NCBI RefSeq assembly: GCF_001427985.1 | Contig: NZ_LMSA01000003.1 | Span: forward strand, 201,153 to 265,152 | Length of the DNA stretch: 64,000 nucleotides | Source: Knoellia sp. Soil729 | GTDB taxonomy: Bacteria; Actinomycetota; Actinomycetes; Actinomycetales; Dermatophilaceae | Direction of reading: 5' to 3' | Shown: in pieces, positions 1 to 64,000 of the stretch | How the letters are laid out: each line of letters starts with the position of its first letter | How positions within the stretch are numbered: the first letter of the stretch is position 1 | The notes under the pieces: model-generated | What the model was told of the DNA's origin: nothing | The model's input: the letters and a program-made list of their open reading frames with translations, nothing else | Databases searched by the model: none | Position numbers and translations under genes: made by a program

Positions 1-1097
1 GAGGCGACATCGACGTCCGGGTGCGGGCCTTCGGACCTCCCCGTGACGAGGAGGGGACGACCGGGTATGCCGACCTGCCGGCTCTCGAGGGCGCGAACCC
101 TGCGCTCGTGACCATGGGAGTCGACCTGGCGATCGCGGCCGACTGCGGCGGCACGGACCTGGTGCACTCGCACACCTGGTACGCCAACTTCGCCGGCCAC
201 ACGGCCTCGCTCCTCGAGGGCGTCCCGCACGTCGTCAGTGCCCACAGCCTCGAGCCGATGCGGCCGTGGAAGGCCGAGCAGCTCGGGGGCGGCTACCGAC
301 TCTCGTCCTGGATCGAGCGGACGGCCTACGAGGGTGCAGCTGCCGTCATCGCGGTGAGCGACGGCATGCGCAAGGACGTCCTGCGCAGCTATCCGACCAT
401 CGACCCGGACAAGGTCAAGGTGGTCCACAACGGCATCGACAGCGAGCTGTGGAAGCGGGTCGAGGACCCCGACACCGTGCGCCGTCACGGCGTGGACCCC
501 GACCGGCCCGGCGTCATCTTCGTCGGCCGGATCACCCGCCAGAAGGGCCTGCCCTACCTGTTGCGGGCGGTGGCCGAGCTGCCGCCGGAGGTGCAGGTGG
601 TCCTGCTCGCGGGCGCACCCGACACCCCCGAGATCAAGTCCGAGGTCGAGGAGCTCATCGCCGGTCTGCGCGAGACGCGGGACGGGGTGGTGTGGGTTCC
701 CGAGATGCTGCCGCGCAACGAGGTCATCGCGCTGCTCTCGGCCGCGACGGTGTTCGTCTGTCCCTCGGTCTACGAGCCGTTGGGCATCGTCAACCTGGAG
801 GCCATGGCGTGCGACCTGCCGGTCGTCGCGACGGCCACGGGTGGCATCCCCGAGGTCGTCGTGGACGGGGAGACCGGCTGGCTCGTGCCGATCGAGCAGG
901 TGCAGGACGGGTCGGGCGTCCCGGTCGACCCCGACCGCTTCGTCGCCGACCTCGCGGGTGCGCTCAACGCGGCGGTGTCGGATCCCGAGCGGGCGGCGCG
1001 CTTCGGCAGGGCGGGCCGGGTTCGTGCCGTCGAGTCGTTCTCGTGGTCACGCATCGGTGACGAGACGCTGACCGTCTATCGCGAAGTCCTGCGCTGA
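1..1097 (+). CDS. glgA: GT4 glycogen/maltose-1-phosphate synthase, 5'-truncated
   Basis: C-terminal part of an actinobacterial glycogen-synthase-type GT4 glycosyltransferase; the reading frame is open from base 3, so the start lies before the window. Enzymes of this group (GlgA, called GlgM in mycobacteria) use ADP-glucose to make alpha-glucan or maltose-1-phosphate in the cytoplasm. Visible are DLVHSHTWYANFAGH and HNGIDSELW in the acceptor half, FVGRITRQKG opening the nucleotide-sugar domain, and the retaining-GT4 E-x7-E signature in YEPLGIVNLEAMA. The TGA stop lies inside the 3' end of the opposing gene (22-bp convergent overlap). Family is certain; choosing between GlgA and GlgM activity from sequence alone is not possible. 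Confidence 0.9.
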   Translation, partial: GDIDVRVRAFGPPRDEEGTTGYADLPALEGANPALVTMGVDLAIAADCGGTDLVHSHTWYANFAGHTASLLEGVPHVVSAHSLEPMRPWKAEQLGGGYRLSSWIERTAYEGAAAVIAVSDGMRKDVLRSYPTIDPDKVKVVHNGIDSELWKRVEDPDTVRRHGVDPDRPGVIFVGRITRQKGLPYLLRAVAELPPEVQVVLLAGAPDTPEIKSEVEELIAGLRETRDGVVWVPEMLPRNEVIALLSAATVFVCPSVYEPLGIVNLEAMACDLPVVATATGGIPEVVVDGETGWLVPIEQVQDGSGVPVDPDRFVADLAGALNAAVSDPERAARFGRAGRVRAVESFSWSRIGDETLTVYREVLR

Positions 1098-1840
1098 GCC
1101 ACTGCTGAGACGCCGGCGTTCGTCGCGTCGGCCAGCGTGCGCTCAGCGGCCCGGTGCAGGCCGCGCAGCAGCTCGAGACGGCGTTGTTGCGTCCAGGCGT
1201 CCGGTCCGTCCTGCGGTCCGTCCAGGCCCGCCGCCGCGGCAGCACTGATGGCGGCCGCGAAGGTGATCGCGCGCAGCACCGGTCCGGGCAGCTCGTCGGG
1301 CAGGGCCCACGTCTCCGGGCGGGGAAGGGCCTCACGTGCGGCCGTGGCGTCGAATGGGCGTCCCCCGAGGGCGTCGAGCTGCTCGGTCGTCTCCAGCACC
1401 GTCGTGGTGAGCAGGCGGGTGGACTCCCGCGGGTCGAGCGCGGCCACCCGGTGCGTGGGCACGGCCTCGCAGTCGTGCGCCGTCCAGTCCAGCCGGCTGC
1501 CGGAGTCCGCGCCGCTGGCCCCCGGCGGTCCGAAGGTCGACCACGAGGGGATGAGAAGGGCGCCGAGTCCCGGTGCCACCAGGCACTCCTCGGCCTCGAC
1601 CGCTGACGCGCGGGTCTGCGGGTCGCAGGCCGGCAGGCTCGTGAGGTCGCCGCTCACCGGGAGCGCGACGAGGACGGTGCGCTCACCCAGGTCACGCCAC
1701 AGCTCGAGGCCTCGTATGCCGGGTCCGACCGCATCGACGTCGGGCAGGGCGGACTCGATGGCGCTCTCGAGGCTGGCGCCCCGAGCCCACGCGGACGTCG
1801 CCCACAGGGCGATCCGAACAGAAGCGGGAAGCTCGGGCAT
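1076..1840 (-). CDS. Conserved actinobacterial protein of unknown function
   Basis: I do not recognise this 254-residue protein. It starts MPELPASVRIALWATSAWARG and has an alanine-rich helix (AITFAAAISAAAAAGLDG) in its C-terminal half; there is no signal peptide or clear membrane segment. It converges on glgA with a 22-bp overlap and its start faces the ABC ATPase gene 42 bp away, so those two are transcribed divergently. Codon bias (G/C third positions on this strand) and the compact fit between neighbours support a real gene. Function cannot be inferred. Confidence 0.75.
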   Translation of the reverse strand: MPELPASVRIALWATSAWARGASLESAIESALPDVDAVGPGIRGLELWRDLGERTVLVALPVSGDLTSLPACDPQTRASAVEAEECLVAPGLGALLIPSWSTFGPPGASGADSGSRLDWTAHDCEAVPTHRVAALDPRESTRLLTTTVLETTEQLDALGGRPFDATAAREALPRPETWALPDELPGPVLRAITFAAAISAAAAAGLDGPQDGPDAWTQQRRLELLRGLHRAAERTLADATNAGVSAVAQRRTSR

Positions 1841-1882
1841 GCCGTCATCGTAGGCACGCTCGCGTCAACTAGGGTTCCCGTC

Positions 1883-2665
1883 ATGAGTGATGTGCTGGCG
1901 CTGGCGGGCGTGAGCGTCGTCCGTGGCGGCGCGACACTGCTCGACGAGGTCGACTGGGAGGTCGAGGAGGGGCAACGCTGGGTCATCCTCGGCCCCAACG
2001 GTGCCGGCAAGACGACGCTGCTCCAGCTGGCCTCGGGCCGCATGCACCCGACCCGCGGTGTCGCCGGGGTCCTCGGTGAGGTCCTCGGGGCGGTCGACGT
2101 CTTCGAGCTCCGCCCACGCATCGGGCTGGCCTCCGCGTCCCTGGCCGAGCGCATCCCGGGCAGCGAGCGGGTCGCCGACGTCGTGGTCACGGCGTCCTAC
2201 GGCGTCGTGGGCCGGTGGCGCGAGAGCTATGACGTCCTGGACCACGCGCGCGCCGCCGAGCTGCTCGATGCCCTCGGCGCGGGTCACCTGGGCGACCGCA
2301 CCTACGGCACCCTGTCCGAGGGTGAGCGGAAGCGGGTCCAGATCGCGCGGGCGCTGATGACCGACCCCGAGCTCATGCTGCTCGACGAGCCGGCCGCCGG
2401 GCTCGACCTCGGTGGCCGCGAGGACCTCGTCGCACGACTGGGCGCCATCGCGGGGGACGTGACCGCCCCGGCGCTCATCCTCGTCACGCACCACGTCGAG
2501 GAGATCCCCCCCAACTTCACCGACGTCCTGCTGCTGCGCGAGGGCCGCGTCGTCGCGCAGGGACCGATCGAGATCACCCTCACGGGCGAGAACCTCAGTG
2601 AGACGTTCGGGCTCCCACTCGAGCTCGAGCAGCGCGGGTCGCGGTATGCCGCATGGTCGCGATGA
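1883..2665 (+). CDS. Orphan ABC transporter ATP-binding protein (ModF/YlmA-like)
   Basis: A 260-residue single nucleotide-binding domain. Walker A is GPNGAGKT (about residue 38), the signature is LSEGERKR, Walker B is LMLLDEP, and the switch histidine is in LVTHHVEEIP. The sequence style matches the stand-alone ModF/YlmA-like group, in which no permease is encoded nearby. None is present here: the next gene is nfeD. The substrate, or whether it transports at all, is unknown. Confidence 0.88.
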   Translation: MSDVLALAGVSVVRGGATLLDEVDWEVEEGQRWVILGPNGAGKTTLLQLASGRMHPTRGVAGVLGEVLGAVDVFELRPRIGLASASLAERIPGSERVADVVVTASYGVVGRWRESYDVLDHARAAELLDALGAGHLGDRTYGTLSEGERKRVQIARALMTDPELMLLDEPAAGLDLGGREDLVARLGAIAGDVTAPALILVTHHVEEIPPNFTDVLLLREGRVVAQGPIEITLTGENLSETFGLPLELEQRGSRYAAWSR

Positions 2666-2750
2666 CCATCCGGTGACGGACACGTTGTCGGGCATGGGAT
2701 CGTTGACCTGACAGAGGCCGTCGAGGACGACGGCACGAAAGGGGAGTGTC

Positions 2751-3203
2751 ATGGACTGGCTCACCGACAACCCGTGGGTTGCCTGGCTGGGGGTCGCGCT
2801 CATCCTGGCCGCGATCGAGGCGGCCACGGTCGACTTCGTCTTCGTCATGCTCGCCGGAGGAGCCCTCGCCGGCGGCCTCGCAGCCGGCCTGGGTGGCAAC
2901 GCAGCGGTTCAGGTCGTCGTCGCGATCGCCGTGGCAGCGTTGCTGCTCTTCGTCGTGCGACCTCTCGTCAAGCGCAAGTTCACCGAGGGGGAGCTCGACA
3001 ACACCATCGGGGTGGCCAGCCTGGTGGGCAGGGAGGCCCGTGTCCTCCAGACGGTCACCGACACCGACGGACGCATCAAGCTCGCGGGCGAGACCTGGTC
3101 GGCCCGGGTCGCCGAGGGCGCCGAGACGCTGCGCCCCGGCGATGACGCGCGGGTCATCGCCATCCATGGTGCGACGGCCATCGTCGCGGCCGACCGCCAC
3201 TGA
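2751..3203 (+). CDS. NfeD-family membrane protein
   Basis: 150 residues: an N-terminal set of hydrophobic helices (about residues 10-70) followed by a soluble beta-rich region (about 80-150) with the typical NfeD pattern TIGVASLVGREARVLQ and GETWSARV. NfeD proteins partner SPFH/stomatin proteins in membrane microdomains, and the next gene 51 bp downstream encodes such a protein. A good ribosome site (GGGGAG) precedes the ATG. It probably forms an operon with the SPFH and TSUP genes. Confidence 0.9.
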   Translation: MDWLTDNPWVAWLGVALILAAIEAATVDFVFVMLAGGALAGGLAAGLGGNAAVQVVVAIAVAALLLFVVRPLVKRKFTEGELDNTIGVASLVGREARVLQTVTDTDGRIKLAGETWSARVAEGAETLRPGDDARVIAIHGATAIVAADRH

Positions 3204-3254
3204 CCAGCTCCACCCACAACGTTCGTCAACGCTCACCGAAACCAAGGGGAAATC

Positions 3255-4349
3255 ATGGTTGAACTCATCGTCCTGGGGCTGCTGCTGCTCTTTGCCGTCA
3301 TCGTCATCGTCCGCACCGTGCGGATCGTGCCGCAGCAGACCGCGCTCATCATCGAGCGCCTCGGCCGCTACCACGCGACCCTCGAGGGCGGTATCCACTT
3401 CCTCGTGCCCTTCGTGGACAAGGTGCGCGCCAACATCGACCTGCGCGAACAGGTCGTCTCGTTCCCGCCGCAGCCGGTCATCACCAGCGACAACCTCGTC
3501 GTCAGCATCGACACGGTCATCTACTACGCGGTCATCGAGCCCAAGTCCGCGGTCTACGAGATCGCGAACTTCATCCAGGGCATCGAGCAGCTCACCGTCA
3601 CCACCTTGCGCAACGTCATCGGCTCGCTCGACCTCGAGCAGACCCTGACCAGCCGTGACCAGATCAACGCGCAGCTGCGCGGAGTCCTCGACGAGGCCAC
3701 CGGCAAGTGGGGGATCCGCGTCAACCGCGTCGAGCTCAAGGCGATCGACCCGCCCATGTCGATCCAGGAGTCGATGGAGAAGCAGATGAAGGCCGAGCGT
3801 GAGCGTCGCGCCATCATCCTCACCGCCGAGGGCGCGAAGCAGTCCAACATCCTCACGGCCGAGGGTGAGAAGCAGAGCCAGATCCTGCGCGCGGAGGGCT
3901 CGGCCCAGGCCCGCGTCCTGGAGGCCCAGGGGCAGGCCCGCGCCATCCAGCAGGTCTTCGACGCCATCCACCGCGGGAAGCCCACCCAGAAGCTCCTCGC
4001 CTACCAGTACCTCCAGGTGCTGCCGCAGATCGCCCGCGGCGACTCCAACAAGATGTGGATCATCCCCAGCGAGCTCACCGACGCCCTCAAGGGGATCGGC
4101 GGCGCCCTGGGGCGCGGCGAGGGCGGCGGCGGCTTCGACGACAGTGACACCGAGGCCTGGGAGCCCAGCGAGGACCTGTCGACGCCGTTCGACGACACGG
4201 TGCTCGCCGACCCGGCTCAGGCACTGGCCGAGGCCCGCGGCGAGGCCGGCGAGGCCTCCCGCGAGGCCAAGGACCACGCCGCGCCTGCGGCCAGCCAGCA
4301 GCCGCCGCTGGCACCGCCCGCAGACGCCGTCCCGCCTCGCGAGAGCTGA
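3255..4349 (+). CDS. SPFH/Band-7 (stomatin-like, QmcA-type) membrane protein
   Basis: 364 residues. One N-terminal membrane helix (residues 3-22) is followed by the SPFH domain (IVPQQTALIIERLGRYHATLEGG, then IDLREQVVSFPPQPVITSDN) and a long charged helix rich in EGAK/EGEKQ/EGSAQA repeats (about 175-225) that in this family forms the oligomer's coiled coil. The tail after residue 280 is acidic, low complexity and Ala/Pro rich. SPFH proteins with NfeD partners scaffold membrane domains. The stop is 1 bp before the GTG of the TSUP gene, so the two are co-transcribed and probably translationally coupled. Confidence 0.92.
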   Translation: MVELIVLGLLLLFAVIVIVRTVRIVPQQTALIIERLGRYHATLEGGIHFLVPFVDKVRANIDLREQVVSFPPQPVITSDNLVVSIDTVIYYAVIEPKSAVYEIANFIQGIEQLTVTTLRNVIGSLDLEQTLTSRDQINAQLRGVLDEATGKWGIRVNRVELKAIDPPMSIQESMEKQMKAERERRAIILTAEGAKQSNILTAEGEKQSQILRAEGSAQARVLEAQGQARAIQQVFDAIHRGKPTQKLLAYQYLQVLPQIARGDSNKMWIIPSELTDALKGIGGALGRGEGGGGFDDSDTEAWEPSEDLSTPFDDTVLADPAQALAEARGEAGEASREAKDHAAPAASQQPPLAPPADAVPPRES

Positions 4350-4350
4350 G

Positions 4351-5139
4351 GTGGGCGCCGCCGAGGCAGCGCTGATCTTCGCCGCCGGTGTCGTCGCCGG
4401 CACGATCAACACGGTCGTCGGGTCGGGAACCCTCGTGACGTTCCCGACCCTGCTCTTCTTCGGGTACGCGCCCGTGATGGCCAACGTCTCCAACAGCGTC
4501 GGGCTCGTGGCCGGCGGCCTCACCGGTTCGTGGGGCTACCGGCACGAGCTCGGCGGCCTCAGGGGCACCTTGCTGCGCTGGGCGCCGATGTCGCTGCTCG
4601 GCGGCATCGTCGGGGCGGTGCTGCTGCTCAAGCTCGACCCTGCTGCCTTCCAGGCGATCGTGCCGGCCCTCATCGCGCTCGGGGTCCTGCTGGTGGCGGT
4701 CGGGCCCAGGCTGACCGCATGGTCGGCCGCTCGCCGGGGTGACGCTGCAGCCACCGCCCTCGGCGAGCACTCGGCCCGGCGTGCCGCCGTCCTGATGTTC
4801 TGCGTCTTCGCCACGGCCGTCTATGGCGGCTACTTCGGTGCGGCCCAGGGCGTCATCCTCATGGGGGTGCTCACCACGCTCACGAGCGAGTCGCTGCAGA
4901 GCCTCAACGGCATCAAGAACGTCCTGGCCACCATCGTCAACCTGGTGGCCGCCGTGACGTTCTTCCTCGTGGCCCCCGAGGAGATCAACTGGCAGATCGC
5001 CGGGCTGATCGCGGCGGGCTCGCTGCTCGGAGGGCTCATCGGTGCCCGCGTGGGTCGACGACTGCCTCCGAACGTCCTGCGCGCCGTCATCATCGTCATC
5101 GGGACGGTCGCGATCGTGCGGATGCTCTGGTTCTCGTGA
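4351..5139 (+). CDS. TSUP (TauE/SafE) family permease
   Basis: 262 residues from the GTG at 4351 (VGAAEAALIFAAG...). It has about eight hydrophobic segments and the TSUP hallmark near the N terminus, AGTINTVVGSGTLVTFPTLL, repeated in divergent form in the second half (YGGYFGAAQGVIL). TSUP members export sulfite, sulfoacetate or related small organic acids; the substrate here is unknown. It follows the SPFH gene after a single base. An upstream extension of the same frame is only the shadow of the SPFH gene, which fixes the start. Confidence 0.88.
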   Translation: MGAAEAALIFAAGVVAGTINTVVGSGTLVTFPTLLFFGYAPVMANVSNSVGLVAGGLTGSWGYRHELGGLRGTLLRWAPMSLLGGIVGAVLLLKLDPAAFQAIVPALIALGVLLVAVGPRLTAWSAARRGDAAATALGEHSARRAAVLMFCVFATAVYGGYFGAAQGVILMGVLTTLTSESLQSLNGIKNVLATIVNLVAAVTFFLVAPEEINWQIAGLIAAGSLLGGLIGARVGRRLPPNVLRAVIIVIGTVAIVRMLWFS

Positions 5140-5159
5140 CCGGCGTCTAGCCTCTCCTC

Positions 5160-5969
5160 GTGCCCACCCGGATCACCGACCCGAGCGACGACCGCGTCCG
5201 CGACTACGTCTCCCTGACCGACGTGGCGCTGCGACGGCGCACCGAGCCCGAGCGCGGCCTCTACATCGCCGAGTCCGAGAAGGTCATCAGGCGAGCACTC
5301 GCCGCCGGCCACCGCCCGAGGTCCTACCTCATGGCCGAGCGCTGGCTCACCGACCTCGGTGACCTCGTCGCGGACGCGGAACGAGACGGCATACCCGTCT
5401 TCGTGGCCGACCACGACGTCATCGAGGGCTTCACGGGGTTCCACCTGCACCGTGGCGCCCTGGCGTCGATGCAGCGACCCGACCTGCGACCGGTGGACGA
5501 GGTCGTCGCGGACGCTCGGCGCGTCCTCGTCATCGAGGACGTCGTCGACCACACCAACGTGGGTGCGATCTTCCGGAGTGCGGCCGGCCTCGGGGTGGGC
5601 GCGGTCCTCGTGACTCCTCGCTGCGCCGACCCGCTCTACCGGCGTGCGATCAGGGTGTCCATGGGCACCGTGTTCCAGGTGCCGTGGACGCGCATCGACC
5701 CCTGGCCGGCGGGCATGGACCTGTTGCGGGAGAACGGGTTCCGTGTGGCAGCCCTCGCGCTGTCGGAGGGCGCAGTGAGCCTGGACGCCTTGGCCGCCGA
5801 CCCGCCGGAGCGCCTGGCGCTCGTGCTCGGCACCGAGGGGGACGGCCTCAGCCGGCGCACGGTCCAGGGTGCCGACGTCGTCGTCACGATCCCGATGGCC
5901 GGGGGAGTGGACTCGCTCAACGTCGCCGCGGCGGGCGCGGTGGCCGCCTGGGCCCTGCGCCCCCGCTGA
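5160..5969 (+). CDS. SpoU/TrmH-family RNA 2'-O-methyltransferase
   Basis: 269 residues from a GTG start. The three SpoU knot motifs are present: IEDVVDHTNVGAIFRSA (motif 1, Asn and Arg catalytic region), LALVLGTEGDGLS (motif 2) and IPMAGGVDSLNVAAAGAV (motif 3, SAM pocket). The N-terminal part (SEKVIRRALAAGHRPRSYL) is the substrate-binding domain of TsnR/RlmB-like enzymes. It methylates a ribose in rRNA or tRNA; the site cannot be named from sequence. The downstream hairpin at 5988-6047 probably terminates it. Confidence 0.92.
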   Translation: MPTRITDPSDDRVRDYVSLTDVALRRRTEPERGLYIAESEKVIRRALAAGHRPRSYLMAERWLTDLGDLVADAERDGIPVFVADHDVIEGFTGFHLHRGALASMQRPDLRPVDEVVADARRVLVIEDVVDHTNVGAIFRSAAGLGVGAVLVTPRCADPLYRRAIRVSMGTVFQVPWTRIDPWPAGMDLLRENGFRVAALALSEGAVSLDALAADPPERLALVLGTEGDGLSRRTVQGADVVVTIPMAGGVDSLNVAAAGAVAAWALRPR

Positions 5970-5987
5970 CCTGCAGTTCCCGCTGGC

Positions 5988-6047
5988 GCATGTCGTTCTC
6001 GCTCGTGCATGGCGCTGCAACGGCATGCCTCAGCGACAACGACATGC
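5988..6047. terminator. Long hairpin between convergent genes
   Basis: Two 16-base arms with one mismatch (GCATGTCGTTCTCGCT at 5988-6003 and AGCGACAACGACATGC at 6032-6047) enclose 28 bases that can themselves pair partly (TGCAT/ATGC). It lies between two convergent stop codons (5969 and 6097), so it probably acts as a bidirectional terminator. There is no T run, as is common in actinobacterial hairpin terminators. Confidence 0.6.
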
Positions 6048-6096
6048 ACGGTGCCGACGGAAGGGTGACGTCAGAGACCTACGCGACTGTTCATCA

Positions 6097-6474
6097 TCAA
6101 CGGACCAGTCGCTCCAGCAGCGCCTGCAGCTCCGACTCCGGATCCTCCGCCGTCCCGCCATGGACACCGGAGGGCTGGATGACCGTGCTGCGCGGAGCGC
6201 TGAGCCAGCCGAAGCGCTTGCCGGGGGTCGCCAGGCGCGGACGCCCACCACCGTCGGTGCCCGCGCACACGTCGTCGACGACGGCGAGCGAGGCGGTCAC
6301 GGCCTCGATGTCCAGGTCGGGTGCGAAGGCCCGCAGCCGGTCGGTGTCGACGTGGCAGGCCGCTCGCAGGAAGCCGGCCGACTGGGAGAAGAGCACGACG
6401 CCGACGTTGAGGCACTCACCGCGGTCGACGCGCGGGACGCACCTGAGGACGACGTACTGGTAGGGGTGGCTCAT
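6097..6474 (-). CDS. DUF3037 protein, HipA-like kinase partner
   Basis: 125 residues from the ATG at 6474 (MSHPYQYVVLRCVPRVDRGECLNVGVVLF). This opening is diagnostic of DUF3037: a conserved Arg-Val-(x)-Arg-Gly-Glu followed by NVGV. The ATG overlaps the stop of the upstream HipA-like kinase gene (ATGA at 6471-6474), so the two are translationally coupled. DUF3037 and HipA-like kinase genes recur as a pair in many genomes, but no function is established. A longer upstream reading frame exists but would run into the kinase gene. Confidence 0.88.
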   Translation of the reverse strand: MSHPYQYVVLRCVPRVDRGECLNVGVVLFSQSAGFLRAACHVDTDRLRAFAPDLDIEAVTASLAVVDDVCAGTDGGGRPRLATPGKRFGWLSAPRSTVIQPSGVHGGTAEDPESELQALLERLVR

Positions 6475-7241
6475 GACGCGGCCTCCCACCAGGCGCTGGC
6501 GTTCTCGAGGCGCCGAGTGAGGTGCTCGACGTAGGCGTGGCGCACGGCCTCTGTGTCCTCGAGGCCGGGTGCCGGCTCGAGCCACTCGTCGGGCACGAGG
6601 GCCACCACCTCGGTCAGCACCTCCGGCGTGAGGACGGCGGTGGCACGGTCGTGGGCAGCGGCGAGGTCCCCGGCGACGTCACCGAGCACGTGCTCGGAGG
6701 AGTCGAACGGCTGGGACGCGAAACGCGACGCATCAGGCCCCCGCGACGGCCACGAGTGGTGGAACCAGATGGCCGCCCCGTGGTCGATCGCCCACACCTT
6801 GCGGTGCCAGACGAGGAGGTTGGGGTTGGACCACGTGCGGTCGACGTTGGCCGTGAACGCGTCGAGCCAGACGATGTCGGCGGCCTCGTGCGGACTGGGC
6901 GGCCGCGAGCCGTCGTAGCCGAAGGACCCGGGGAGGAAGTCCACAGCGAGGTTGTCTCCCGGGCTGGCGTTGAGCAGGTCCTGGACCTCTTCGTCGGCCT
7001 CGTAGCGCGCGATGGCAGTAGGCATGTCGATGACGGCCATCTCGGGGATACGGATGCCGAGCCGCCGGGCGAGCTCCCCGACGATGACCTCGGCGACGAG
7101 GACCTTGAGCCCCTGTCCGGCTCCACGGAACTTCACGACGTAGGTGCCGTCGTCGGACGCCTCGACGATCCCGGGCAGCGACCCGCCCTCGCGCAGGGGC
7201 GTGACGAACCTCGTCGCGGTGATGTGGGGGAGCACGGTCAC
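6471..7241 (-). CDS. HipA-like kinase domain protein
   Basis: 256 residues from GTG. It resembles the stand-alone HipA-like kinase family rather than full HipA toxins: there is a nucleotide-binding strand (TYVVKFRGAGQGLKVLVAEVIVGELARRLGI), then the catalytic-type segment DIVWLDAFTANVDRTWSNPNLLVW with D and N residues in the order of the HipA catalytic loop, and IDHGAAIWFHH as the metal-binding D. No HipB-like DNA-binding partner is adjacent; its partner is the overlapping DUF3037 gene. It is divergent from the receptor kinase gene at 7292. Confidence 0.85.
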   Translation of the reverse strand: MTVLPHITATRFVTPLREGGSLPGIVEASDDGTYVVKFRGAGQGLKVLVAEVIVGELARRLGIRIPEMAVIDMPTAIARYEADEEVQDLLNASPGDNLAVDFLPGSFGYDGSRPPSPHEAADIVWLDAFTANVDRTWSNPNLLVWHRKVWAIDHGAAIWFHHSWPSRGPDASRFASQPFDSSEHVLGDVAGDLAAAHDRATAVLTPEVLTEVVALVPDEWLEPAPGLEDTEAVRHAYVEHLTRRLENASAWWEAAS

Positions 7242-7291
7242 AGGCTACGTGAGGGGCTAGGGTCGGGGCGGACGTCGACCCGAGGAGATGC

Positions 7292-8812
7292 ATGAGCACC
7301 ACGCAAGGGCGGCTGCTCGGCGGCCGCTACCGACTGGGTGCACCGTTGGGGCGGGGCGGCATGGCCGTCGTCTGGCGGGCCGAGGACGAGATGCTCGGTC
7401 GTGAGGTGGCCGTCAAGACGCTCGACCTCACCGGGCCGGACAGTGACAACGCCGGCGAACGCTTCCGCCGCGAGGCACGCGCCACCGCGATGCTCAACCA
7501 TCCGCACATCGTCACCGTCTATGACACGGGCGTCGAGGACCAGACCGCCTTCCTCGTCATGGAGCTGCTGCCCGGACCCACGCTCGGTGAGGAGGTGCGC
7601 GACTCCGGCCCGCTGCCCGTCGACGAGGTGCGCACCATCGGCTATGAGGTGGCCGGCGCGCTGCAGGCAGCGCACGACGCCGGCATCGTGCACCGCGACA
7701 TCAAGCCGGCCAACATCTCGTATGCCGCCGACGGCACCGTGAAGGTCCTCGACTTCGGCATCACCCAGATCGTCGACGAGGCGCTGGGGCACCACCAGCT
7801 GACGATGACGGACACGATCGTCGGCACGGCCGAGTACCTCGCGCCCGAGCAGGCGACCGGGCAGCGGGTCGACGCCAGGGCCGACCTCTACGCCCTCGGC
7901 TGCGTGCTCACCACCCTGCTCACCGGCAAGCCGCCCTTCACCGCAAACACCCCGGTCGCGATCCTGATGAAGCACGCCCACGACGTCCCGGCGGACGTGC
8001 GCGGCGCAAGGCCGGAGACGCCTGCGGACCTCGCCGCCCTCGTCGCTGCGCTGCTCGCCAAGGACCCCGTTGACCGACCACAGTCGGGGCGGGAGGTTGC
8101 CGACCTGCTGCGCTCGCACCGTGCACCGGCCCTGACCGAGGTGCTGCCCGCCGCGGCTGTGGCGACCCCGCCCACTGCAGTGGCACCCCGACCGGACGAG
8201 TGGCAGGGGCCGGCATACGAGACGTCTGAACCGGTGCGGGAGCCGCGCCGCTCGCGTGCCTGGCTCTGGCTGCTCCTTCTCGGGGCAGCCCTGGCTGCTG
8301 CGGGGATATACCTCGCCCTGCAGGACCGTGACGGCACGCCGGACACGCCGGCGAACACCCCGGTGGACACGCCGACCTCGCAGGTCTCGCAGTCACCCTC
8401 CGACACCCCTGCGCCCCAGCCCTCCACACCGGCACCGAGGCCCTCGACACCGAAATCCACCACCACGGTGACCGAGCAGACAACACCCACGACGAGCCCG
8501 ACTGCGGCGTCGACTCCGCCCGACACGGCCCAGCCGGTCACCGACGCCAGCGCGGCCCTGGGGGATGCCGTCAAGAGCCTCTCGCCGGACGACCTCAGCC
8601 CCGACGTCGCCAAGACCGTCCAGGCGCTGCTGCGGGACGTCGACAAGGACGTACGCAAGGGCGACGCACAGGGGGTCAGGTCGAAGGTGGACGACATCGA
8701 GTCCGAGCTCACGAAGGCCGCGGAGGAGGAGAAGCTGTCCGGGCCCGGCCGGGCTCAGCTCGATGGTCCGCTCGCCGATCTCCAGGACGCGGCCGCCGCC
8801 TTCACCGCCTGA
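7292..8812 (+). CDS. PknB-like transmembrane Ser/Thr protein kinase
   Basis: 506 residues. Kinase domain (about 10-270): glycine loop GRGGMAVVWRA, ATP lysine in EVAVKTLDL, catalytic loop HRDIKPANI, DFG, and APEQATG after the activation loop (MTMTDTIVGTAEY). A Pro/Ala linker leads to one membrane helix (about residues 322-342, WLWLLLLGAALAAAGIYLAL). The outside part has a Thr/Pro/Ser-rich stalk (about 345-415) and a C-terminal helical domain (ASAALGDAVKSLSPDD to the end) instead of PASTA repeats, so it senses something other than peptidoglycan through PASTA. GAGGAGA precedes the ATG. Confidence 0.93.
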   Translation: MSTTQGRLLGGRYRLGAPLGRGGMAVVWRAEDEMLGREVAVKTLDLTGPDSDNAGERFRREARATAMLNHPHIVTVYDTGVEDQTAFLVMELLPGPTLGEEVRDSGPLPVDEVRTIGYEVAGALQAAHDAGIVHRDIKPANISYAADGTVKVLDFGITQIVDEALGHHQLTMTDTIVGTAEYLAPEQATGQRVDARADLYALGCVLTTLLTGKPPFTANTPVAILMKHAHDVPADVRGARPETPADLAALVAALLAKDPVDRPQSGREVADLLRSHRAPALTEVLPAAAVATPPTAVAPRPDEWQGPAYETSEPVREPRRSRAWLWLLLLGAALAAAGIYLALQDRDGTPDTPANTPVDTPTSQVSQSPSDTPAPQPSTPAPRPSTPKSTTTVTEQTTPTTSPTAASTPPDTAQPVTDASAALGDAVKSLSPDDLSPDVAKTVQALLRDVDKDVRKGDAQGVRSKVDDIESELTKAAEEEKLSGPGRAQLDGPLADLQDAAAAFTA

Positions 8813-8892
8813 CCCAGCCACCGCGGGGCACCCCACACAGGAGGCAGCCCGACCTCGGCGGGGGCCTGGCGGCCACCAGTTCCTGAGACAGG

Positions 8893-9648
8893 TCAGGGGA
8901 CGATGAGGGCGACCGCAGCCACCCCGCTTGCGACGAGGACCGCCACGTCGAACCGGGCCTGGCTGATCCGTGCGATGGTCCAGTAGCCCAGAAGTCCACC
9001 CCCGAGCACGGCGGGTGCGAGGAGGACGGCCCTCTGAGCGTCAGCCCAGCTCATCAGGCCGAGAGCGATGGAGAAGGGAAGCTTCGTGATGTTGATGATG
9101 AGGAAGAACCATGCGTTGGTCCCGACGAACCGGCGTTTGTCGATCCCGGACGCCGAGAGGTAAAGGGCCATGACAGCGCCGGCCGCGTTGGCCGTCATCG
9201 TGGCAAAGCCCGAGGCCGTTCCTGCGGACCATGCCGCAGCGGGTCGGTGGTGGGCGGACGACACGGTGGCCCCCACACGTGTCCTGACCCACACCTGCAG
9301 AATGACCAGGATCAGAAGGACGACACCGATCGAGCGCCGCAGCACGGTGTCGTCGACGCTCCGCAGGAACAGGGCGCCCAGGACCAGCCCCGGAATCACG
9401 GCAGGCAGGAGGCGGCGGATGAGGGCCCAGTCGGCATCCCGCCGGTAGTGCCAGCACGCGACGACGTCGCCGACCAGGAGGACGGCGAGGATCGCCGCCG
9501 TGGACTCCTTGGTCGGCATGATGCTCGCAAAGATTGCGACTGCGACGACCGCAAGACCACCGAGGGCGGTCTTGCTGAACCCGATGATGAACGCGGCCAG
9601 CACCATCAGCCCCACGACCAGCACCCCGCACACCCCTTGTCCTGTCAC
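8893..9648 (-). CDS. TSUP (TauE/SafE) family permease, second copy
   Basis: 251 residues if translated from the GTG at 9648 (VTGQGVCGVLVVGLMVLAAFIIG). The frame stays open upstream to 9858, but that extension is arginine- and proline-rich and unlike a membrane protein, so I reject it. Visible TSUP features are FIIGFSKTALGG in the first repeat and ASGFATMTANAAGAVMALYL in the second, with about eight hydrophobic segments. It is not related closely to the TSUP gene at 4351. Substrate unknown; convergent with the receptor kinase gene. Confidence 0.82.
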   Translation of the reverse strand: MTGQGVCGVLVVGLMVLAAFIIGFSKTALGGLAVVAVAIFASIMPTKESTAAILAVLLVGDVVACWHYRRDADWALIRRLLPAVIPGLVLGALFLRSVDDTVLRRSIGVVLLILVILQVWVRTRVGATVSSAHHRPAAAWSAGTASGFATMTANAAGAVMALYLSASGIDKRRFVGTNAWFFLIINITKLPFSIALGLMSWADAQRAVLLAPAVLGGGLLGYWTIARISQARFDVAVLVASGVAAVALIVP

Positions 9649-9886
9649 GATATGTGGATTCGAGGTCCCATCATGTGGCCGCCAACCTTTCCCGCGCCAC
9701 GGTGGCGCGCCGGTGCGGCCATGGACGCGTACCACGGGCCCCAAGCACCCTGGTGAAGAACTACGACGTGCTTCCTGAGCAACTGGTCGAGGATGCGACC
9801 ATCGACCGGGAGGAGCGGTCGTCATGCCGAGCAGCCCAAGGATCACGGCGGGTATCACAGAAGGGTCAGACGAGCGGCAACAAGAA
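9649..9886. other. Gene-poor stretch with no recognisable feature
   Basis: Between the TSUP start and the tRNA-Leu terminator I see no gene with a ribosome site, no repeat and no IS end. Short frames cross it, but none shows a family motif. It may hold the promoter of the TSUP gene. Confidence 0.4.
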
Positions 9887-9923
9887 GCGCCCCGAGCTCC
9901 TGACCTGCAGGAACTCGGGGCGC
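9878..9923 (-). terminator. Rho-independent terminator of tRNA-Leu
   Basis: A 10-bp perfect GC-rich stem (GCGCCCCGAG at 9887-9896 with CTCGGGGCGC at 9914-9923), extended inside by TCCTG/CAGGA. On the minus strand it is followed by TTCTTGTTG, a T-rich tract. It begins 7 bases past the 3' end of the tRNA. Confidence 0.85.
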
Positions 9924-9930
9924 ACTCTGT

Positions 9931-10014
9931 GTCCGAGGGGGGACTTGAACCCCCACCCTCTATACGAGGACTAGCACCTCAAGCTAGCGCGTCTGCCATT
10001 TCCGCCACCCGGAC
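9931..10014 (-). tRNA. tRNA-Leu (anticodon GAG)
   Basis: 84 nt on the minus strand. The acceptor arms GTCCGGG and CTCGGAC pair with one G-T wobble. The D-arm region reads GTGGCGGAAATGGCAGACGCG, the anticodon stem CTAGC/GCTAG encloses the loop TTGAGGT with anticodon GAG (complement of 9978-9980), a long variable arm is present, and the T-arm is GGGGGTTCAAGTCCCCC. The discriminator is A; CCA is not encoded. GAG reads CUC/CUU codons, which suits a high-GC genome. Confidence 0.96.
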
Positions 10015-10103
10015 GAGGTGGCTGCAAGGCCTCGCGAAGCGGTGCCTGCAACGTGCCGGAACTTTACACGGCATACCGGTCCATCGAGAAATCGGTCCCC
10101 GGC

Positions 10104-10574
10104 TCACGGGGAACGGGGCTCCGGCACCCGCTCCGTGAACCGAATGACCCGTCGGTCCAGGCGCCTCATGTCCTCGGTGTCGACCGTGTGGTCCGCGCTG
10201 ATCCGCATCCCCAGCTGCTTGTCAGGAACTCCGCGCGCCAGCAGACCGCGCACGGCGCGGGCTGCGGCTTCCGCGTCGCCGTCCAGGGTTGCGAGCATCG
10301 GGTGGCTTCGCCCCCGGTGGTGTACGAGGACCTGGGCGCCACCGGCGAAGTTCGCGCGCCACGGAGCGGGGGTGAGGACGAAGGGCGTCCCGTCCAGCTC
10401 GCGCCAGATCACGGGGACCCGGTAGTCGCGACCGGTGCGTCGGCCAGTGAACTGCAGCAGTGCCAAACCTGCGGCTCCGCGGCCCAGTGGAGTGCGGAGC
10501 GCCCAGCGCAGCGTCGGGTTCAGCAACCGCAGCAGTGTCGGCGGCGGCAGCACATCGACGACAGGAGCACTCAT
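10104..10574 (-). CDS. Ddn/DUF385-like nitroreductase-family protein
   Basis: 156 residues. The segment LLQFTGRRTGRDYRVPVIW matches the TGRxSGxxRxxPL signature of the deazaflavin (F420)-dependent nitroreductase / quinone reductase family with a split beta-barrel fold, followed by FVLTPAPWRANFAGGAQVLVHHRGR. Whether it binds F420, FMN or neither cannot be told. Its ATG overlaps the stop of the SnoaL-like gene (ATGA), so both are in one operon divergent from a TetR gene. Confidence 0.78.
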   Translation of the reverse strand: MSAPVVDVLPPPTLLRLLNPTLRWALRTPLGRGAAGLALLQFTGRRTGRDYRVPVIWRELDGTPFVLTPAPWRANFAGGAQVLVHHRGRSHPMLATLDGDAEAAARAVRGLLARGVPDKQLGMRISADHTVDTEDMRRLDRRVIRFTERVPEPRSP

Positions 10575-10993
10575 GGCTGGCTCGGCAGCGCCACGACCTC
10601 TGCCACGGCAGCGTTGACATCACCAGCACCTGGGTCGACCGGCTCGAGGTAGAACCGTGCCCAGCCGATGCGCTCGTGACCGACACCGAAGATGACGACC
10701 CCACGCATCAGGTGCAGGCTTCCGTCGGACCGTGTGCCGCGCATCTCCCACTCCGACCACACGTCACTGCCAGTGACCGACGTGCGGAGCACCTCAGCGC
10801 AGAGGTCGGGCATCTCCTCGAACATCGTGCGCCAGTTGGCCCGGACCTGGGCCCTTCCCGCAAACCCTCGAGCCGGGTGGACCGGTGTCTCGTTGCGGTA
10901 GTCCTCGGAGAAGCAGTCGACGAGGGTGTCGAGGTCGTGCGCCACGACGGAGGCGCAGAGCCGGGAGATGAGCTGCTCGCCCATGTCCATCAC
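10571..10993 (-). CDS. SnoaL/NTF2-like family protein
   Basis: 140 residues from a GTG at 10993. The pattern is that of the SnoaL-like cone fold: an N-terminal helix with a conserved acidic pair (HDLDTLVDCFSEDYRNETP), FAGRAQVRANWRTMFEEMPD, then alternating strands (SDVWSEWEMRGTRSDG, GVVIFGVGHERIGWARFYLEP). Such proteins include small isomerases, cyclases and many of unknown role. First gene of a two-gene operon with the Ddn-like protein. The facing TetR gene probably regulates it through the inverted repeat in the shared promoter. Confidence 0.85.
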   Translation of the reverse strand: MMDMGEQLISRLCASVVAHDLDTLVDCFSEDYRNETPVHPARGFAGRAQVRANWRTMFEEMPDLCAEVLRTSVTGSDVWSEWEMRGTRSDGSLHLMRGVVIFGVGHERIGWARFYLEPVDPGAGDVNAAVAEVVALPSQP

Positions 10994-10997
10994 CTGG

Positions 10998-11023
10998 ATT
11001 CGTTCAAAACGGCTAGAATGAAT
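10998..11023. promoter_or_regulatory. Candidate TetR operator in a divergent promoter
   Basis: ATTCGTTC (10998-11005) and GAATGAAT (11016-11023) form an inverted repeat with one mismatch and 10 bases between. It lies in the 35-bp, unusually AT-rich gap between the SnoaL and TetR starts, where an autoregulatory TetR site is expected. Confidence 0.55.
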
Positions 11024-11028
11024 TCAGT

Positions 11029-11700
11029 ATGAACGTCCATGACACCGGGGTCAATGCCTCGCGACGATACGACGCGACCCGCCGTCGCGAGCGTTCCGAT
11101 GCCCGCAGGGAAGCCACGCTCGACGTCGCTGAGCGTCTGTTCCTGCGTGACGGCTACGGACCCACGACGGTGGCATCGATCGCGCGCGAGGCGCAGGTCT
11201 CGCCGGCCACGGTCTACAAGTGCTACGAGGGCAAGGTCGGTCTCCTGCGTGCCCTGTGTCAGCGAGCGCTGCGGGGTTCCGGCGTGACCCCGGCCGAGGA
11301 ACGCTCGGACGCCCTGCACGCCGGTGGCAGCGTGGTCGAGGTTCTCGAAGGCTGGCAGCAGCTCGTCGTCGAGGTGGCACCGCGCATCCTGCCCTTGCTC
11401 ATCGTGCTCAACGACGCCGCAGCCGCCCACCCAGATGCCCGCGAGCTGCGCGACGAGGTGGCGGGACAGCGGCTCGCAAGGATGGCGGACAACGCCCGCG
11501 CGCTTGCTGACGCCCAGCACCTTGCCGCGCACGTGTCCGTGGAGGAGGCACGGGACGTTCTCTGGCTCGCCACGTCGCCGGAGACCTACGACCTGCTGGT
11601 CCGACAACGCGGCTGGTCGATCGAGAGGTACAGCTCCCAGGTGACCCGCATGGTGCGGTCCTTGCTCTTGTTCGAGGAGCGGGGACGACGGGTCACCTAG
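11029..11700 (+). CDS. TetR-family transcriptional regulator
   Basis: 223 residues. The N-terminal helix-turn-helix (about 25-75) is clear: RREATLDVAERLFLRDGYGPTTVASIAREAQVSPATVYKCYEGKVGLLRAL, the standard TetR pattern with TVYxxxxxKxGLL. The C-terminal ligand domain is unassigned. It is divergent from the SnoaL/Ddn-like operon over a 35-bp gap with an inverted repeat, so local regulation is likely. The M20 peptidase follows 10 bp after the stop. Confidence 0.93.
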   Translation: MNVHDTGVNASRRYDATRRRERSDARREATLDVAERLFLRDGYGPTTVASIAREAQVSPATVYKCYEGKVGLLRALCQRALRGSGVTPAEERSDALHAGGSVVEVLEGWQQLVVEVAPRILPLLIVLNDAAAAHPDARELRDEVAGQRLARMADNARALADAQHLAAHVSVEEARDVLWLATSPETYDLLVRQRGWSIERYSSQVTRMVRSLLLFEERGRRVT

Positions 11701-11710
11701 TCTGGAAGGC

Positions 11711-13039
11711 ATGACGCAGACCACGAAGAGCCGCCCCGAGGACGAGGTCGTCGGCATCTGCCAGGACCTCATCCGGATCGACACGTCCAACTACGGTGAC
11801 GGCTCCGGCCCCGGGGAGCGGGTGGCGGCGGACCACGTCGCTGAGCTCTTCCGTGAGGTGGGCCTGGATCCCGAGATCGTCGAGTCCGACCCCGGTCGCG
11901 CCTCCGTCGTCGTGCGCATCCCGGGCCGCGACCGTGAGCGGGGAGCCCTGTGCATCCACGGCCACCTGGACGTCGTGCCGGCCGACGCCAAGGACTGGGA
12001 GGTCGACCCCTTCTCGGGTCTCGAGAAGGACGGGTGCATCTGGGGCCGGGGCGCCGTCGACATGAAGGACATGGACGCCATGGTCATCGCGTGCGTCCGA
12101 CACATCGCCCGTGAGGGCATCGTCCCGCCCCGCGACCTCGTCATCGCGATGTTCGCCGACGAGGAGGCCGGGGGAGTCAAGGGGTCGCATTACCTCGTCG
12201 AGGCCCGCCCAGACCTGTTCGAGGGTGTCACCGAGGCGATCAGCGAGGTCGGTGGCTACAGCGTCACCGTGCCCACGGCCGACGGTGGGGAGAAGCGGGC
12301 CTACCTCTTGCAGACGGCCGAGAAGGGCATCGCCTGGATCCGCCTCACCGCCACCGGTCGCGCCGGGCACGGCTCGGTGCCCAACGACGAGAACCCCATC
12401 GCGCGACTCGCCGAGGCCATCAGCCGGCTTGCCGCCCACAAGTGGCCCCGCGAGTACATCCCGTCCGTGCGCACGCTCCTCGACGGCCTGAGCGAGCTCA
12501 CCGGCGTGAGCTACTCCGACGAGGACGCCGAGGACCTCCTCGAGCACCTCGGCGGCGCCCAGGGCTTCGTCCGAGGAACGCTCCAGGACACGAGCAACGT
12601 GACGATGCTCGACGCGGGCTACAAGCACAACGTCATCCCGCAGCACGCCAGCGCCAACGTCGACTGCCGCTTCCTGCCCGGTCATGAGGACGACCTCATG
12701 CAGACCCTGAAGGACCTCGTCGGCGAGCACGTCGAGATCGAGGTCCTGCACCGGGACATTGCTCTGGACTCGCCCTTCGAGGGGCCGCTCGTGGAGGCGA
12801 TGGTGGCGGCCCTCAAGGCGGAGGACCCGGAGGCGGAGGTCCTGCCCTACTGCCTGTCGGGGGGTACCGACAACAAGGCGCTCTCCCTGCTCGGGATCAC
12901 CGGCTACGGCTTCGCGCCGCTGCGCCTTCCGGCCGACCTGGACTTCGCCCCGATGTTCCACGGCATCAACGAACGGGTGCCGGTCGAGTCGCTGCGCTTC
13001 GGTGCCCGCGTGCTGCAACGGCTGATCGAGACCAGCTGA
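11711..13039 (+). CDS. M20-family metallopeptidase / amidohydrolase
   Basis: 442 residues. The dinuclear metal site of M20 enzymes is visible: HGHLDVVPA (about residue 82), GRGAVDMKDMDA (bridging Asp), FADEEAGG (catalytic Glu and metal Glu) and the late histidine in MFHGINERVP. The lid domain carries GRAGHGSVPNDENPI. Members hydrolyse peptides or N-acyl amino acids; this subgroup (M20/M25/M40) is widespread next to the DUF5703 and acidic-tail genes in Actinobacteria. Substrate unknown. Confidence 0.9.
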   Translation: MTQTTKSRPEDEVVGICQDLIRIDTSNYGDGSGPGERVAADHVAELFREVGLDPEIVESDPGRASVVVRIPGRDRERGALCIHGHLDVVPADAKDWEVDPFSGLEKDGCIWGRGAVDMKDMDAMVIACVRHIAREGIVPPRDLVIAMFADEEAGGVKGSHYLVEARPDLFEGVTEAISEVGGYSVTVPTADGGEKRAYLLQTAEKGIAWIRLTATGRAGHGSVPNDENPIARLAEAISRLAAHKWPREYIPSVRTLLDGLSELTGVSYSDEDAEDLLEHLGGAQGFVRGTLQDTSNVTMLDAGYKHNVIPQHASANVDCRFLPGHEDDLMQTLKDLVGEHVEIEVLHRDIALDSPFEGPLVEAMVAALKAEDPEAEVLPYCLSGGTDNKALSLLGITGYGFAPLRLPADLDFAPMFHGINERVPVESLRFGARVLQRLIETS

Positions 13040-13043
13040 GGGG

Positions 13044-13229
13044 TCAGGACGCGCGGCGGGCGCGGATGATCCTGCGGCGCAACCAGGTTCGCGTCACGCC
13101 ACCGATGTAGATGCGGGTCCGGTGCAGCTCCCAGTGGCCGTACTCCGCGTGCTCGGTGAGCTCGCGGCGGATGTCGCCCCGGCGGGTCTCGCGTCCGAAC
13201 GACAGGACCCGATACTCATATTCGACCAT
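13044..13229 (-). CDS. DUF5703-like small basic protein
   Basis: 61 residues from the ATG at 13229 (MVEYEYRVLSFGRETRRGDIRRELTEHAEYGHWELHRTRIY...). The MxEYEYRxL opening and the basic C terminus WLRRRIIRARR match a small conserved actinobacterial family found beside M20 peptidases. Another in-frame start at 13247 would add six residues. Function unknown. It ends 5 bp from the stop of the M20 gene (convergent) and faces the acidic-tail gene. Confidence 0.75.
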   Translation of the reverse strand: MVEYEYRVLSFGRETRRGDIRRELTEHAEYGHWELHRTRIYIGGVTRTWLRRRIIRARRAS

Positions 13230-13268
13230 CGACCCATTGTGGAGCATGAGGCGCTACCGTTCTGGACT

Positions 13269-13661
13269 ATGAGCGCCGACCCGCGAGCCGCCCTGTCCCT
13301 CCTCGTCTCCGCCTTCGAACGTCACCTCGAGTCCTGCGCCGGCCGGCGCGGTGACGACGACCCCCAGGTGGCCGCCGCCTACGACGACCTGCTCGACGCC
13401 TTCGAGACCTATGACAACGCCCTCTACGAGGCCTTCGGCGAGATGACGCCGCTGGACGTCTACACGGGTGACGACGGCGACGACGACGACGAGGATGAGG
13501 ACGGCGACGGGGGTGACGAGGACCTCGACGATGACGACGACGACGACGATGGCGTCTACGCCGGCCTCGACGACGAGGACTTCGACGACGAGTCCGACCA
13601 CACCGCCTCCGGCTCCGGGCCCGACGCCACCTCCGGCAGCCCGGACACGCGGGGGCGCTGA
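13269..13661 (+). CDS. Small conserved protein with extreme acidic tail
   Basis: 130 residues from the ATG at 13269. The N-terminal 65 residues form a helical domain (SADPRAALSLLVSAFERHLESCAGRRGDDDPQVAAAYDDLLDAFETYDNALYEAFGE). They are followed by an Asp/Glu/Gly tract (about 68-115) that includes eight consecutive aspartates. Homologues are sometimes named primosomal protein, for which I know no evidence. The longer frame reaching back to 13122 overlaps the DUF5703 gene and is rejected. Role unknown; the tail suggests cation binding or DNA mimicry only as speculation. Confidence 0.75.
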   Translation: MSADPRAALSLLVSAFERHLESCAGRRGDDDPQVAAAYDDLLDAFETYDNALYEAFGEMTPLDVYTGDDGDDDDEDEDGDGGDEDLDDDDDDDDGVYAGLDDEDFDDESDHTASGSGPDATSGSPDTRGR

Positions 13662-13709
13662 GCCACCTCGGTGCCGTTCGAGCCGGGCGCCGCGACTACG
13701 GTTGGCGCC

Positions 13710-14783
13710 ATGCGACTTGCGGTGAACCTGGGCTACATGGGCCTGTCTTCGAGCCAGGACATGCTCACGCTCGCGGCCGAGGCCGACCGCCTCGGCTACG
13801 ACTCGGCCTGGGTGGCGGAGGCCTACGGCAGCGACACGGTGAGCTTCCTTGCCTGGATCGGTGCCACCACCGAGCGGATCGGGTTGGGCGCAGCCGTCAT
13901 GCAGATCCCGGCCCGCACCCCCGCCATGACGGCGATGACCGCCGCGACGCTGGACCACCTCTCCGCGGGGCGTTTCCGCCTCGGCCTCGGTGTCTCCGGA
14001 CCCCAGGTCAGCGAGGGCTGGCACGGGGTGCGGTTCGGCAAGCCTCTGGGCCGCACGCGCGAGTACGTCGCGATCGTCCGTCAGGCGCTGGCGCGCCAGC
14101 GAGTCGAGTATGCCGGGGAGCACTTCACGTTGCCCCTGCCCGACGGTCCCGGCAAGGCTCTCAAGCTGACCATCGCCCCGACCCAGGAGCACCTGCCCAT
14201 CTACCTGGCTGCGGTGGGACCCAAGAACCTCGAGCTCACCGGGGAGATCGCGGACGGTTGGCTCGCGATCTTCTTCTCACCCGAGCACTCCGGCGACATC
14301 ATCGCCTCCATCGCGACGGGACGCCGGGCGGCGGGCAAGGGCACGGAAGACAACCCCTTGGCCGGCTTCGACATCGTGCCCACCGTGCCGGTCGTCGTCA
14401 CCGAGGACGTCGAGGCGGGCGCTGCGGCGGTGGCCGCCTACTCCGCGCTCTACATCGGGGGCATGGGGTCGAGGGAGAAGAACTTCTACAACCAGCTCGC
14501 CTGCCGCATGGGCTTCGAGGCGGAGGCTGCGCGCGTCCAGGAGCTGTTCCTCGCCGGGCAGCACAGGGACGCCGCTGCGGCCGTGCCCTTCGAGTTCATC
14601 GACGCGACCGCACTTCTCGGCTCGCCCGAGCGGATCGGTGAGCGCATCGGCCGCTATGCCGAGGCCGGGGTCACCACCCTGGGTGTGTCACCCTTCGCGC
14701 CGACCATCGAGGGGCGGCTCGAGACCCTGCGTGTCATGTCCGAGCTCGTCCCGTCCACCACCGAGGAAGCCCCCACCACGTGA
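13710..14783 (+). CDS. LLM-class F420-dependent oxidoreductase
   Basis: 357 residues from the ATG at 13710 (MRLAVNLGYMGLSSSQDMLTLAAEADRLGYDSAWVAEAYG). It is a luciferase-like TIM barrel: DRLGYDSAW, ERIGLGAAVMQIPARTPAMTAMTAATLDHLSAGRFRLGLGVSGPQVSEGW and the C-terminal GVTTLGVSPFAPT are typical of F420-dependent members. It reduces or oxidises an unidentified substrate with F420. A GTG at 13671 would add 13 residues. The stop overlaps the GTG of uppP, so the pair is probably co-transcribed. Confidence 0.9.
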   Translation: MRLAVNLGYMGLSSSQDMLTLAAEADRLGYDSAWVAEAYGSDTVSFLAWIGATTERIGLGAAVMQIPARTPAMTAMTAATLDHLSAGRFRLGLGVSGPQVSEGWHGVRFGKPLGRTREYVAIVRQALARQRVEYAGEHFTLPLPDGPGKALKLTIAPTQEHLPIYLAAVGPKNLELTGEIADGWLAIFFSPEHSGDIIASIATGRRAAGKGTEDNPLAGFDIVPTVPVVVTEDVEAGAAAVAAYSALYIGGMGSREKNFYNQLACRMGFEAEAARVQELFLAGQHRDAAAAVPFEFIDATALLGSPERIGERIGRYAEAGVTTLGVSPFAPTIEGRLETLRVMSELVPSTTEEAPTT

Positions 14784-15661
14784 TCCCCGCCGTCGACCTC
14801 CCAGTCGCGCTCAGCTACGTCCAGTCCGTCGTCCTCGGCATCGTCGAGGGCCTCACCGAGTACCTCCCGGTCTCGTCCACGGGCCACCTCACGATCACCG
14901 AGAAGCTCCTCGGACTGCCCGTGGACGCGGACGCGATCACGGCATACACGGCCTTGATCCAGATCGGCGCGATCCTCGCGACGTTCACCTACTTCGGCAG
15001 GAAGATCCTCCGCCTCCTCCTCGCCTGGGTGGGGGGCCTGCGCAGCGCGCCGGCACGCGAGCACCACGACTACCAGCTCGCCTGGGCCGTCATCGTCGGG
15101 TCGGTCCCGGTCGTGGTCGTCGCGCTCCTGCTCAAGGACCTCATCTCGGGTCCGTTGCGCAGCCTGTGGGTCGTGGCCGGTGCGCTCATCCTCTGGAGCG
15201 CGGTGATGTGGGTCGCCGAGCGGCGCCACGACGTCCTGGCCAAGGCGGGCGCGCAACGTGGAGAGGACGCCCTGACCATCAGGGACGGTCTCGTCATCGG
15301 GCTCGTGCAGTGCTTCTCGCTCATCCCCGGCGTCTCGCGCTCCGGGGCCACGATCTCGGCCGGCCTCATGCGCGGCATCGACCGGGTGACCTCGACCGAG
15401 CTGTCCTTCTTCCTGGCGATCCCAGCGCTCACCGGTGCCGGCATCTACGAGACGCTGGGCAACCTCGAGGGCCTGAAGACCCTCGGAGTCGGTCCGATCC
15501 TCACCGGCATCGTCGTGGCCTTCATCGTGGCCTACGCATCGATCGCGTGGCTGCTGAGGTTCGTCCAGAGCAACTCGCTCCTGTGGTTCATCGTCTACCG
15601 CGTCGTCCTCGGTGCCTTCATGTTCCTGGCGCTCGGCGCCGGCTGGATCACCGCGACCTGA
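14780..15661 (+). CDS. uppP: Undecaprenyl-diphosphatase UppP (BacA)
   Basis: 293 residues from a GTG. Both family signatures are present: GIVEGLTEYLPVSSTGHL near the N terminus (catalytic Glu/Ser/His region) and FSLIPGVSRSGATISAGLMRG in the middle (catalytic Arg), with about eight membrane helices. It removes a phosphate from undecaprenyl diphosphate at the membrane to recycle the lipid carrier for cell-wall synthesis, and gives bacitracin resistance when overproduced. Length is normal for the family. Convergent with corA 19 bp away. Confidence 0.97.
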   Translation: MIPAVDLPVALSYVQSVVLGIVEGLTEYLPVSSTGHLTITEKLLGLPVDADAITAYTALIQIGAILATFTYFGRKILRLLLAWVGGLRSAPAREHHDYQLAWAVIVGSVPVVVVALLLKDLISGPLRSLWVVAGALILWSAVMWVAERRHDVLAKAGAQRGEDALTIRDGLVIGLVQCFSLIPGVSRSGATISAGLMRGIDRVTSTELSFFLAIPALTGAGIYETLGNLEGLKTLGVGPILTGIVVAFIVAYASIAWLLRFVQSNSLLWFIVYRVVLGAFMFLALGAGWITAT

Positions 15662-15679
15662 CGCGGAGCCCGAGCACGG

Positions 15680-16663
15680 TCAGAGCCACTTCACCCTCTT
15701 GAAGGTCAGGTACAGCTCCAGGCAGGCGGATGCCATGAGCGCGACCGCGACGAAGTAGCCGTAGTGCCAGTGCAGCTCGGGCATGTTGTCGAAGTTCATC
15801 CCATAGATGCCGGCGATCATCGTGGGCACCGCCGCGATGGCAACCCACGCCGAGATCTTGCGCATGTCGGAGTTCTGCTGCACCGAGATCTTGGCGAGGT
15901 TGGCGCTGAGGACATCGGTCAGCAACCGGTCGTAGGACTCGATGCGGTCGGCGACGAAGTGCAGGTGGTCGTCGACGTCACGGAACTGCAGCCGCAGCTC
16001 GTCGGACGTCACCGGGGACCGGGGGCTCGTGTGGAGCATCTGCACCGGCGTGATGAGGGGAGTGATCGCCCGTCGGAACTCGAGCACCTCGCGCTTGAGG
16101 CGATAGATCGCCTCCGAGGAGACGAGCCCGTCGGAGAAGACGGCCTCCTCGATCTCGTCCACGTCGCGGGCGACCTCGACGTCGATGCGGCGGTACTCGT
16201 CGACGACGCGGTCGATGATGGCGTGCAGCGCGGCCATCGGGCCGAGTGCCAGCTTCTCCGGCTGGTCCTCGAGCGCTTTGCGAACGCCTGCCAACGGGCT
16301 GAGCTCGCCGCGCCGGATGGTGAGCACGAAGTGCTCGCCGACGTGGACCATGAGCTCGCCGGTCTCGATGTCCGAGGTGGCCTCGATGTAGCTCAGCGTC
16401 TTGAGGACGACGAAGATGCTGTTGCCGTAGAGCTCGATCTTGGCGCGTTGGCGCCCGTTGACGGCGTCCTCGATGGCGAGGGGGTGCAGCTCGAGACCGA
16501 GCTCGCTGTCGACGAGCTCGAGCTCCTCCATCGACGGGTCCTTGAGGCCGATCCAGAGGAAGTCGGTGTGGGTGCCCTCGGCCCTCAACGCGTCGAGCTC
16601 GTCGCTGAGGTCGCCGCACGACCCCCGCTTGCCGTCCCGATACAGAGCCTTGTCGATGATCAC
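15680..16663 (-). CDS. corA: CorA-type Mg2+/Co2+ transporter
   Basis: 327 residues from the GTG at 16663 (VIIDKALYRDGKRG). A soluble N-terminal funnel (FLWIGLKDPSMEELELV..., LHPLAIEDAVNGRQRAKIELYGNSIFVVL) is followed by long stalk helices and two C-terminal membrane helices. The pore signature YGMNF stands at the end of the first of these, with the family's acidic loop DNMPEL after it. A longer frame to 16858 overlaps the divergent phosphatase gene and is rejected. Confidence 0.95.
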   Translation of the reverse strand: MIIDKALYRDGKRGSCGDLSDELDALRAEGTHTDFLWIGLKDPSMEELELVDSELGLELHPLAIEDAVNGRQRAKIELYGNSIFVVLKTLSYIEATSDIETGELMVHVGEHFVLTIRRGELSPLAGVRKALEDQPEKLALGPMAALHAIIDRVVDEYRRIDVEVARDVDEIEEAVFSDGLVSSEAIYRLKREVLEFRRAITPLITPVQMLHTSPRSPVTSDELRLQFRDVDDHLHFVADRIESYDRLLTDVLSANLAKISVQQNSDMRKISAWVAIAAVPTMIAGIYGMNFDNMPELHWHYGYFVAVALMASACLELYLTFKRVKWL

Positions 16664-16691
16664 CGGCCCATCCTTGCCTACAGTGGACGCC

Positions 16692-17390
16692 GTGGCTCTG
16701 CTCCTGCTCGTGCGACACGGACACTCGACCGCCAACGCCGACGCCGTCCTCGCGGGATGGTCCGAGGGGGTGGGCCTGACCGACCGCGGCCGCACCGACG
16801 TGGGCCGGCTGGCCTCCCGGCTGACCGACGCCGGCACCGACGTGGCACGCCTGGTCACGAGCCCGCTGCAGCGCTGCCGCGAGACGGCCAGCCTGCTCCT
16901 GCCCGGCGCGAGCGCCGAGGTGGTCGACGACCTGGGGGAGTGCCACTACGGCGCGTGGACGGGGCGGCCGATCGCCGAGCTCGTCTCGGAGCCGTTGTGG
17001 CGCACCGTGCAGGACGACCCCTCGACGGCGCGCTTCCCGGACAGCGAGCACTACGCCGCCGAGTCGCTGGCCGAGATGGCCGAACGCATCACCTCGACGG
17101 TCCGCCGCATCGACGCCGAGGTCGAGGCCGAGCGCGGACCGGACGCCGTGTGGGTGGCGGTGAGCCACGGTGACCCGATCAAGGCGGTCCTGGCCGACGC
17201 GATGGGAGCAGGCCTTGCCGGCCTGCAGCGGGTCCACGTGGATCCCGCGTCCGTGTCGGTCGTCCGGTGGTCGGGAGGCCGGTCGATGGTGATGGCGGTG
17301 AACTCGTCCGGGGGAGCCATCAGGACGCACCAGGGCGCAGCCAAGGATGTGCCCGCCGGCGACAACACCATCGGCGGAGGCACCGGCTAG
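16692..17390 (+). CDS. Histidine phosphatase family protein (MSMEG_4193-like)
   Basis: 232 residues from the GTG at 16692. The phosphohistidine motif LLLVRHGHSTANAD is at the N terminus, and the second catalytic His is in VWVAVSHGDPIKAVLAD. GVGLTDRGRTDVGRL and SPLQRCRETA complete the phosphoglycerate-mutase-like core. The family resembles the MSMEG_4193 group usually found beside DUF3090 and mshC; here the metal-transport genes lie between. Substrate unknown. A GTG at 16683 would add three residues. Divergent from corA. Confidence 0.9.
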   Translation: MALLLLVRHGHSTANADAVLAGWSEGVGLTDRGRTDVGRLASRLTDAGTDVARLVTSPLQRCRETASLLLPGASAEVVDDLGECHYGAWTGRPIAELVSEPLWRTVQDDPSTARFPDSEHYAAESLAEMAERITSTVRRIDAEVEAERGPDAVWVAVSHGDPIKAVLADAMGAGLAGLQRVHVDPASVSVVRWSGGRSMVMAVNSSGGAIRTHQGAAKDVPAGDNTIGGGTG

Positions 17391-17394
17391 AGTT

Positions 17395-17419
17395 CTTGTT
17401 GCAAACAATGAGCAACAAG
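17395..17419. promoter_or_regulatory. Perfect palindrome, candidate Nur (nickel regulator) box
   Basis: CTTGTTGC (17395-17402) and GCAACAAG (17412-17419) are perfect inverted repeats with nine bases between. The core TTGCAA-N5-GAGCAA (17399-17415) agrees closely with the Nur box of Streptomyces as I recall it (tTGCaa-N5-ttGCAA). It is centred about 36 bases before the cbiM start, at promoter position. This favours nickel over cobalt as the transported metal. Confidence 0.6.
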
Positions 17420-17442
17420 CCGCACAGCCAGGAGGGTCACCG

Positions 17443-18135
17443 GTGCACGTTCCCGACGGGTTCCTCGACGCACCCACGTCGATGGCGACCGCCGTCGTGG
17501 CCGCGGCAGGCGTCGGCCTGGCGCTGAGCCGGGCCCGCCGTGAGCTCGACGACCGCACCGCCCCCTTGGCCGGACTGGTGGCCGTCTTCGTCTTCGCGGC
17601 GCAGCTGCTCAACTTCCCGGTGGGAGCGGGCACCTCGGGTCACCTCCTGGGTGGCACGCTCGCCGCCGTGCTCGTCGGACCGTGGACCGCGACCCTGTGC
17701 CTCACCGTCGTGCTGACCGTGCAGGCGCTGCTCTTCGCCGACGGCGGGATCACGGCGCTGGGAACCAACATCACGCTCATGGGTCTCGTGGGGGTGTGGG
17801 CCGGCTGGGCTGTCTTCACCTCCCTGCGCCGTCTGGTCCGGTCGCGAGGGCTCGCCGCGGTGCCCGCGCTCGCGGGCGTGGCGGCCTTCGCCTCCGTCCC
17901 GGTGGCCGCCCTGGCCTTCACCCTGCTGTATGCCGTGGGTGGACGTGCACCGATCCCGCTCGGGGAGCTCGTGGCTGCCATGGTGGGCTGGCACACGCTC
18001 ATCGGCCTGGGTGAGGGGTTCATCACCTTCCTTGCCGTGGGCAGCATCATCGCCACGCGCCCAGACCTGGTGCACGGAGCCCGGAGCCTGGTCCATGCCA
18101 GAGCACTGGAGATCCGGACGGACGCTCGCGCATGA
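17443..18135 (+). CDS. CbiM/NikM metal-specificity component of an ECF transporter
   Basis: 230 residues from the GTG at 17443, chosen because CbiM/NikM proteins must begin Met-His and this start gives (M)HVPDGFLD; GGAGGG lies six to seven bases upstream. The free N terminus and His2 form the metal site in this family. About seven membrane helices follow, with NFPVGAGTSGHLLGG as the second conserved block. Forms the substrate-binding unit for Ni2+ or Co2+ import with the three downstream genes. The upstream palindrome suggests Nur control. Confidence 0.94.
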   Translation: MHVPDGFLDAPTSMATAVVAAAGVGLALSRARRELDDRTAPLAGLVAVFVFAAQLLNFPVGAGTSGHLLGGTLAAVLVGPWTATLCLTVVLTVQALLFADGGITALGTNITLMGLVGVWAGWAVFTSLRRLVRSRGLAAVPALAGVAAFASVPVAALAFTLLYAVGGRAPIPLGELVAAMVGWHTLIGLGEGFITFLAVGSIIATRPDLVHGARSLVHARALEIRTDARA

Positions 18136-18461
18136 ACCCATCGCCCCGCGTCCACGTCTCCACGAAGCGACTCGTCCTCATCGGACTCGGCGTCTGCCTG
18201 CTGCTGGCCACGGTCGTGTCGTTCTGGGCCTCGAGCCACCCGGACGGGCTCGAGTTCGTCGCCCACCGCCTCGGCTTCACCGACTCCGCCGGGCAGCACG
18301 CCAGCTCCGACTCGCCGTTCGCCGGCTACGGCACCGCCGGGGTCCACGACGCCCGGCTCTCCGGAGGGCTGGCAGGGCTCGTCGGGGTCCTCGTCGTGGC
18401 GGTTCTCGCCTTCGGCCTGATGCACCTGCTTCGCCGTCGCGGCCCCCGCGACGACGCCTGA
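18132..18461 (+). CDS. CbiN/NikN-like PDGLE-domain membrane protein
   Basis: 109 residues; ATG overlaps the stop of cbiM (ATGA). Two membrane helices (about 13-31 and 77-97) flank an outside loop containing the PDGLE signature (SHPDGLEFVAHRLGF). The PDGLE protein is the accessory subunit needed by CbiM/NikM modules for transport. Position and overlap place it in the cbiMNQO operon. Confidence 0.92.
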   Translation: MNPSPRVHVSTKRLVLIGLGVCLLLATVVSFWASSHPDGLEFVAHRLGFTDSAGQHASSDSPFAGYGTAGVHDARLSGGLAGLVGVLVVAVLAFGLMHLLRRRGPRDDA

Positions 18462-18462
18462 G

Positions 18463-19224
18463 GTGGGAGCCGGCCTCGGGTCGCACCTCCACATCGAGGG
18501 TGACTCGCTCGTGCACCGTCTGCCGGCGCACGTCAAGCTCGTCGCGCTGGTGAGCTTCATCCTGCTGGTGGTGGCGCTGCCTCGTGAGGCACACCTGGCG
18601 CGGGTCGCCATGCTCCTGACCGCCCTCGCCGTCGTGGGCCTCACCCGGGTCCGGTGGCGCCACGTCCTCGCCCGACTCGTCGTCGAGACGCCGTTCGTGG
18701 TCTTTGCGCTCGTCCTGCCGTTCGTGGCGACCGGCCCGACCCGCGAGGTGGGTCCGTTCACGGTGTCGCACGATGGTGTGGCGGCGAGCATCGTGCTGCT
18801 GCTCACGGCGACCACGAGCTGCCTCATGGCGATCGCGTTCGCGACGACCACGTCGAGCCGCGACCTCGTGCGGGCGCTGCAGCACCTCCACGTCCCGGAC
18901 CGCCTCGTGCAGATCCTGGCGTTCATGGTGCGATACCTCGGTGTCGTCGGATCGCAGTCGCAGCGCATGAAGGTCGCTCGCGAGTCCCGGGGTTTCGCAC
19001 CCCGGTCGCTCGGCGGCTGGCCCGTCATCGCGTCGAGCGCGGGTGCGCTCTTCATCCGCAGCTACGAGCGCGGTGAGCGGGTCCACCTCGCGATGATGTC
19101 TCGCGGCTACGACGGCCGCATGCCCGTCACCGACCCGCTCGAGGCCGACCGCCGTGACTGGGCGCGTGGCCTGGCACCGACCGTGCTCGCCCTCCTCGCC
19201 CTCGTCTGGGTCCACGCCGCATGA
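18463..19224 (+). CDS. CbiQ-type ECF transporter transmembrane (T) protein
   Basis: 253 residues from the GTG at 18463, one base after the stop of the N gene. Several membrane helices are followed by the cytoplasmic coupling motif: ARESRGF (first Ala-Arg-Gly-type motif) and MMSRGYDGRMP (second). These arginine-containing helices contact the ATPase in ECF transporters. Ends with ATGA overlap onto cbiO. Confidence 0.93.
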   Translation: MGAGLGSHLHIEGDSLVHRLPAHVKLVALVSFILLVVALPREAHLARVAMLLTALAVVGLTRVRWRHVLARLVVETPFVVFALVLPFVATGPTREVGPFTVSHDGVAASIVLLLTATTSCLMAIAFATTTSSRDLVRALQHLHVPDRLVQILAFMVRYLGVVGSQSQRMKVARESRGFAPRSLGGWPVIASSAGALFIRSYERGERVHLAMMSRGYDGRMPVTDPLEADRRDWARGLAPTVLALLALVWVHAA

Positions 19225-19952
19225 CCACCCCGGTCCTCGACGTGCGCGGCCTGGCCTTTGCGTATCCCGACGGTCACCAGGCGCTGTTCGGTGTCGACCT
19301 CCATGTGCACCGGGGGGAGCGGGTCGCCCTGCTCGGGCCCAACGGGGCAGGCAAGACCACCCTCGTGCTCCACCTCAACGGCATCCTCGAGGCGGGTGCC
19401 GGCTCGGTCTCGGTCTCCGGGATGCCGGTCGTGCGCGAGAACCACCTCGAGGTCCGCCGCCGGGTCGGCATCGTCTTCCAGGACCCCGACGACCAGCTGT
19501 TCATGCCGACCGTGCGCGACGACGTGGCGTTCGGGCCGGCCAACCTCGGTCTGCGTGGGGAGGCTCTCGAGGCCCGGATCGCCAAGGCGCTCGAGGCCGT
19601 GGCCATGGGCGAGTTCGCCGACCGGGCTCCGCACCACCTCTCCTTCGGCCAGCGGCGCCGTGTCGCGATCGCCTCGGTCCTCGCCATGGAGCCCGAGATC
19701 CTCGTGCTCGACGAGCCGTCGTCCAACCTCGACCCCACCTCGCGGCGTGAGCTGGGCGAGCTGATCCAGTCGCTCGACGTCACCGTGCTCATGGTGACGC
19801 ACGACCTGCCCTTCGCCCTCCAGCTGTGCGAGCGGTCGGTCATCCTGTCCGACGGCGTCGTCGCTGCGGACGGTCCCACCCGCGCGATCCTCGACGACGT
19901 CGGCCTCCTCCGGGCCCACCGCCTCGAGCTCCCGTGGGGCTTCACGGGTTAG
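19221..19952 (+). CDS. CbiO-type ECF transporter ATPase
   Basis: 243 residues. Walker A GPNGAGKTT, Q-loop FQDPDDQLFMPTV (the DDQ variant is typical of ECF ATPases), signature LSFGQRRRVAIAS, Walker B ILVLDEPSSNLDP, switch His in MVTHDLPFA. A single ATPase gene means it would act as a homodimer. It energises metal import with the preceding M, N and Q genes, all joined by overlaps or 1-bp gaps. Confidence 0.94.
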   Translation: MTTPVLDVRGLAFAYPDGHQALFGVDLHVHRGERVALLGPNGAGKTTLVLHLNGILEAGAGSVSVSGMPVVRENHLEVRRRVGIVFQDPDDQLFMPTVRDDVAFGPANLGLRGEALEARIAKALEAVAMGEFADRAPHHLSFGQRRRVAIASVLAMEPEILVLDEPSSNLDPTSRRELGELIQSLDVTVLMVTHDLPFALQLCERSVILSDGVVAADGPTRAILDDVGLLRAHRLELPWGFTG

Positions 19953-19961
19953 TCTGCGGCC

Positions 19962-20471
19962 ATGGCGATCAGTGACTTCGACCCGCCAGAGCGCTTTGTC
20001 GCCGGCACCGTCGGCCCGCCCGGGGGTCGCACCTTCTTCCTGCAGGCCCGGGGCGGGGGCCGGCTCGTGTCCGTGTCGATCGAGAAGGTCCAGGTGAGCA
20101 TCCTCGCCGACCGCATCTCGGACCTGCTCGACACCGTCGGCGGGCCGGAGGGCTCCGACGCCGTGGCGGAGCACCATGCCGACACCGAGGCCCTCGAGAC
20201 ACCGATCGAGGACGAGTTCCGCGTCGACACCGTCAGCCTGGCGTGGGACGAGGACCGCAGCAGCATCGTCATCGAGTGCCACGACCGCGACCCCGAGGAG
20301 GACGAGCCGGCCGACACCGTGCGCGTGGTGCTCGACCCCACGCTGGCCCGGGCCTTCGCCCGGCGCTGCCAGGCCCTCGTCGCCGCCGGCCGACCCCCGT
20401 GTCCCTTCTGTGGTCAGGCCCTGGACCCCGAGGGCCACATCTGCCCGCGTTCCAACGGTTACAAGCGCTGA
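19962..20471 (+). CDS. DUF3090 protein with C-terminal zinc ribbon
   Basis: 169 residues. Opening DFDPPERFVAGTVGPPGGRTFFLQARGG and the final Cys-rich part (CPFCGQALDPEGHICPRSNGY, four Cys-type ligands) are diagnostic of DUF3090. The family is actinobacterial and is nearly always followed by an SCO1664-type gene and mshC, as here. Function unknown. It follows cbiO by 10 bp and precedes the SCO1664 gene by 6 bp, so it may be read from the metal-transport promoter. Confidence 0.93.
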   Translation: MAISDFDPPERFVAGTVGPPGGRTFFLQARGGGRLVSVSIEKVQVSILADRISDLLDTVGGPEGSDAVAEHHADTEALETPIEDEFRVDTVSLAWDEDRSSIVIECHDRDPEEDEPADTVRVVLDPTLARAFARRCQALVAAGRPPCPFCGQALDPEGHICPRSNGYKR

Positions 20472-20477
20472 AGCGAC

Positions 20478-21266
20478 GTGGCACATGTCGAGGCCCTCCT
20501 CGAGGGCGGTGAGGTCACGCTCCTCGGGCGGGTTCTGGAGTCGTCCAACGGGGCGGTGCTCGTGCGCGTGACCCTGGACGAGGAGTCACGGCTCGCGATC
20601 CACAAGCCCGTGGCGCTCGAGCGACCGCTGTGGGACTACCCCGACGGGACGCTCGCAGGACGGGAGCGGGCGGCCTACCTCATCAGCGAGGCGGGAGGCT
20701 TCGGCGTCGTCCCTGCCACCGTCCTGCACGAGGGCCCCTGGGGTCTGGCCGCAACCCAGGAGTGGGTCGGCGAGCCGGACGTCGCGCCGGACCTCGTGGT
20801 GGACGTCGTGTCACCGGACGAGGTGCCGCACGGGTGGCGCGAGGTCCTGCGCGGTGAGACCCCGGAGGGGGAGGAGGTCGTCGTGGCCCATGCGATGGAC
20901 CCTGCCGTGCGCACCGCCGCCGTCTTCGACGCCCTCATCAACAACTCCGACCGCAAGGGCGGACACCTGCTGCGGATGAACGATGCCGTCTGGTGCGTCG
21001 ACCACGGCGTGAGCCTGGGCGTGGAGCCCAAGCTGCGCACCGTGCTCTGGGGCTGGGCCGGTCAGGAGATCCCAGCGGAGGACCTCACCCGGGTTGAGCG
21101 CGTGCGTGACGCCCTGGCGGGGGAGATGTTCGCGCAACAGCTGTCCGCCCTCCTCACGGAGGACGAGGTCGCGGCGCTGGCCGACCGGGCCGAGCACCTG
21201 CTCGCCGAGCGTCGTCACCCCCTGCCCCGCCCGGGTTGGCCGGCCATCCCGTGGCCCGCCCTCTGA
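20478..21266 (+). CDS. SCO1664-family protein (HipA/PI-kinase-like fold)
   Basis: 262 residues from a GTG. The order of motifs resembles a phosphoinositide-kinase/HipA-like fold: LAIHKPVALERPLWDYPDGTLAGRERAAYLISEAGGFGVVP (nucleotide site with Lys), VFDALINNSDRKGGHLL (catalytic loop, D..N) and VWCVDHGVSLGVE (metal-binding D). The family is defined by its position between DUF3090 and mshC in Actinobacteria; its substrate is not known to me. A functional tie with mycothiol synthesis is only suggested by position. Confidence 0.9.
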   Translation: MAHVEALLEGGEVTLLGRVLESSNGAVLVRVTLDEESRLAIHKPVALERPLWDYPDGTLAGRERAAYLISEAGGFGVVPATVLHEGPWGLAATQEWVGEPDVAPDLVVDVVSPDEVPHGWREVLRGETPEGEEVVVAHAMDPAVRTAAVFDALINNSDRKGGHLLRMNDAVWCVDHGVSLGVEPKLRTVLWGWAGQEIPAEDLTRVERVRDALAGEMFAQQLSALLTEDEVAALADRAEHLLAERRHPLPRPGWPAIPWPAL

Positions 21267-21289
21267 CGGGTCCGACGTAGGCTTCGAGC

Positions 21290-22534
21290 GTGATCTCGTG
21301 GCCGCCTCCGTTCCTGCCCGCCATCCCCGGGGACGGAGTGGCCCTCACGCTGCACGACACCAGCTCCGGGACCCTGCGCGAGGTCGACCCCGGCCCCGTC
21401 GCGCGGCTCTATGTCTGCGGCATCACGCCGTACGACGCGACGCACCTCGGGCACGCTGCGACCTACGTCGCGTTCGACCTCGTGGGCCGCGTGCTGCGCG
21501 ACAACGGGCACGAGGTGCACTACACCCAGAACGTCACCGATGTGGATGACCCCCTCCTCGAGCGCGCGGCACGCGACGGCATCGACTGGCGCGACCTCGC
21601 CGTCGCCGAGGCAGACCTCTACCGCGAGGACATGACCGCTCTGCAGGTCATCCCGCCCGACGACTATGTCGGGGTGGTGGAGGCACTGCCGACCATCGCG
21701 GACCTCGTGCGACGCACGATCGCGAGCGGGACGGCATACGAGCTGGACAACGACGATGCGCAGGGACCGGACCTCTATGTCGACCTCGCCCAGGTCCCCG
21801 GCTTCGGCGAGGTGTCGGGGTGGACGCGCGAGCAGATGCTCGCGGTCTTCGCCGACCGTGGTGGCGACCCCGACCGCCCGGGCAAGCGAGGGGCCTTCGA
21901 CCCACTGCTGTGGCGCGCCGCCCGTGAGGGTGAGCCGTCATGGGAGTTCGAGGGCCTGCCGGCGGGTCGTCCGGGGTGGCACGTCGAGTGCACGGCCATC
22001 GCCCTCGACCGCCTCGGCGTCCCCATGGACATCAACGGGGGAGGGTCCGACCTCATCTTCCCGCACCACGAGATGACCGTCGCGCAGGCCCGTGCCGTCG
22101 GGGTGGAGACCTACGCCGACCTCCATGCCCACGCCGGCATGGTCGGCCTGGACGGGCACAAGATGAGCAAGTCGCGCGGCAACCTCGTGCTCGTCTCCAG
22201 GTTGCGGGAGTCGGGTGTGGACCCCATGGCGATCCGCCTCGTCCTGCTGGGACAGCACTACCGGTCGGACTGGGACTACACCCCCGACCTGCTGACCACC
22301 GCCCAGGCGCGGCTGGACCGTTGGCGCGAGGCCCTGTCGGTCAACACGGCCCCGTCCGCGGACGACACCGTCGCGGCCATCCGCTCGGCACTGGCCGACG
22401 ACCTGGATGCTCCGCGTGCCCTCGGGGCCGTCGATGCCTGGGCCGACCAGACGCTGCGCTCGGGTGGCGACGATGTCTCGGCCCCCGGCGTCCTGTCCCG
22501 CACCCTCGATGCGCTGCTGGGAGTGCGGGTCTGA
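21290..22534 (+). CDS. mshC: Mycothiol ligase: Cys--GlcN-Ins ligase MshC
   Basis: 414 residues from a GTG. MshC joins cysteine to GlcN-inositol with ATP in mycothiol synthesis. The class I synthetase motifs are LYVCGITPYDATHLGHAATYVAFD (zinc Cys and HIGH-like HLGHA) and KMSKSRGN (KMSKS). WHVECTAIALDRLG and IFPHHEMTVAQARA supply the other zinc ligands. The length fits MshC, which lacks the anticodon-binding part of CysRS; the short C terminus here separates the two. Confidence 0.95.
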   Translation: MISWPPPFLPAIPGDGVALTLHDTSSGTLREVDPGPVARLYVCGITPYDATHLGHAATYVAFDLVGRVLRDNGHEVHYTQNVTDVDDPLLERAARDGIDWRDLAVAEADLYREDMTALQVIPPDDYVGVVEALPTIADLVRRTIASGTAYELDNDDAQGPDLYVDLAQVPGFGEVSGWTREQMLAVFADRGGDPDRPGKRGAFDPLLWRAAREGEPSWEFEGLPAGRPGWHVECTAIALDRLGVPMDINGGGSDLIFPHHEMTVAQARAVGVETYADLHAHAGMVGLDGHKMSKSRGNLVLVSRLRESGVDPMAIRLVLLGQHYRSDWDYTPDLLTTAQARLDRWREALSVNTAPSADDTVAAIRSALADDLDAPRALGAVDAWADQTLRSGGDDVSAPGVLSRTLDALLGVRV

Positions 22535-22561
22535 GCACCGTGCAGGAGCGCGGCCCCAGCC

Positions 22562-23407
22562 TCACTCGTCGGAGCGGCGCTTCCTGAGGTAGCGCTCGAA
22601 CTCCTTGGCGATGGCGTCGCCGCTGGCCTCGGGCAGCTCGGCGGTGTCCTGCGCCTGCTCGAGCGACTCGACGTACTCGGCGACCTCGGAGTCCTCGGCG
22701 GCCAGCACGTCGAGCCCGTTCTCCCAGGCACGCGCGTCGTCGTCGAGCGAGCCGTGGTCGATGGGCCCGTCGAGGAGCTCCTCGAGCCTGGAGACCATGG
22801 CACGGGTGGCCTTGGGCGAGGGGGTGTGGTGGGCGTAGTGCGGGACGGCGGCCCACACCGAGAGCGAGCTCACCCCGACCTGGACCGCGGCGTCGGCGAT
22901 CACTCCGACAATGCCCGTGGGGCCCTCGTAGGTGCTCGCCTCGATGTCGTGGCGGTGCCTCGTGTCCTCGTTGTCCGAGCTCACGGTGACCTGGATCGGT
23001 CGGGTGTGCGCCACGTCGGCGAGCAGGGCGCCGAGGGTGATGACGGTGGTCACGTCGGCGGCCTGGGCCAGCTCCATGAGCTCGATGGCGAACGTGCGCC
23101 AGCGGAACGAGGGCTCCACGCCCTGCACCAGCACGACGTCGCGCCCGATGGAGGTGTTGGTGGCCACGAGGATGCGCGTCGTGCGCCAGCTGATCCGGCG
23201 CTGACCCCCCTCGCTGAGCACGCGGGGGCGGTTGACCTGGAAGTCGTAGTAGTCCTCGGGATCGAGCGCCGCGACCGGCTCCGCATCCCAGAGCTGGGCC
23301 AGGTGCTCGATGACGCCGCTGGCTGCTTCGCCGGCGTCGTTCCAGCCCTCGAAGGCCGCGATCATCACGGCATTCTCCAGCTCGGGCAGGTCGTCGAGCT
23401 CGATCAA
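22562..23407 (-). CDS. PAC2-family protein
   Basis: 281 residues. I place the start at the TTG at 23407 (LIELDDLPELENAVMIAAFEGWNDAGEAAS) because AGGAGG stands five to six bases before it; the frame upstream has no family sequence and would enter the HAD gene. EGWNDAGEAAS, TNTSIGRDVVLVQGVEPSFRWRTF and VAHTRPIQVT are PAC2 hallmarks. In archaea and eukaryotes PAC2 proteins help proteasome assembly. Here a proteasome locus lies 16 kb away, but a role in it is unproven. Divergent from the HAD gene. Confidence 0.88.
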   Translation of the reverse strand: MIELDDLPELENAVMIAAFEGWNDAGEAASGVIEHLAQLWDAEPVAALDPEDYYDFQVNRPRVLSEGGQRRISWRTTRILVATNTSIGRDVVLVQGVEPSFRWRTFAIELMELAQAADVTTVITLGALLADVAHTRPIQVTVSSDNEDTRHRHDIEASTYEGPTGIVGVIADAAVQVGVSSLSVWAAVPHYAHHTPSPKATRAMVSRLEELLDGPIDHGSLDDDARAWENGLDVLAAEDSEVAEYVESLEQAQDTAELPEASGDAIAKEFERYLRKRRSDE

Positions 23408-23455
23408 CGTGTCCTCCTCGTGGGTAGCACTCCACCCTATTCGTAGACTCCTCGC

Positions 23456-24163
23456 ATGACGTTGCCTGCCGCGGTTCTCTGGGACATGGATGGAACCCTG
23501 GTCGACACCGAGCCCTACTGGATCTCGGCCGAGCATGCCATCGTCGAGGAGCACGGAGGCGTGTGGTCGGAGGAGTACGCGCACCAGCTCGTCGGCAACG
23601 ACCTCATGGTGAGCGCCGAGTTCATCCGGGACAACTCACCGATCAGCTGGGAGCCGGAGCGCATCATCGACGAGCTCCTCGTGCGCGTCACGGCCCAGGT
23701 GCGCGAGCACGTGCCGTGGCGCCCGGGTGCGCGCGAGCTGCTCGCCGCCCTCGTCGAGGCAGGGGTGCCCAACGTCCTCGTCACGATGTCGTGGCGGTCG
23801 CTCGCCATGGCGGTCGTCGAGGCCCTGCCCGAGGGGACGTTCGCCGCGCTCGTCACCGGCGACGAGGTGGAGCACGGCAAGCCTCACCCCGAGCCCTACC
23901 ACGCCGCCGCCCGCCTGGTCGGGGTGAAGGCCAGCGACTGCATCGCCATCGAGGACTCACCGACCGGTGTGCGCTCGGCCGTGGCCGCAGGCGTGCCGAC
24001 CATCGCGGTCCCGCACGTCGTCCCCGTGCCCATCACCCGAGGGGCCGTCCAGCTGCCGAGCCTGCGCGGCCTGACCCCGCAGGACCTCGTGTCAGTCGTC
24101 GCCGACGAGCGCCTCACCGGTGACGCTCGGGTCGAGGACGAGGCGCCCCGCGTCAACGGGTAG
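23456..24163 (+). CDS. HAD-superfamily phosphatase (beta-phosphoglucomutase-like)
   Basis: 235 residues. Motif I is LWDMDGTLVDTEPYW with nucleophile and acid/base Asp; motif II is the Thr in VLVTMSW; motif III/IV are KPHPEPYHAAARLVG and IAIEDSPTGVRSAVAAGVPTIAVP. Small alpha-helical cap between motifs I and II, as in subclass I phosphatases. The substrate is probably a sugar phosphate or other small phosphate ester; not determinable. The last 72 bp overlap the opposing nuclease gene. Confidence 0.92.
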   Translation: MTLPAAVLWDMDGTLVDTEPYWISAEHAIVEEHGGVWSEEYAHQLVGNDLMVSAEFIRDNSPISWEPERIIDELLVRVTAQVREHVPWRPGARELLAALVEAGVPNVLVTMSWRSLAMAVVEALPEGTFAALVTGDEVEHGKPHPEPYHAAARLVGVKASDCIAIEDSPTGVRSAVAAGVPTIAVPHVVPVPITRGAVQLPSLRGLTPQDLVSVVADERLTGDARVEDEAPRVNG

Positions 24164-24937
24164 GGGCGGGGGAGTGCCGCCCCACTCGGGGCAGAGCTCC
24201 TTGAAGTCGCACCAGTCGCACAGCCTGGACACGCGCGGCCGCCAGTCCCCCGTCTCGCTGGCCCGCACGATGGCCTGCCACACGGCCTGCACGTTGCGCT
24301 CGAGGCCCAGCAGGTCGTGCTCGTCGGGCTCGTATCTCACGATCTCGCCGTTGCCGAGGTAGACCAGCTGGAGCAGCTTGGGGATGACTCCGCGCTGGCG
24401 CCAGAGCACGAGCGCATAGAACTTCATCTGGAACAGCGCCTTGCCCTCGAACGCCTCGCGCGGTGAGCGACCGGTCTTGTAGTCGACCACGCGCATGGCG
24501 CCGTCGGGCGCGATGTCGAGCCGGTCGACGTAGCCGCGCAGGGTGAGGCCGTCCACCTCGGTCTCGACGTAGAGCTCTCGCTCTGCGGGCTCGAGCCACT
24601 GGGGGTTCTCGAGGGTGAACCACCGCTCGACCAGCGTTGCCGCGTCCTTGAACCAGCCGTCCTGCGTCAGGCTCTCATCGTCCTCGATCATCGTCGCGAG
24701 CTCGGGACGCTCCTGCACGAGGCTGGCCCAACGCGGCTGGAGCAGGGCGAGGGCGGCCTCGGGCGTGCGCTCGGCGGCCGGCAGCTCGAAGAGGTGCTCG
24801 AGGACCTCGTGCACCAGGGTCCCGCGAGCGGCCGCCGGCGAGGGCGGCCCGTCGAGCTTGTCGATGGTCCGGAAGCGGAACAGCAGGGGGCACTGCTTGA
24901 AGTCCGCTGCGCGGCTCGGAGACAGTGCGGGAGTCAT
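24092..24937 (-). CDS. RecB-family PD-(D/E)XK exonuclease, Cas4-like
   Basis: 281 residues from the ATG at 24937 (MTPALSPSRAADFKQCPLLFRFRTID). The nuclease core is GTLVHEVLEHLFELP (His), LRGYVDRLDIAPDG (Asp) and MRVVDYKTGRSP (Asp-x-Lys). Cys16 together with the C-terminal trio in LCDWCDFKELCPEW forms the 4Fe-4S cluster pattern of Cas4/AddB-like nucleases. No cas genes are nearby. It overlaps the HAD gene tail by 72 bp, unusual but both frames carry family sequence up to or near the overlap. Confidence 0.9.
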   Translation of the reverse strand: MTPALSPSRAADFKQCPLLFRFRTIDKLDGPPSPAAARGTLVHEVLEHLFELPAAERTPEAALALLQPRWASLVQERPELATMIEDDESLTQDGWFKDAATLVERWFTLENPQWLEPAERELYVETEVDGLTLRGYVDRLDIAPDGAMRVVDYKTGRSPREAFEGKALFQMKFYALVLWRQRGVIPKLLQLVYLGNGEIVRYEPDEHDLLGLERNVQAVWQAIVRASETGDWRPRVSRLCDWCDFKELCPEWGGTPPPLPVDAGRLVLDPSVTGEALVGDD

Positions 24938-24977
24938 GGACGACACCGTATGCCGTGCCGCCGACACCGCCCGCACC

Positions 24978-26255
24978 TCACCCCTGCGCGCCCCTTGCGT
25001 CTGCGGATGTGGTGGCCAGAGGGACCACATCCGCGGACGCAGCGGTCTTGACGGGGGCGGACGCCGAGCGCATGGCACCGCGAAGTCGCCACGCGGCATA
25101 CACGGCCAGCATGCTGATGCCCAGGTGAAGGCCGAGGAAGCCGTTCGTGAGCCCGGCGCCCAGCAGCGCTCCGGCCACGAGCGGCCCCAGCGCCGAGAAC
25201 GTCGTCTGCAGGGCCGCGAACGTGCCGAGGGTCTGGCCGACCATCCCACGCGGCGCGAGGGAGGCGGTGAGGGGGCTGAGGACGGGGCTGTACATCGTCT
25301 CCCCGACCGCGAAGATGCCGTACGTCGTGACGAACAGCGCGGAGGCGACGCCCGGCGCCAGCTGCGCCGTCGACAGCACCAGCCACGAGAGCACCCAGAT
25401 CCCGCCGACGGCCATCAGGAGTGTCGGCGCACTGCGGCGCGCCGTCAGTCTCACGACGATGACCTGCAGCACCACGATGACGATCGCGTTGACGGCGGCG
25501 GCGGAGCCGATGGCGGCAGTGTCGACGTCCAGGACGGTGATCCCGTATGCCGGCAGCCCCGACTCGAACTGGGCATAGAACCCCAGGGCAAGCGTCACGG
25601 TGACCACGGCGGTCCACCGCAGGGCCGGCGTGGCGAAGACTGCTGCCAGCGAACCGCGCACGCTCGGTCGCGCGTCCACGTCGGCATCGCTGCCCGCGTG
25701 GAGGTCCGCGCCCCACCCGGCCAGAGCAATGATCAATGAGGAGATCGTGAATCCGGCTGCGGCAGTGAGGAACCCGATGTCCAGGCCGTCGACGTCCTTG
25801 AGGTTCACCAGCTGCCCGGCGACGTAGGCACCGGCCGCCATGCCAAGGGCCTCGCCCGTGAACTTGTAGGCGAAGATGCGGCGACGGTCGCTGCCGTCGA
25901 CCCAGCGCAGCACGAGGACCTGCTTGGCCGGCACGGCTGCGGTCAGGCCCAGCCCGAAGACGAACATCCCGACGAGGAAGCTCGTCGAGGAGTCGGCCAG
26001 CACCAGGGCACCGACGCCGAGCGCGCCGAGCAGCTGGGAGAGCACGGCCACGGTCACCGGGTTGAAGCGGTCGCTGAGGCGGCCGGCCACCGGGGCGGCA
26101 ACGAGGGCGCCGACGGAGAACAGGGACGAGGCCGCAGCGGCGACGAACGCACCCCAGCCGCGCGAGTCCGCGGCATACGCGTACTGGAAGGGCAGGACCG
26201 CTCCCCAGCCAAGCATGCCGAGGGACGAGGCGAGGACGAGCAGCTTGGCGCGCAT
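24978..26255 (-). CDS. MFS transporter
   Basis: 425 residues from the ATG at 26255 (MRAKLLVLASSLGMLGWGAVLPFQYAYAADSRGWG); an ATG at 26267 would add four. Twelve hydrophobic segments, with the MFS motif A variant AGRLSDRFNPV after helix 2. Substrate unknown. It is divergent from a marR gene, and a perfect 12-2-12 palindrome lies between them, so MarR-controlled efflux of a toxic compound is the natural reading. Confidence 0.9.
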   Translation of the reverse strand: MRAKLLVLASSLGMLGWGAVLPFQYAYAADSRGWGAFVAAAASSLFSVGALVAAPVAGRLSDRFNPVTVAVLSQLLGALGVGALVLADSSTSFLVGMFVFGLGLTAAVPAKQVLVLRWVDGSDRRRIFAYKFTGEALGMAAGAYVAGQLVNLKDVDGLDIGFLTAAAGFTISSLIIALAGWGADLHAGSDADVDARPSVRGSLAAVFATPALRWTAVVTVTLALGFYAQFESGLPAYGITVLDVDTAAIGSAAAVNAIVIVVLQVIVVRLTARRSAPTLLMAVGGIWVLSWLVLSTAQLAPGVASALFVTTYGIFAVGETMYSPVLSPLTASLAPRGMVGQTLGTFAALQTTFSALGPLVAGALLGAGLTNGFLGLHLGISMLAVYAAWRLRGAMRSASAPVKTAASADVVPLATTSADARGAQG

Positions 26256-26337
26256 GGCGGATTCCACCCTTCGGGTGCAGACGAGGAGGGGCCCGGCCTG
26301 CCGAGCCCCGCAAGAGGCCGGCTTCGATGCCGAATAG

Positions 26338-26363
26338 TTCGATCTCGAATGTTCGAGATCGAA
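26338..26363. promoter_or_regulatory. Perfect 12-2-12 palindrome, probable MarR operator
   Basis: TTCGATCTCGAA (26338-26349) and TTCGAGATCGAA (26352-26363) are exact reverse complements two bases apart. It sits between the divergent MFS and marR starts, in a locally AT-richer stretch. A further TTCGAA lies at 26373-26378 and TTCGAT just upstream, which may be secondary half-sites. Confidence 0.8.
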
Positions 26364-26400
26364 AGGTTAGCATTCGAACAACGCATGAGAGAATCGGGTT

Positions 26401-26910
26401 ATGCCCCCACGCCGCAGGTCCGTCGCCCAGAGGCACCGTGATGCCGTGGCGGCCTACGTCGCCGCCGGCGGCGAGGAGTCGGTCCAGCGGGTCATCACGG
26501 CGCTCTACGGCGTGACCAAGAAGCTGGACCAGTGGTACGCGCGCCAGCTGGCGGACCTCGACCTCACGCAGGGGGAGTGGGCGGTGGTCGCTGCGCTCGC
26601 GTTGGCTGGTGACGCCTGCCTGACCCCGAGCCAGCTCGCCGAGCACACCAGCGTGGCTCCCTCATCGATGACGCACCGGCTCGACAAGATGACCGAGCGC
26701 GGGCTGGTCCAGCGCCACCCGGACCCGGACAACCGCACCCGCACACTGGTGTCGCTGACGGCGGACGGGCGCGAGCTCTTCACCGAGTCGATCCGGGAGT
26801 CCGACGTGGTCGAGAGCGACGTGCTGCGGGGGCTGGACGTGGACGAGCGCACCGAGCTCGCCCGCCTGCTCGAGGCCGTCATCGCCCGGCTGGACGACGG
26901 CGAGGACTGA
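26401..26910 (+). CDS. MarR-family transcriptional regulator
   Basis: 169 residues. The winged helix covers about residues 55-125: LTQGEWAVVAALALAGDACLTPSQLAEHTSVAPSSMTHRLDKMTERGLVQRHPDPDNRTRTLVSLTADGREL, a textbook MarR sequence with the DxR wing. The N-terminal and C-terminal helices form the dimer. It is divergent from the MFS gene with a perfect palindromic site between. Converges with metH 21 bp away. Confidence 0.94.
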   Translation: MPPRRRSVAQRHRDAVAAYVAAGGEESVQRVITALYGVTKKLDQWYARQLADLDLTQGEWAVVAALALAGDACLTPSQLAEHTSVAPSSMTHRLDKMTERGLVQRHPDPDNRTRTLVSLTADGRELFTESIRESDVVESDVLRGLDVDERTELARLLEAVIARLDDGED

Positions 26911-26930
26911 GCGCGACCGGCTCTGGGGCG

Positions 26931-30767
<3,837 letters not shown>

Positions 30768-30805
30768 CCGGCCCAGTATGCCGCCGGGGCTTGTAGGGTT
30801 CCCGC

Positions 30806-31912
30806 GTGGCCGCAGCGAATGAGACACCGTCCTCCAAGGGCCTCGTCGTGGCCCGTGTCGGCGGTGTCCCGGTGCAGATCGGGGCGAGCTGGCTCCTGCT
30901 CGCCGCCGTCATCATCTTTCTCGTCGTGTCGGGGGAGTCCGACCAGGGCGCGCGTGCCTACGTCCTCGGACTCGCCTTCGCCCTCTCGCTCCTGGTGTCG
31001 GTGCTCGTCCACGAGGGCGCCCACGCCGTCACCGCACGGGCGGTCGGCCTGCCCGTCCACAGAGTGGTGGCGGACCTGTGGGGTGGGCACACGGCATACG
31101 ACCCTCGTCTGTCCACCCCGGGCAAGGCCGCGCTCATCGCGGTGGTCGGACCCGTCGCCAACCTCGTGCTCGCCGCGCTGGCGGGAGTCGGCACGCTCCT
31201 CGTCTCCGCGGACGGGCTTCCGGGCCGGGTGCTGTTCGCCATGGCGTTCGTCAACCTCCTGCTGGGGGGCTTCAACCTCCTTCCCGGACTGCCGCTCGAC
31301 GGCGGCCAGCTCGTCGACGCCCTCGTCTGGAAGCTCACGGGGCGCCGTGAGAAGGGACTCATCGCCGCCGGCTGGACCGGTCGCCTCGTCACGCTCGGGG
31401 TCGTGCTGTGGTTCGTCGTGCGGCCGCTGCTCTCGGGCGGGTCGCCCTCGATCACCTCGGTGCTGTGGATGGGCCTCATCGCGATGTTCATGTGGCAGGG
31501 GGCGACCGCGGCGATCCGCATGGGGCAGGCGCGCCAGATGCTCGGCCGCGGGACCGTCGCCCAGGTGGCGCGTCCGGTGCCCGTCCTGCGTGGGAGCGAC
31601 GTCCTCGAGGCCGCCGTCTCGACCGGGGGCCTGGCCGTCGTCGTGGACGACAGCGGCCGTCCGACGGCGATGGTGCTTCCCGAGGACGCTGCCACCGTCC
31701 CGCGCGAACGATGGGTCACGACACCCGTGTCGGCCCTCGCGCGCGTGCAGGACGAGCACTGGCTCGCGCACACACGGCGGGAGGACGACCTCACGGCCGT
31801 CGTCGCCGCGATCCAGGAGTCCGGCAGCCCCGTGGTCGTCGCCGTGCAGGACGGCAGGGTGCTCGGGCTGGTCACCGTCGCCGCGGTCAATGCGGCGATC
31901 GGTGCGAACTAG
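30806..31912 (+). CDS. Site-2 protease-like M50 metallopeptidase with CBS region
   Basis: 368 residues, membrane protein. Zinc motif HEGAH at about residues 68-72 within a membrane helix, and the third ligand in [17 protein letters not shown] (about 157-167). The C-terminal 120 residues ([17 protein letters not shown]..., [19 protein letters not shown]) look like a CBS pair. Group III site-2 proteases of this layout are usually found directly before trmI and arc in Actinobacteria, as here. Substrate unknown. Divergent from metH. Confidence 0.92.
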
Positions 31913-31923
31913 ACTTCCGCCTC

Positions 31924-32925
31924 ATGACTGCGACCGGTGCCGACCTTCGACGTGGACCCTTTGCCGAAGGTGAGCGGGTGCAGCTCACGGACTCCAAGGG
32001 TCGGCTGCACACCATCACCCTCGCGCCGGGCAAGCAGTTCCACACGCACCGCGGCTACCTGCAGCACGACGACCTCATCGGCTCGCCCGACGGTTCGACC
32101 GTCACCAACACCGCGGGCTTCCAGTACCTCGCACTACGACCCCTGCTCTCCGACTACGTCATGTCGATGCCGCGTGGCGCCGCCGTGGTCTATCCCAAGG
32201 ACGCCGGACAGATCGTGACGTTCGCGGACATCTTCCCCGGCGCCGTCGTCGTCGAGGCCGGTGTCGGCTCGGGGGCGCTCTCGATGTCGCTGCTGCGCGC
32301 GGTGGGGGAGAGCGGGCGGCTGCACTCCTTCGAGCGCCGCGAGGACTTCGCCGAGATCGCCAAGGCCAATGCACGGACCTGGTTCGGCGCCGACCACCCC
32401 GCGTGGACCGTCACGGTCGGCGACCTCGTCGAGGCCCTGCCTCAGCAGGTGGAAACGGGGACCGTCGACCGCGTGGTCCTCGACATGCTCGCGCCGTGGG
32501 AGTGCCTGGACGTCGTGGGGGAGGCGCTGGCCCCCGGCGGCGTGCTCATCTGCTACGTCGCCACGGCCACCCAGCTGTCCAAGGTTGCCGAGGCGATGCG
32601 CGACGCCGGGTCGTGGACCGAGCCGTCCGCGTGGGAGTCGCTCGTACGCGGCTGGCACCTCGAGGGCCTGGCCGTCCGCCCCCAGCACCGCATGCACGGG
32701 CACACCGGCTTCCTCATCACCTCGCGCCGCCTGGCACCGGGGGTCACCCCGCCGGTGCGCAAGCGCCGGCCGGGCAAGGGCTATGAGGGCCTGGAGGACT
32801 CCGAGGGCCGACCGGCCGAGGTGATGCCCGGCTCCAACGCCGAGGAGTGGACCCCCGAGGCGATCGGTGAACGCATTCCGTCCGACAAGCGAGTCAGGAA
32901 GGTCCGGCGCAGCGTCACGGGTTAG
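31924..32925 (+). CDS. trmI: tRNA (adenine-N1)-methyltransferase TrmI
   Basis: 333 residues from the ATG at 31924; the longer open frame runs back through the protease gene and is rejected. An N-terminal small beta domain (GPFAEGERVQLTDSKGRLHTITL, HRGYLQHDDLIG) is followed by the Rossmann methyltransferase (VVVEAGVGSGALSMSLLRAV as SAM motif I, VDRVVLDMLAPWECL as motif IV). TrmI makes m1A58 in the T loop of tRNAs as a homotetramer. The C-terminal 45-residue tail is charged and probably disordered. Confidence 0.95.
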   Translation: MTATGADLRRGPFAEGERVQLTDSKGRLHTITLAPGKQFHTHRGYLQHDDLIGSPDGSTVTNTAGFQYLALRPLLSDYVMSMPRGAAVVYPKDAGQIVTFADIFPGAVVVEAGVGSGALSMSLLRAVGESGRLHSFERREDFAEIAKANARTWFGADHPAWTVTVGDLVEALPQQVETGTVDRVVLDMLAPWECLDVVGEALAPGGVLICYVATATQLSKVAEAMRDAGSWTEPSAWESLVRGWHLEGLAVRPQHRMHGHTGFLITSRRLAPGVTPPVRKRRPGKGYEGLEDSEGRPAEVMPGSNAEEWTPEAIGERIPSDKRVRKVRRSVTG

Positions 32926-32958
32926 CGTTGAGGGGTCAGCCCAGCGAAGGAGGCCCCG

Positions 32959-34620
32959 ATGACCGAGTTCACTCCGTCCGAGCGCGAAGCCGTGCGACGC
33001 CTCGAGGGCACAGTCACCGACCTGCGCTCGCAGGTCAACACCGTCTCCGCCCAGAACGAGCGCCTCGTCCGGACGCTGCGCGACGCCCGCGACCAGATCA
33101 TCACCCTCAAGAGCGAGGTCGACCGCCTGGGCCAGCCGCCGTCCGGCTACGGCGTCGTCGTCGAGACGTTCGAGGACAAGACGGTCGACGTCCTCACCGG
33201 CGGACGCAAGATGCACGTCGCGGTGAGTCCGACGATCGAGGCCGGCGAGATCGAGATCGGCCGCGAGGTCATGCTCAACGAGGCCATGAACGTCGTGGCC
33301 GTCCACGGCTTCGAACGGGCCGGCGAGATCGTGCTCCTCAAGGAGATCCTCGACGACGACCGCGTGCTCGTCCTCTCGCGCGGGGACGAGGAGCGCGTAT
33401 GCCGTGTCGCCGCCTCCCTGAAGTCCGGCACCCTCCGCGTCGGTGACGCCCTCCTGCTCGAGTCGCGCAGTGCGTTCGTCTACGAGCAGATCCCCCGGGC
33501 GGAGGTGGCCGACCTCGTCCTCGAGGAGGTGCCGGACATCGCCTACGACGACATCGGCGGGCTCGGCAGCCAGATCGAGCTCATCCGCGACGCCGTCGAG
33601 CTGCCCTACCTCCACCCCGACCTCTTCACCGAGCACCACCTCAAGGCCCCCAAGGGCGTGCTCCTCTACGGTCCGCCCGGCTGTGGCAAGACGATGATCG
33701 CCAAGGCCGTCGCTGCCTCCCTGTCGCGCAAGATCGCCGAGAAGCAGGGGCGCGAGCCGGGCAAGAGCTACTTCCTCAACATCAAGGGACCTGAGCTGCT
33801 CAACAAGTACGTCGGCGAGACCGAGCGCCACATCCGGCTCATCTTCCAGCGGGCTCGCGAGAAGTCCTCCGAGGGGTTCCCGGTCGTGGTGTTCTTCGAC
33901 GAGATGGAGAGCCTGTTCCGCACCCGCGGCTCCGGGGTGTCCAGCGACGTCGAGACGACGATCGTCCCCCAGCTCCTCAGCGAGATCGACGGTGTCGAGG
34001 GGCTCGAGAACGTCATCGTCATCGGTGCCAGCAACCGCGAGGACATGATCGACCCCGCGATCCTGCGACCGGGCCGCCTCGACGTCAAGATCAAGATCGA
34101 GCGCCCGGACGCGCAGGCCTCGACCGAGATCTTCAGCAAGTACCTCACCGCCGACCTGCCGCTGCACGCCGACGACCTCGCGGTCAACGGCGGCTCACCG
34201 GAGGCCACGGTCGAGGCGATGATCGAGGCGGTCGTCACGCGCATGTATGCCGAGGACGACGAGAACGAGTTCCTCGAGGTGACCTACGCCGGTGGTGACA
34301 AGGAGGTCCTGTACTTCAAGGACTTCAACAGCGGCGCCATGATCCAGAACATCGTGGACCGGGCCAAGAAGATGGCGATCAAGGACCTGCTCACGACGGG
34401 GCAGCGCGGCCTGCGCGTCGAGCACCTGCTGCACAGCTGCGTCGACGAGTTCAAGGAGAACGAGGACCTGCCCAACACGACCAACCCCGACGACTGGGCG
34501 CGGATCTCGGGCAAGAAGGGTGAGCGGATCGTCTACATCCGCACGCTCATCAAGACCAAGGAGGGCAGCGAGCCCGGCCGCTCCATCTCCACCATCGCCA
34601 ACACCGGCCAATACCTCTGA
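32959..34620 (+). CDS. arc: Proteasome-associated AAA ATPase Arc/Mpa
   Basis: 553 residues. N-terminal coiled coil (about 10-60), which recognises Pup; two OB-like domains (about 65-200); AAA domain with Walker A GPPGCGKT (about 237) and Walker B VVFFDEME (about 309). The protein ends GQYL, the gate-opening C terminus that docks into the 20S alpha ring. It unfolds pupylated proteins and threads them into PrcBA. An array of 33-bp repeats begins seven bases after the stop, and dop, normally close, is 4 kb further on. Confidence 0.97.
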
Positions 34621-34626
34621 CCCCCC

Positions 34627-34922
34627 ACTGATTGCCCGTTTGGCCAGTGGGCCAGTTGCACTGATTGCCCGTTTGGCCAGTCCCCACGCACGACTTATTG
34701 CCCGTTCGGCCAGTGCCAGCGCGCCACTGATTGCCCGTTCGGCCAGTGGGGCAGTCGCACTGATTGCCCGTTCGGCCAGTGGGGCAGTCGCACTGATTGC
34801 CCGTTCGGCCAGTGCCAGCGCGCCACTGATTGCCCGTTCGGCCAGTGCCAGCGCGCCACTGATTGCCCGTTCGGCGAGTTCCGTATGCCGTGCCCGCACC
34901 ACTGATTGCCCGTTCGGAACGT
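34627..34922 (+). repeat. Array A: nine 33-bp tandem repeats
   Basis: Nine copies of a 22-bp core that begins ACTGATTGCCCG and ends TTCGGCCAGT, starting at 34627, 34660, 34693, 34726, 34759, 34792, 34825, 34858 and 34901. The first eight are exactly 33 bp apart; the last two are degenerate. The 11-bp gaps recur in a few types (GCCAGCGCGCC three times, GGGGCAGTCGC twice). Core ends ACTG...CAGT are complementary and GCC/GGC pair inside, so each unit can fold. It fills the whole 308-bp gap between arc and the next gene's stop. Confidence 0.95.
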
Positions 34923-34928
34923 GCAGGC

Positions 34929-35999
34929 TCACCAGACCTTGCGCTCGAACTCCTTGGCGAGTTGTCGGCGCCAAGCAGCCAACTCAGCCTCGACGAGGCA
35001 CTCGTCAAGTGGGTGGTTGCAGCACGAGCAGCGGAAGACCGCTGTCACCGTGCGGCGTGGAAGACCGAACACCCGGCTCTGGAAGCGCGAGTGGATGAGG
35101 GACCCCTCGATCGCCTCATGGGGACCCCACCGCACGAACTCCAGACCAAGGCGGGTAAGTCCCTCCTCGCGCGCTCGCTCCCGATGGAGTGCCTGCCGCA
35201 CTGACTCTTCATCGGTCCCGCGCAGAAGGTACTTCTGGATTCCATCGGCCTCGCCGACCAGTCCGAGCTCGGGCCACAGCAGGTCCGGCCGGCCCACGAA
35301 CTCACCGTCGGGTGTGAGCACGTTGACCTGAGGTATGCCGGTGGGCAGTCCCCAGCCCGCCATGGACCACGCGGAGGCAGACTCCAACCAGTTCTCGCGG
35401 CGGCCGTCAGCAAGCAGGAGCACATCGTTGGACCTGGCCACGTGCGGCCACCTTCGCTGATGCCGACGCATGTCAAAGAGTTCCTCGAGGCAGGTCTGGC
35501 CAGCTCGAAGCGCCCCGTCCGCGATGGCCAAGGCATCGCGGGCATGCACCTCACGACAACAGTCGATCACTACCCGTGGTGCGACGAAACCGGGGACGCC
35601 GTAGCGGATCACGATGTGCTCGGGAGGAGTGGCGCCGCGATGGAATCGACACCACGAACTGCTCCTGCTCGTCCGCACGTCGTCCAGAACCGTCATACTC
35701 ACGTGCGCAGGTGGATGCGTGGGCCGGGGTAGATCGAGGAGCTCGGCCTGGCTCGTGTGGCTGACCACTGCGTCCGGATACAGACGTCCTGCGGCGCAGA
35801 TCATGAGCCGGTGTCGATCCGAGGGTGAGGCAGCCTCCCAAGGTTCGCGTACGGCATACAGGCCTCGAGCGGGCGACACGAGGAAGGTCATGGTCCGGGC
35901 GTGCTTGACCGTGGAGCGAGGTATTGCCGCTGCAGCGTAATCGGGAAGAGCGAAAGGTTGTGGCAGTCGGCTGAGTGCCTGGGCGGTGGTCGGATCCAT
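34929..35999 (-). CDS. AbiEi-like winged-helix protein with DUF559-type nuclease domain
   Basis: 356 residues from the ATG at 35999 (MDPTTAQALSRLPQPFALPDYAAAAI). The N-terminal part (RSTVKHARTMTFLVSPARGLYAV...AVVSHTSQAELLDLP) resembles the AbiEi antitoxin-like proteins common in Actinobacteria. The C-terminal part has a PD-(D/E)XK-like arrangement, RPDLLWPELGLVGEADGIQKY (Asp, Glu-x-Asp, Lys), as in DUF559/Vsr-like nucleases. A Cys pair CSCCNH follows near the end. No AbiEii toxin is adjacent. It lies between two inverted arrays of the same 33-bp repeat. Domain calls are from motif recognition only. Confidence 0.72.
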   Translation of the reverse strand: MDPTTAQALSRLPQPFALPDYAAAAIPRSTVKHARTMTFLVSPARGLYAVREPWEAASPSDRHRLMICAAGRLYPDAVVSHTSQAELLDLPRPTHPPAHVSMTVLDDVRTSRSSSWCRFHRGATPPEHIVIRYGVPGFVAPRVVIDCCREVHARDALAIADGALRAGQTCLEELFDMRRHQRRWPHVARSNDVLLLADGRRENWLESASAWSMAGWGLPTGIPQVNVLTPDGEFVGRPDLLWPELGLVGEADGIQKYLLRGTDEESVRQALHRERAREEGLTRLGLEFVRWGPHEAIEGSLIHSRFQSRVFGLPRRTVTAVFRCSCCNHPLDECLVEAELAAWRRQLAKEFERKVW

Positions 36000-36087
36000 G
36001 AATGGGACCCTGGAGCCAGCACATCCGGCGCGGTAGGTACGACGAGCAATCTGTGGACAGCGCTCCACCGCGATGGCGCCTGTGGAA

Positions 36088-36241
36088 ACTGTCCAACTGG
36101 GCAATCAGTGCAACCGGGGCACTGGCCAAACGGGCAATCAGTCGGCCTCCCGCACTGGCCGAACGGGCAATCAGTGCAACCGGGGCACTGGCCAAACGGG
36201 CAATCAGTCGGCCTCCCGCACTGGCCGAACGGGCAATCAGT
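36088..36241 (-). repeat. Array B: five 33-bp tandem repeats, inverted relative to array A
   Basis: Five copies of the same 22-bp core in reverse orientation, starting at 36088 (degenerate), 36121, 36154, 36187 and 36220, exactly 33 bp apart. The 11-bp gaps strictly alternate between GCAACCGGGGC and CGGCCTCCCGC. The last unit supplies the TGA stop codon of the DUF3054 gene (36237-36239). The array lies upstream of the nuclease-like gene and could carry its promoter. Confidence 0.95.
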
Positions 36242-36587
36242 GGGAGATGGCGGAGGCGAGGAGGCGCCAGCCGAGCATCGTTGCCGCGGTGAAGAGCGTG
36301 GCGACGACGATGAACGACGGAGCCGTGCCGGTCGCGGCGAGACGGCGGAAGAGCATCCCGATGATCACCGTGGCCGCGACGACGATGGCGCCGAACTGCC
36401 ACGTACGCGGCGCGGCGTCGAGCGTCAGCGAGGCGACGAGGTAGCCCGCCGCCGTACCGCAGAGGAAGGGCGCAGCGGTCTCCAGGACGCCACCCAGCGT
36501 GATCCCGTGGGCGTGCGAGCGTCGTCCGACGAGGGCGAAGACGAGGACGGCGAGCAGGTCGAGCAGGGGAGCGATGAGTCGGCTCAT
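36237..36587 (-). CDS. DUF3054 membrane protein
   Basis: 116 residues with four hydrophobic helices (LIAPLLDLLAVLVFALVGR; GVLETAAPFLCGTAAGYLVA; QFGAIVVAATVIIGMLF; FIVVATLFTAATMLGW). The opening LxDLLAVLVFAxxGRRSH is typical of DUF3054. Function unknown. It lies 6 bp after the PRPP-synthetase-like gene in the same direction, so the two are likely co-transcribed. Its stop codon lies inside a 33-bp repeat unit. Confidence 0.88.
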   Translation of the reverse strand: MSRLIAPLLDLLAVLVFALVGRRSHAHGITLGGVLETAAPFLCGTAAGYLVASLTLDAAPRTWQFGAIVVAATVIIGMLFRRLAATGTAPSFIVVATLFTAATMLGWRLLASAISH

Positions 36588-36593
36588 CCGGAG

Positions 36594-37583
36594 TCAGCCA
36601 CCGACCTTGTCGAACAGCGACCCCTGCGGCGGGGCGTGCGTCGGGTCGACCCCGTCGAAGAGGATGCTCACCGACTCGCCTTGGTGGATACGGGTGATCG
36701 CCTCGGCAAACAGGCCCGAGACGGTGCGCACCTGGAGCTCGGGCCAGCCGGCGGGCGCGGGGACGGTGTCGGTGGTGACGATCTGGCTCACCATCGGGTG
36801 CCCGCGCAGCCGCTCGACGGCCTTGCCCGAGAACAGCCCGTGGGTGCAGGCCACCGCGGCCTCGGTCACCCCGAAGTCCCGCAGCCGGTCGAGGAGCTCG
36901 AGGATCGAACCGCCTGTGGCGATCTCGTCGTCGAGCACGATGGCGCGCTTGCCCTTGACGTCACCGACGATCGAGTCGATGACGACCTTGTCGTCGCTCT
37001 GGCGCTGCTTGCTGCCGGCAGCGACGGGCAGGCCGAGCAGGCGCGAGAACTGGGTCGCCTCCTTGGCGTTGCCCAGGTCGGGGGAGATGACCACCGAGTT
37101 CGACAGGTCGGTGCCGCGGAAGTGGTCGGCGAGAACCCCGAGAGCGGTGAGGTGGTCGACCGGGACCGAGAAGAAGCCGTGCACCTGGGGCGCGTGCAGG
37201 TTCATGGTCAGCACCCGGTGGGCGCCGGCGGTCGAGATGAGGTCGGCGACGAGGCGGCCACCGAGCGAGATGCGCGACGCGTCCTTCTTGTCCGAGCGCG
37301 CGTAGGCGTAGTGCGGGATGACCGCGGTGATCTGGGCGGCCGACGCCCCCCGGGCCGCGTCGATCATCAGCAGCAGCTCCATGAGGTGCTCCTGTGTCGG
37401 CGGCACGAGCGGCTGGATGATGTAGACGTCGCGCTGTCGGCAGTTGGCGAGCAGCTGGGCCTGGAGGCAGTCGTTGCTGAAGCGCTTGATCTCGCTGCGC
37501 GACAGGGGAACCCCGAGCTGGTCACAGATCCGCGCTGCGAGAGTCGGGTGGGCACTGCCGGAGAAGACCACGATCTCGCGCAT
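36594..37583 (-). CDS. Ribose-phosphate pyrophosphokinase paralogue (Prs-like)
   Basis: 329 residues. The N terminus VVFSGSAHPTLAARICDQL, the FxN-type IIQPLVPPTQEHLMELLLMIDAARGASA, IPHYAYARSDKKDASRISLGGRLVADLI and RVLTMNLHAPQVHGFFSVPVDHL follow PRPP synthetase throughout. The PRPP loop is AIVLDDEIATGGSI rather than the usual VDDMIDTAGT, and the ISPDxG segment continues NAKEATQFSRLLG instead of the canonical GVVRARxxA. It may therefore be a divergent isozyme. The context (DUF3054, esterase) does not indicate a role. The main housekeeping prs is probably elsewhere. Confidence 0.85.
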   Translation of the reverse strand: MREIVVFSGSAHPTLAARICDQLGVPLSRSEIKRFSNDCLQAQLLANCRQRDVYIIQPLVPPTQEHLMELLLMIDAARGASAAQITAVIPHYAYARSDKKDASRISLGGRLVADLISTAGAHRVLTMNLHAPQVHGFFSVPVDHLTALGVLADHFRGTDLSNSVVISPDLGNAKEATQFSRLLGLPVAAGSKQRQSDDKVVIDSIVGDVKGKRAIVLDDEIATGGSILELLDRLRDFGVTEAAVACTHGLFSGKAVERLRGHPMVSQIVTTDTVPAPAGWPELQVRTVSGLFAEAITRIHQGESVSILFDGVDPTHAPPQGSLFDKVGG

Positions 37584-37592
37584 GGGTCGACC

Positions 37593-38594
37593 CTAGGCCA
37601 GAGCGCTGGTGAGGTGACGACGCAGTTCGCTGACGAGCTCCCACCGCTGCTGCGCCCCAGCCGCGGCAGCCCCCGGGAAGCTGGCGAATCCGTGCGGCAC
37701 CCGCAGATAGTTCGTATGCCGGGTGCTCACCCCCGCGGCCCGCAGCGCCTCGGCGTAGCGGGCACCGTCGTCGCGGATGGGGTCGAGGTCCGCGGTCTGG
37801 ATGAGCGCCGGTGGAAGGCCGGCCAAGGTCCCGAACAACGGCGAGAGCAGCGGGTCCCGCAGGTCCTGACCCGCGGCATACAGGTCTCGAAAGGCCAGGA
37901 TCGAGGACTTGGTGAGAATGGGCGCGTTGGCGTGCTCGTCGATGGACGGCGACTGCATCGTGAGGTCGGTCGCCGGATAGATGAGGGCCTGGTGGCGGAT
38001 CCAGTCCGAGCCGCCGGAGGCCACGACCTGGGCCACGACCGCGGCGAGGTTGGCGCCGGCGGAGTCACCGCACACGGCGAGGTTGTGCGCATCGGCGCGC
38101 AGGACGTCGGACTGGGCCGCCACCCAGGTCGTGGCGTCGACGGCGTCGAGCGCTGCGGTCGGCGCGGGGTGCTCCGGGGCGAGCCGGTAGTCGACGCTCA
38201 CTACGACGGCACCCACCTGCGCCGCGAGGTGCGTGCACAGCGGGTCGTAGTTGACGACGTTGCCGAGGGCCCAGCCGCCGCCGTGGAGGTAGACGATGAC
38301 CGGCACGTCGTCCTGCGCGTCACGGATGGCGCGCGGGCGGTAGATGCGCAGCGGGATCTCGTAGCCGTCGCGGGCCGGGGCAGTGCCGAACGTGATGCCC
38401 ACCGCGGGGTCGGCCACCCCGGTGACCCAGGAGTACGGGGGCCGCGCCGGGTAGGTCGCCGCGCGCGCCTCGTGGCGCTCAGCCTCGCCCATCCGCTCGA
38501 CCGGCACACGCAGGCGGTCGATGACGGCCACGGTCGCGGTGGTGAGCGGGGACATCCCACGGTAGGAGCGCATGCCGGGAGTATGACCGAGCAT
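37593..38594 (-). CDS. Alpha/beta hydrolase (HSL-type esterase)
   Basis: 333 residues. The oxyanion signature is VIVYLHGGGWALGN, the nucleophile elbow VCGDSAGANLAAVV, and the acid and His are in IQTADLDPIRDDGARYAEAL and LRVPHGFASFP. This is the hormone-sensitive-lipase family of small-ester hydrolases. The N-terminal 20 residues are uncertain; internal ATGs (for example at 38573) are alternative starts. The start lies back to back with dop. Confidence 0.9.
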   Translation of the reverse strand: MLGHTPGMRSYRGMSPLTTATVAVIDRLRVPVERMGEAERHEARAATYPARPPYSWVTGVADPAVGITFGTAPARDGYEIPLRIYRPRAIRDAQDDVPVIVYLHGGGWALGNVVNYDPLCTHLAAQVGAVVVSVDYRLAPEHPAPTAALDAVDATTWVAAQSDVLRADAHNLAVCGDSAGANLAAVVAQVVASGGSDWIRHQALIYPATDLTMQSPSIDEHANAPILTKSSILAFRDLYAAGQDLRDPLLSPLFGTLAGLPPALIQTADLDPIRDDGARYAEALRAAGVSTRHTNYLRVPHGFASFPGAAAAGAQQRWELVSELRRHLTSALA

Positions 38595-38640
38595 GGTTGG
38601 CTTGCTCCATGTTGGTCGACGTCATCCTCCAGAGGCAGTC

Positions 38641-40167
38641 GTGACGGTCAAGCGGGTCATGGGGATCGAGACCGAGTACGGCATCTCCGTCCCAGGGTCG
38701 CCCACCGCCAACCCCATGGTGCTGTCCGGTGACGTCGTCACGACGTATGCCGCGAGCCGGGGGATCCGCCCCGCGCAGGCTTCGTGGGACTACGCCGACG
38801 AGACCCCCCTGCACGACGCCCGAGGCTTCGACATGGGCCGGGGCACCGCGCACCCGAGCCAGCTCACCGACGTCGAGGACCCGACGATGGCCAACGTCGT
38901 GCTCACCAACGGGGCCCGGCTCTACGTCGACCACGCCCACCCGGAGTACTCCTCGCCGGAGGTGACGAACCCGCGTGACGCCGTCGTCTGGGACAAGGCC
39001 GGCGAGCTCGTGATGCGGGAGGCCGTGCAGCGCCTGGCCACGGTTCCGCCGGGGGTCAACCTCTACAAGAACAACACCGACGGCAAGGGCGCGTCCTACG
39101 GCACGCACGAGAACTACCTCATGTCCCGTCGCACGCCGTTCGCGCGGATCATCTCCCAGCTCACCCCGTTCTTCGTCGTCCGCCAGGTGATGTGCGGGTC
39201 CGGGCGGGTGGGGATCGGGGTGGACTCCCGGACCCCGGGCTACCAGCTCGCCCAACGCAGCGACTTCTTCGAGACCGAGGTCGGGCTCGAGACCACGCTC
39301 AAGCGCCCGATCATCAACACCCGCGACGAGCCGCACGCGGTGGCGGACCTCTATCGACGGCTGCACGTGATCCTCGGGGACGCCAACCACTGCGACGTCG
39401 CCAACCTCGTCAAGATGGGCTCGACCTCGCTCGTCCTGGCGATGATCGAGGACGACGCCTTCACCGCCGACCTCAGCGTCCGCTCGCCCGTGCGGACCCT
39501 GCAGGCCGTGAGCCACGACCCCACGCTGACGTCCACCATCGAGCTCACCGACGGGCGCTCGATCCGCCCGGTCGAGCTGCTGCGGACGTTCCACGAGCTG
39601 GCGAGTGCCTACGTCGAGGACAAGTGGGGGAGCGACGTCGATGCGCAGACCGTCGAGGTCCTGCACTGGTGGGACACCGTCCTCACCGCCCTCGAAGGTG
39701 ACCCGATGGACGCTCGCCGGTGGGTCGACTGGGTCGCCAAGCTCTCGGTCCTGGAGGGCTACCGGGGACGGGACTCCCTCGGGTGGGGCGACCCACGGCT
39801 CAAGGCCATCGACATCCAGTGGTCCGACGTGCGTGCCGACCGTGGCCTGGCCCACCGGCTGGCTGCCACCGGGCGTGTCGAGGTCCTCGTCCCCGAGGCC
39901 GAGGCGGTTGCCGCGATGGACGCCGCCCCCGAGGACACCCGAGCCTGGTTCCGTGGGGCCTGCCTGCGCAAGTTCCCGCAGTCGGTCGTCGCGGCGTCGT
40001 GGGACTCGCTCATCGTCGAGGTGCCGGGGGAGCGTTCGCTCCAGCGCATCCCGCTGCTCGAGCCGCTGCGTGGCACCAAGGACGCCGTGGGCGACCTCGT
40101 GGACGCAGCGTCCGACATCCGGTCCCTCCTCGAGTCGCTGGCCGTGGCGGACAGGGCCGCGGACTAG
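38641..40167 (+). CDS. dop: Pup deamidase/depupylase Dop
   Basis: 508 residues from the GTG at 38641 (VTKRV-type start: [19 protein letters not shown]). Dop converts Pup-Gln to Pup-Glu and removes Pup from substrates. The glutamine-synthetase-like fold shows MGIETEYG (metal Glu) and [19 protein letters not shown], whose Asp97 is the catalytic residue by analogy with the family. The insertion around residues 38-80 ([25 protein letters not shown]) is the Dop loop that separates it from PafA. Next is pup, 51 bp downstream. Confidence 0.96.
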
Positions 40168-40218
40168 GCTCGGGTTGGAGGCACCCTGACGGTGCCCGAG
40201 GCGACACGAGGAGGACCC

Positions 40219-40413
40219 ATGGCAGGCCAGGAGCAGATCAAGCCGGGGCGCCGGGACAACGGTCCGGACGAGGGTGGCGAGCCCGCAGCCGCCGCTCCCG
40301 TCGTCCAGGGCGCCGACACCGAGATCGACGACATCCTCGACGAGATCGACGGCGTCCTCGAGACCAACGCCGAGGAGTTCGTGCGCGGCTTCGTCCAGAA
40401 GGGCGGCCAGTGA
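40219..40413 (+). CDS. pup: Prokaryotic ubiquitin-like protein Pup
   Basis: 64 residues from the ATG at 40219, chosen because GAGGAGGA lies just before it. Disordered N-terminal half; the helix-forming Arc-binding part is [29 protein letters not shown]. It ends GGQ, so Dop must deamidate the last residue before PafA can ligate it to lysines. The stop overlaps the prcB GTG (GTGA), coupling the two. A longer frame to 40192 is less likely. Confidence 0.97.
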
Positions 40414-41252
40414 CTCCCGTGTCCGACGGCGGCGGCCTCCCCGCGGCCTACCTGCGCACGGGGTCGGCGTCCTTCACCGACTTCCTCGCCGAGCACGAGC
40501 CCAGCCTCATCCCCTCGCGCCGTGGCCTGCCCCCCGGCGCCACGATCGACGCGCCTCACGGCACGACCATCGTCACCTTGGCCTATGACGGCGGTGTCCT
40601 CATGGCCGGCGACCGGCGCGCGACGATGGGCAACCTCATCGCCAACCGCGACATGGAGAAGGTCTTCGCGACCGACGAGTTCTCCGTGGTCGGCATCGCC
40701 GGCACGGCCGGTCTGGCGATCGAGCTCGTGCGGCTCTTCCAGGTCGAGCTCGAGCACTACGAGAAGATCGAGGGCACGCTGATGTCCCTCGAGGGCAAGG
40801 CCAACCGGCTGGCCTCGATGATCCGCGGCAACCTCGGCATGGCCATGCAGGGCCTGAGCGTGGTGCCGATCTTCGCCGGCTACGACCACCACGAGTACAC
40901 CGGCCGGATCTTCTCCTACGACGTGACCGGCGGCTGCTACGAGGAGCACGACCACCACAGCGTCGGCTCCGGGTCGCTGTTCGCCCGCGGTGCCCTCAAG
41001 AAGCTCTACCGCCCCGGCATGTCCGCGGACGAGGCGGTCCGTACTGCCGTCGAGGCCCTGTGGGACGCGGCCGACGACGACTCGGCGACCGGTGGGCCCG
41101 ACCTGGGCCGCCGCATCTGGCCGACCGTGGCGCTCGTCAGTGTCGAGGGCGCGCGGTTCGTGCCCGACGACAGCGTCGCGCCCGTTGTCGAGGCGATCGT
41201 CAGCGAGCGCCGGGGCAATCCCGGCGGCCGACGTGCGGGAGGTGCCTCATGA
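40410..41252 (+). CDS. prcB: 20S proteasome beta subunit PrcB
   Basis: 280 residues from the GTG at 40410. A propeptide of 51 residues precedes the self-cleavage site, Gly51/Thr52 in [26 protein letters not shown]. Thr52 becomes the N-terminal nucleophile, with the Asp and Lys of family pattern in GDRRAT and the following strands. The long open frame upstream is a shadow of dop. Co-translated with pup and overlaps prcA (ATGA at 41249). Confidence 0.97.
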
Positions 41253-42058
41253 CCGCCGGGATGCCGTTCTACGTCTCGCCCGAGCAGCTGATGAAGGACC
41301 GGGCCGACTTCGCCCGCAAGGGCATCGCGCGCGGCCGCTCGGTCGTCGTCCTCGGCTACGACCACGGGATCGCCTTCGTCGCCGAGAACCGCTCGCGCAG
41401 CCTGCACAAGATCGGTGAGATCTACGACAGGATCGCGTTCGCCGCCGTCGGCAAGTACAACGAGTTCGAGAACCTGAGGGTTGCCGGAGTCCGGTATGCG
41501 GACCTGCGCGGCTACTCCTACGACCGCAGCGACGTGACCGCTCGCGGTCTGGCCAACGCCTACGCGCAGACCCTCGGCACGGTCTTCACCCAGGAGTCCA
41601 AGCCCTACGAGGTCGAGATCGTCGTCGCCGAGGTCGGCCAGGACGACCAGGACGACCAGGTCTACCGCCTCACCTACGACGGGTCCGTCGCCGACGAGCA
41701 CGGCCTCGTGGCCATGGGCGGCGCCTCGGACCAGATCGAGGAGCGCCTCACCGAGCAGTGGCAGACCGGGCTGACCCTCGCCCAAGCCCTACGGCTCGCT
41801 GTCGCCGGTCTCGCCCACGACCCCGCAGGCGGCCCCGACCGAGTGCTGGGGCCGGACGCGCTCGAGGTGGCCGTCCTCGACCGCACCCGCTCACGACGGA
41901 CCTTCCGGCGGATCAACGGTGACCTGCTCGGGCAGCTGCTGTCCGAGGAGGACCCGGTCGACGATGCACCGGCCCTCGACCACGAGACCCCGCGGCAAGC
42001 GGCGACCAACCCGCAGACCCAGCGGCACGGCGACGAACCCACGCCCGACTCCGACTAG
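41249..42058 (+). CDS. prcA: 20S proteasome alpha subunit PrcA
   Basis: 269 residues from the ATG at 41249. [45 protein letters not shown] is the typical actinobacterial PrcA N terminus, which closes the pore. The C-terminal 45 residues are acidic and low complexity, as in other PrcA proteins. Forms the outer rings that Arc docks on. A 9-bp hairpin at 42081-42111 follows and two genes on the other strand separate it from pafA. Confidence 0.97.
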
Positions 42059-42080
42059 GCCACCGCTACCCGCGCCCTCG

Positions 42081-42111
42081 GCGCACGGCCTCCTTGGGCA
42101 CAGCCGTGCGC
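42081..42111. terminator. Hairpin after prcA
   Basis: GCGCACGGC (42081-42089) and GCCGTGCGC (42103-42111) form a perfect 9-bp stem with a 13-base loop, 23 bases after the prcA stop and before a convergent gene. There is no T tract. It is the probable end of the pup-prcBA transcript. The rest of the 179-bp gap shows nothing else. Confidence 0.5.
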
Positions 42112-42237
42112 GCTCAGTCGCCTGCGAGCTCCGCGCGCCCCGTTCCCGGTCGAGGTGACCCCCTCCGTGCGAGCGCGCTCCGCTCTCCGGGCGAACGCAC
42201 GCACGACCATGCGCCACGGAGTCCTGGGTTGAGGCGG

Positions 42238-42927
42238 TCAGCCTGTCGGGAGCTTGGCCGTCAGCCAGGCCACGGTCTTGGCCCAGGCCTCCTGGGAGGC
42301 GCCGTGGTGGTGGAACATCGGCGAGGGGTTGTCGAACGCGTGGCCCGCGCCGGGATGGGTCACGAAGGTGACGTCGTCATGGCCGTCGGTGACCGCTCGC
42401 TCGATGTCGCGCACCGTGTCGATCGGGATGTAGGTGTCGTCCTCGCCGAAGTGGTGCAGGCTCGGTGAGGTCACGTCGGGAGCGAGCCCGAGCAGCGAGG
42501 GGATCGCTGACCCGTAGTAGCTGACCAGGACGTCCGGCTTCGGATCGGCCACTGCCGCAACGTTGAACGCCAAGCCACCGCCGAGGCAGAAGCCGAGCGC
42601 CCCCACACCGCCGGAGATGGCGGGATGGGCGCGCAGGGCGTCGAGGGCTGCGACACCGTCCTTGACGGCCCGCTCCCAGTCGAGCTTCTCGAGCGTCCCC
42701 ATCGCCTGGGGCAGTCCGGCACCGCCCTCCTCGAGAACCGGGTCGCCGAGGTGACCGTAGAAGTGGGGGACCAGGACGACGTAGCCGAGGTCGGCCAGGT
42801 CCTGGGCGCGTGAGCGGATGTAGTCGGTGACGCCGAAGATCTCCTGGAACAGCACGAGACCCGGCCCGGAGCCGGAGTCGGGCAGCAGCAGGTCGGCAGG
42901 GATGTCGAGCTCGATGGAGTCAGCCAT
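42238..42927 (-). CDS. Dienelactone hydrolase family protein
   Basis: 229 residues from the ATG at 42927 (MADSIELDIPADLLLPDSGSGPGLVLFQEIFGV). Catalytic Cys in GALGFCLGGGLAFNVA, Asp in HFGEDDTYIPID and His in THPGAGHAFDNPSP are those of dienelactone hydrolases. FQEIFGV is the conserved acidic segment near the N terminus. The upstream extension to 43065 enters the peroxiredoxin region and is rejected. Substrate unknown; it may be co-transcribed with the peroxiredoxin gene 64 bp upstream. Confidence 0.93.
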   Translation of the reverse strand: MADSIELDIPADLLLPDSGSGPGLVLFQEIFGVTDYIRSRAQDLADLGYVVLVPHFYGHLGDPVLEEGGAGLPQAMGTLEKLDWERAVKDGVAALDALRAHPAISGGVGALGFCLGGGLAFNVAAVADPKPDVLVSYYGSAIPSLLGLAPDVTSPSLHHFGEDDTYIPIDTVRDIERAVTDGHDDVTFVTHPGAGHAFDNPSPMFHHHGASQEAWAKTVAWLTAKLPTG

Positions 42928-42991
42928 GCGGACAACGTAGCCGTGTGCTCCCACGAAAGGGGGGCACACGGCATACGGGCAGGTGTCTCCG

Positions 42992-43627
42992 TCAGGCGCC
43001 GGGTGCTGCGGCGTAGCGGAGGTAGGGCGTGACCTCTTCGACGTCGCCGAACGTGGCGCGGGCATCCTCGGTGGAGATGGTCGGAGCGACGATGATGCGC
43101 TCGCCGACCTTCCAGTCGGCCGGAGTGGAGAACGGGCCGGAGTCGTTGACCTGCAGGGCGTCGAGCGCGCGCAGGACCTCGTCGAAGTTGCGTCCGGCGC
43201 TCTTGGGATAGACGAGGGACAGGCGCACCTTGCCCTTCGGGTCGATGAGGAAGACCGAGCGCACGCTCGAGGTGTCGCCCTCCCCGGGGTGGATCATGTC
43301 GTAGAGCTCGGCGACCCTGCGGTCCTTGTCGGCGACGATCGGGTAGGTCACGGCCGCTCCGCCGACCTCCTCGATGTCCTTCTTCCACGCGTGGTGGTCC
43401 TCGACCGCGTCGACCGAGACGGCGAGCACCTTGGTGTCACGCTTGGCCCACTCGTCCTTGAGCGCCGCGACGCGACCGAGCTCGGTCGTGCAGACGGGGG
43501 TGAAGTCGGCCGGGTGGCTGAAGAGGACGGCCCAGCCGTCGCCCTTCCACTCGTGGAAGCTGATCTCACCCTCGGTGCTCTCAGCGGTGAAGTCCGGGGC
43601 GTGGTCGCCGAGCCGCAGCGTGGCCAT
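42992..43627 (-). CDS. 1-Cys peroxiredoxin (Prx6-type)
   Basis: 211 residues from the ATG at 43627 (MATLRLGDHAPDFTAESTEG), preceded by AGAGGA. The peroxidatic Cys is in LFSHPADFTPVCTTELGRVAAL, and the long C-terminal arm (WKVGERIIVAPTISTEDARATFG...VTPYLRY) is that of 1-Cys peroxiredoxins. No resolving Cys is visible. Reduces peroxides in the cytoplasm. A long frame continuing upstream is the shadow of pafA on the other strand. Divergent from pafA over a palindrome at 43656-43669. Confidence 0.95.
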   Translation of the reverse strand: MATLRLGDHAPDFTAESTEGEISFHEWKGDGWAVLFSHPADFTPVCTTELGRVAALKDEWAKRDTKVLAVSVDAVEDHHAWKKDIEEVGGAAVTYPIVADKDRRVAELYDMIHPGEGDTSSVRSVFLIDPKGKVRLSLVYPKSAGRNFDEVLRALDALQVNDSGPFSTPADWKVGERIIVAPTISTEDARATFGDVEEVTPYLRYAAAPGA

Positions 43628-43655
43628 CGGGAGTCCTCTCATCGGTAACACGACG

Positions 43656-43669
43656 TTGGTAGGAACCAA
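43656..43669. promoter_or_regulatory. Small palindrome in prx/pafA divergent promoter
   Basis: TTGGT (43656-43660) and ACCAA (43665-43669) are perfect inverted repeats around AGGA, 29 bases before the peroxiredoxin start in the 144-bp divergent gap. A candidate site for a redox-responsive regulator, but short enough to occur by chance. Confidence 0.3.
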
Positions 43670-43771
43670 ACATGCCGTTAAGTTCCAAAGGGTGACACCG
43701 TCGTTTCGGATGCTGGACGCGCGGCCCCGCGGCGCGGTCGAGATCGGGCATGCCGCGACTAGGGTGACGTC

Positions 43772-45133
43772 ATGGACCGACGGATCTTCGGGATCGAGAA
43801 CGAGTACGGCATCACCGCCTCGTCCGAGGGCCAGCGCACGCTCACCCCCGACGAGGTCGCCCGATACCTGTTCCGCAAGGTCGTGGCCTGGGGGCGCTCC
43901 AGCAACGTCTTCCTCGCCAACGGGTCCCGCCTCTACCTCGACGTCGGCAGCCACCCCGAGTACGCGACGGCCGAGTGCGACTCGCTGCGCCAGCTCGTCG
44001 CGCACGACCGGGCGGGGGAGCGGGTCGTCGAGGGACTCGTGGCCGACGCCGAGGCGCGACTGCGTGAGGACGGGGTGCGCGGCGAGATCTACGTGTTCAA
44101 GAACAACACGGACTCGGCCGGCAACTCCTACGGCTGCCACGAGAACTACCTCGTCGGCCGCGGCGGCGACTTCCAAGCGTTCTCGGACAAGCTGCTCCCG
44201 TTCCTCATCAGCCGCCAGCTCATCTGCGGCGCAGGCAAGCTCGTGCGCACGTCCAAGGGCGTGGAGTTTGCCGTGAGCCAGCGTGCGGACCACATCTGGG
44301 AGGGCGTGTCGTCGGCGACGACGCGCAGCCGCCCGATCATCAACACCCGGGACGAGCCGCACGCCGACGCCGAGCACTACCGGCGGCTGCACGTGATCGT
44401 CGGGGACTCCAACATGAGCGAGACCACGACGCTGCTCAAGGTCGGCTCGTGCGACCTCGTGCTGCGGATGATCGAGGACGAGGTGGTCATGCGCGACCTC
44501 ACCCTCGAGAACCCCATCCGTGCCATCCGCGAGATCAGCCACGACATGACCGGCCGCAAGCTCGTGCGGCTGGCCAACGGTCGTGAGCTCAGTGCGCTCG
44601 ACCTGCAGCGCGAGTACCTCACCGCCGCAGCGGCATACGTCGAGCGGGCGGGCACCAGCGACCCCGACCACAAGACCGTGCTCGACCTGTGGGAGCGCAC
44701 GCTCGACGCGGTCGAAACGGGCAACCACTCGCTCGTGGACACCGAGATCGACTGGATGATCAAGCACAGGCTGCTCGACGACTACGCGACCCGGCACGGC
44801 CTGGACCTCGACTCCCCACGACTGGCGCAGATCGACCTCGCCTACCACGACATCAACCGTCGACGAGGCCTCTTCTACCTCCTGCAGGCCCGCGGCCGGG
44901 CAGCACGGGCCGTGACCGACCCCGAGATCTTCGAGGCCAAGGTCAAGCCACCACCGACGACACGGGCCAAGCTGCGCGGTGACTTCATCCGTGCAGCCCA
45001 GGACCACCGCCGCGACTTCACCGTCGACTGGGTCCACCTCAAGCTCAACGACCAGGCCCAGCGCACGGTGCTCTGCAAGGACCCTTTCCGCAACGAGGAC
45101 CCCCGGGTCGAGCGCCTCATCGCCGGCATGTGA
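43772..45133 (+). CDS. pafA: Pup--protein ligase PafA
   Basis: 453 residues. PafA activates Pup-Glu with ATP and links it to substrate lysines. The family fold shows [12 protein letters not shown] (metal Glu) and [22 protein letters not shown] with the catalytic-base Asp57, then [18 protein letters not shown] and [15 protein letters not shown] in the ATP site. It lacks the Dop loop. The C-terminal domain ([20 protein letters not shown]...) contacts Pup. The partner genes dop-pup-prcBA end 1.7 kb upstream on the same strand. Confidence 0.97.
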
Positions 45134-45206
45134 CGTTGAGGAACCTGTCAGGTTCTGTGGTTATGGTGGGCGCAATCCCCCCAACGCTCGATCTGAGGTA
45201 ACACCT

Positions 45207-46154
45207 GTGTCCCGCCCCCGTTTCACACCCCTTGCCGCGGCCCTCGTCGCAGGCTCCATCGCCCTCGTCGGCTGTGGCAGCGGCACCTCCGCCGACACCA
45301 CAAAGGCCGACAACGGCCCGCTGGCGTCGGTCAAGGTCGAGGGGAGCGACCCGGCCAAGGAGCCCACGGTGACGCTGGGCACGACGCCCCTCAAGCTGAC
45401 CGGTGAGACCAAGCGGGTCATCACGCAGGGCGAGGGCACCGCGGCGGGTGCCAACGACATGCTCTCCGTCAAGGCGCAGATCATCAACGGCACCGACGGC
45501 AAGGTGGCCACCAGCACCTGGAAGGAAGAGCAGCCCCTGGGCATCGACCTCACCTCCCAGAACATGCTGCCCCTGTTCAAGAACCAGCTGCCCGGCACGA
45601 AGCCCGGCGCCCGCCTGCTCATCGCCGCCCCCACCTCTGACGTCTACGGACCGCAGGGCAACACCCAGCTCGGGCTCAAGGCCGAGGACCCCATCCTCTT
45701 CGCCGTCGACGTCGTCGACGTGGTCGCTCCGCTCAAGGAGGCCTCCGGCACGGCCGTGGCACCCAAGCCGGGACTGCCGACGGTCACGATGAACCCCGGC
45801 AAGGCCGCGACGATCACCATGCCCAAGACGGCGCCGCCCAAGAAGCTGGTCAACCAGCCCCTCATCAGCGGCAAGGGTGACAAGGTCACCAAGGGGCAGT
45901 CGGTCCGCGTCGCCTACACGGGCGCCAAGTGGGCCGACGGCAAGGTCTTCGACTCCAACCCGGCCGGCTATGCCACCCCCATCGGCGTCGGCGCAGTCGT
46001 GCCCGGTTGGGACAAGGCCATCGTCGGCCAGACCGTCGGCAGCCGACTCCTGCTCGTCGTCCCGCCGGCCGAAGGCTACGGCCCCCAGGGCAACGGTGAC
46101 ATCAAGGGAACCGACACCATGGTCTTCGTCGTCGACATCCTCGGCGCCGTCTGA
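45207..46154 (+). CDS. FKBP-type peptidyl-prolyl isomerase lipoprotein
   Basis: 315 residues from the GTG at 45207 (VSRPRFTPLAAALVAGSIALVGCGSG). A lipoprotein signal peptide ends in the lipobox ALVGC, so the protein is anchored outside the membrane. The C-terminal FKBP domain (VTKGQSVRVAYTGAKWADGKVFDSN...VVPGWDKAIVGQTVGSRLLLVVPPAEGYG) is clear; a degenerate FKBP-like repeat covers about residues 55-170 (VTLGTTPLKLTGETKR...GARLLIAAPTSDVYG). Probably a foldase for exported proteins. Followed by a cytoplasmic FKBP gene. Confidence 0.92.
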   Translation: MSRPRFTPLAAALVAGSIALVGCGSGTSADTTKADNGPLASVKVEGSDPAKEPTVTLGTTPLKLTGETKRVITQGEGTAAGANDMLSVKAQIINGTDGKVATSTWKEEQPLGIDLTSQNMLPLFKNQLPGTKPGARLLIAAPTSDVYGPQGNTQLGLKAEDPILFAVDVVDVVAPLKEASGTAVAPKPGLPTVTMNPGKAATITMPKTAPPKKLVNQPLISGKGDKVTKGQSVRVAYTGAKWADGKVFDSNPAGYATPIGVGAVVPGWDKAIVGQTVGSRLLLVVPPAEGYGPQGNGDIKGTDTMVFVVDILGAV

Positions 46155-46182
46155 CCATCCGCCAACCGCGAAAGGACCCTCC

Positions 46183-46569
46183 ATGGGTTTTGACCCGAAG
46201 ACCACCAAGCCTGAGATCGACTTCCCGGGGGACGACGCTCCCACCGAGCTCGTCGTCGAGGACATCACCGTCGGAGACGGCGCCGAGGCCACCGTCGGCT
46301 CGACGATCTCCGCGCACTACGTCGGTGTCGCCCACTCGACCGGCGAGGAGTTCGACGCGTCCTGGAACCGCGGGGAGCCCCTGTCCTTCCGCCTCGGCGT
46401 CGGCCAGGTCATCCGCGGCTGGGACGACGGCATCGTCGGCATGAAGGAGGGCGGCCGTCGTCGCCTCCTCATCCCGTCCGGCCTCGCCTACGGTGAGCGT
46501 GGTGCCGGAGGCGCCATCAAGCCCGGCGAGAGCCTGATCTTCGTGGTGGACCTCGTCAGCGTCCGCTGA
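46183..46569 (+). CDS. Cytoplasmic FKBP-type peptidyl-prolyl isomerase
   Basis: 128 residues from the ATG at 46183. No signal peptide. One complete FKBP domain: VGSTISAHYVGVAHSTGEEFDASWNRGEPLSFRLGVGQVIRGWDDGIVGMKEGGRRRLLIPSGLAYGERGAGG, with the active-site aromatic and Asp residues (FDASW, VIRGWD, AYGERG, IFVVDL). Isomerises prolyl bonds. 28 bp after the lipoprotein FKBP gene, so both may be one operon. Overlaps the opposing DUF3866 stop by 14 bp. Confidence 0.95.
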   Translation: MGFDPKTTKPEIDFPGDDAPTELVVEDITVGDGAEATVGSTISAHYVGVAHSTGEEFDASWNRGEPLSFRLGVGQVIRGWDDGIVGMKEGGRRRLLIPSGLAYGERGAGGAIKPGESLIFVVDLVSVR

Positions 46570-47656
46570 CCCGTTCCGCAGCGCACACGCCCGCCACGGC
46601 GCTGACGACGAACGCGGCGACGTCCTCGTCGAGGCCACGCCCCATCGTCGACAGCTTCACCGGCGACTGGCGGAGCGCGTCCAGCACGCCCTTCGTGCCG
46701 ACCTCGACCACGTCGAGGTCGGCACGGCTGTGCTCGGCCAGGTCCGCAGCCTGACGGCGGACCAGCGCCGCCAGCTCACCGCCCCCTTCCAGCACCGGCA
46801 CGATGGCGGGGGAGAGCAGAGCCCGTCCGTATGCCGTGGTGCTGTGGTGGGAGATCCCGCGGTGCCGCGGACGTGGGTCAGCTCCCGAGACGCGAAGGGC
46901 CGCGATGCTCGTGCCGCCCAGGACGTGGGTCGCGTGCAGCGCCTCGGCGGCAGCGACGCCCGAGTAGCCCCACCTGGTGCCCGTGCCGACGTTGCCCGGT
47001 CCCTGGATGACCACGGTGACATCCGCGCCCACGACGTGGCGAGCGGCGAGCAGGCCGCTGTGGACGGACACGGCCTCGTGGTCGCCCCCGAACGCCTGGC
47101 CGACCGTCAGCGTCGCCTGGAGCCAGCCGGCTTCCTTGAGCCCGGCCACCGCCCGCGAGAAGGCCAGCGGCAGCGCACCGCCGTCGGTCATGACGTAGGC
47201 CACCCGGGCGTCGGGCCTGGCCAGGCGCACGCCCGCGATGATGGCCGGCAGGGCCGAGTGCAGGTCCGCGACGACCACCGGCATGGCCTCGAGGGAGTCG
47301 GCGTCGAGGAGGACGTCGTGGTGGATGCTGTCCTGCTCGTCGACCGCCAGGAACATCTGCTGCTGCGGCGTGTAGCGCGCCTTGACGATGTGCCCGGGGG
47401 AGTCGGGGGCGTCCTCGGGGAGCCGGTCGGGCAGGGCGACGACGAACGCGAGACCGCCCGTGCCCAGCCCCTTGAGCAGGGCCGAGGCGTTGAGGACCAC
47501 CCGGTCCCCGGGCTCCGGCCGCCCCACCATGCCCGTGTAGGCGAGGGCACGCACCTCCTCACCGGTGCTGTCGGGCGAAGCCAGCCTCACGGCATACTCC
47601 ACCGCTCCGGGCCACTCCCGCATCTCTTCGACGACCACGCCCTCGCGCCACTGCAT
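46556..47656 (-). CDS. DUF3866 protein
   Basis: 366 residues from the ATG at 47656 (MQWREGVVVEEMREWPGAVEYAVRL); longer starts (47692) overlap the divergent PafB start. The blocks ALAYTGMVGRPEPGDRVVLNASAL, GHIVKARYTPQQQMFLAVDEQ, IQGPGNVGTGTRWGYSGVAAAEALH and RHRGISHHSTTAYGRALL are conserved in DUF3866. Function unknown. The family stands beside pafBC in many Actinobacteria, which hints at, but does not show, a link with DNA-damage response. Confidence 0.88.
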   Translation of the reverse strand: MQWREGVVVEEMREWPGAVEYAVRLASPDSTGEEVRALAYTGMVGRPEPGDRVVLNASALLKGLGTGGLAFVVALPDRLPEDAPDSPGHIVKARYTPQQQMFLAVDEQDSIHHDVLLDADSLEAMPVVVADLHSALPAIIAGVRLARPDARVAYVMTDGGALPLAFSRAVAGLKEAGWLQATLTVGQAFGGDHEAVSVHSGLLAARHVVGADVTVVIQGPGNVGTGTRWGYSGVAAAEALHATHVLGGTSIAALRVSGADPRPRHRGISHHSTTAYGRALLSPAIVPVLEGGGELAALVRRQAADLAEHSRADLDVVEVGTKGVLDALRQSPVKLSTMGRGLDEDVAAFVVSAVAGVCAAERVSGR

Positions 47657-47690
47657 CACGAGGTGCAGGGTATCGAGTAGCGTCGGACAC

Positions 47691-48680
47691 ATGAGCGCAG
47701 CGACGGGGCCGGCCGCCAAGACGGAGCGCCTGCTCAACCTCGTGCTCGTGCTCCTCTACACCCGTCGACCCCTGTCCAAGGCACAGATCCGGGCGCTGGT
47801 GCCGCAGTACGGCGAGACGGCGTCGACCGAGTCCTTCGACCGGATGTTCGAGCGCGACAAGGACGAGCTGCGCGGTCTCGGGGTGCCCCTGGCCACCGAG
47901 GAGATCGACCACTTCCACGAGGACGAGCCGGGCTACCGCATCCACCAGCGGGACTACGCGCTGCCCGACATCGAGTTCGAGACCGACGAGCTGGCTGTCC
48001 TCGGGCTGGCGAGCCGGAGCTGGGCGCAGGCCTCGATGGCGGGGCCGGCGGCGCAGGCGCTGCGCAAGCTGCGCGCGGCCGGGGTCGAGCGCGACGAGGG
48101 GGCCCTCATCGGCATCGAGCCGCGGCTGCGCACCACCGAGCCCGCGTTCGAGGCGGTCAAGGACGCGGTGCTGAGCCGCACTCCCATCACGTTCAGCTAT
48201 CGCCGCCCCGAGGGCACGCAGGCCCGCACGCGCAGGGTCCAGCCGTGGTCACTCGTGCAGTGGCACGGTCGCTGGTACCTCGCGGGCTACGACCTCGACC
48301 GTGAGGACACCCGGGTCTTCCGGCTGTCGAGGGTCGACGGTGCCGTGCGCACTGCTGGGCGTCCGGGGTCCTTCGAGGTCCCGGCCGACCACGAGGCCCG
48401 CATCATGGTCGAGCGGTCAGCGCCTGCGGGTGAGGCACGGCCCGCGACGCTGCTGGTGCGCCCCGGAGCCGCCCACAGCCTGCGCCGGCGTGCCACGAGC
48501 ACCACCGAGACCGACAGCGGCTGGTCGCAGCTGGGCATCGAGTTCCAGGACGTCGACGGGTTCGCCGCCGAGGTCGCCGGCCATGCCGACGACGTCCGCG
48601 TGCTCGAGCCTGCCGAGCTCCTCGAGCGCGTCCACACCCAGCTGCGGGCCGTGCTCGCCGCCCACGAGGCAGGATCCTGA
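47691..48680 (+). CDS. pafB: WYL-domain transcriptional activator PafB
   Basis: 329 residues. N-terminal winged helix (about 8-75: TERLLNLVLVLLYTRRPLSKAQIRALVPQY...SFDRMFERDKDELRGLGVPL), then the WYL domain (WSLVQWHGRWYLAGYDLDREDTRVFRLSRVDG) and the WCX region. PafB with PafC forms a heterodimer that activates the LexA/RecA-independent DNA damage response in mycobacteria. The stop overlaps the pafC ATG (TGATG), matching the needed 1:1 expression. Confidence 0.93.
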   Translation: MSAATGPAAKTERLLNLVLVLLYTRRPLSKAQIRALVPQYGETASTESFDRMFERDKDELRGLGVPLATEEIDHFHEDEPGYRIHQRDYALPDIEFETDELAVLGLASRSWAQASMAGPAAQALRKLRAAGVERDEGALIGIEPRLRTTEPAFEAVKDAVLSRTPITFSYRRPEGTQARTRRVQPWSLVQWHGRWYLAGYDLDREDTRVFRLSRVDGAVRTAGRPGSFEVPADHEARIMVERSAPAGEARPATLLVRPGAAHSLRRRATSTTETDSGWSQLGIEFQDVDGFAAEVAGHADDVRVLEPAELLERVHTQLRAVLAAHEAGS

Positions 48681-49651
48681 TGGCTACCGAGACCGCGACG
48701 AGCCGGCTCACGCGGCTGCTCACGATGGTGCCGTGGCTGGTCAACCGCCAGGGCATCGAGCTCGAGGAGGCCGCGCGCGGGCTGGACGTCTCCGTCGAGC
48801 AGCTCGAGTCCGACCTCAACCTGCTCTTCCTCTGCGGCTACGGCCAGATGCCCGACGAGCTCATCGAGGCCGACTGGGAGGAGGGCCGGGTCTTCGTCGG
48901 CAACGCCGACACGATCTCGCGCCCCTTGAGGCTCGGGGTGGACGAGGCGGTGACCCTCATCGTCGGGCTGCGGACGCTCCTGGACGTCCCCGGCCTCACC
49001 GAGCGTGACGCCATCGAGCGAGCGCTGGCGAAGCTGGAGGCGGCGGCCGGGACGTCCGCCGAGCCAGCGGCGCGGGTGTCGGTCGAGCTCACGGCCGAGC
49101 GCGTCGACGACGCGATCCTGGCCCGGGCGCGTGAGGGAGTCGAGCAGCGGCGACGGCTCCACCTGACCTACCACGTCCCCGGCCGCGACGAGTCGACCGA
49201 GCGTGACGTCGACCCCATGCGCGTCATCGCCTCGGACGGTCACTGGTACCTCGAGGGCTACTGCCACCGCGCCGAGGGCGTGCGTGTCTTCCGGCTCGAC
49301 CGCGTCGAGGACCTCGGGGTCCTGGACGCGGACGGGACCCCGCCCGACGGGATTTCTCCTCGCGAGCTGGGCGAGAGCATCTTCAGCCCGGCTGCGGATG
49401 ACCTCGTCGTCACCATCCGGCTGCTGCCCGGAGCGCTCTGGGTGAGCGACTACTACCCGGTCGAGTCCACCTCCGACGACTCCGACGGTTCGCGCACGAT
49501 CACGCTGCGCACGGCCGACACGGCGTGGCTCGAGCGGCTCGTGCTGCGTCTTGCTGGACACGTCGTCGTGCTCGACCCGCCGGACCTCGTGGACCGCATC
49601 GCGGCGCGCGCTCGGGCAGCGCTGGGTTCACAGGCCCACGACGTAGACTGA
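48680..49651 (+). CDS. pafC: WYL-domain transcriptional activator PafC
   Basis: 323 residues. Same layout as PafB: a helix-turn-helix ([48 protein letters not shown]), then the WYL domain ([31 protein letters not shown]). Works as the obligate partner of PafB. tatA follows 34 bp downstream. Order pafB-pafC-tatA-tatC-helY is the standard actinobacterial one. Confidence 0.93.
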
Positions 49652-49685
49652 CCGCAGACTCCACATCGGAAGAAGGCACACCTCC

Positions 49686-49979
49686 ATGCGCAACATCGGC
49701 GCCCCCGAGATCATCGTCATCGCTGTCCTGCTCATCGTCATCTTCGGTTGGAAGCGACTGCCCGACGCGGCCCGCAGCCTCGGTCGTTCGGCCCGTGTCT
49801 TCAAGTCCGAGGTCGACGAGATGAAGAACGACGGCAAGGACAGGAAGCCCGAGACCGTCCAGGGTGAGACGGTGCGTCGCGAGACCGATGCCTCGGCCCC
49901 CCAGCCGACGTCGCCCATCTCCGAGGACGCCCCGCGCACGGACAACCAGCCGGGACCCACCTCCGGCACCACGGTCTGA
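49686..49979 (+). CDS. tatA: Sec-independent protein translocase TatA
   Basis: 97 residues. One membrane helix (residues 6-21, [16 protein letters not shown]), then the amphipathic helix [26 protein letters not shown] with the usual Pro/Gly hinge, then a disordered charged tail. Forms the pore for folded twin-arginine substrates. Paired with tatC immediately downstream; no tatB in the window. Confidence 0.95.
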
Positions 49980-49992
49980 CCCAGCCCTCTCG

Positions 49993-50832
49993 ATGCCCCG
50001 AGTTGCGAGACCCGGTCGCCCCCACCTGCCCCGACGGCGTGAGCGGGACCCCGAGGGCAGGATGTCGCTCGGCGACCACCTGCGCGAGTTCCGGCGACGG
50101 GTCCTCATTGCGGCCGTGACGGTGCTGGTTGCCGCGATCGCAGCGGGGCTCAACTACGAGCGCATCTTCGACTTCCTCGCGGAGCCGTTCAACGACTACA
50201 AGCGCAGCAACCCCCAGAGCACGATCAGCCTGAACTTCGGTGAGGCGACGTCGGCCTTCTCGAACCTCATCACGTTGTCGATCTTCGTCGGGGTCCTGGC
50301 GGCAAGCCCCGTGTGGCTCTACCAGCTCTGGGCGTTCATCGTTCCCGGGCTGACCAAGAAGGAGAAGCGGATCTCGCTGGCGTTCATCGCCGCGACCGTT
50401 CCGCTGTTCCTCGGCGGGTGCTGGCTCGGCTACATCGTGCTGCCGCAGTCGCTCCAGCTCCTCTACGGGTTCTCACCGTCGGGCACGTCCAACATCCAGC
50501 AGGTGTCGGACTACTTCGCGTTCGTCACCCGCTTCATCCTCGTCTTCGGCGGAGGCTTCCTCTTCCCGGTCTTCCTCGTGGCCTTCAACGCCGTCGGCAT
50601 CCTCCCGGCGGAGAAGATGATCAAGGCCTGGCGTGTGGCGGTCGTCCTGATCTTCGTCTTCGCCGCGGTGGCCACCCCCACGGCGGACCCGATGACGATG
50701 TTCCTGCTGGCGCTCCCCCTGATGGCGCTCTACTTCATGGCCTACGGCGTTGCCCGACTGATCGACCGACGACGGGAGAAGGCTCGTCCCGACTGGCTCG
50801 ACGCGTCGGACGACGAGGCATCGGCCCTGTGA
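49993..50832 (+). CDS. tatC: Sec-independent protein translocase TatC
   Basis: 279 residues from the ATG at 49993; another ATG at 50062 gives the minimal MSLGDHLREFRRRV start. Six membrane helices. The N-terminal recognition site GDHLREFRRR and the conserved LYQLWAFIVPGLTKKEKR loop, FGGGFLFPVFLVAFNAVGILP and VATPTADPMTMFLLALPLMALYF are all TatC. It binds twin-arginine signal peptides. The stop overlaps the lipid kinase GTG. Confidence 0.95.
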   Translation: MPRVARPGRPHLPRRRERDPEGRMSLGDHLREFRRRVLIAAVTVLVAAIAAGLNYERIFDFLAEPFNDYKRSNPQSTISLNFGEATSAFSNLITLSIFVGVLAASPVWLYQLWAFIVPGLTKKEKRISLAFIAATVPLFLGGCWLGYIVLPQSLQLLYGFSPSGTSNIQQVSDYFAFVTRFILVFGGGFLFPVFLVAFNAVGILPAEKMIKAWRVAVVLIFVFAAVATPTADPMTMFLLALPLMALYFMAYGVARLIDRRREKARPDWLDASDDEASAL

Positions 50833-51731
50833 GCCAGCTGCGTCACGAGCGCATCGGGTTGGTCATCAACCCCACGGCAGGCAAGAACACCGGTGCGCGC
50901 ATCGGGCGCGAGGCCGCCTTGCTCCTCGCTGCGGCGGGTCACGAGATCGTCGACCTCTCCGCCATGGACGGCGCCCACGCCACCGCGCGCGCCCGCGCGG
51001 CCATCGCCGACCACGCCGTGGACTGCATCGTCGTCGCGGGGGGTGACGGCATGGTCCACCTCGGCGTCAACCTCGTCGCGGGCACCGACCTGCCGCTCGG
51101 GATCATCGCGGCGGGTACGGGCAACGACAACGCGCGCGAGCTCGGCCTCGCCGTGCGTGACGCCGCGAAGGCCGTCGAACGGATCACGCGTGGTGCCACC
51201 CGACGCATCGACGCGGTCCGGCTGGTCACCACCCACGGCGAGGCGCGCTGGTTCGTCGGTGTCCTCGCCGCCGGCTTCGACGCCGTCGTCAACGAGCGCG
51301 CCAACGCGTGGAGGTGGCCCAAGGGACAGATGCGCTACAACCTCGCGATCGCCCGTGAGCTCGGCGTCTTCAGGCCCATTCCCTACGTCGTCGAGGTGGA
51401 CGGCGTCCGCCACGAGACCAGGGCGATGCTCGTCGCGGTCGCCAACGGACCGGCATACGGGGGTGGCATGAAGGTCGTCCCGAGCGCCGAGTTCGACGAC
51501 GGCATGCTCGACGTCCTCATCCTCCACGAGGTCTCGATCCCGACGCTGCTGCGGGTCTTCCCCAAGGTCTTCCAGGGGGCACACGTCGACCATCCCGCCG
51601 TCGAGATTCTCCGCGGACGCCAGGTCCGCCTCGAGGCCAGGGGCATCGTCTCCTATGCCGATGGTGAGCGGTTCGAGCCCCTGCCACTCGAGTGCGAGGT
51701 CGTCCCGGGCGCGGTCACCGTCCTGACGTAG
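50829..51731 (+). CDS. Diacylglycerol kinase-family lipid kinase
   Basis: 300 residues from the GTG at 50829, overlapping the tatC stop (GTGA). The DAGK catalytic signature is IGLVINPTAGKNTG, IVVAGGDGMVHLGVNLVAGTDLPLGIIAAGTGNDNAREL (GGDG and GTGND). The C-terminal beta sandwich (RAMLVAVANGPAYGGGMKVVPSAEFDDGMLDVLILH) completes the fold. It phosphorylates diacylglycerol or a related lipid; exact substrate open. Confidence 0.93.
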   Translation: MSQLRHERIGLVINPTAGKNTGARIGREAALLLAAAGHEIVDLSAMDGAHATARARAAIADHAVDCIVVAGGDGMVHLGVNLVAGTDLPLGIIAAGTGNDNARELGLAVRDAAKAVERITRGATRRIDAVRLVTTHGEARWFVGVLAAGFDAVVNERANAWRWPKGQMRYNLAIARELGVFRPIPYVVEVDGVRHETRAMLVAVANGPAYGGGMKVVPSAEFDDGMLDVLILHEVSIPTLLRVFPKVFQGAHVDHPAVEILRGRQVRLEARGIVSYADGERFEPLPLECEVVPGAVTVLT

Positions 51732-51741
51732 CCTGAGCGAC

Positions 51742-54543
51742 ATGAGCGGCTCAGCGACGGAGACGGGGCCCCATCTTGCGGCCTTCACGGCCCTGCAGAA
51801 CTTCCCGCTCGACCCGTTCCAGGTGCAGGGGTGCGAGGCGGTCGAGGCCGGTCAGGGTGTGCTCGTGGCGGCCCCCACGGGGGCAGGCAAGACGATCGTC
51901 GGCGAGTTCGCCGTGCACCTCGCCCTCGCGACCGGACGCAAGGCCTTCTACACCACGCCCATCAAGGCGCTGTCGAACCAGAAGTACCACGACCTCGTGG
52001 CCGCCCACGGCCCCGACAAGGTCGGCCTGCTCACGGGTGACTCGTCCATCAACGGTGAGGCACCCGTCGTCGTCATGACGACCGAGGTGCTGCGCAACAT
52101 GGTGTATGCCGGGTCGTCCACCCTGCAGGGACTGGGCTTCGTGGTCATGGACGAGGTGCACTACCTCGCCGACCGCTTCCGCGGCGCGGTGTGGGAGGAG
52201 GTCATCATCCACCTGCCCGAGTCGGTGCAGGTCATCTCGTTGTCGGCCACCGTGAGCAACGCCGAGGAGTTCGGCGACTGGCTCGCCGAGGTTCGTGGCA
52301 ACCACGCTGTCGTCGTCTCGGAGCACCGACCGGTGCCGCTGTGGCAACACATGCTCGTGGGCAGCTCGATGTTCGACCTGTTCGCCGACGAGACGTCCGA
52401 GCCTCGGGAGGACGGGTCTGTGGCACAGGTCAGTCCCGAGCTCATCCAGGCCATCCGTGGCGCCGAGCAGCAGCGGGCCGACGGGTGGGTCCGGGGGAGC
52501 ACGCGGGACCTGCCCCGTGGGCGGGCCGGTGGACGGAGCTCCGGCCGGGAGCCGGGGCGAGAGCGCGGCCGCGGTCCGGGACCGCAGCGTTCGTTCACCC
52601 GGGGGAGCCGGCCCGGTGGCGGCGCGACCCGTGCCGAGGTCATCGCGCAGCTCGACCGCGACGGACTCCTGCCGGCGATCACGTTCATCTTCAGCCGCAT
52701 GGGCTGCGAGGGTGCCGTGGGGCAGCTGCTCGCCTCCGACACCCGGCTCATCCCGCAGCGCGAGGGTGAGCGCATCCGGCGCCACGTCGAGGAGCGCATG
52801 GGCTCGCTCGCCGACGAGGACCTCGGCATCCTGGGCTACTACGACTTCGTCGAGGCGCTCTCGCGAGGCTTCGCGTGCCACCACGCCGGGATGCTTCCGC
52901 TCTTCCGGGAGATCGTCGAGGAGCTGTTCACTGCCGGTCGCATCCGTGCGGTGTTCGCGACCGAGACCCTGGCCCTGGGCATCAACATGCCGGCGCGCAC
53001 GGTGGTGCTCGAGAAGCTCGTGAAGTTCAACGGCGAGACGCACGCCGACATCACCCCTGCCGAGTACACCCAGCTCACCGGCCGGGCCGGCCGGCGTGGG
53101 ATCGACATCGAGGGCCACGCGGTCGTGCAGTGGAGCCGAGGACTCGACCCGATCGCCGTCGGAGGGCTGGCCTCGACCCGGACCTACCCGTTGCGATCGA
53201 GCTTCCGCCCGACCTACAACATGGCCGTCAACCTCGTGGCACAGGTGGGGCGCCAGGTGGCGCGCGACATCCTCGAGACGTCGTTCGCCCAGTTCCAGGC
53301 CGACCGGGCCGTCGTCGGGCTGGCGACCAAGGTGCGGCGCAACGACGAGGCGCTCGAGGGATATGCCGAGTCGATGCACTGCGACCTCGGAGACTTCCGC
53401 GAGTACGCCGACCTGCGTCGCGCCATCGCGGATGCCGAGAAGGACGGTGTCCGCAAGCGCTCCGCCGGTCGCAAGGCGCAGGCTGCGGTGAGCCTGGAGA
53501 AGCTGCGGGTGGGGGACATCATCAAGGTGCCGGCAGGCCGGCGTTCGGGCTGGGCCGTGGTGGTGCAGACCGCGAAGACCGGCAAGGGATCCCCGAGCGG
53601 GCCGGGTGTCGTGACCGAGGAGCGGCAGTTCCGGCGGTTGACCCTCGTGGACGTTCCTGAGCCAGTCGAGGCCGCTGCCTCCATCACGGTGCCCAAGCAC
53701 TTCAACCCCAAGTCACCCAAGGCCCGGCGCGACCTCGCGACGACCATGAGGATCGCCGTTCCCCACGACGTCACGGCCAAGCCGTCCGCGGAGAGGGAGG
53801 AGCAGGTCGAGGAGAACGACCGCATCGCCTTCCTGCGCGCGGAGCTGCGCGCCCACCCGTGCCACCAGTGTCCCGACCGTGAGACCCATGCCCGGTGGGC
53901 CGAGCGCTGGTACCGCCTGCGTCGCGAGACGGCTGGCCTCAAGCGCAAGGTCGAGGGCCGCACCAACTCCGTCGCCCGCACGTTCGACCGTATCTGCATC
54001 GTGCTGACCCAGCTCGGCTACCTCGAGGACGACATCGTCACCGAGCGCGGTGAACGCCTGCGCAGGCTCTACACCGAGCGGGACCTGCTCGCCGCCGAGT
54101 GCCTGCGCCGCGACGTGTGGAAGCGCCTCGACGCACCTGGCCTCGCTGCCTGTGTGTCCACGCTGGTCCACGAGCCCCGGCACGAGCAGGCCGACCCCTC
54201 ACCGCGGATGCCCAACGACGAGGTCGCCGCAGCGGTCACCGAGATGCAGCGGCGATGGAGCCAGCTCGACGACCTCGAGGCCCAGCACGGTCTCGAGACC
54301 ACAGAGGTCCCCGACGGGGGGATGGCGTGGATGGTCCACCGCTGGGCCAGCGGCGAGCGCCTGGACGCGGTCCTGCGCGGGCACGACATGGCCGCCGGCG
54401 ACTTCGTCCGCCGGTGCAAGCAGATCGTCGACCTGCTCGGGCAGATCGCGGATGCGGCTCCCGACTCCGAGCTGCGGCGCACGGCCCGCAAGGCCATCGA
54501 CGGAGTGCGTCGGGGGGTCGTCTCCGCCGACCGCCTCGACTGA
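51742..54543 (+). CDS. helY: Ski2-like DEAD/DEVH-box helicase HelY
   Basis: 933 residues. Q-like FPLDPFQVQGCEAV, Walker A APTGAGKT, DEVH in VVMDEVHYLADRFRG, SLSATVSN, and motif VI QLTGRAGRRGID. After the helicase core comes a winged-helix/ratchet region and a C-terminal helical domain (DAVLRGHDMAAGDFVRRCKQIVDLLGQI, a Ski2/Mtr4 DSHCT-like end). Between the two RecA-like domains (about 213-300) is a Gly/Arg-rich insertion. Probably an RNA helicase in RNA decay or rRNA metabolism; role in bacteria not settled. Confidence 0.94.
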   Translation: MSGSATETGPHLAAFTALQNFPLDPFQVQGCEAVEAGQGVLVAAPTGAGKTIVGEFAVHLALATGRKAFYTTPIKALSNQKYHDLVAAHGPDKVGLLTGDSSINGEAPVVVMTTEVLRNMVYAGSSTLQGLGFVVMDEVHYLADRFRGAVWEEVIIHLPESVQVISLSATVSNAEEFGDWLAEVRGNHAVVVSEHRPVPLWQHMLVGSSMFDLFADETSEPREDGSVAQVSPELIQAIRGAEQQRADGWVRGSTRDLPRGRAGGRSSGREPGRERGRGPGPQRSFTRGSRPGGGATRAEVIAQLDRDGLLPAITFIFSRMGCEGAVGQLLASDTRLIPQREGERIRRHVEERMGSLADEDLGILGYYDFVEALSRGFACHHAGMLPLFREIVEELFTAGRIRAVFATETLALGINMPARTVVLEKLVKFNGETHADITPAEYTQLTGRAGRRGIDIEGHAVVQWSRGLDPIAVGGLASTRTYPLRSSFRPTYNMAVNLVAQVGRQVARDILETSFAQFQADRAVVGLATKVRRNDEALEGYAESMHCDLGDFREYADLRRAIADAEKDGVRKRSAGRKAQAAVSLEKLRVGDIIKVPAGRRSGWAVVVQTAKTGKGSPSGPGVVTEERQFRRLTLVDVPEPVEAAASITVPKHFNPKSPKARRDLATTMRIAVPHDVTAKPSAEREEQVEENDRIAFLRAELRAHPCHQCPDRETHARWAERWYRLRRETAGLKRKVEGRTNSVARTFDRICIVLTQLGYLEDDIVTERGERLRRLYTERDLLAAECLRRDVWKRLDAPGLAACVSTLVHEPRHEQADPSPRMPNDEVAAAVTEMQRRWSQLDDLEAQHGLETTEVPDGGMAWMVHRWASGERLDAVLRGHDMAAGDFVRRCKQIVDLLGQIADAAPDSELRRTARKAIDGVRRGVVSADRLD

Positions 54544-54546
54544 CCT

Positions 54547-54637
54547 CGACTTCCCCGCCTGAAGTGGCTTTCTCTCACTCCGCCTGACAAGCGCGGTCAA
54601 GCGAACAGAGAGCAACCCACTTGAGGCGGGGAAGTTG
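54547..54637. terminator. Very long imperfect hairpin between helY and exonuclease gene
   Basis: Arms TTCCCCGCCTGAAGTGG (54551-54567) and CCACTTGAGGCGGGGAA (54617-54633) pair with a single mismatch, extend by four outer pairs (54547-54550 with 54634-54637) and by TCTCT/AGAGA inside. It begins four bases after the helY stop and ends 8 bases before the convergent stop. Likely a bidirectional terminator, but longer than usual. Confidence 0.6.
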
Positions 54638-54644
54638 GTGCGCG

Positions 54645-55637
54645 TCAGGGGATCTGGAGCGCGGCCAGGACGCGGTTGATCGGGTTGGTGATGCCGTAGG
54701 TCGAGGCGAGCTCGCTCAGCAGCCTCGTGTCGGCAACGGCGGTGGGCAGTGCCACGTCGACGTCCGCGACCGGTGCGTCACGCACCACGCGGACCACCTG
54801 CGGGGCCACGTCGAGGTATGCCGCGGCGGCCTCCAGGTTGGCCCGTCGCGCACCCTTGATGCTCGGGTGTCCGCTCTCGACCGCCTCCCGCAGGCCGGCC
54901 AGCGACCCATGTGCCGCGATGAGCTGGGCCGCGGTCTTGTCGCCGATCCCCTTGACCCCCGGGAGGCCGTCGCTGGTGTCACCGCGCAGGATCGACATGT
55001 CGAGGTAGGCCTCACCGTTGGGCACGGCGTACTTGTCGCGAAGGTAGGTCTCGGTGCCCTGGTCGGGCTCTCGCACACCGCCCTTGCCGGTGTAGAGCAC
55101 CCGCACGCAGTGGGTGTCGTCGATGAGCTGCAGCAGGTCGCGGTCGCCGGTGACGACGTCGATGGCCATGCGCCCTCGGTAGCGCTCGACCATGGTGCCG
55201 ATGACGTCGTCGGCCTCGTAGCCATCGGCTCCCAGACGGGCGATGCCCAAGGCCGAGAGGGCGTCCACGATCAGGGGAACCTGAGGAGCGAGGTCGTCGG
55301 GCACCTCCTCGGCCGCGGTGTCGGCCGACGCAGGATGCGCCTGGTCGGGGGCGTCTCCGGCCGCGGGAGCGGACGCCGACCCAGCCGGTTCGCCCACCCG
55401 GTGCGCCTTGTAGCTCGGGATGAGGTCGACCCGGAACTGGGGCCTCCAGTCGTTGTCCCAGCAGGCCACGAGGTGCGTGGGACGGTGCGCGTTCACGAGG
55501 GTGGCGATCATGTCGAGGAAGCCGCGCAGGGCGTTCGTCGGGTGCTCGTCCGCGGACGAGCGCTGGTCCGGCACACCGTAGAAGGCCCTGAAGTACAGCG
55601 AGGCGGAGTCGAGGAGCAGCAGGCGTTCCGTCGTCAT
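54645..55637 (-). CDS. Stand-alone 5'-3' exonuclease (Pol I N-terminal-domain type)
   Basis: 330 residues from the ATG at 55637 (MTTERLLLLDSASLYFRAFYGVP). The FEN/PIN-type metal-site acidic residues are in LLLDSASLYFRAF, ACWDNDWRP, LGADGYEADDVIGTM and VVTGDRDLLQLIDD; the H3TH motif is ILRGDTSDGLPGVKGIGDKTAAQLI. No polymerase domain is attached. An Ala/Pro-rich insertion (residues 81-112) follows SYKAHR. Removes 5' ends or flaps, a backup to polA. Divergent from the Lrp gene. Confidence 0.93.
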   Translation of the reverse strand: MTTERLLLLDSASLYFRAFYGVPDQRSSADEHPTNALRGFLDMIATLVNAHRPTHLVACWDNDWRPQFRVDLIPSYKAHRVGEPAGSASAPAAGDAPDQAHPASADTAAEEVPDDLAPQVPLIVDALSALGIARLGADGYEADDVIGTMVERYRGRMAIDVVTGDRDLLQLIDDTHCVRVLYTGKGGVREPDQGTETYLRDKYAVPNGEAYLDMSILRGDTSDGLPGVKGIGDKTAAQLIAAHGSLAGLREAVESGHPSIKGARRANLEAAAAYLDVAPQVVRVVRDAPVADVDVALPTAVADTRLLSELASTYGITNPINRVLAALQIP

Positions 55638-55690
55638 GGCGGCCAGCCTAGTTGTGAGCCTCACGGGCATCCGTGCACCCTGTGACTACT

Positions 55691-56122
55691 GTGGGCGACG
55701 TGGAGGACCTTGACCGCAAGATCGTGGACCAGCTCTCGACGGACGGCCGCATGAGCTACACCGACCTCGGGCGCGTGCTCGGCATGTCCACGTCCGCCGT
55801 GCACCAGCGCGTGCGCCGCCTCGAGAAGCGTGGGGTCATCAAGGGCTACACCGCCAGGGTCGACCACGCCGCCATCGGTGTCGCCATGACGGCGTTCATC
55901 TCGATCACCCCCCTCGACCCCGCGGCCCCGGACGACATCCCCGACCATCTCCGGGACATCCCAGCCATCGAGGAGTGCCACTCGGTGGCCGGCGACATGA
56001 ACTACATCCTCAAGGTACGCGTGGCCACGCCGCTCGAGCTGGAGCTGCTGCTCGCCCGCATCCGGGCCGCTGCCAACGTGTCGACCAAGACGACGGTCGT
56101 CCTCTCCACGCCCTGGGAGTAG
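55691..56122 (+). CDS. Lrp/AsnC-family transcriptional regulator
   Basis: 143 residues from the GTG at 55691; GTGs at 55673 and 55700 are also possible. Helix-turn-helix at the N terminus (LDRKIVDQLSTDGRMSYTDLGRVLGMSTSAVHQRVRRLEKRGVIKGYTARVD), then the RAM ligand domain (AFISITPLDP..., IPAIEECHSVAGDMNYILKVRVATPLELELLLARI). Usually senses amino acids. Regulon unknown, though a lysine-degradation gene pair lies 1.5 kb downstream. Confidence 0.92.
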   Translation: MGDVEDLDRKIVDQLSTDGRMSYTDLGRVLGMSTSAVHQRVRRLEKRGVIKGYTARVDHAAIGVAMTAFISITPLDPAAPDDIPDHLRDIPAIEECHSVAGDMNYILKVRVATPLELELLLARIRAAANVSTKTTVVLSTPWE

Positions 56123-56182
56123 CCAGCCAGGCCCTGTGGAAAAGCTCGCGGCCGGTGCGGCCGATGGCGGCACCATGACGCC

Positions 56183-56602
56183 ATGACCTTCGACGACCTG
56201 CCCCAGAACTTCCGCGACCTCTCCCTCGACGACCCCGTCCTGCGCTCCGACGCCATCGACCTCTTCGTCAGCCTGGCCGACCGAGAGGCCGGCTCCTTCA
56301 CCATCGTCCTGCTCGATGACGGGCACCGAGTCCTGCAGCCTGTTGTCATCTCCGAGCTGGGAGAGGCCGAGCCCGCCGAAGTCGTCGCCTCACTGCGACG
56401 CGTCCTGTCCGAGCTGGACACTGGTGGCATCGTGGCCGCGCTGGGTCGCGACGGTTCGCCGCTCTTCAGTGACAGGGACCGGACCTTCCACCAACTGACG
56501 GTCGATCTCTGCCGCGACCTGGGCCTCGACCTGCTTGGCTTCTACCTGGCGGCCCCGGCGACGGTTCGCGAGATGCCGGACCACCTGCGGATGGCCTCCT
56601 AA
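56183..56602 (+). CDS. Hypothetical protein, 139 residues
   Basis: I do not recognise a family. The sequence MTFDDLPQNFRDLSLDDPVLRSDAIDLFVSLADREAGSFTIVLLDDGHRVLQPVVISELGE... ends FYLAAPATVREMPDHLRMAS. The alternation of strands and helices (SFTIVLLDD; EVVASLRRVLSEL; GIVAALGRDG; LGFYLAAPATVRE) resembles actinobacterial proteins with a JAB-like or RadC-like fold, but the metal motif is absent. It follows the Lrp gene by 60 bp and its stop overlaps the opposing ybaK stop by 4 bp. Confidence 0.65.
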   Translation: MTFDDLPQNFRDLSLDDPVLRSDAIDLFVSLADREAGSFTIVLLDDGHRVLQPVVISELGEAEPAEVVASLRRVLSELDTGGIVAALGRDGSPLFSDRDRTFHQLTVDLCRDLGLDLLGFYLAAPATVREMPDHLRMAS

Positions 56603-57093
56603 CGGGCGATGGCTGCGGTGATCGCCCCGGTGACGGCCACCAAGTCTGCCGGGGTGAGCTCGAGGTCGAGCCCCCGGCGGCCACCTGACACAAGCACCGT
56701 CGCGTGCCCAAAGGCGGAGGAGTCCACGACCGTCGGCAGCGCGCGCTTCTGGCCGATGGGCGAGATCCCACCGACGACGTAGCCCGAGCTGCGCTCTGCT
56801 GCAACGGGATCCGCCATGGCGACCTTCTTCACGCCGAGCGCGGACGCCATCGCCTTCAGGTCGAGGGTGTGGTCCACGGGCACGACACCGACAGCGAGTC
56901 CCGTGCCGGTGTCGACCAGGAGGGTCTTGAACACGCGCGCCGGCTCGACCCCGAGAGCCTGCGCGGCCTCCAGGCCGAACGACTCAGCCGCAGGGTCGTG
57001 CTCGTAGGCGCGGACGGCATACGGGACCTTGGCTCGCGTCAGCGCAACGGTCGCCGGGGTAGCCACCGAGCCACCGCGGTCCTTGTGTGCCAT
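56599..57093 (-). CDS. ybaK: Cys-tRNA(Pro)/(Cys) deacylase YbaK/EbsC
   Basis: 164 residues. TPATVALTRAKVPYAVRAYEHDP and the conserved RVFKTLLVDTGTG (catalytic Lys), ALGVKKVAMADPVAAERSSGYVVGGISPIGQKRALPTVVDSSAFGHATVLVSGGRRGLDLELTPADL are those of the YbaK editing domain. It hydrolyses mischarged Cys-tRNA(Pro) in trans. Length is normal. It converges with the hypothetical gene at 56183. Confidence 0.95.
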   Translation of the reverse strand: MAHKDRGGSVATPATVALTRAKVPYAVRAYEHDPAAESFGLEAAQALGVEPARVFKTLLVDTGTGLAVGVVPVDHTLDLKAMASALGVKKVAMADPVAAERSSGYVVGGISPIGQKRALPTVVDSSAFGHATVLVSGGRRGLDLELTPADLVAVTGAITAAIAR

Positions 57094-57128
57094 GAACGCG
57101 AGAGTATGCCGTCGGTCACCGCGTGTGG

Positions 57129-58583
57129 TCAGGTCAGGTCGCGCGCCGAGGCGTCACGGCTCGCGCTCGCGCCGGCGAGTGCCGCGGCGTGGACCTGCTC
57201 GACGTCGGTGTTGGTGCTCCACCACTGCTGGCCCGCCTCGGGCAGGGTGTAGATCGGGTCGTAGTAGACGTACTCACGCGACAGCGCCTGCTCGTCCGAG
57301 CCCTCGATGGAGGTGCGGTAGTTCTTGCGCCAGAACGACATCCCCTTGTCGCGGTCGTAGGTGTCGACCTGGTGCACCCAGCGCTTGCCGACGAACGGCA
57401 CGTCGCACACGATGCGGGGCGTCGCGAAGCCGGGGAGGTATCCCATGATCGAGTGCTGCAGGTGCTGCGCCTCGTGCAGCGCCAGGCGCCAGTGCTCGGA
57501 GAACGGGATCATGTCGCACATGTAGAAGTAGTAGGGCGTGATCATCGCCTCGTCCTGCAGGGCGAAGCAGAGGTCGAGCAGGTCGGTGCTCGTGTCGTTG
57601 ATGCCCCGCATGAGGACGCCCTGGTTGCGAACGTCGCGCACGCCCGCCTCGAGCATCGCCTTCGAGGCCTGCGCGACGAGCGGCGTGACGGACTGGGCGT
57701 GGTTGACGTGGGTGTGGATCGCGAGCGACACACCGCGCGAGCGGGCCAGTGCCGACACCCGCGCCACGCCCTCGACGACGTCGGGCTGCAGCCAGTGCTG
57801 CGGCAGCCCCATGAGCGCCTTGGTCGCCAGCCTGATGTCGCGGATGTTGTCGATGCGCAGGAGCTTGTCGAGGAAGCCCTCGAGGTTCTTCCACGGCATG
57901 TTGGCGACATCGCCTCCGGAGACGACGACGTCGCGCACCTGGGGGGTCTTCTGCAGGTAGTCGAGCATCGCCGCATGACGGTCGACCGGCTTGCCGGCGA
58001 GCTTGAGCTTGACGACCTGGGCCGTGGAGTTGCCCACGAGGTCCATGCGGGTGCAGTGCCCGCAGTACTGCGGGCAGGTCGGCAGCATCTCGGCGAGCAC
58101 CTTGGTGGGATAGCGGTGGGTCAGGCCCTCGACCGCCCACATGTCGTGCTCGTGCAGGCTGTCGCGCGCGGCGAAGGGGTGCGAGGGCCAGTCGGTGCGA
58201 CGGTCGCTGAACACGGGGAGCATGTAGCGACGCACCGGGTCGGCGAGGAAGGCCTGCGTGAAGTCGGCACCGGCCGCGGGCAGCGAACCGTCGGCCCACG
58301 ACATCTCGCTGACCATCGTGTTGAGCATCTGCGGCGGCACGAGCATCGACATCGTGGCCCGCTCGACCTGGTCGCGCTCGAGGTCCTCGTAGAACGCGTC
58401 GGTGAGCAGGTCGCCCATGAGCTCACGCAGCTGTGCGACGGTCTTGATGCAGTGGGCGCGCTGCCACTGGGCGCTGGCCCACTCGTCCGTGGTGACCGAT
58501 CGCCACCCCGGGAAGCGTGTCCAGTCCGGCTCGACGAGCTCCCGTTGCCGGTAGACGTAAGGCTGCTCGATGTTCGTCGTCAT
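57129..58583 (-). CDS. kamA: Lysine 2,3-aminomutase KamA (radical SAM)
   Basis: 484 residues from the ATG at 58583 (MTTNIEQPYVYRQRELVEPDW). The 4Fe-4S motif is CPQYCGHC (Cys170, 174, 177); SGGD (about 222) is the radical-SAM glycine motif. The PLP lysine region is VCDVPFVGKRWVHQ (Lys400) in place of the clostridial PGGGGK, the version I expect for actinobacterial KamA-like enzymes. It converts L-lysine to L-beta-lysine, first step of lysine fermentation. It faces the dehydrogenase of the same pathway over an 86-bp promoter, which supports the assignment over glutamate 2,3-aminomutase. Confidence 0.88.
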   Translation of the reverse strand: MTTNIEQPYVYRQRELVEPDWTRFPGWRSVTTDEWASAQWQRAHCIKTVAQLRELMGDLLTDAFYEDLERDQVERATMSMLVPPQMLNTMVSEMSWADGSLPAAGADFTQAFLADPVRRYMLPVFSDRRTDWPSHPFAARDSLHEHDMWAVEGLTHRYPTKVLAEMLPTCPQYCGHCTRMDLVGNSTAQVVKLKLAGKPVDRHAAMLDYLQKTPQVRDVVVSGGDVANMPWKNLEGFLDKLLRIDNIRDIRLATKALMGLPQHWLQPDVVEGVARVSALARSRGVSLAIHTHVNHAQSVTPLVAQASKAMLEAGVRDVRNQGVLMRGINDTSTDLLDLCFALQDEAMITPYYFYMCDMIPFSEHWRLALHEAQHLQHSIMGYLPGFATPRIVCDVPFVGKRWVHQVDTYDRDKGMSFWRKNYRTSIEGSDEQALSREYVYYDPIYTLPEAGQQWWSTNTDVEQVHAAALAGASASRDASARDLT

Positions 58584-58604
58584 GCATGCGAGGATACGGA
58601 CAGA

Positions 58605-58642
58605 TGACGTGTTCGTCACATCCCTACCGCAATATTTGTTGC
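58605..58642. promoter_or_regulatory. Two palindromes in the kamA/kdd divergent promoter
   Basis: TGACG-tgtt-CGTCA (58605-58618) and GCAA-tatttg-TTGC (58629-58642), both perfect, lie in the 86-bp gap between the two start codons, in locally AT-rich DNA. They are candidate sites for a shared regulator, for example an Lrp-type protein such as the one at 55691. Confidence 0.45.
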
Positions 58643-58669
58643 AGCGTGTCGCAAGACAGGAGAAATTGC

Positions 58670-59776
58670 GTGGCCATGCCGCGAACGACGCCCCCCGCCG
58701 GACCCTCCTCACCGCTGGGGGTCCACCGCGTGCTCGAGCCAGCGGGAGCCTCGCTGCCGCAGGCCGCCCGGGTCCTGGACGCCAGCCCCCAGATCTGGCC
58801 CGACGAGGTGCGCATCGACATCGAGACGCTCAACCTCGACGCCGCGTCCTACCGCCAGCTCCACGACAAGCACGAGGGCGACGGTGCGGCCATCCGCGCG
58901 GAGGTCCTGCAGATCGTGGGCGAGCGCGGCAAGATGCAGAACCCCGTCACGGGCAGTGGCGGGATGCTCATCGGCACCGTCGCGGAGGTCGGCCCGACGT
59001 CCACCCTGGGCCTGGCGGCGGGTGACCGCGTGGCCACCCTCGTCTCGCTGTCCCTCACACCGCTTGCGATCACCGACGGCCTCGAGGGCTGGGACGGGTC
59101 GGGGGAGCGGGTCCCCGCCCGGGGACACGCCATCCTCTTCGGCCGCTCCATCGCCGCGAAGCTGCCCGAGGACCTCGCACCCGAGCTGGCACTCATGGTC
59201 ATGGACGTCTGCGGCGCACCTGCACTCGTGGCCCGGACCGTGCGTGCGTATGCCGCCCGCCTGCCTTTCGACGCCGCCATCGGTTCCGTGGGCGGTCCGT
59301 CCGTCGTCGTGCTCGGGGGAGCGGGCAAGTCCGGGTCGTTGTCGCTGGCCGCGGCCGCCGACGCGGGGGCGACCCGTCGCGTCGCGGTCGTGCGTGACGA
59401 GGCCGAGGCGTCGCTCCTCGAGGGCACCGGACTCGCGACCCGCGTCCTCATCGCCGATGCGCGCAACCCGATCGGTCTCTCCGAGGCCGTCGCCACCGCC
59501 GGCGGGCCGGCCGACCTCACCGTCGTCTGCGTCGACGTCACCGGCTGCGAGCAGCCGGCGATCCTGGCGACCGCCGAGGGCGGCACCGTCATCTTCTTCT
59601 CGATGGCCACGAACTTCGCGGCGGCGGCGCTCGGGGCCGAGGGGCTGGCCGCCGACGTGACCATGCTGGTCGGCAACGGCTACGTCCCCGGCCACGCGGC
59701 ATACGCGCTCGAGCTCCTGCGCGGCAACGCCGCGGTCCGCGAGCTCTTCGAGGGCCGTCTCACCCACCACGGGTAG
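58670..59776 (+). CDS. kdd: L-erythro-3,5-diaminohexanoate dehydrogenase
   Basis: 368 residues. I choose the GTG at 58670 because AGGAGA lies six bases upstream; an ATG at 58676 is the alternative. The N-terminal part (GVHRVLEPAGASLPQAARVLDASPQIWPDEVRIDIETLNLDAASYRQLHDKHEGD) is characteristic of Kdd. The medium-chain dehydrogenase-like nucleotide fold shows VVVLGGAGKSGSLSLAAA. It oxidatively deaminates 3,5-diaminohexanoate in the lysine fermentation pathway. The mutase between them (kamDE) and kce/kal are not in the window. Confidence 0.9.
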   Translation: MAMPRTTPPAGPSSPLGVHRVLEPAGASLPQAARVLDASPQIWPDEVRIDIETLNLDAASYRQLHDKHEGDGAAIRAEVLQIVGERGKMQNPVTGSGGMLIGTVAEVGPTSTLGLAAGDRVATLVSLSLTPLAITDGLEGWDGSGERVPARGHAILFGRSIAAKLPEDLAPELALMVMDVCGAPALVARTVRAYAARLPFDAAIGSVGGPSVVVLGGAGKSGSLSLAAAADAGATRRVAVVRDEAEASLLEGTGLATRVLIADARNPIGLSEAVATAGGPADLTVVCVDVTGCEQPAILATAEGGTVIFFSMATNFAAAALGAEGLAADVTMLVGNGYVPGHAAYALELLRGNAAVRELFEGRLTHHG

Positions 59777-59853
59777 GCGACTGGCACCTCACTGTGGAAG
59801 TGGGGACCAACGTCCTCTGGCGGAGCACCCGTGCACCGTGATGGCATGAACTC

Positions 59854-62283
59854 ATGACGGAGAGCACGACTGCGCCCTATTCCGCCCACGAGCTGGAGCT
59901 CGACCTCAGGTGGTGGGCTGCAGCCAACTACCTGACCGTCGGACAGATCTACCTGCGCGAGAACGCGCTCCTGCAGGAGACACTCGCCATCGAGCACATC
60001 AAGCCGCGGCTGCTCGGTCACTGGGGGACGAGCCCGGGTCTGTCGATGATCTATGCGCTGGTCAACCGGCGCATCCGCCAGACCAACTGGCACTGGCTCT
60101 ATGTCACCGGGCCCGGTCACGGGGGACCTGCCCTCGTCGCCGCTGCCTGGCTCGAGGGCACCTACAGCGAGATCTATCCCGCGGTGGGAGACGACGCGGC
60201 CGGTGTGCGCGCCTTGTTCCGCCAGTTCTCCACCCCCGGTGGGGTGCCCAGCCACGTCAGCGTGCAGACCCCGGGAAGCATCCACGAGGGCGGGGAGCTC
60301 GGCTACGCGCTCGCCCATGCCGCTGGGGCGGCCTTCGACAACCCCGACCTCGTCGTCGCCTGCGTCGTGGGTGACGGAGAGGCAGAGACCGGCCCGCTCT
60401 GCGCGTCGTGGCGGCTGCCCTTCTTCCTCAACCCCCGACGCGACGGCGCCGTGCTCCCGATCGTGCACCTCAACGGCTACAAGATCGCGGGACCCACGGT
60501 TCTCGGGCGCACCGACGACGCAGAGGTCGAGGCCTACCTGCGCAGCCAGGGCTGGGACCCGGTCACGGTGAGCGGTGACGACCCGGAACAGGTCTTCCCC
60601 GCGCTGCACGACGCGCTGGCCCGGGCACACGAGCGGATCCGCCACATCCAGAACTTGGCCCGGCAGGGGCAGGGTGCGCCGTCCGACGACGGGGGAGCAG
60701 GAACCCTGTGGCCGGCGATCATCCTGCGCACGCCCAAGGGGTGGACCAGCCCCAAGGTCGTCGACGGGGTCCAGGTCGAGGGGACCAACCTCGCCCACCA
60801 GGTGCCGCTCGCCGGGCTGGCCGACAACCCCGAGCACGTGCGGATGCTCGAGGACTGGCTGCGCAGCTACCGGCCCGAGGAGCTCTTCGACGCGCAGGGG
60901 CGCCTCGTGCCCGAGCTGAGGGAGCTGGCTCCCACAGGGGACCTGAGGATGTCCGCCACGCCCCACGCCAACGGAGGACGGCTGCGCAGCGACCTGCCGA
61001 TGCCCGACACGACGGCGTACGAGGTTGCCGTCGCCCCCACAGGCCGTGGGCGCGAGCTCGTGGAGAACACGGTCACCACCGGGCAGCTCATGCGTGACCT
61101 CTACGCGGCCACGACGACGCCGGACGGGGGAGGCACGTTCCGGCTGTTCAGCCCGGACGAGACCGCCAGCAACCGGCTCCAGGCGGTCTTCGAGGTGACC
61201 GATCGGTGCTTCATGGGTCCGCTGCTCGACACCGACCGCTCCCTCGGACCCGACGGCCGGGTCATGGAGGTGCTCAGCGAGCACCTGTGCCAGGGCTGGC
61301 TCGAGGGCTACACCCTGACCGGGCGACACGGGGTCTTCGCGACCTACGAGGCGTTCGCCATGGTCTCGGCCTCGATGGCCATCCAGCACACCAAGTGGCT
61401 GCAGCACGCCAACACCCTGCCGTGGCGGGAACCGGTCGCGTCGCTCAACCTGCTGCTCACGAGCACGTGCTGGCGCAATGACCACAACGGCTTCTCCCAC
61501 CAGGGCCCCGGGCTCATCGACAGCCTCATTCCCCTCTCCCCGGAGGTCGTGCGCGTGTGGTTCCCCCCGGACGCCAACACGACCCTGAGCATGATGGATC
61601 ACTGCCTGCGCAGCACCGACCACGTCAACCTCATCGTCGTCGACAAGCAGAAGCACCTGCAGTACCTCTCGCTCGAGGAGGCGAACCGGCACTGCGCTGC
61701 CGGGGCGGGCGTCTGGGACTGGGCAAGCACTGCGGGTCAGGACGAACAGCCCGACATCGTGCTGGCCTGCGCCGGTGACGTCCCCACCCAGGAGGCCCTG
61801 GCTGCTGCCGAGCTCCTCGCCGAGCACACTCCGGAGCTCAAGGTGCGCTTCGTCAACGTGGTCGACCTCATGGCGCTCCTGCCGGAGGCCGACCACCCCC
61901 ACGGCTTCTCGGACACCCAGTTCGACGACCTGTTCACCGCGGACCGTCACGTCGTCTTCGCGTTCCACGGCTACCCACGAGCCGTGCACCAGCTCATCCA
62001 CGGACGCACCGCTCCCGGAAGGTTCCACGTGCGTGGCTTCAGCGAGCAGGGCACGACGACCACTCCCTTCGACATGGTCGTCCTCAACCGGATGAGCCGG
62101 TTCCACCTGGCCAAGGAGGTGCTTCGCCGAGCCGGACGCCGAGTCGCCGGCTGGCAGGCGCTCGACGACCTCTGCGACCGTCGGCTGGCCGAGCACGCCA
62201 CCTACATCCGCGAGCACCTCGAGGACATGCCGGATGTCGCACAGTGGACGTGGGCTGGGCTCCCCACGACCGGGACGGCGTAG
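59854..62283 (+). CDS. xfp: Xylulose-5-phosphate/fructose-6-phosphate phosphoketolase
   Basis: 809 residues, full family length. THTP-dependent enzyme signs: LGHWGTSPGLSMIYALVNRRI, YVTGPGHGGPALVAAAWLEG, TPGSIHEGGELGYALAHAAGAAFDNPDLVVACVVGDGEAETGPL (thiamine-diphosphate GDGE motif), HLNGYKIAGPT and SFNL-type VASLNLLLTSTCWRNDHNGFSHQGPGLID. It cleaves xylulose-5-P or fructose-6-P with phosphate to give acetyl phosphate. pta follows 9 bp after the stop, so acetyl phosphate can go directly to acetyl-CoA. Confidence 0.96.
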   Translation: MTESTTAPYSAHELELDLRWWAAANYLTVGQIYLRENALLQETLAIEHIKPRLLGHWGTSPGLSMIYALVNRRIRQTNWHWLYVTGPGHGGPALVAAAWLEGTYSEIYPAVGDDAAGVRALFRQFSTPGGVPSHVSVQTPGSIHEGGELGYALAHAAGAAFDNPDLVVACVVGDGEAETGPLCASWRLPFFLNPRRDGAVLPIVHLNGYKIAGPTVLGRTDDAEVEAYLRSQGWDPVTVSGDDPEQVFPALHDALARAHERIRHIQNLARQGQGAPSDDGGAGTLWPAIILRTPKGWTSPKVVDGVQVEGTNLAHQVPLAGLADNPEHVRMLEDWLRSYRPEELFDAQGRLVPELRELAPTGDLRMSATPHANGGRLRSDLPMPDTTAYEVAVAPTGRGRELVENTVTTGQLMRDLYAATTTPDGGGTFRLFSPDETASNRLQAVFEVTDRCFMGPLLDTDRSLGPDGRVMEVLSEHLCQGWLEGYTLTGRHGVFATYEAFAMVSASMAIQHTKWLQHANTLPWREPVASLNLLLTSTCWRNDHNGFSHQGPGLIDSLIPLSPEVVRVWFPPDANTTLSMMDHCLRSTDHVNLIVVDKQKHLQYLSLEEANRHCAAGAGVWDWASTAGQDEQPDIVLACAGDVPTQEALAAAELLAEHTPELKVRFVNVVDLMALLPEADHPHGFSDTQFDDLFTADRHVVFAFHGYPRAVHQLIHGRTAPGRFHVRGFSEQGTTTTPFDMVVLNRMSRFHLAKEVLRRAGRRVAGWQALDDLCDRRLAEHATYIREHLEDMPDVAQWTWAGLPTTGTA

Positions 62284-62292
62284 TTTCCACCC

Positions 62293-64000
62293 ATGCCGAG
62301 CAACCTCTACCTCGCCGGAACCGAGGCGCGATCGGGCAAGTCCGCCGTGGCCGTCGGGCTCCTCCACCGCCTGGGAAGGACCGTCGGCCGGGTCGGGGTC
62401 TTCCGCCCGGTCGTGCGCTCGGGTGAGTCCGACGCCCTGCTCGAGACGTTGCTGAGCCAGCTGCCCGCCACGCCGCTGTCCGTCGGCGACGCGTGCGGCG
62501 TCACCTACGAGGACATGCACGCCAACCCCGAGCACGCGATGGGCCTCATCGTCGACCGGTTCCACGAGGTGGCACACGGACACGACATGGTCCTCGTGGT
62601 GGGCTCGGACTTCAGCGACGTCGCGGCCCCGACCGAGTTCGTCGTCAACGCTCGGATCGCGGCCAACCTCGGGTCCCGCATGATTCTCGTGGTGCCGGCC
62701 CTCGACCGGCAGCCCGAGGACATCGTCACCTCTGCCGAGATCTCGGTCAGTGCAGCGCGTGAGCACCATGCCCACGTGGCCGGCGTGCTCGCGAACCAGG
62801 TGCCCGTGGACCGCCTGGCGGCGACCCGGGCCCGGCTCGCCGAGTGCTTCCCCTCGCTCGCCGCCCAGGCGCTTCCGGAGACCCCGGTCCTGCGCGCTCC
62901 GACGGTGAGGGACCTCGTCGCGGCGTGTGACGGCCGGCTCGTCCACGGCGACCCCGACCTCCTGGACCGGGAGAGCATGGGCCTCGTCGTCGCGGCCATG
63001 ACGATGCCGCACGTCCTGGACCGGCTCATCGAGGGAGGTGTGGTCATCGCGCCCGGCGACCGCGAGGACGTGGTGCTCGGGGCGATCCTGGCCCACCGGT
63101 CGAGCACCTTCCCGAGCCTGTCCGGAATCGTGCTCAACGGAGGCTTCGATCTCGCCCCGCAGATCCAGCGGCTCATCGAGGGACTCGACATCCGGCTTCC
63201 GGTGGTCGCGACCGCAGGCGGCACCATGGCGACCGCCTCGCTCCTCGGCGCGGCACGGGGACGGATCACGCTCGACGCGACCCGCAAGATCGACGCGGCG
63301 GTGTCCATGGTCGACGCCGCCCTCGATGCGAAGACCTGGCCCGACCTCCCGGAGATGCCCGCCGGCGCGCCGGTCACGCCCCTGATGTTCGAGCACCTGC
63401 TTGCCGAGCGCGCCCGCAGCGCGCAGGCCCACATCGTCCTGCCGGAGGGCACCGAGCCCCGGATCCTGCAGGCCGCGGCCATCGTTCGCGAACGCGACCT
63501 CGCACGGGTGACGCTGCTCGGTGCGCCCGACGACGTGCGCGCCGCTGCGGCCGCCGCCGACGTCGACCTCGGTGACGCCCACATCGTGGACCCGCTCACG
63601 AGTGCGATGCGCGAGCGGTTCGCGACCGAGTACGCACAGCTGCGGGCGCACAAGGGCGTGACCCACGACCAGGCCTTCGACATCGTCGCGGACGGCGCCT
63701 ACTTCGCGACGATGATGGTCCAGGACGGGCTGGCCGACGGGATGGTCTCGGGGTCCATCACGACGACGGCGCACACCATCCGTCCAGCCCTGGAGATCGT
63801 GCGGACGACGCCGGACGTCTCCATCGTCTCGAGCGTCTTCCTCATGTGCCTGGCCGACCGCGTCCTCGTCTACGGCGACTGTGCGGTCAACCCCGACCCC
63901 ACGGCCGCGCAGCTCGCGGACATCGCCATCAGCTCTGCCGCGACCGCCCTGCAGTTCGGCATCGAGCCGCGGGTCGCGATGCTGTCCTACTCCACGGGGG
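62293..64000 (+). CDS. pta: Phosphate acetyltransferase Pta, 3'-truncated by window end
   Basis: At least 569 residues, open to the last base. Long form of Pta: an N-terminal P-loop domain of the DRTGG/BioD type (YLAGTEARSGKSAVAVGLLHRLG), a DRTGG-like middle (about 215-330), and the catalytic domain from about residue 378 (HIVLPEGTEPRILQAAAIVRERDLARVTLLG; MMVQDGLADGMVSGSITTTAHTIRPAL). It exchanges acetyl phosphate and acetyl-CoA. It is probably in one operon with xfp; an ackA gene would be expected next, outside the window. Confidence 0.95.
   Translation, partial: MPSNLYLAGTEARSGKSAVAVGLLHRLGRTVGRVGVFRPVVRSGESDALLETLLSQLPATPLSVGDACGVTYEDMHANPEHAMGLIVDRFHEVAHGHDMVLVVGSDFSDVAAPTEFVVNARIAANLGSRMILVVPALDRQPEDIVTSAEISVSAAREHHAHVAGVLANQVPVDRLAATRARLAECFPSLAAQALPETPVLRAPTVRDLVAACDGRLVHGDPDLLDRESMGLVVAAMTMPHVLDRLIEGGVVIAPGDREDVVLGAILAHRSSTFPSLSGIVLNGGFDLAPQIQRLIEGLDIRLPVVATAGGTMATASLLGAARGRITLDATRKIDAAVSMVDAALDAKTWPDLPEMPAGAPVTPLMFEHLLAERARSAQAHIVLPEGTEPRILQAAAIVRERDLARVTLLGAPDDVRAAAAAADVDLGDAHIVDPLTSAMRERFATEYAQLRAHKGVTHDQAFDIVADGAYFATMMVQDGLADGMVSGSITTTAHTIRPALEIVRTTPDVSIVSSVFLMCLADRVLVYGDCAVNPDPTAAQLADIAISSAATALQFGIEPRVAMLSYSTG

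What the first reader, a model, noticed from the sequence alone, without database searches (positions are those of the whole stretch)
65..59704. Over-represented asymmetric octamer GTATGCCG on both strands
I read 37 copies in 64 kb (21 forward, 16 reverse), about one per 1.7 kb. With 70% GC, base composition predicts about 2.3. Every one of the 37 GTATGCC heptamers has G next, where about a third would be expected. Codon preference does not explain it. In genes the motif falls in different frames and forces rare codons: Gly-ATA-Arg at 1714, Gly-ATA-Pro at 5387, GTA-Cys-Arg at 33397, Arg-His-Thr at 37714, TAT-Ala and Ala-Tyr elsewhere. Six copies are intergenic, more than their share. It behaves like a genome-wide DNA signal of the type of Chi sites, DNA-uptake sequences or sites of a chromosome-organising protein. 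Near-equal strand use argues against a strictly polar signal such as KOPS, at least here. I know of no described role for this octamer.
Basis: partly seen in the sequence, partly recalled or inferred. Interest (0 to 1): 0.87.

Follow-up and report, generated by a model that had tools for sequence, protein, structure and literature searches.

The report
Self-DNA uptake signal in actinobacteria

Summary
Observation confirmed: GTATGCCG occurs 37 times (21+/16-), as listed, against 0.86 in shuffles, and 2,138 times in the whole genome against 89 for the reversed word. The genome is a Knoellia-like member of the Dermatophilaceae. The word is enriched in 89 of 149 family genomes, 33 of 53 genera, with strand parity 85,559 / 85,724. 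Many genomes without it carry another word at similar density: GGATGCCG, GTACGCCG, GTATGCGG, GAATGCCG or, in Janibacter, CGAAGGGGG; one genus holds two at once. Codon use does not explain them. Three mobile elements lack the word (1 seen, 26 expected). Close pairs are inverted (15 of 15) and form terminator-like hairpins, as reported for Neisseria and Haemophilus uptake sequences. Five genera lack the Flp/Tad pilus locus resembling the one Micrococcus luteus needs for transformation; none carries one of the four words counted genome-wide. Best reading: a DNA-uptake-sequence system in Gram-positives, probably read by a Tad-type pilus. Not shown: uptake and receptor; one receptor hypothesis failed. 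Three to six word-bearing genomes have a missing or broken locus; 24 genomes with the locus show no dialect.

The parts
65..72 (+). GTATGCCG site
1714..1721 (+). GTATGCCG site
2644..2651 (+). GTATGCCG site
5387..5394 (-). GTATGCCG site
7720..7727 (+). GTATGCCG site
8211..8218 (-). GTATGCCG site
10069..10076 (-). GTATGCCG site, outside called genes
14108..14115 (+). GTATGCCG site
14940..14947 (-). GTATGCCG site
17928..17935 (+). GTATGCCG site
21732..21739 (-). GTATGCCG site
24948..24955 (+). GTATGCCG site
25094..25101 (-). GTATGCCG site
25545..25552 (+). GTATGCCG site
26171..26178 (-). GTATGCCG site
27927..27934 (+). GTATGCCG site
30776..30783 (+). GTATGCCG site
31092..31099 (-). GTATGCCG site
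33397..33404 (+). GTATGCCG site
34245..34252 (+). GTATGCCG site
34883..34890 (+). GTATGCCG site, outside called genes
35333..35340 (+). GTATGCCG site
35852..35859 (-). GTATGCCG site
37714..37721 (+). GTATGCCG site
37874..37881 (-). GTATGCCG site
38745..38752 (+). GTATGCCG site
42937..42976 (.). hairpin-like inverted repeat: right arm carries the site at 42969-42976, left arm reads GTAGCCGTGTGC, one T short of the word
   Evidence: read by eye; not folded; compare the hairpins
42969..42976 (-). GTATGCCG site
44631..44638 (-). GTATGCCG site
46829..46836 (+). GTATGCCG site
47590..47597 (-). GTATGCCG site
51451..51458 (-). GTATGCCG site, outside called genes
52104..52111 (+). GTATGCCG site
54816..54823 (+). 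GTATGCCG site
57015..57022 (-). GTATGCCG site
57104..57111 (+). GTATGCCG site, outside called genes
59248..59255 (+). GTATGCCG site
59697..59704 (-). GTATGCCG site

Best explanation
GTATGCCG is the DNA uptake sequence of a natural-transformation system in Dermatophilaceae. Inferred mechanism: a surface component of the Flp/Tad competence pilus, most likely a minor pilin, binds DNA carrying the word; the pilus brings it to ComEA; ComEC passes one strand in; homologous recombination installs it. Because word-bearing DNA of relatives is taken up preferentially, copies that arise by mutation are spread and lost copies restored, so the word accumulates on both strands where the protein or a terminator tolerates it, and foreign DNA lacks it. 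Shown here: enrichment, lack of polarity, codon independence, dialects, two words in one genus, absence from three mobile elements, conservation between two congeners, inverted hairpins, presence of comEA/comEC and of the pilus locus. Inferred: that DNA is taken up, that uptake is word-specific, and what reads the word.
For: Genome-wide: 2138 vs 89 control; family: 89 of 149 genomes, 33 of 53 genera, median 1901 copies. Strand parity 85,559 / 85,724 over the 89, and 116 / 127 over 20 stretches around the chromosome of G121. Dialects, whole-genome copies/reversed control: GGATGCCG 3949/289 in G026, 3816/392 in G016, 4480/262 in G103; CGAAGGGGG 1265-1939 in all 11 genomes of genera g37 and g38 (g38 includes Janibacter sp. 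Soil728) and at most 80 in the other 138; GTACGCCG 3903/310, 4185/207, 2618/161, 2216/143 in G040, G102, G048, G023; in stretches only, GTATGCGG 18 vs 1.3 in 80 kb and GAATGCCG 16 vs 0.8 in 18 kb. Two dialects in genus g44. Synonymous-codon shuffles exceeded in all 9 sets tested, 100 shuffles each. Three mobile elements of G121: 1 seen, 26.2 expected in 43.1 kb, P about 1e-10. Conservation: 16 of 26 motif sites identical vs 26.5% of other 8-mers. 15 of 15 neighbour pairs under 60 bp inverted in G121, 13 of them not inside a called gene. ComEC in 145 of 149 genomes, ComEA beside it in the own genome. Pilus locus: 110 of 134 genomes with it carry a dialect, 3 of 15 without (Fisher 2e-6; 5e-5 if G026, G037 and G126 are counted as broken). 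M. luteus needs Flp/Tad genes for transformation (PMC4322843, abstract and passages).
Against: No uptake experiment exists here. The receptor was not found; the one residue that tracked the GTACGCCG dialect failed on new genomes. 24 of 134 genomes with the pilus locus show none of the dialects by my thresholds, e.g. G125, with an apparently complete locus inside a motif-bearing genus. G017 and G092 keep about 2,540 copies with only fragments of the locus, G026 keeps GGATGCCG although flp, tadE1 and tadE2 were not found beside its tadABC, G037 and G126 keep CGAAGGGGG with broken locus genes: recent loss, or this pilus is not the machine. One-mismatch neighbours are not in excess, whereas allowing one mismatch raised the count by 21% for one Neisseriaceae dialect (PMC3630211, passage). 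Genomes are related, so the Fisher tests overstate independence. Any old chromosomal signal would also be absent from recent immigrants.
Confidence: 0.85

Rival explanations
1. A Chi-like site: an octamer that tells an end-resecting recombination enzyme (AdnAB or a RecBCD/AddAB relative) to stop degrading and start recombination.
For: Non-palindromic octamer, genome-wide, absent from three mobile elements. Repair enzymes are inherited vertically, as the family-wide spread would need (inference).
Against: Strand use is equal overall and shows no strong bias in 20 stretches of one chromosome, whereas known Chi sites are strand-biased (recalled). Chi gives no reason for inverted pairs forming hairpins nor for an unrelated word in Janibacter. 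Enrichment of about 24-fold over an order-3 Markov model is far above that of E. coli Chi (recalled). Replichores were not mapped and no recombinase was searched for here.
Confidence: 0.06
2. Binding site of a chromosome-organising or segregation protein (KOPS, MatS or nucleoid-protein type).
For: Thousands of copies; spacing in the window somewhat more even than random (CV 0.75; 4% of random sets lower); absent from three insertions.
Against: No polarity among 20 stretches around a 4.16-Mb chromosome, and the poor stretches L047, L053 and L054 contain mobile elements. Presence and absence switch within genera (G069 in g25, G125 in g35).
Confidence: 0.04
3. A restriction-modification, BREX or mutation-bias motif (HIP1-like): the word is kept by methylation and biased repair, not by selection or uptake.
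For: HIP1 of cyanobacteria is a comparably dense octamer with an unsettled role (recalled). Exactness of the word without near-miss excess could fit a repair-driven process; some near-miss words at positions 6-8 lie below the model (e.g. GTATGACG 3 vs 11.9), which I attribute to inflation of the model by the word itself but did not test.
Against: The word is not palindromic. One exact word over 33 genera is unlike the lability of restriction systems (recalled). Methyltransferases were not surveyed.
Confidence: 0.04

Closest known systems
DNA uptake sequence (DUS) of Neisseriaceae
   Same: Thousands of exact copies; dialects differing by few bases; two dialects in one genome (Simonsiella muelleri; PMC3630211 passages); inverted pairs with a terminator role (PMC12616744 passages). 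The title and start of abstract of PMC7371117 (listings) say that integrative elements were identified by the genomic distribution of DUS dialects, as the islands here stand out by lacking the word.
   Different: Unrelated host group (Actinomycetota); word of 8 rather than 10-12 bases; type IVa pilus marker PilM absent from the own genome and found in 5 of 149 relatives, the locus present being Tad/Flp. Near-miss words are not in excess. The DUS core CTG is absent; the overlap of ATGCCG with the AT-DUS (letters recalled) is taken as chance.
Uptake signal sequence (USS) of Pasteurellaceae
   Same: Short asymmetric word in hundreds to thousands of copies, two types within the family, inverted-repeat terminators (PMC12616744 passages).
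   Different: Different word and host group; the receptor there is predicted to be the type IV minor pilin PpdA/ComN; no counterpart was identified here.
Flp/Tad-dependent natural transformation of Micrococcus luteus
   Same: ComEA/ComEC plus a tad locus; own tadE1 and tadE2 start like the M. luteus TadE and TadF printed in PMC6370729 Table 1 (compared by eye).
   Different: The term 'uptake sequence' occurs 0 times in PMC4322843 and in PMC12849477. M. luteus genomes were not examined here.

Membership tests
DNA uptake sequence (DUS/USS kind) | Strong genome-wide over-representation of a short asymmetric word | tested here: met
   2138 vs 89; 243 vs 10.1 expected in 400 kb of G121
DNA uptake sequence (DUS/USS kind) | No strand polarity | tested here: met
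   replichores not mapped
DNA uptake sequence (DUS/USS kind) | Not produced by codon use | tested here: met
DNA uptake sequence (DUS/USS kind) | Related dialects among relatives | tested here: met
DNA uptake sequence (DUS/USS kind) | Closely spaced inverted pairs forming terminator-like hairpins | tested here: met
   15 of 15 pairs under 60 bp inverted in G121; 15 of 21, 14 of 21, 11 of 14 and 11 of 12 in other sets. Termination itself not tested; no pair under 60 bp in the window.
DNA uptake sequence (DUS/USS kind) | Depleted in mobile elements | tested here: met
   three elements of one genome, 1 vs 26.2
DNA uptake sequence (DUS/USS kind) | Host carries genes of a DNA-uptake machine | tested here: met
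   comEC 145 of 149; comEA/comEC in L064; tad locus
DNA uptake sequence (DUS/USS kind) | Presence tracks the machine across relatives | tested here: inconclusive
   Associated, but 24 genomes have the locus without a dialect and 3 to 6 the reverse
DNA uptake sequence (DUS/USS kind) | Word enhances binding and uptake of DNA | not testable with these tools
   needs transformation assays
Neisseriaceae DUS proper | Type IVa pilus with ComP receptor | tested here: not met
   PilM family absent from the own genome and found in 5 of 149 relatives; ComP itself not searched
Chi site | Strand bias relative to replication (recalled) | tested here: not met
   replichores not mapped
KOPS | Polarity towards the terminus (recalled) | tested here: not met
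   no stretch strongly biased
HIP1 | Palindromic octamer (recalled) | tested here: not met
   the word is asymmetric
Restriction-modification site | Methylated by a host enzyme | not testable with these tools
   no methylome data

The most novel reading that the evidence does not exclude
A third origin of self-DNA recognition in bacterial transformation, the first in Gram-positive (Actinomycetota) bacteria, present in at least two families of one order, with at least six dialects including one complete change of word (GTATGCCG type to CGAAGGGGG in Janibacter), read by a Tad/Flp-type rather than a type IVa pilus.
Probability: 0.75. Interest if true: 0.93.

Novelty: new variant of a known kind. 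Interest (0 to 1): 0.9.

Why it matters
A 2025 paper still calls Neisseriaceae and Pasteurellaceae the only families known to recognise such words at uptake (PMC12616744, passage). If right, uptake specificity arose again in Gram-positive bacteria with a different pilus, the dialect of a genome predicts which DNA it accepts, and adding 8 bases could make hard-to-transform actinobacteria workable in the laboratory. The genus with two dialects at once and the Janibacter word change make the question of how uptake words are replaced directly testable.

Tried and rejected
Type IVa pilus as the machine: PilM found in 5 of 149 genomes, not in the own one. ComEC as the gene that explains presence or absence: it is in 145 of 149. 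TadE family as a whole: in 145 of 149, too general. ComEA as dialect reader: found in 21 of 21 loci looked at, no dialect pattern seen by eye; in motif-less G014 its frame looks broken.

Minor pilin TadE2 as receptor. Column 85: Gly is changed in the 4 GGATGCCG loci read (of 5; one had no hit) and in the GAATGCCG locus, but also in 2 of 24 GTATGCCG loci. Column 104: Arg instead of Pro in 7 of 8 loci first put in the GTACGCCG group (the eighth, L253, keeps Pro; its genome also has GTACGGCG), but two further GTACGCCG genomes keep Pro, and G004 (GTATGCCG) and G010 (no word) have Arg. Rejected.

One-mismatch halo: the 24 neighbours counted in G121 and in the window show no excess. Intergenic excess in the window: not found. 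Maximal-order Markov scores do not rank the octamer in the window, because its own sub-words are inflated (explanation inferred). Stretches of G058, G041, G045, G125, G088, G028, G061, G014, G049, G084 and G002 gave no clear word (20-80 kb each, so weak words may be missed). Genus g7 was not scanned without a preset word. Literature for a described role: 20 of 643 listed; 20 of 102; 5 of 5; 14 of 14; 10 of 19; 20 of 38; 12 of 15; 10 of 19; none of the listed titles and abstract beginnings describes an actinobacterial uptake sequence.
Full report
The observation. All 37 GTATGCC heptamers continue with G. The whole genome (3,605,744 bp, 8 contigs, 99.99% complete) holds 1055 + 1083 copies against 38 + 51 for the word read backwards. 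Shuffling synonymous codons over rough gene calls leaves 1.98 copies on average (max 6 of 200 shuffles) where 35 are counted (33 sites, two of them in overlapping calls). Of the 33, 15 read TAT-GCC and 10 GCA-TAC, the other 8 use four other frames. By those gene of 37 are outside genes, no clear excess over the 8.8% of non-coding sequence.

Where it is found. The nearest named relatives of the own pilin are Knoellia species and HTCC2649, so the window is from a Knoellia-like member of the Dermatophilaceae (Intrasporangiaceae). Of 149 genomes of the family, 89 in 33 of 53 genera pass a threshold of 250 copies and 2.5 times the control; median 1901 copies, range 272 to 4724. All 9 genomes of the own genus pass. 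In 296 genomes of the phylum, 3 of them of the family, I saw no strong enrichment outside it; mild cases include G422 (161 vs 30) and G186 (238 vs 95). Only 5 of these 296 were from other families of the order, so the order was searched separately.

Dialects. Genomes without GTATGCCG were scanned without a preset word in 20-60 kb each (more), and four words were counted in whole genomes. GGATGCCG: G026 3949 (control 289), G016 3816 (392), G064 3838 (439), and in genus g44 G103 4480 (262), G118 3619 (206), G044 2195 (207), G079 2099 (200); elsewhere at most 1336 copies and about 1.2 to 6.6 times the control, e.g. G001 1336 vs 310 and G011 827 vs 126. CGAAGGGGG: 1265 to 1939 copies in all 11 genomes of g37 and g38, at most 80 in the other 138; in named 14-20 kb loci the related 8-mer CGAAGGGG is frequent in Janibacter corallicola, indicus, anophelis and terrae and in Marihabitans asiaticum (11-19) and less so in J. 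limosus (9) and J. hoylei (5). GTACGCCG: G040 3903 (310), G102 4185 (207), G077 2111 (148), G048 2618 (161), G081 2366 (155), G023 2216 (143), G107 2529 (243), G069 1463 (114), G024 1359 (167), G054 1125 (171). Seen in stretches only: GTATGCGG in G020 (18 vs 1.3 in 80 kb) and GAATGCCG in a Phycicoccus MAG (16 vs 0.8 in 18 kb). In 346 genomes of the order, GKATGCCG (GTATGCCG and GGATGCCG together) is strongly enriched in one more family, f4 (G403 4563 vs 207, G527 4927 vs 296), with weaker members and at least one clear exception (G501 587 vs 238); in the other 18 families I read ratios of about 0.6 to 3.7, except G500 (602 vs 114). f4 could not be named.

Dialect words are not codon artefacts: in nine sets the coding count exceeded every one of 100 synonymous shuffles, e.g. 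183 vs 14.0 (G121), 46 vs 8.5 (G026), 101 vs 17.9 (GTACGCCG in g40), 48 vs 7.7 (CGAAGGGGG). Genus g44 carries two words at once, G044 with 1217 GTATGCCG and 2195 GGATGCCG, G103 with 361 and 4480, as if one were replacing the other (inference). Simonsiella muelleri holds two DUS dialects in nearly equal numbers (PMC3630211, passages).

Polarity. Over the 89 genomes the word stands 85,559 times forward and 85,724 times reverse. In 20 stretches of 20 kb around the 4.16-Mb chromosome of G121 it stands 116 and 127 times, with no stretch strongly one-sided. Origin and terminus were not mapped.

Neighbourhood and structure. The flanks carry little information (T in 44% and A in 3% at the base after the word, A in 38% eight bases before it), and the 24 one-mismatch words are not in excess; a few are below the model. 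In G121, 15 neighbouring pairs lie under 60 bp apart where about 8 are expected; all 15 are inverted, 13 are not inside a called gene, and several are perfect extended stems such as GTATGCCGTGTGGTCACCACACGGCATAC close behind a called gene end. Other sets show 15 of 21, 14 of 21, 11 of 14 and 11 of 12 inverted. PMC12616744 (passages) states that DUS and USS are often organised so and act as terminators. The window has no pair under 60 bp but one imperfect hairpin at 42937-42976 (by eye).

Mobile DNA lacks the word. Three stretches of G121 are poor in it. L047 is a conjugative element by Pfam (TraG-type coupling protein; TrbL and the catalytic integrase domain below their cut-offs); L054 holds a serine recombinase; L053 is a low-GC island with a phage-type integrase. 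Together 43.1 kb hold 1 copy where 26.2 are expected; island limits were drawn by eye from genes and GC, and all of L047 was counted. Conservation: in two regions aligned between the own genome and G121, motif sites are identical in 16 of 26 cases, other 8-mers in 26.5% (P 2e-4; both directions counted, so shared sites count twice).

Competence machinery. The own genome has comEA (SLBB and helix-hairpin-helix domains) next to comEC. PilM of type IVa pili is missing. A Tad locus with tadA, tadB, flp, tadE1, tadE2 and tadF stands at G000:C2; its tadE1 and tadE2 start like M. luteus TadE and TadF as printed in PMC6370729 Table 1 (by eye), and in M. luteus tad genes are required for transformation (PMC4322843, abstract and passages). 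By profile, tadE2 is in 130 of 149 genomes. Sixteen of the 19 misses (and 9 others) were rechecked with TadA: G118, G026, G077 and G066 have a close TadA (74-83% identity); G006, G056, G013, G061, G110, G090, G014, G062, G041 and G045 have only paralogues (32-41%); G017 and G092 have fragments. G085, G086 and G091 were not rechecked. Counting any dialect (GTATGCCG by the threshold above; the other counted words at 1,000 copies and 5 times the control; GTATGCGG of G020 from stretches), 110 of 134 genomes with the locus and 3 of 15 without it carry one (Fisher 2e-6; 2e-5 or 5e-5 if G026 and G037, or also G126, are counted as broken). The five genera in which the locus was found in no member (g7, g14, g15, g41, g45) have none of the four counted words by these thresholds. 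Relatedness is not corrected for.

The exceptions. In G017 and G092 the locus is cut by low-GC islands (with a SMODS-type nucleotide synthetase gene; with an Eco57I-type methylase and a XhoI-type nuclease), in G026 tadABC are followed by an island with a GmrSD-type gene and flp, tadE1 and tadE2 were not found, in G037 fragments carry stops, in G126 tadE2 is split. These genomes still hold their word, which fits recent loss but could also mean that another machine reads it. In the other direction 24 genomes with the locus show no dialect.

I looked for pilin residues that follow the dialect. One candidate in tadE2 followed GTACGCCG in most of the first set and failed on genomes fetched as a test. 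The receptor is open.

Verdict. The features tested are those of a DNA uptake sequence system with dialects; Chi, KOPS and HIP1 fail a recalled defining feature. Uptake itself is untested, so this is filed as a new variant of a known kind with confidence 0.85. Papers: PMC12616744, PMC3630211, PMC6370729 and PMC12849477 were seen as passages, PMC4322843 as abstract and passages, PMC7371117 in search listings only; Chi strand bias, KOPS, HIP1 and the letters of AT-DUS are recalled.

Noticed in passing
L222 9868-18914 (G017), L223 10691-18928 (G092), L224 2603-9567 (G026): The Tad pilus locus is interrupted in three word-bearing genomes by separate islands carrying defence-type genes (SMODS; Eco57I-type methylase plus XhoI-type nuclease; GmrSD). 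Insertion into a competence locus might protect the island from removal by transformation (speculation).
   Followed up: partly
L226 10355-10769 (G126), L225 8811-12288 (G037): tadE2 split over two frames, and tad fragments with stops, in two CGAAGGGGG genomes: the pilus seems recently lost.
   Followed up: partly
L074 around 6601-6825 (G014): comEA frame looks broken in a genome without any detected word and without the Tad locus.
   Followed up: no
L105-L106 (G210, family f3): GGACGGCGA 30 vs 3.6 expected in 40 kb, and a separate repeat containing TGATCATGCA and GCAATCCCGC, 7 copies each.
   Followed up: no
L107-L108 (G371, family f4): GGATGCCTCG 16 vs 0.56 expected in 40 kb: possibly a longer dialect of the second family.
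   Followed up: no
G116:C1:15914-15928: Two copies of GTATGCCG overlapping by one base in tandem.
   Followed up: no
window 42937-42976: Hairpin-like repeat whose left arm is GTAGCCGTGTGC, the word short of one T, facing an intact copy.
   Followed up: partly
L084-L085 (G057); L065-L067, L071-L073, L079-L081: Weaker enriched words that may be codon effects: CGATGCGGG 14 vs 1.6 in G057; TGCGCGAG in G026, G069 and G134 (21-31 vs about 6-7 in 60 kb).
   Followed up: no
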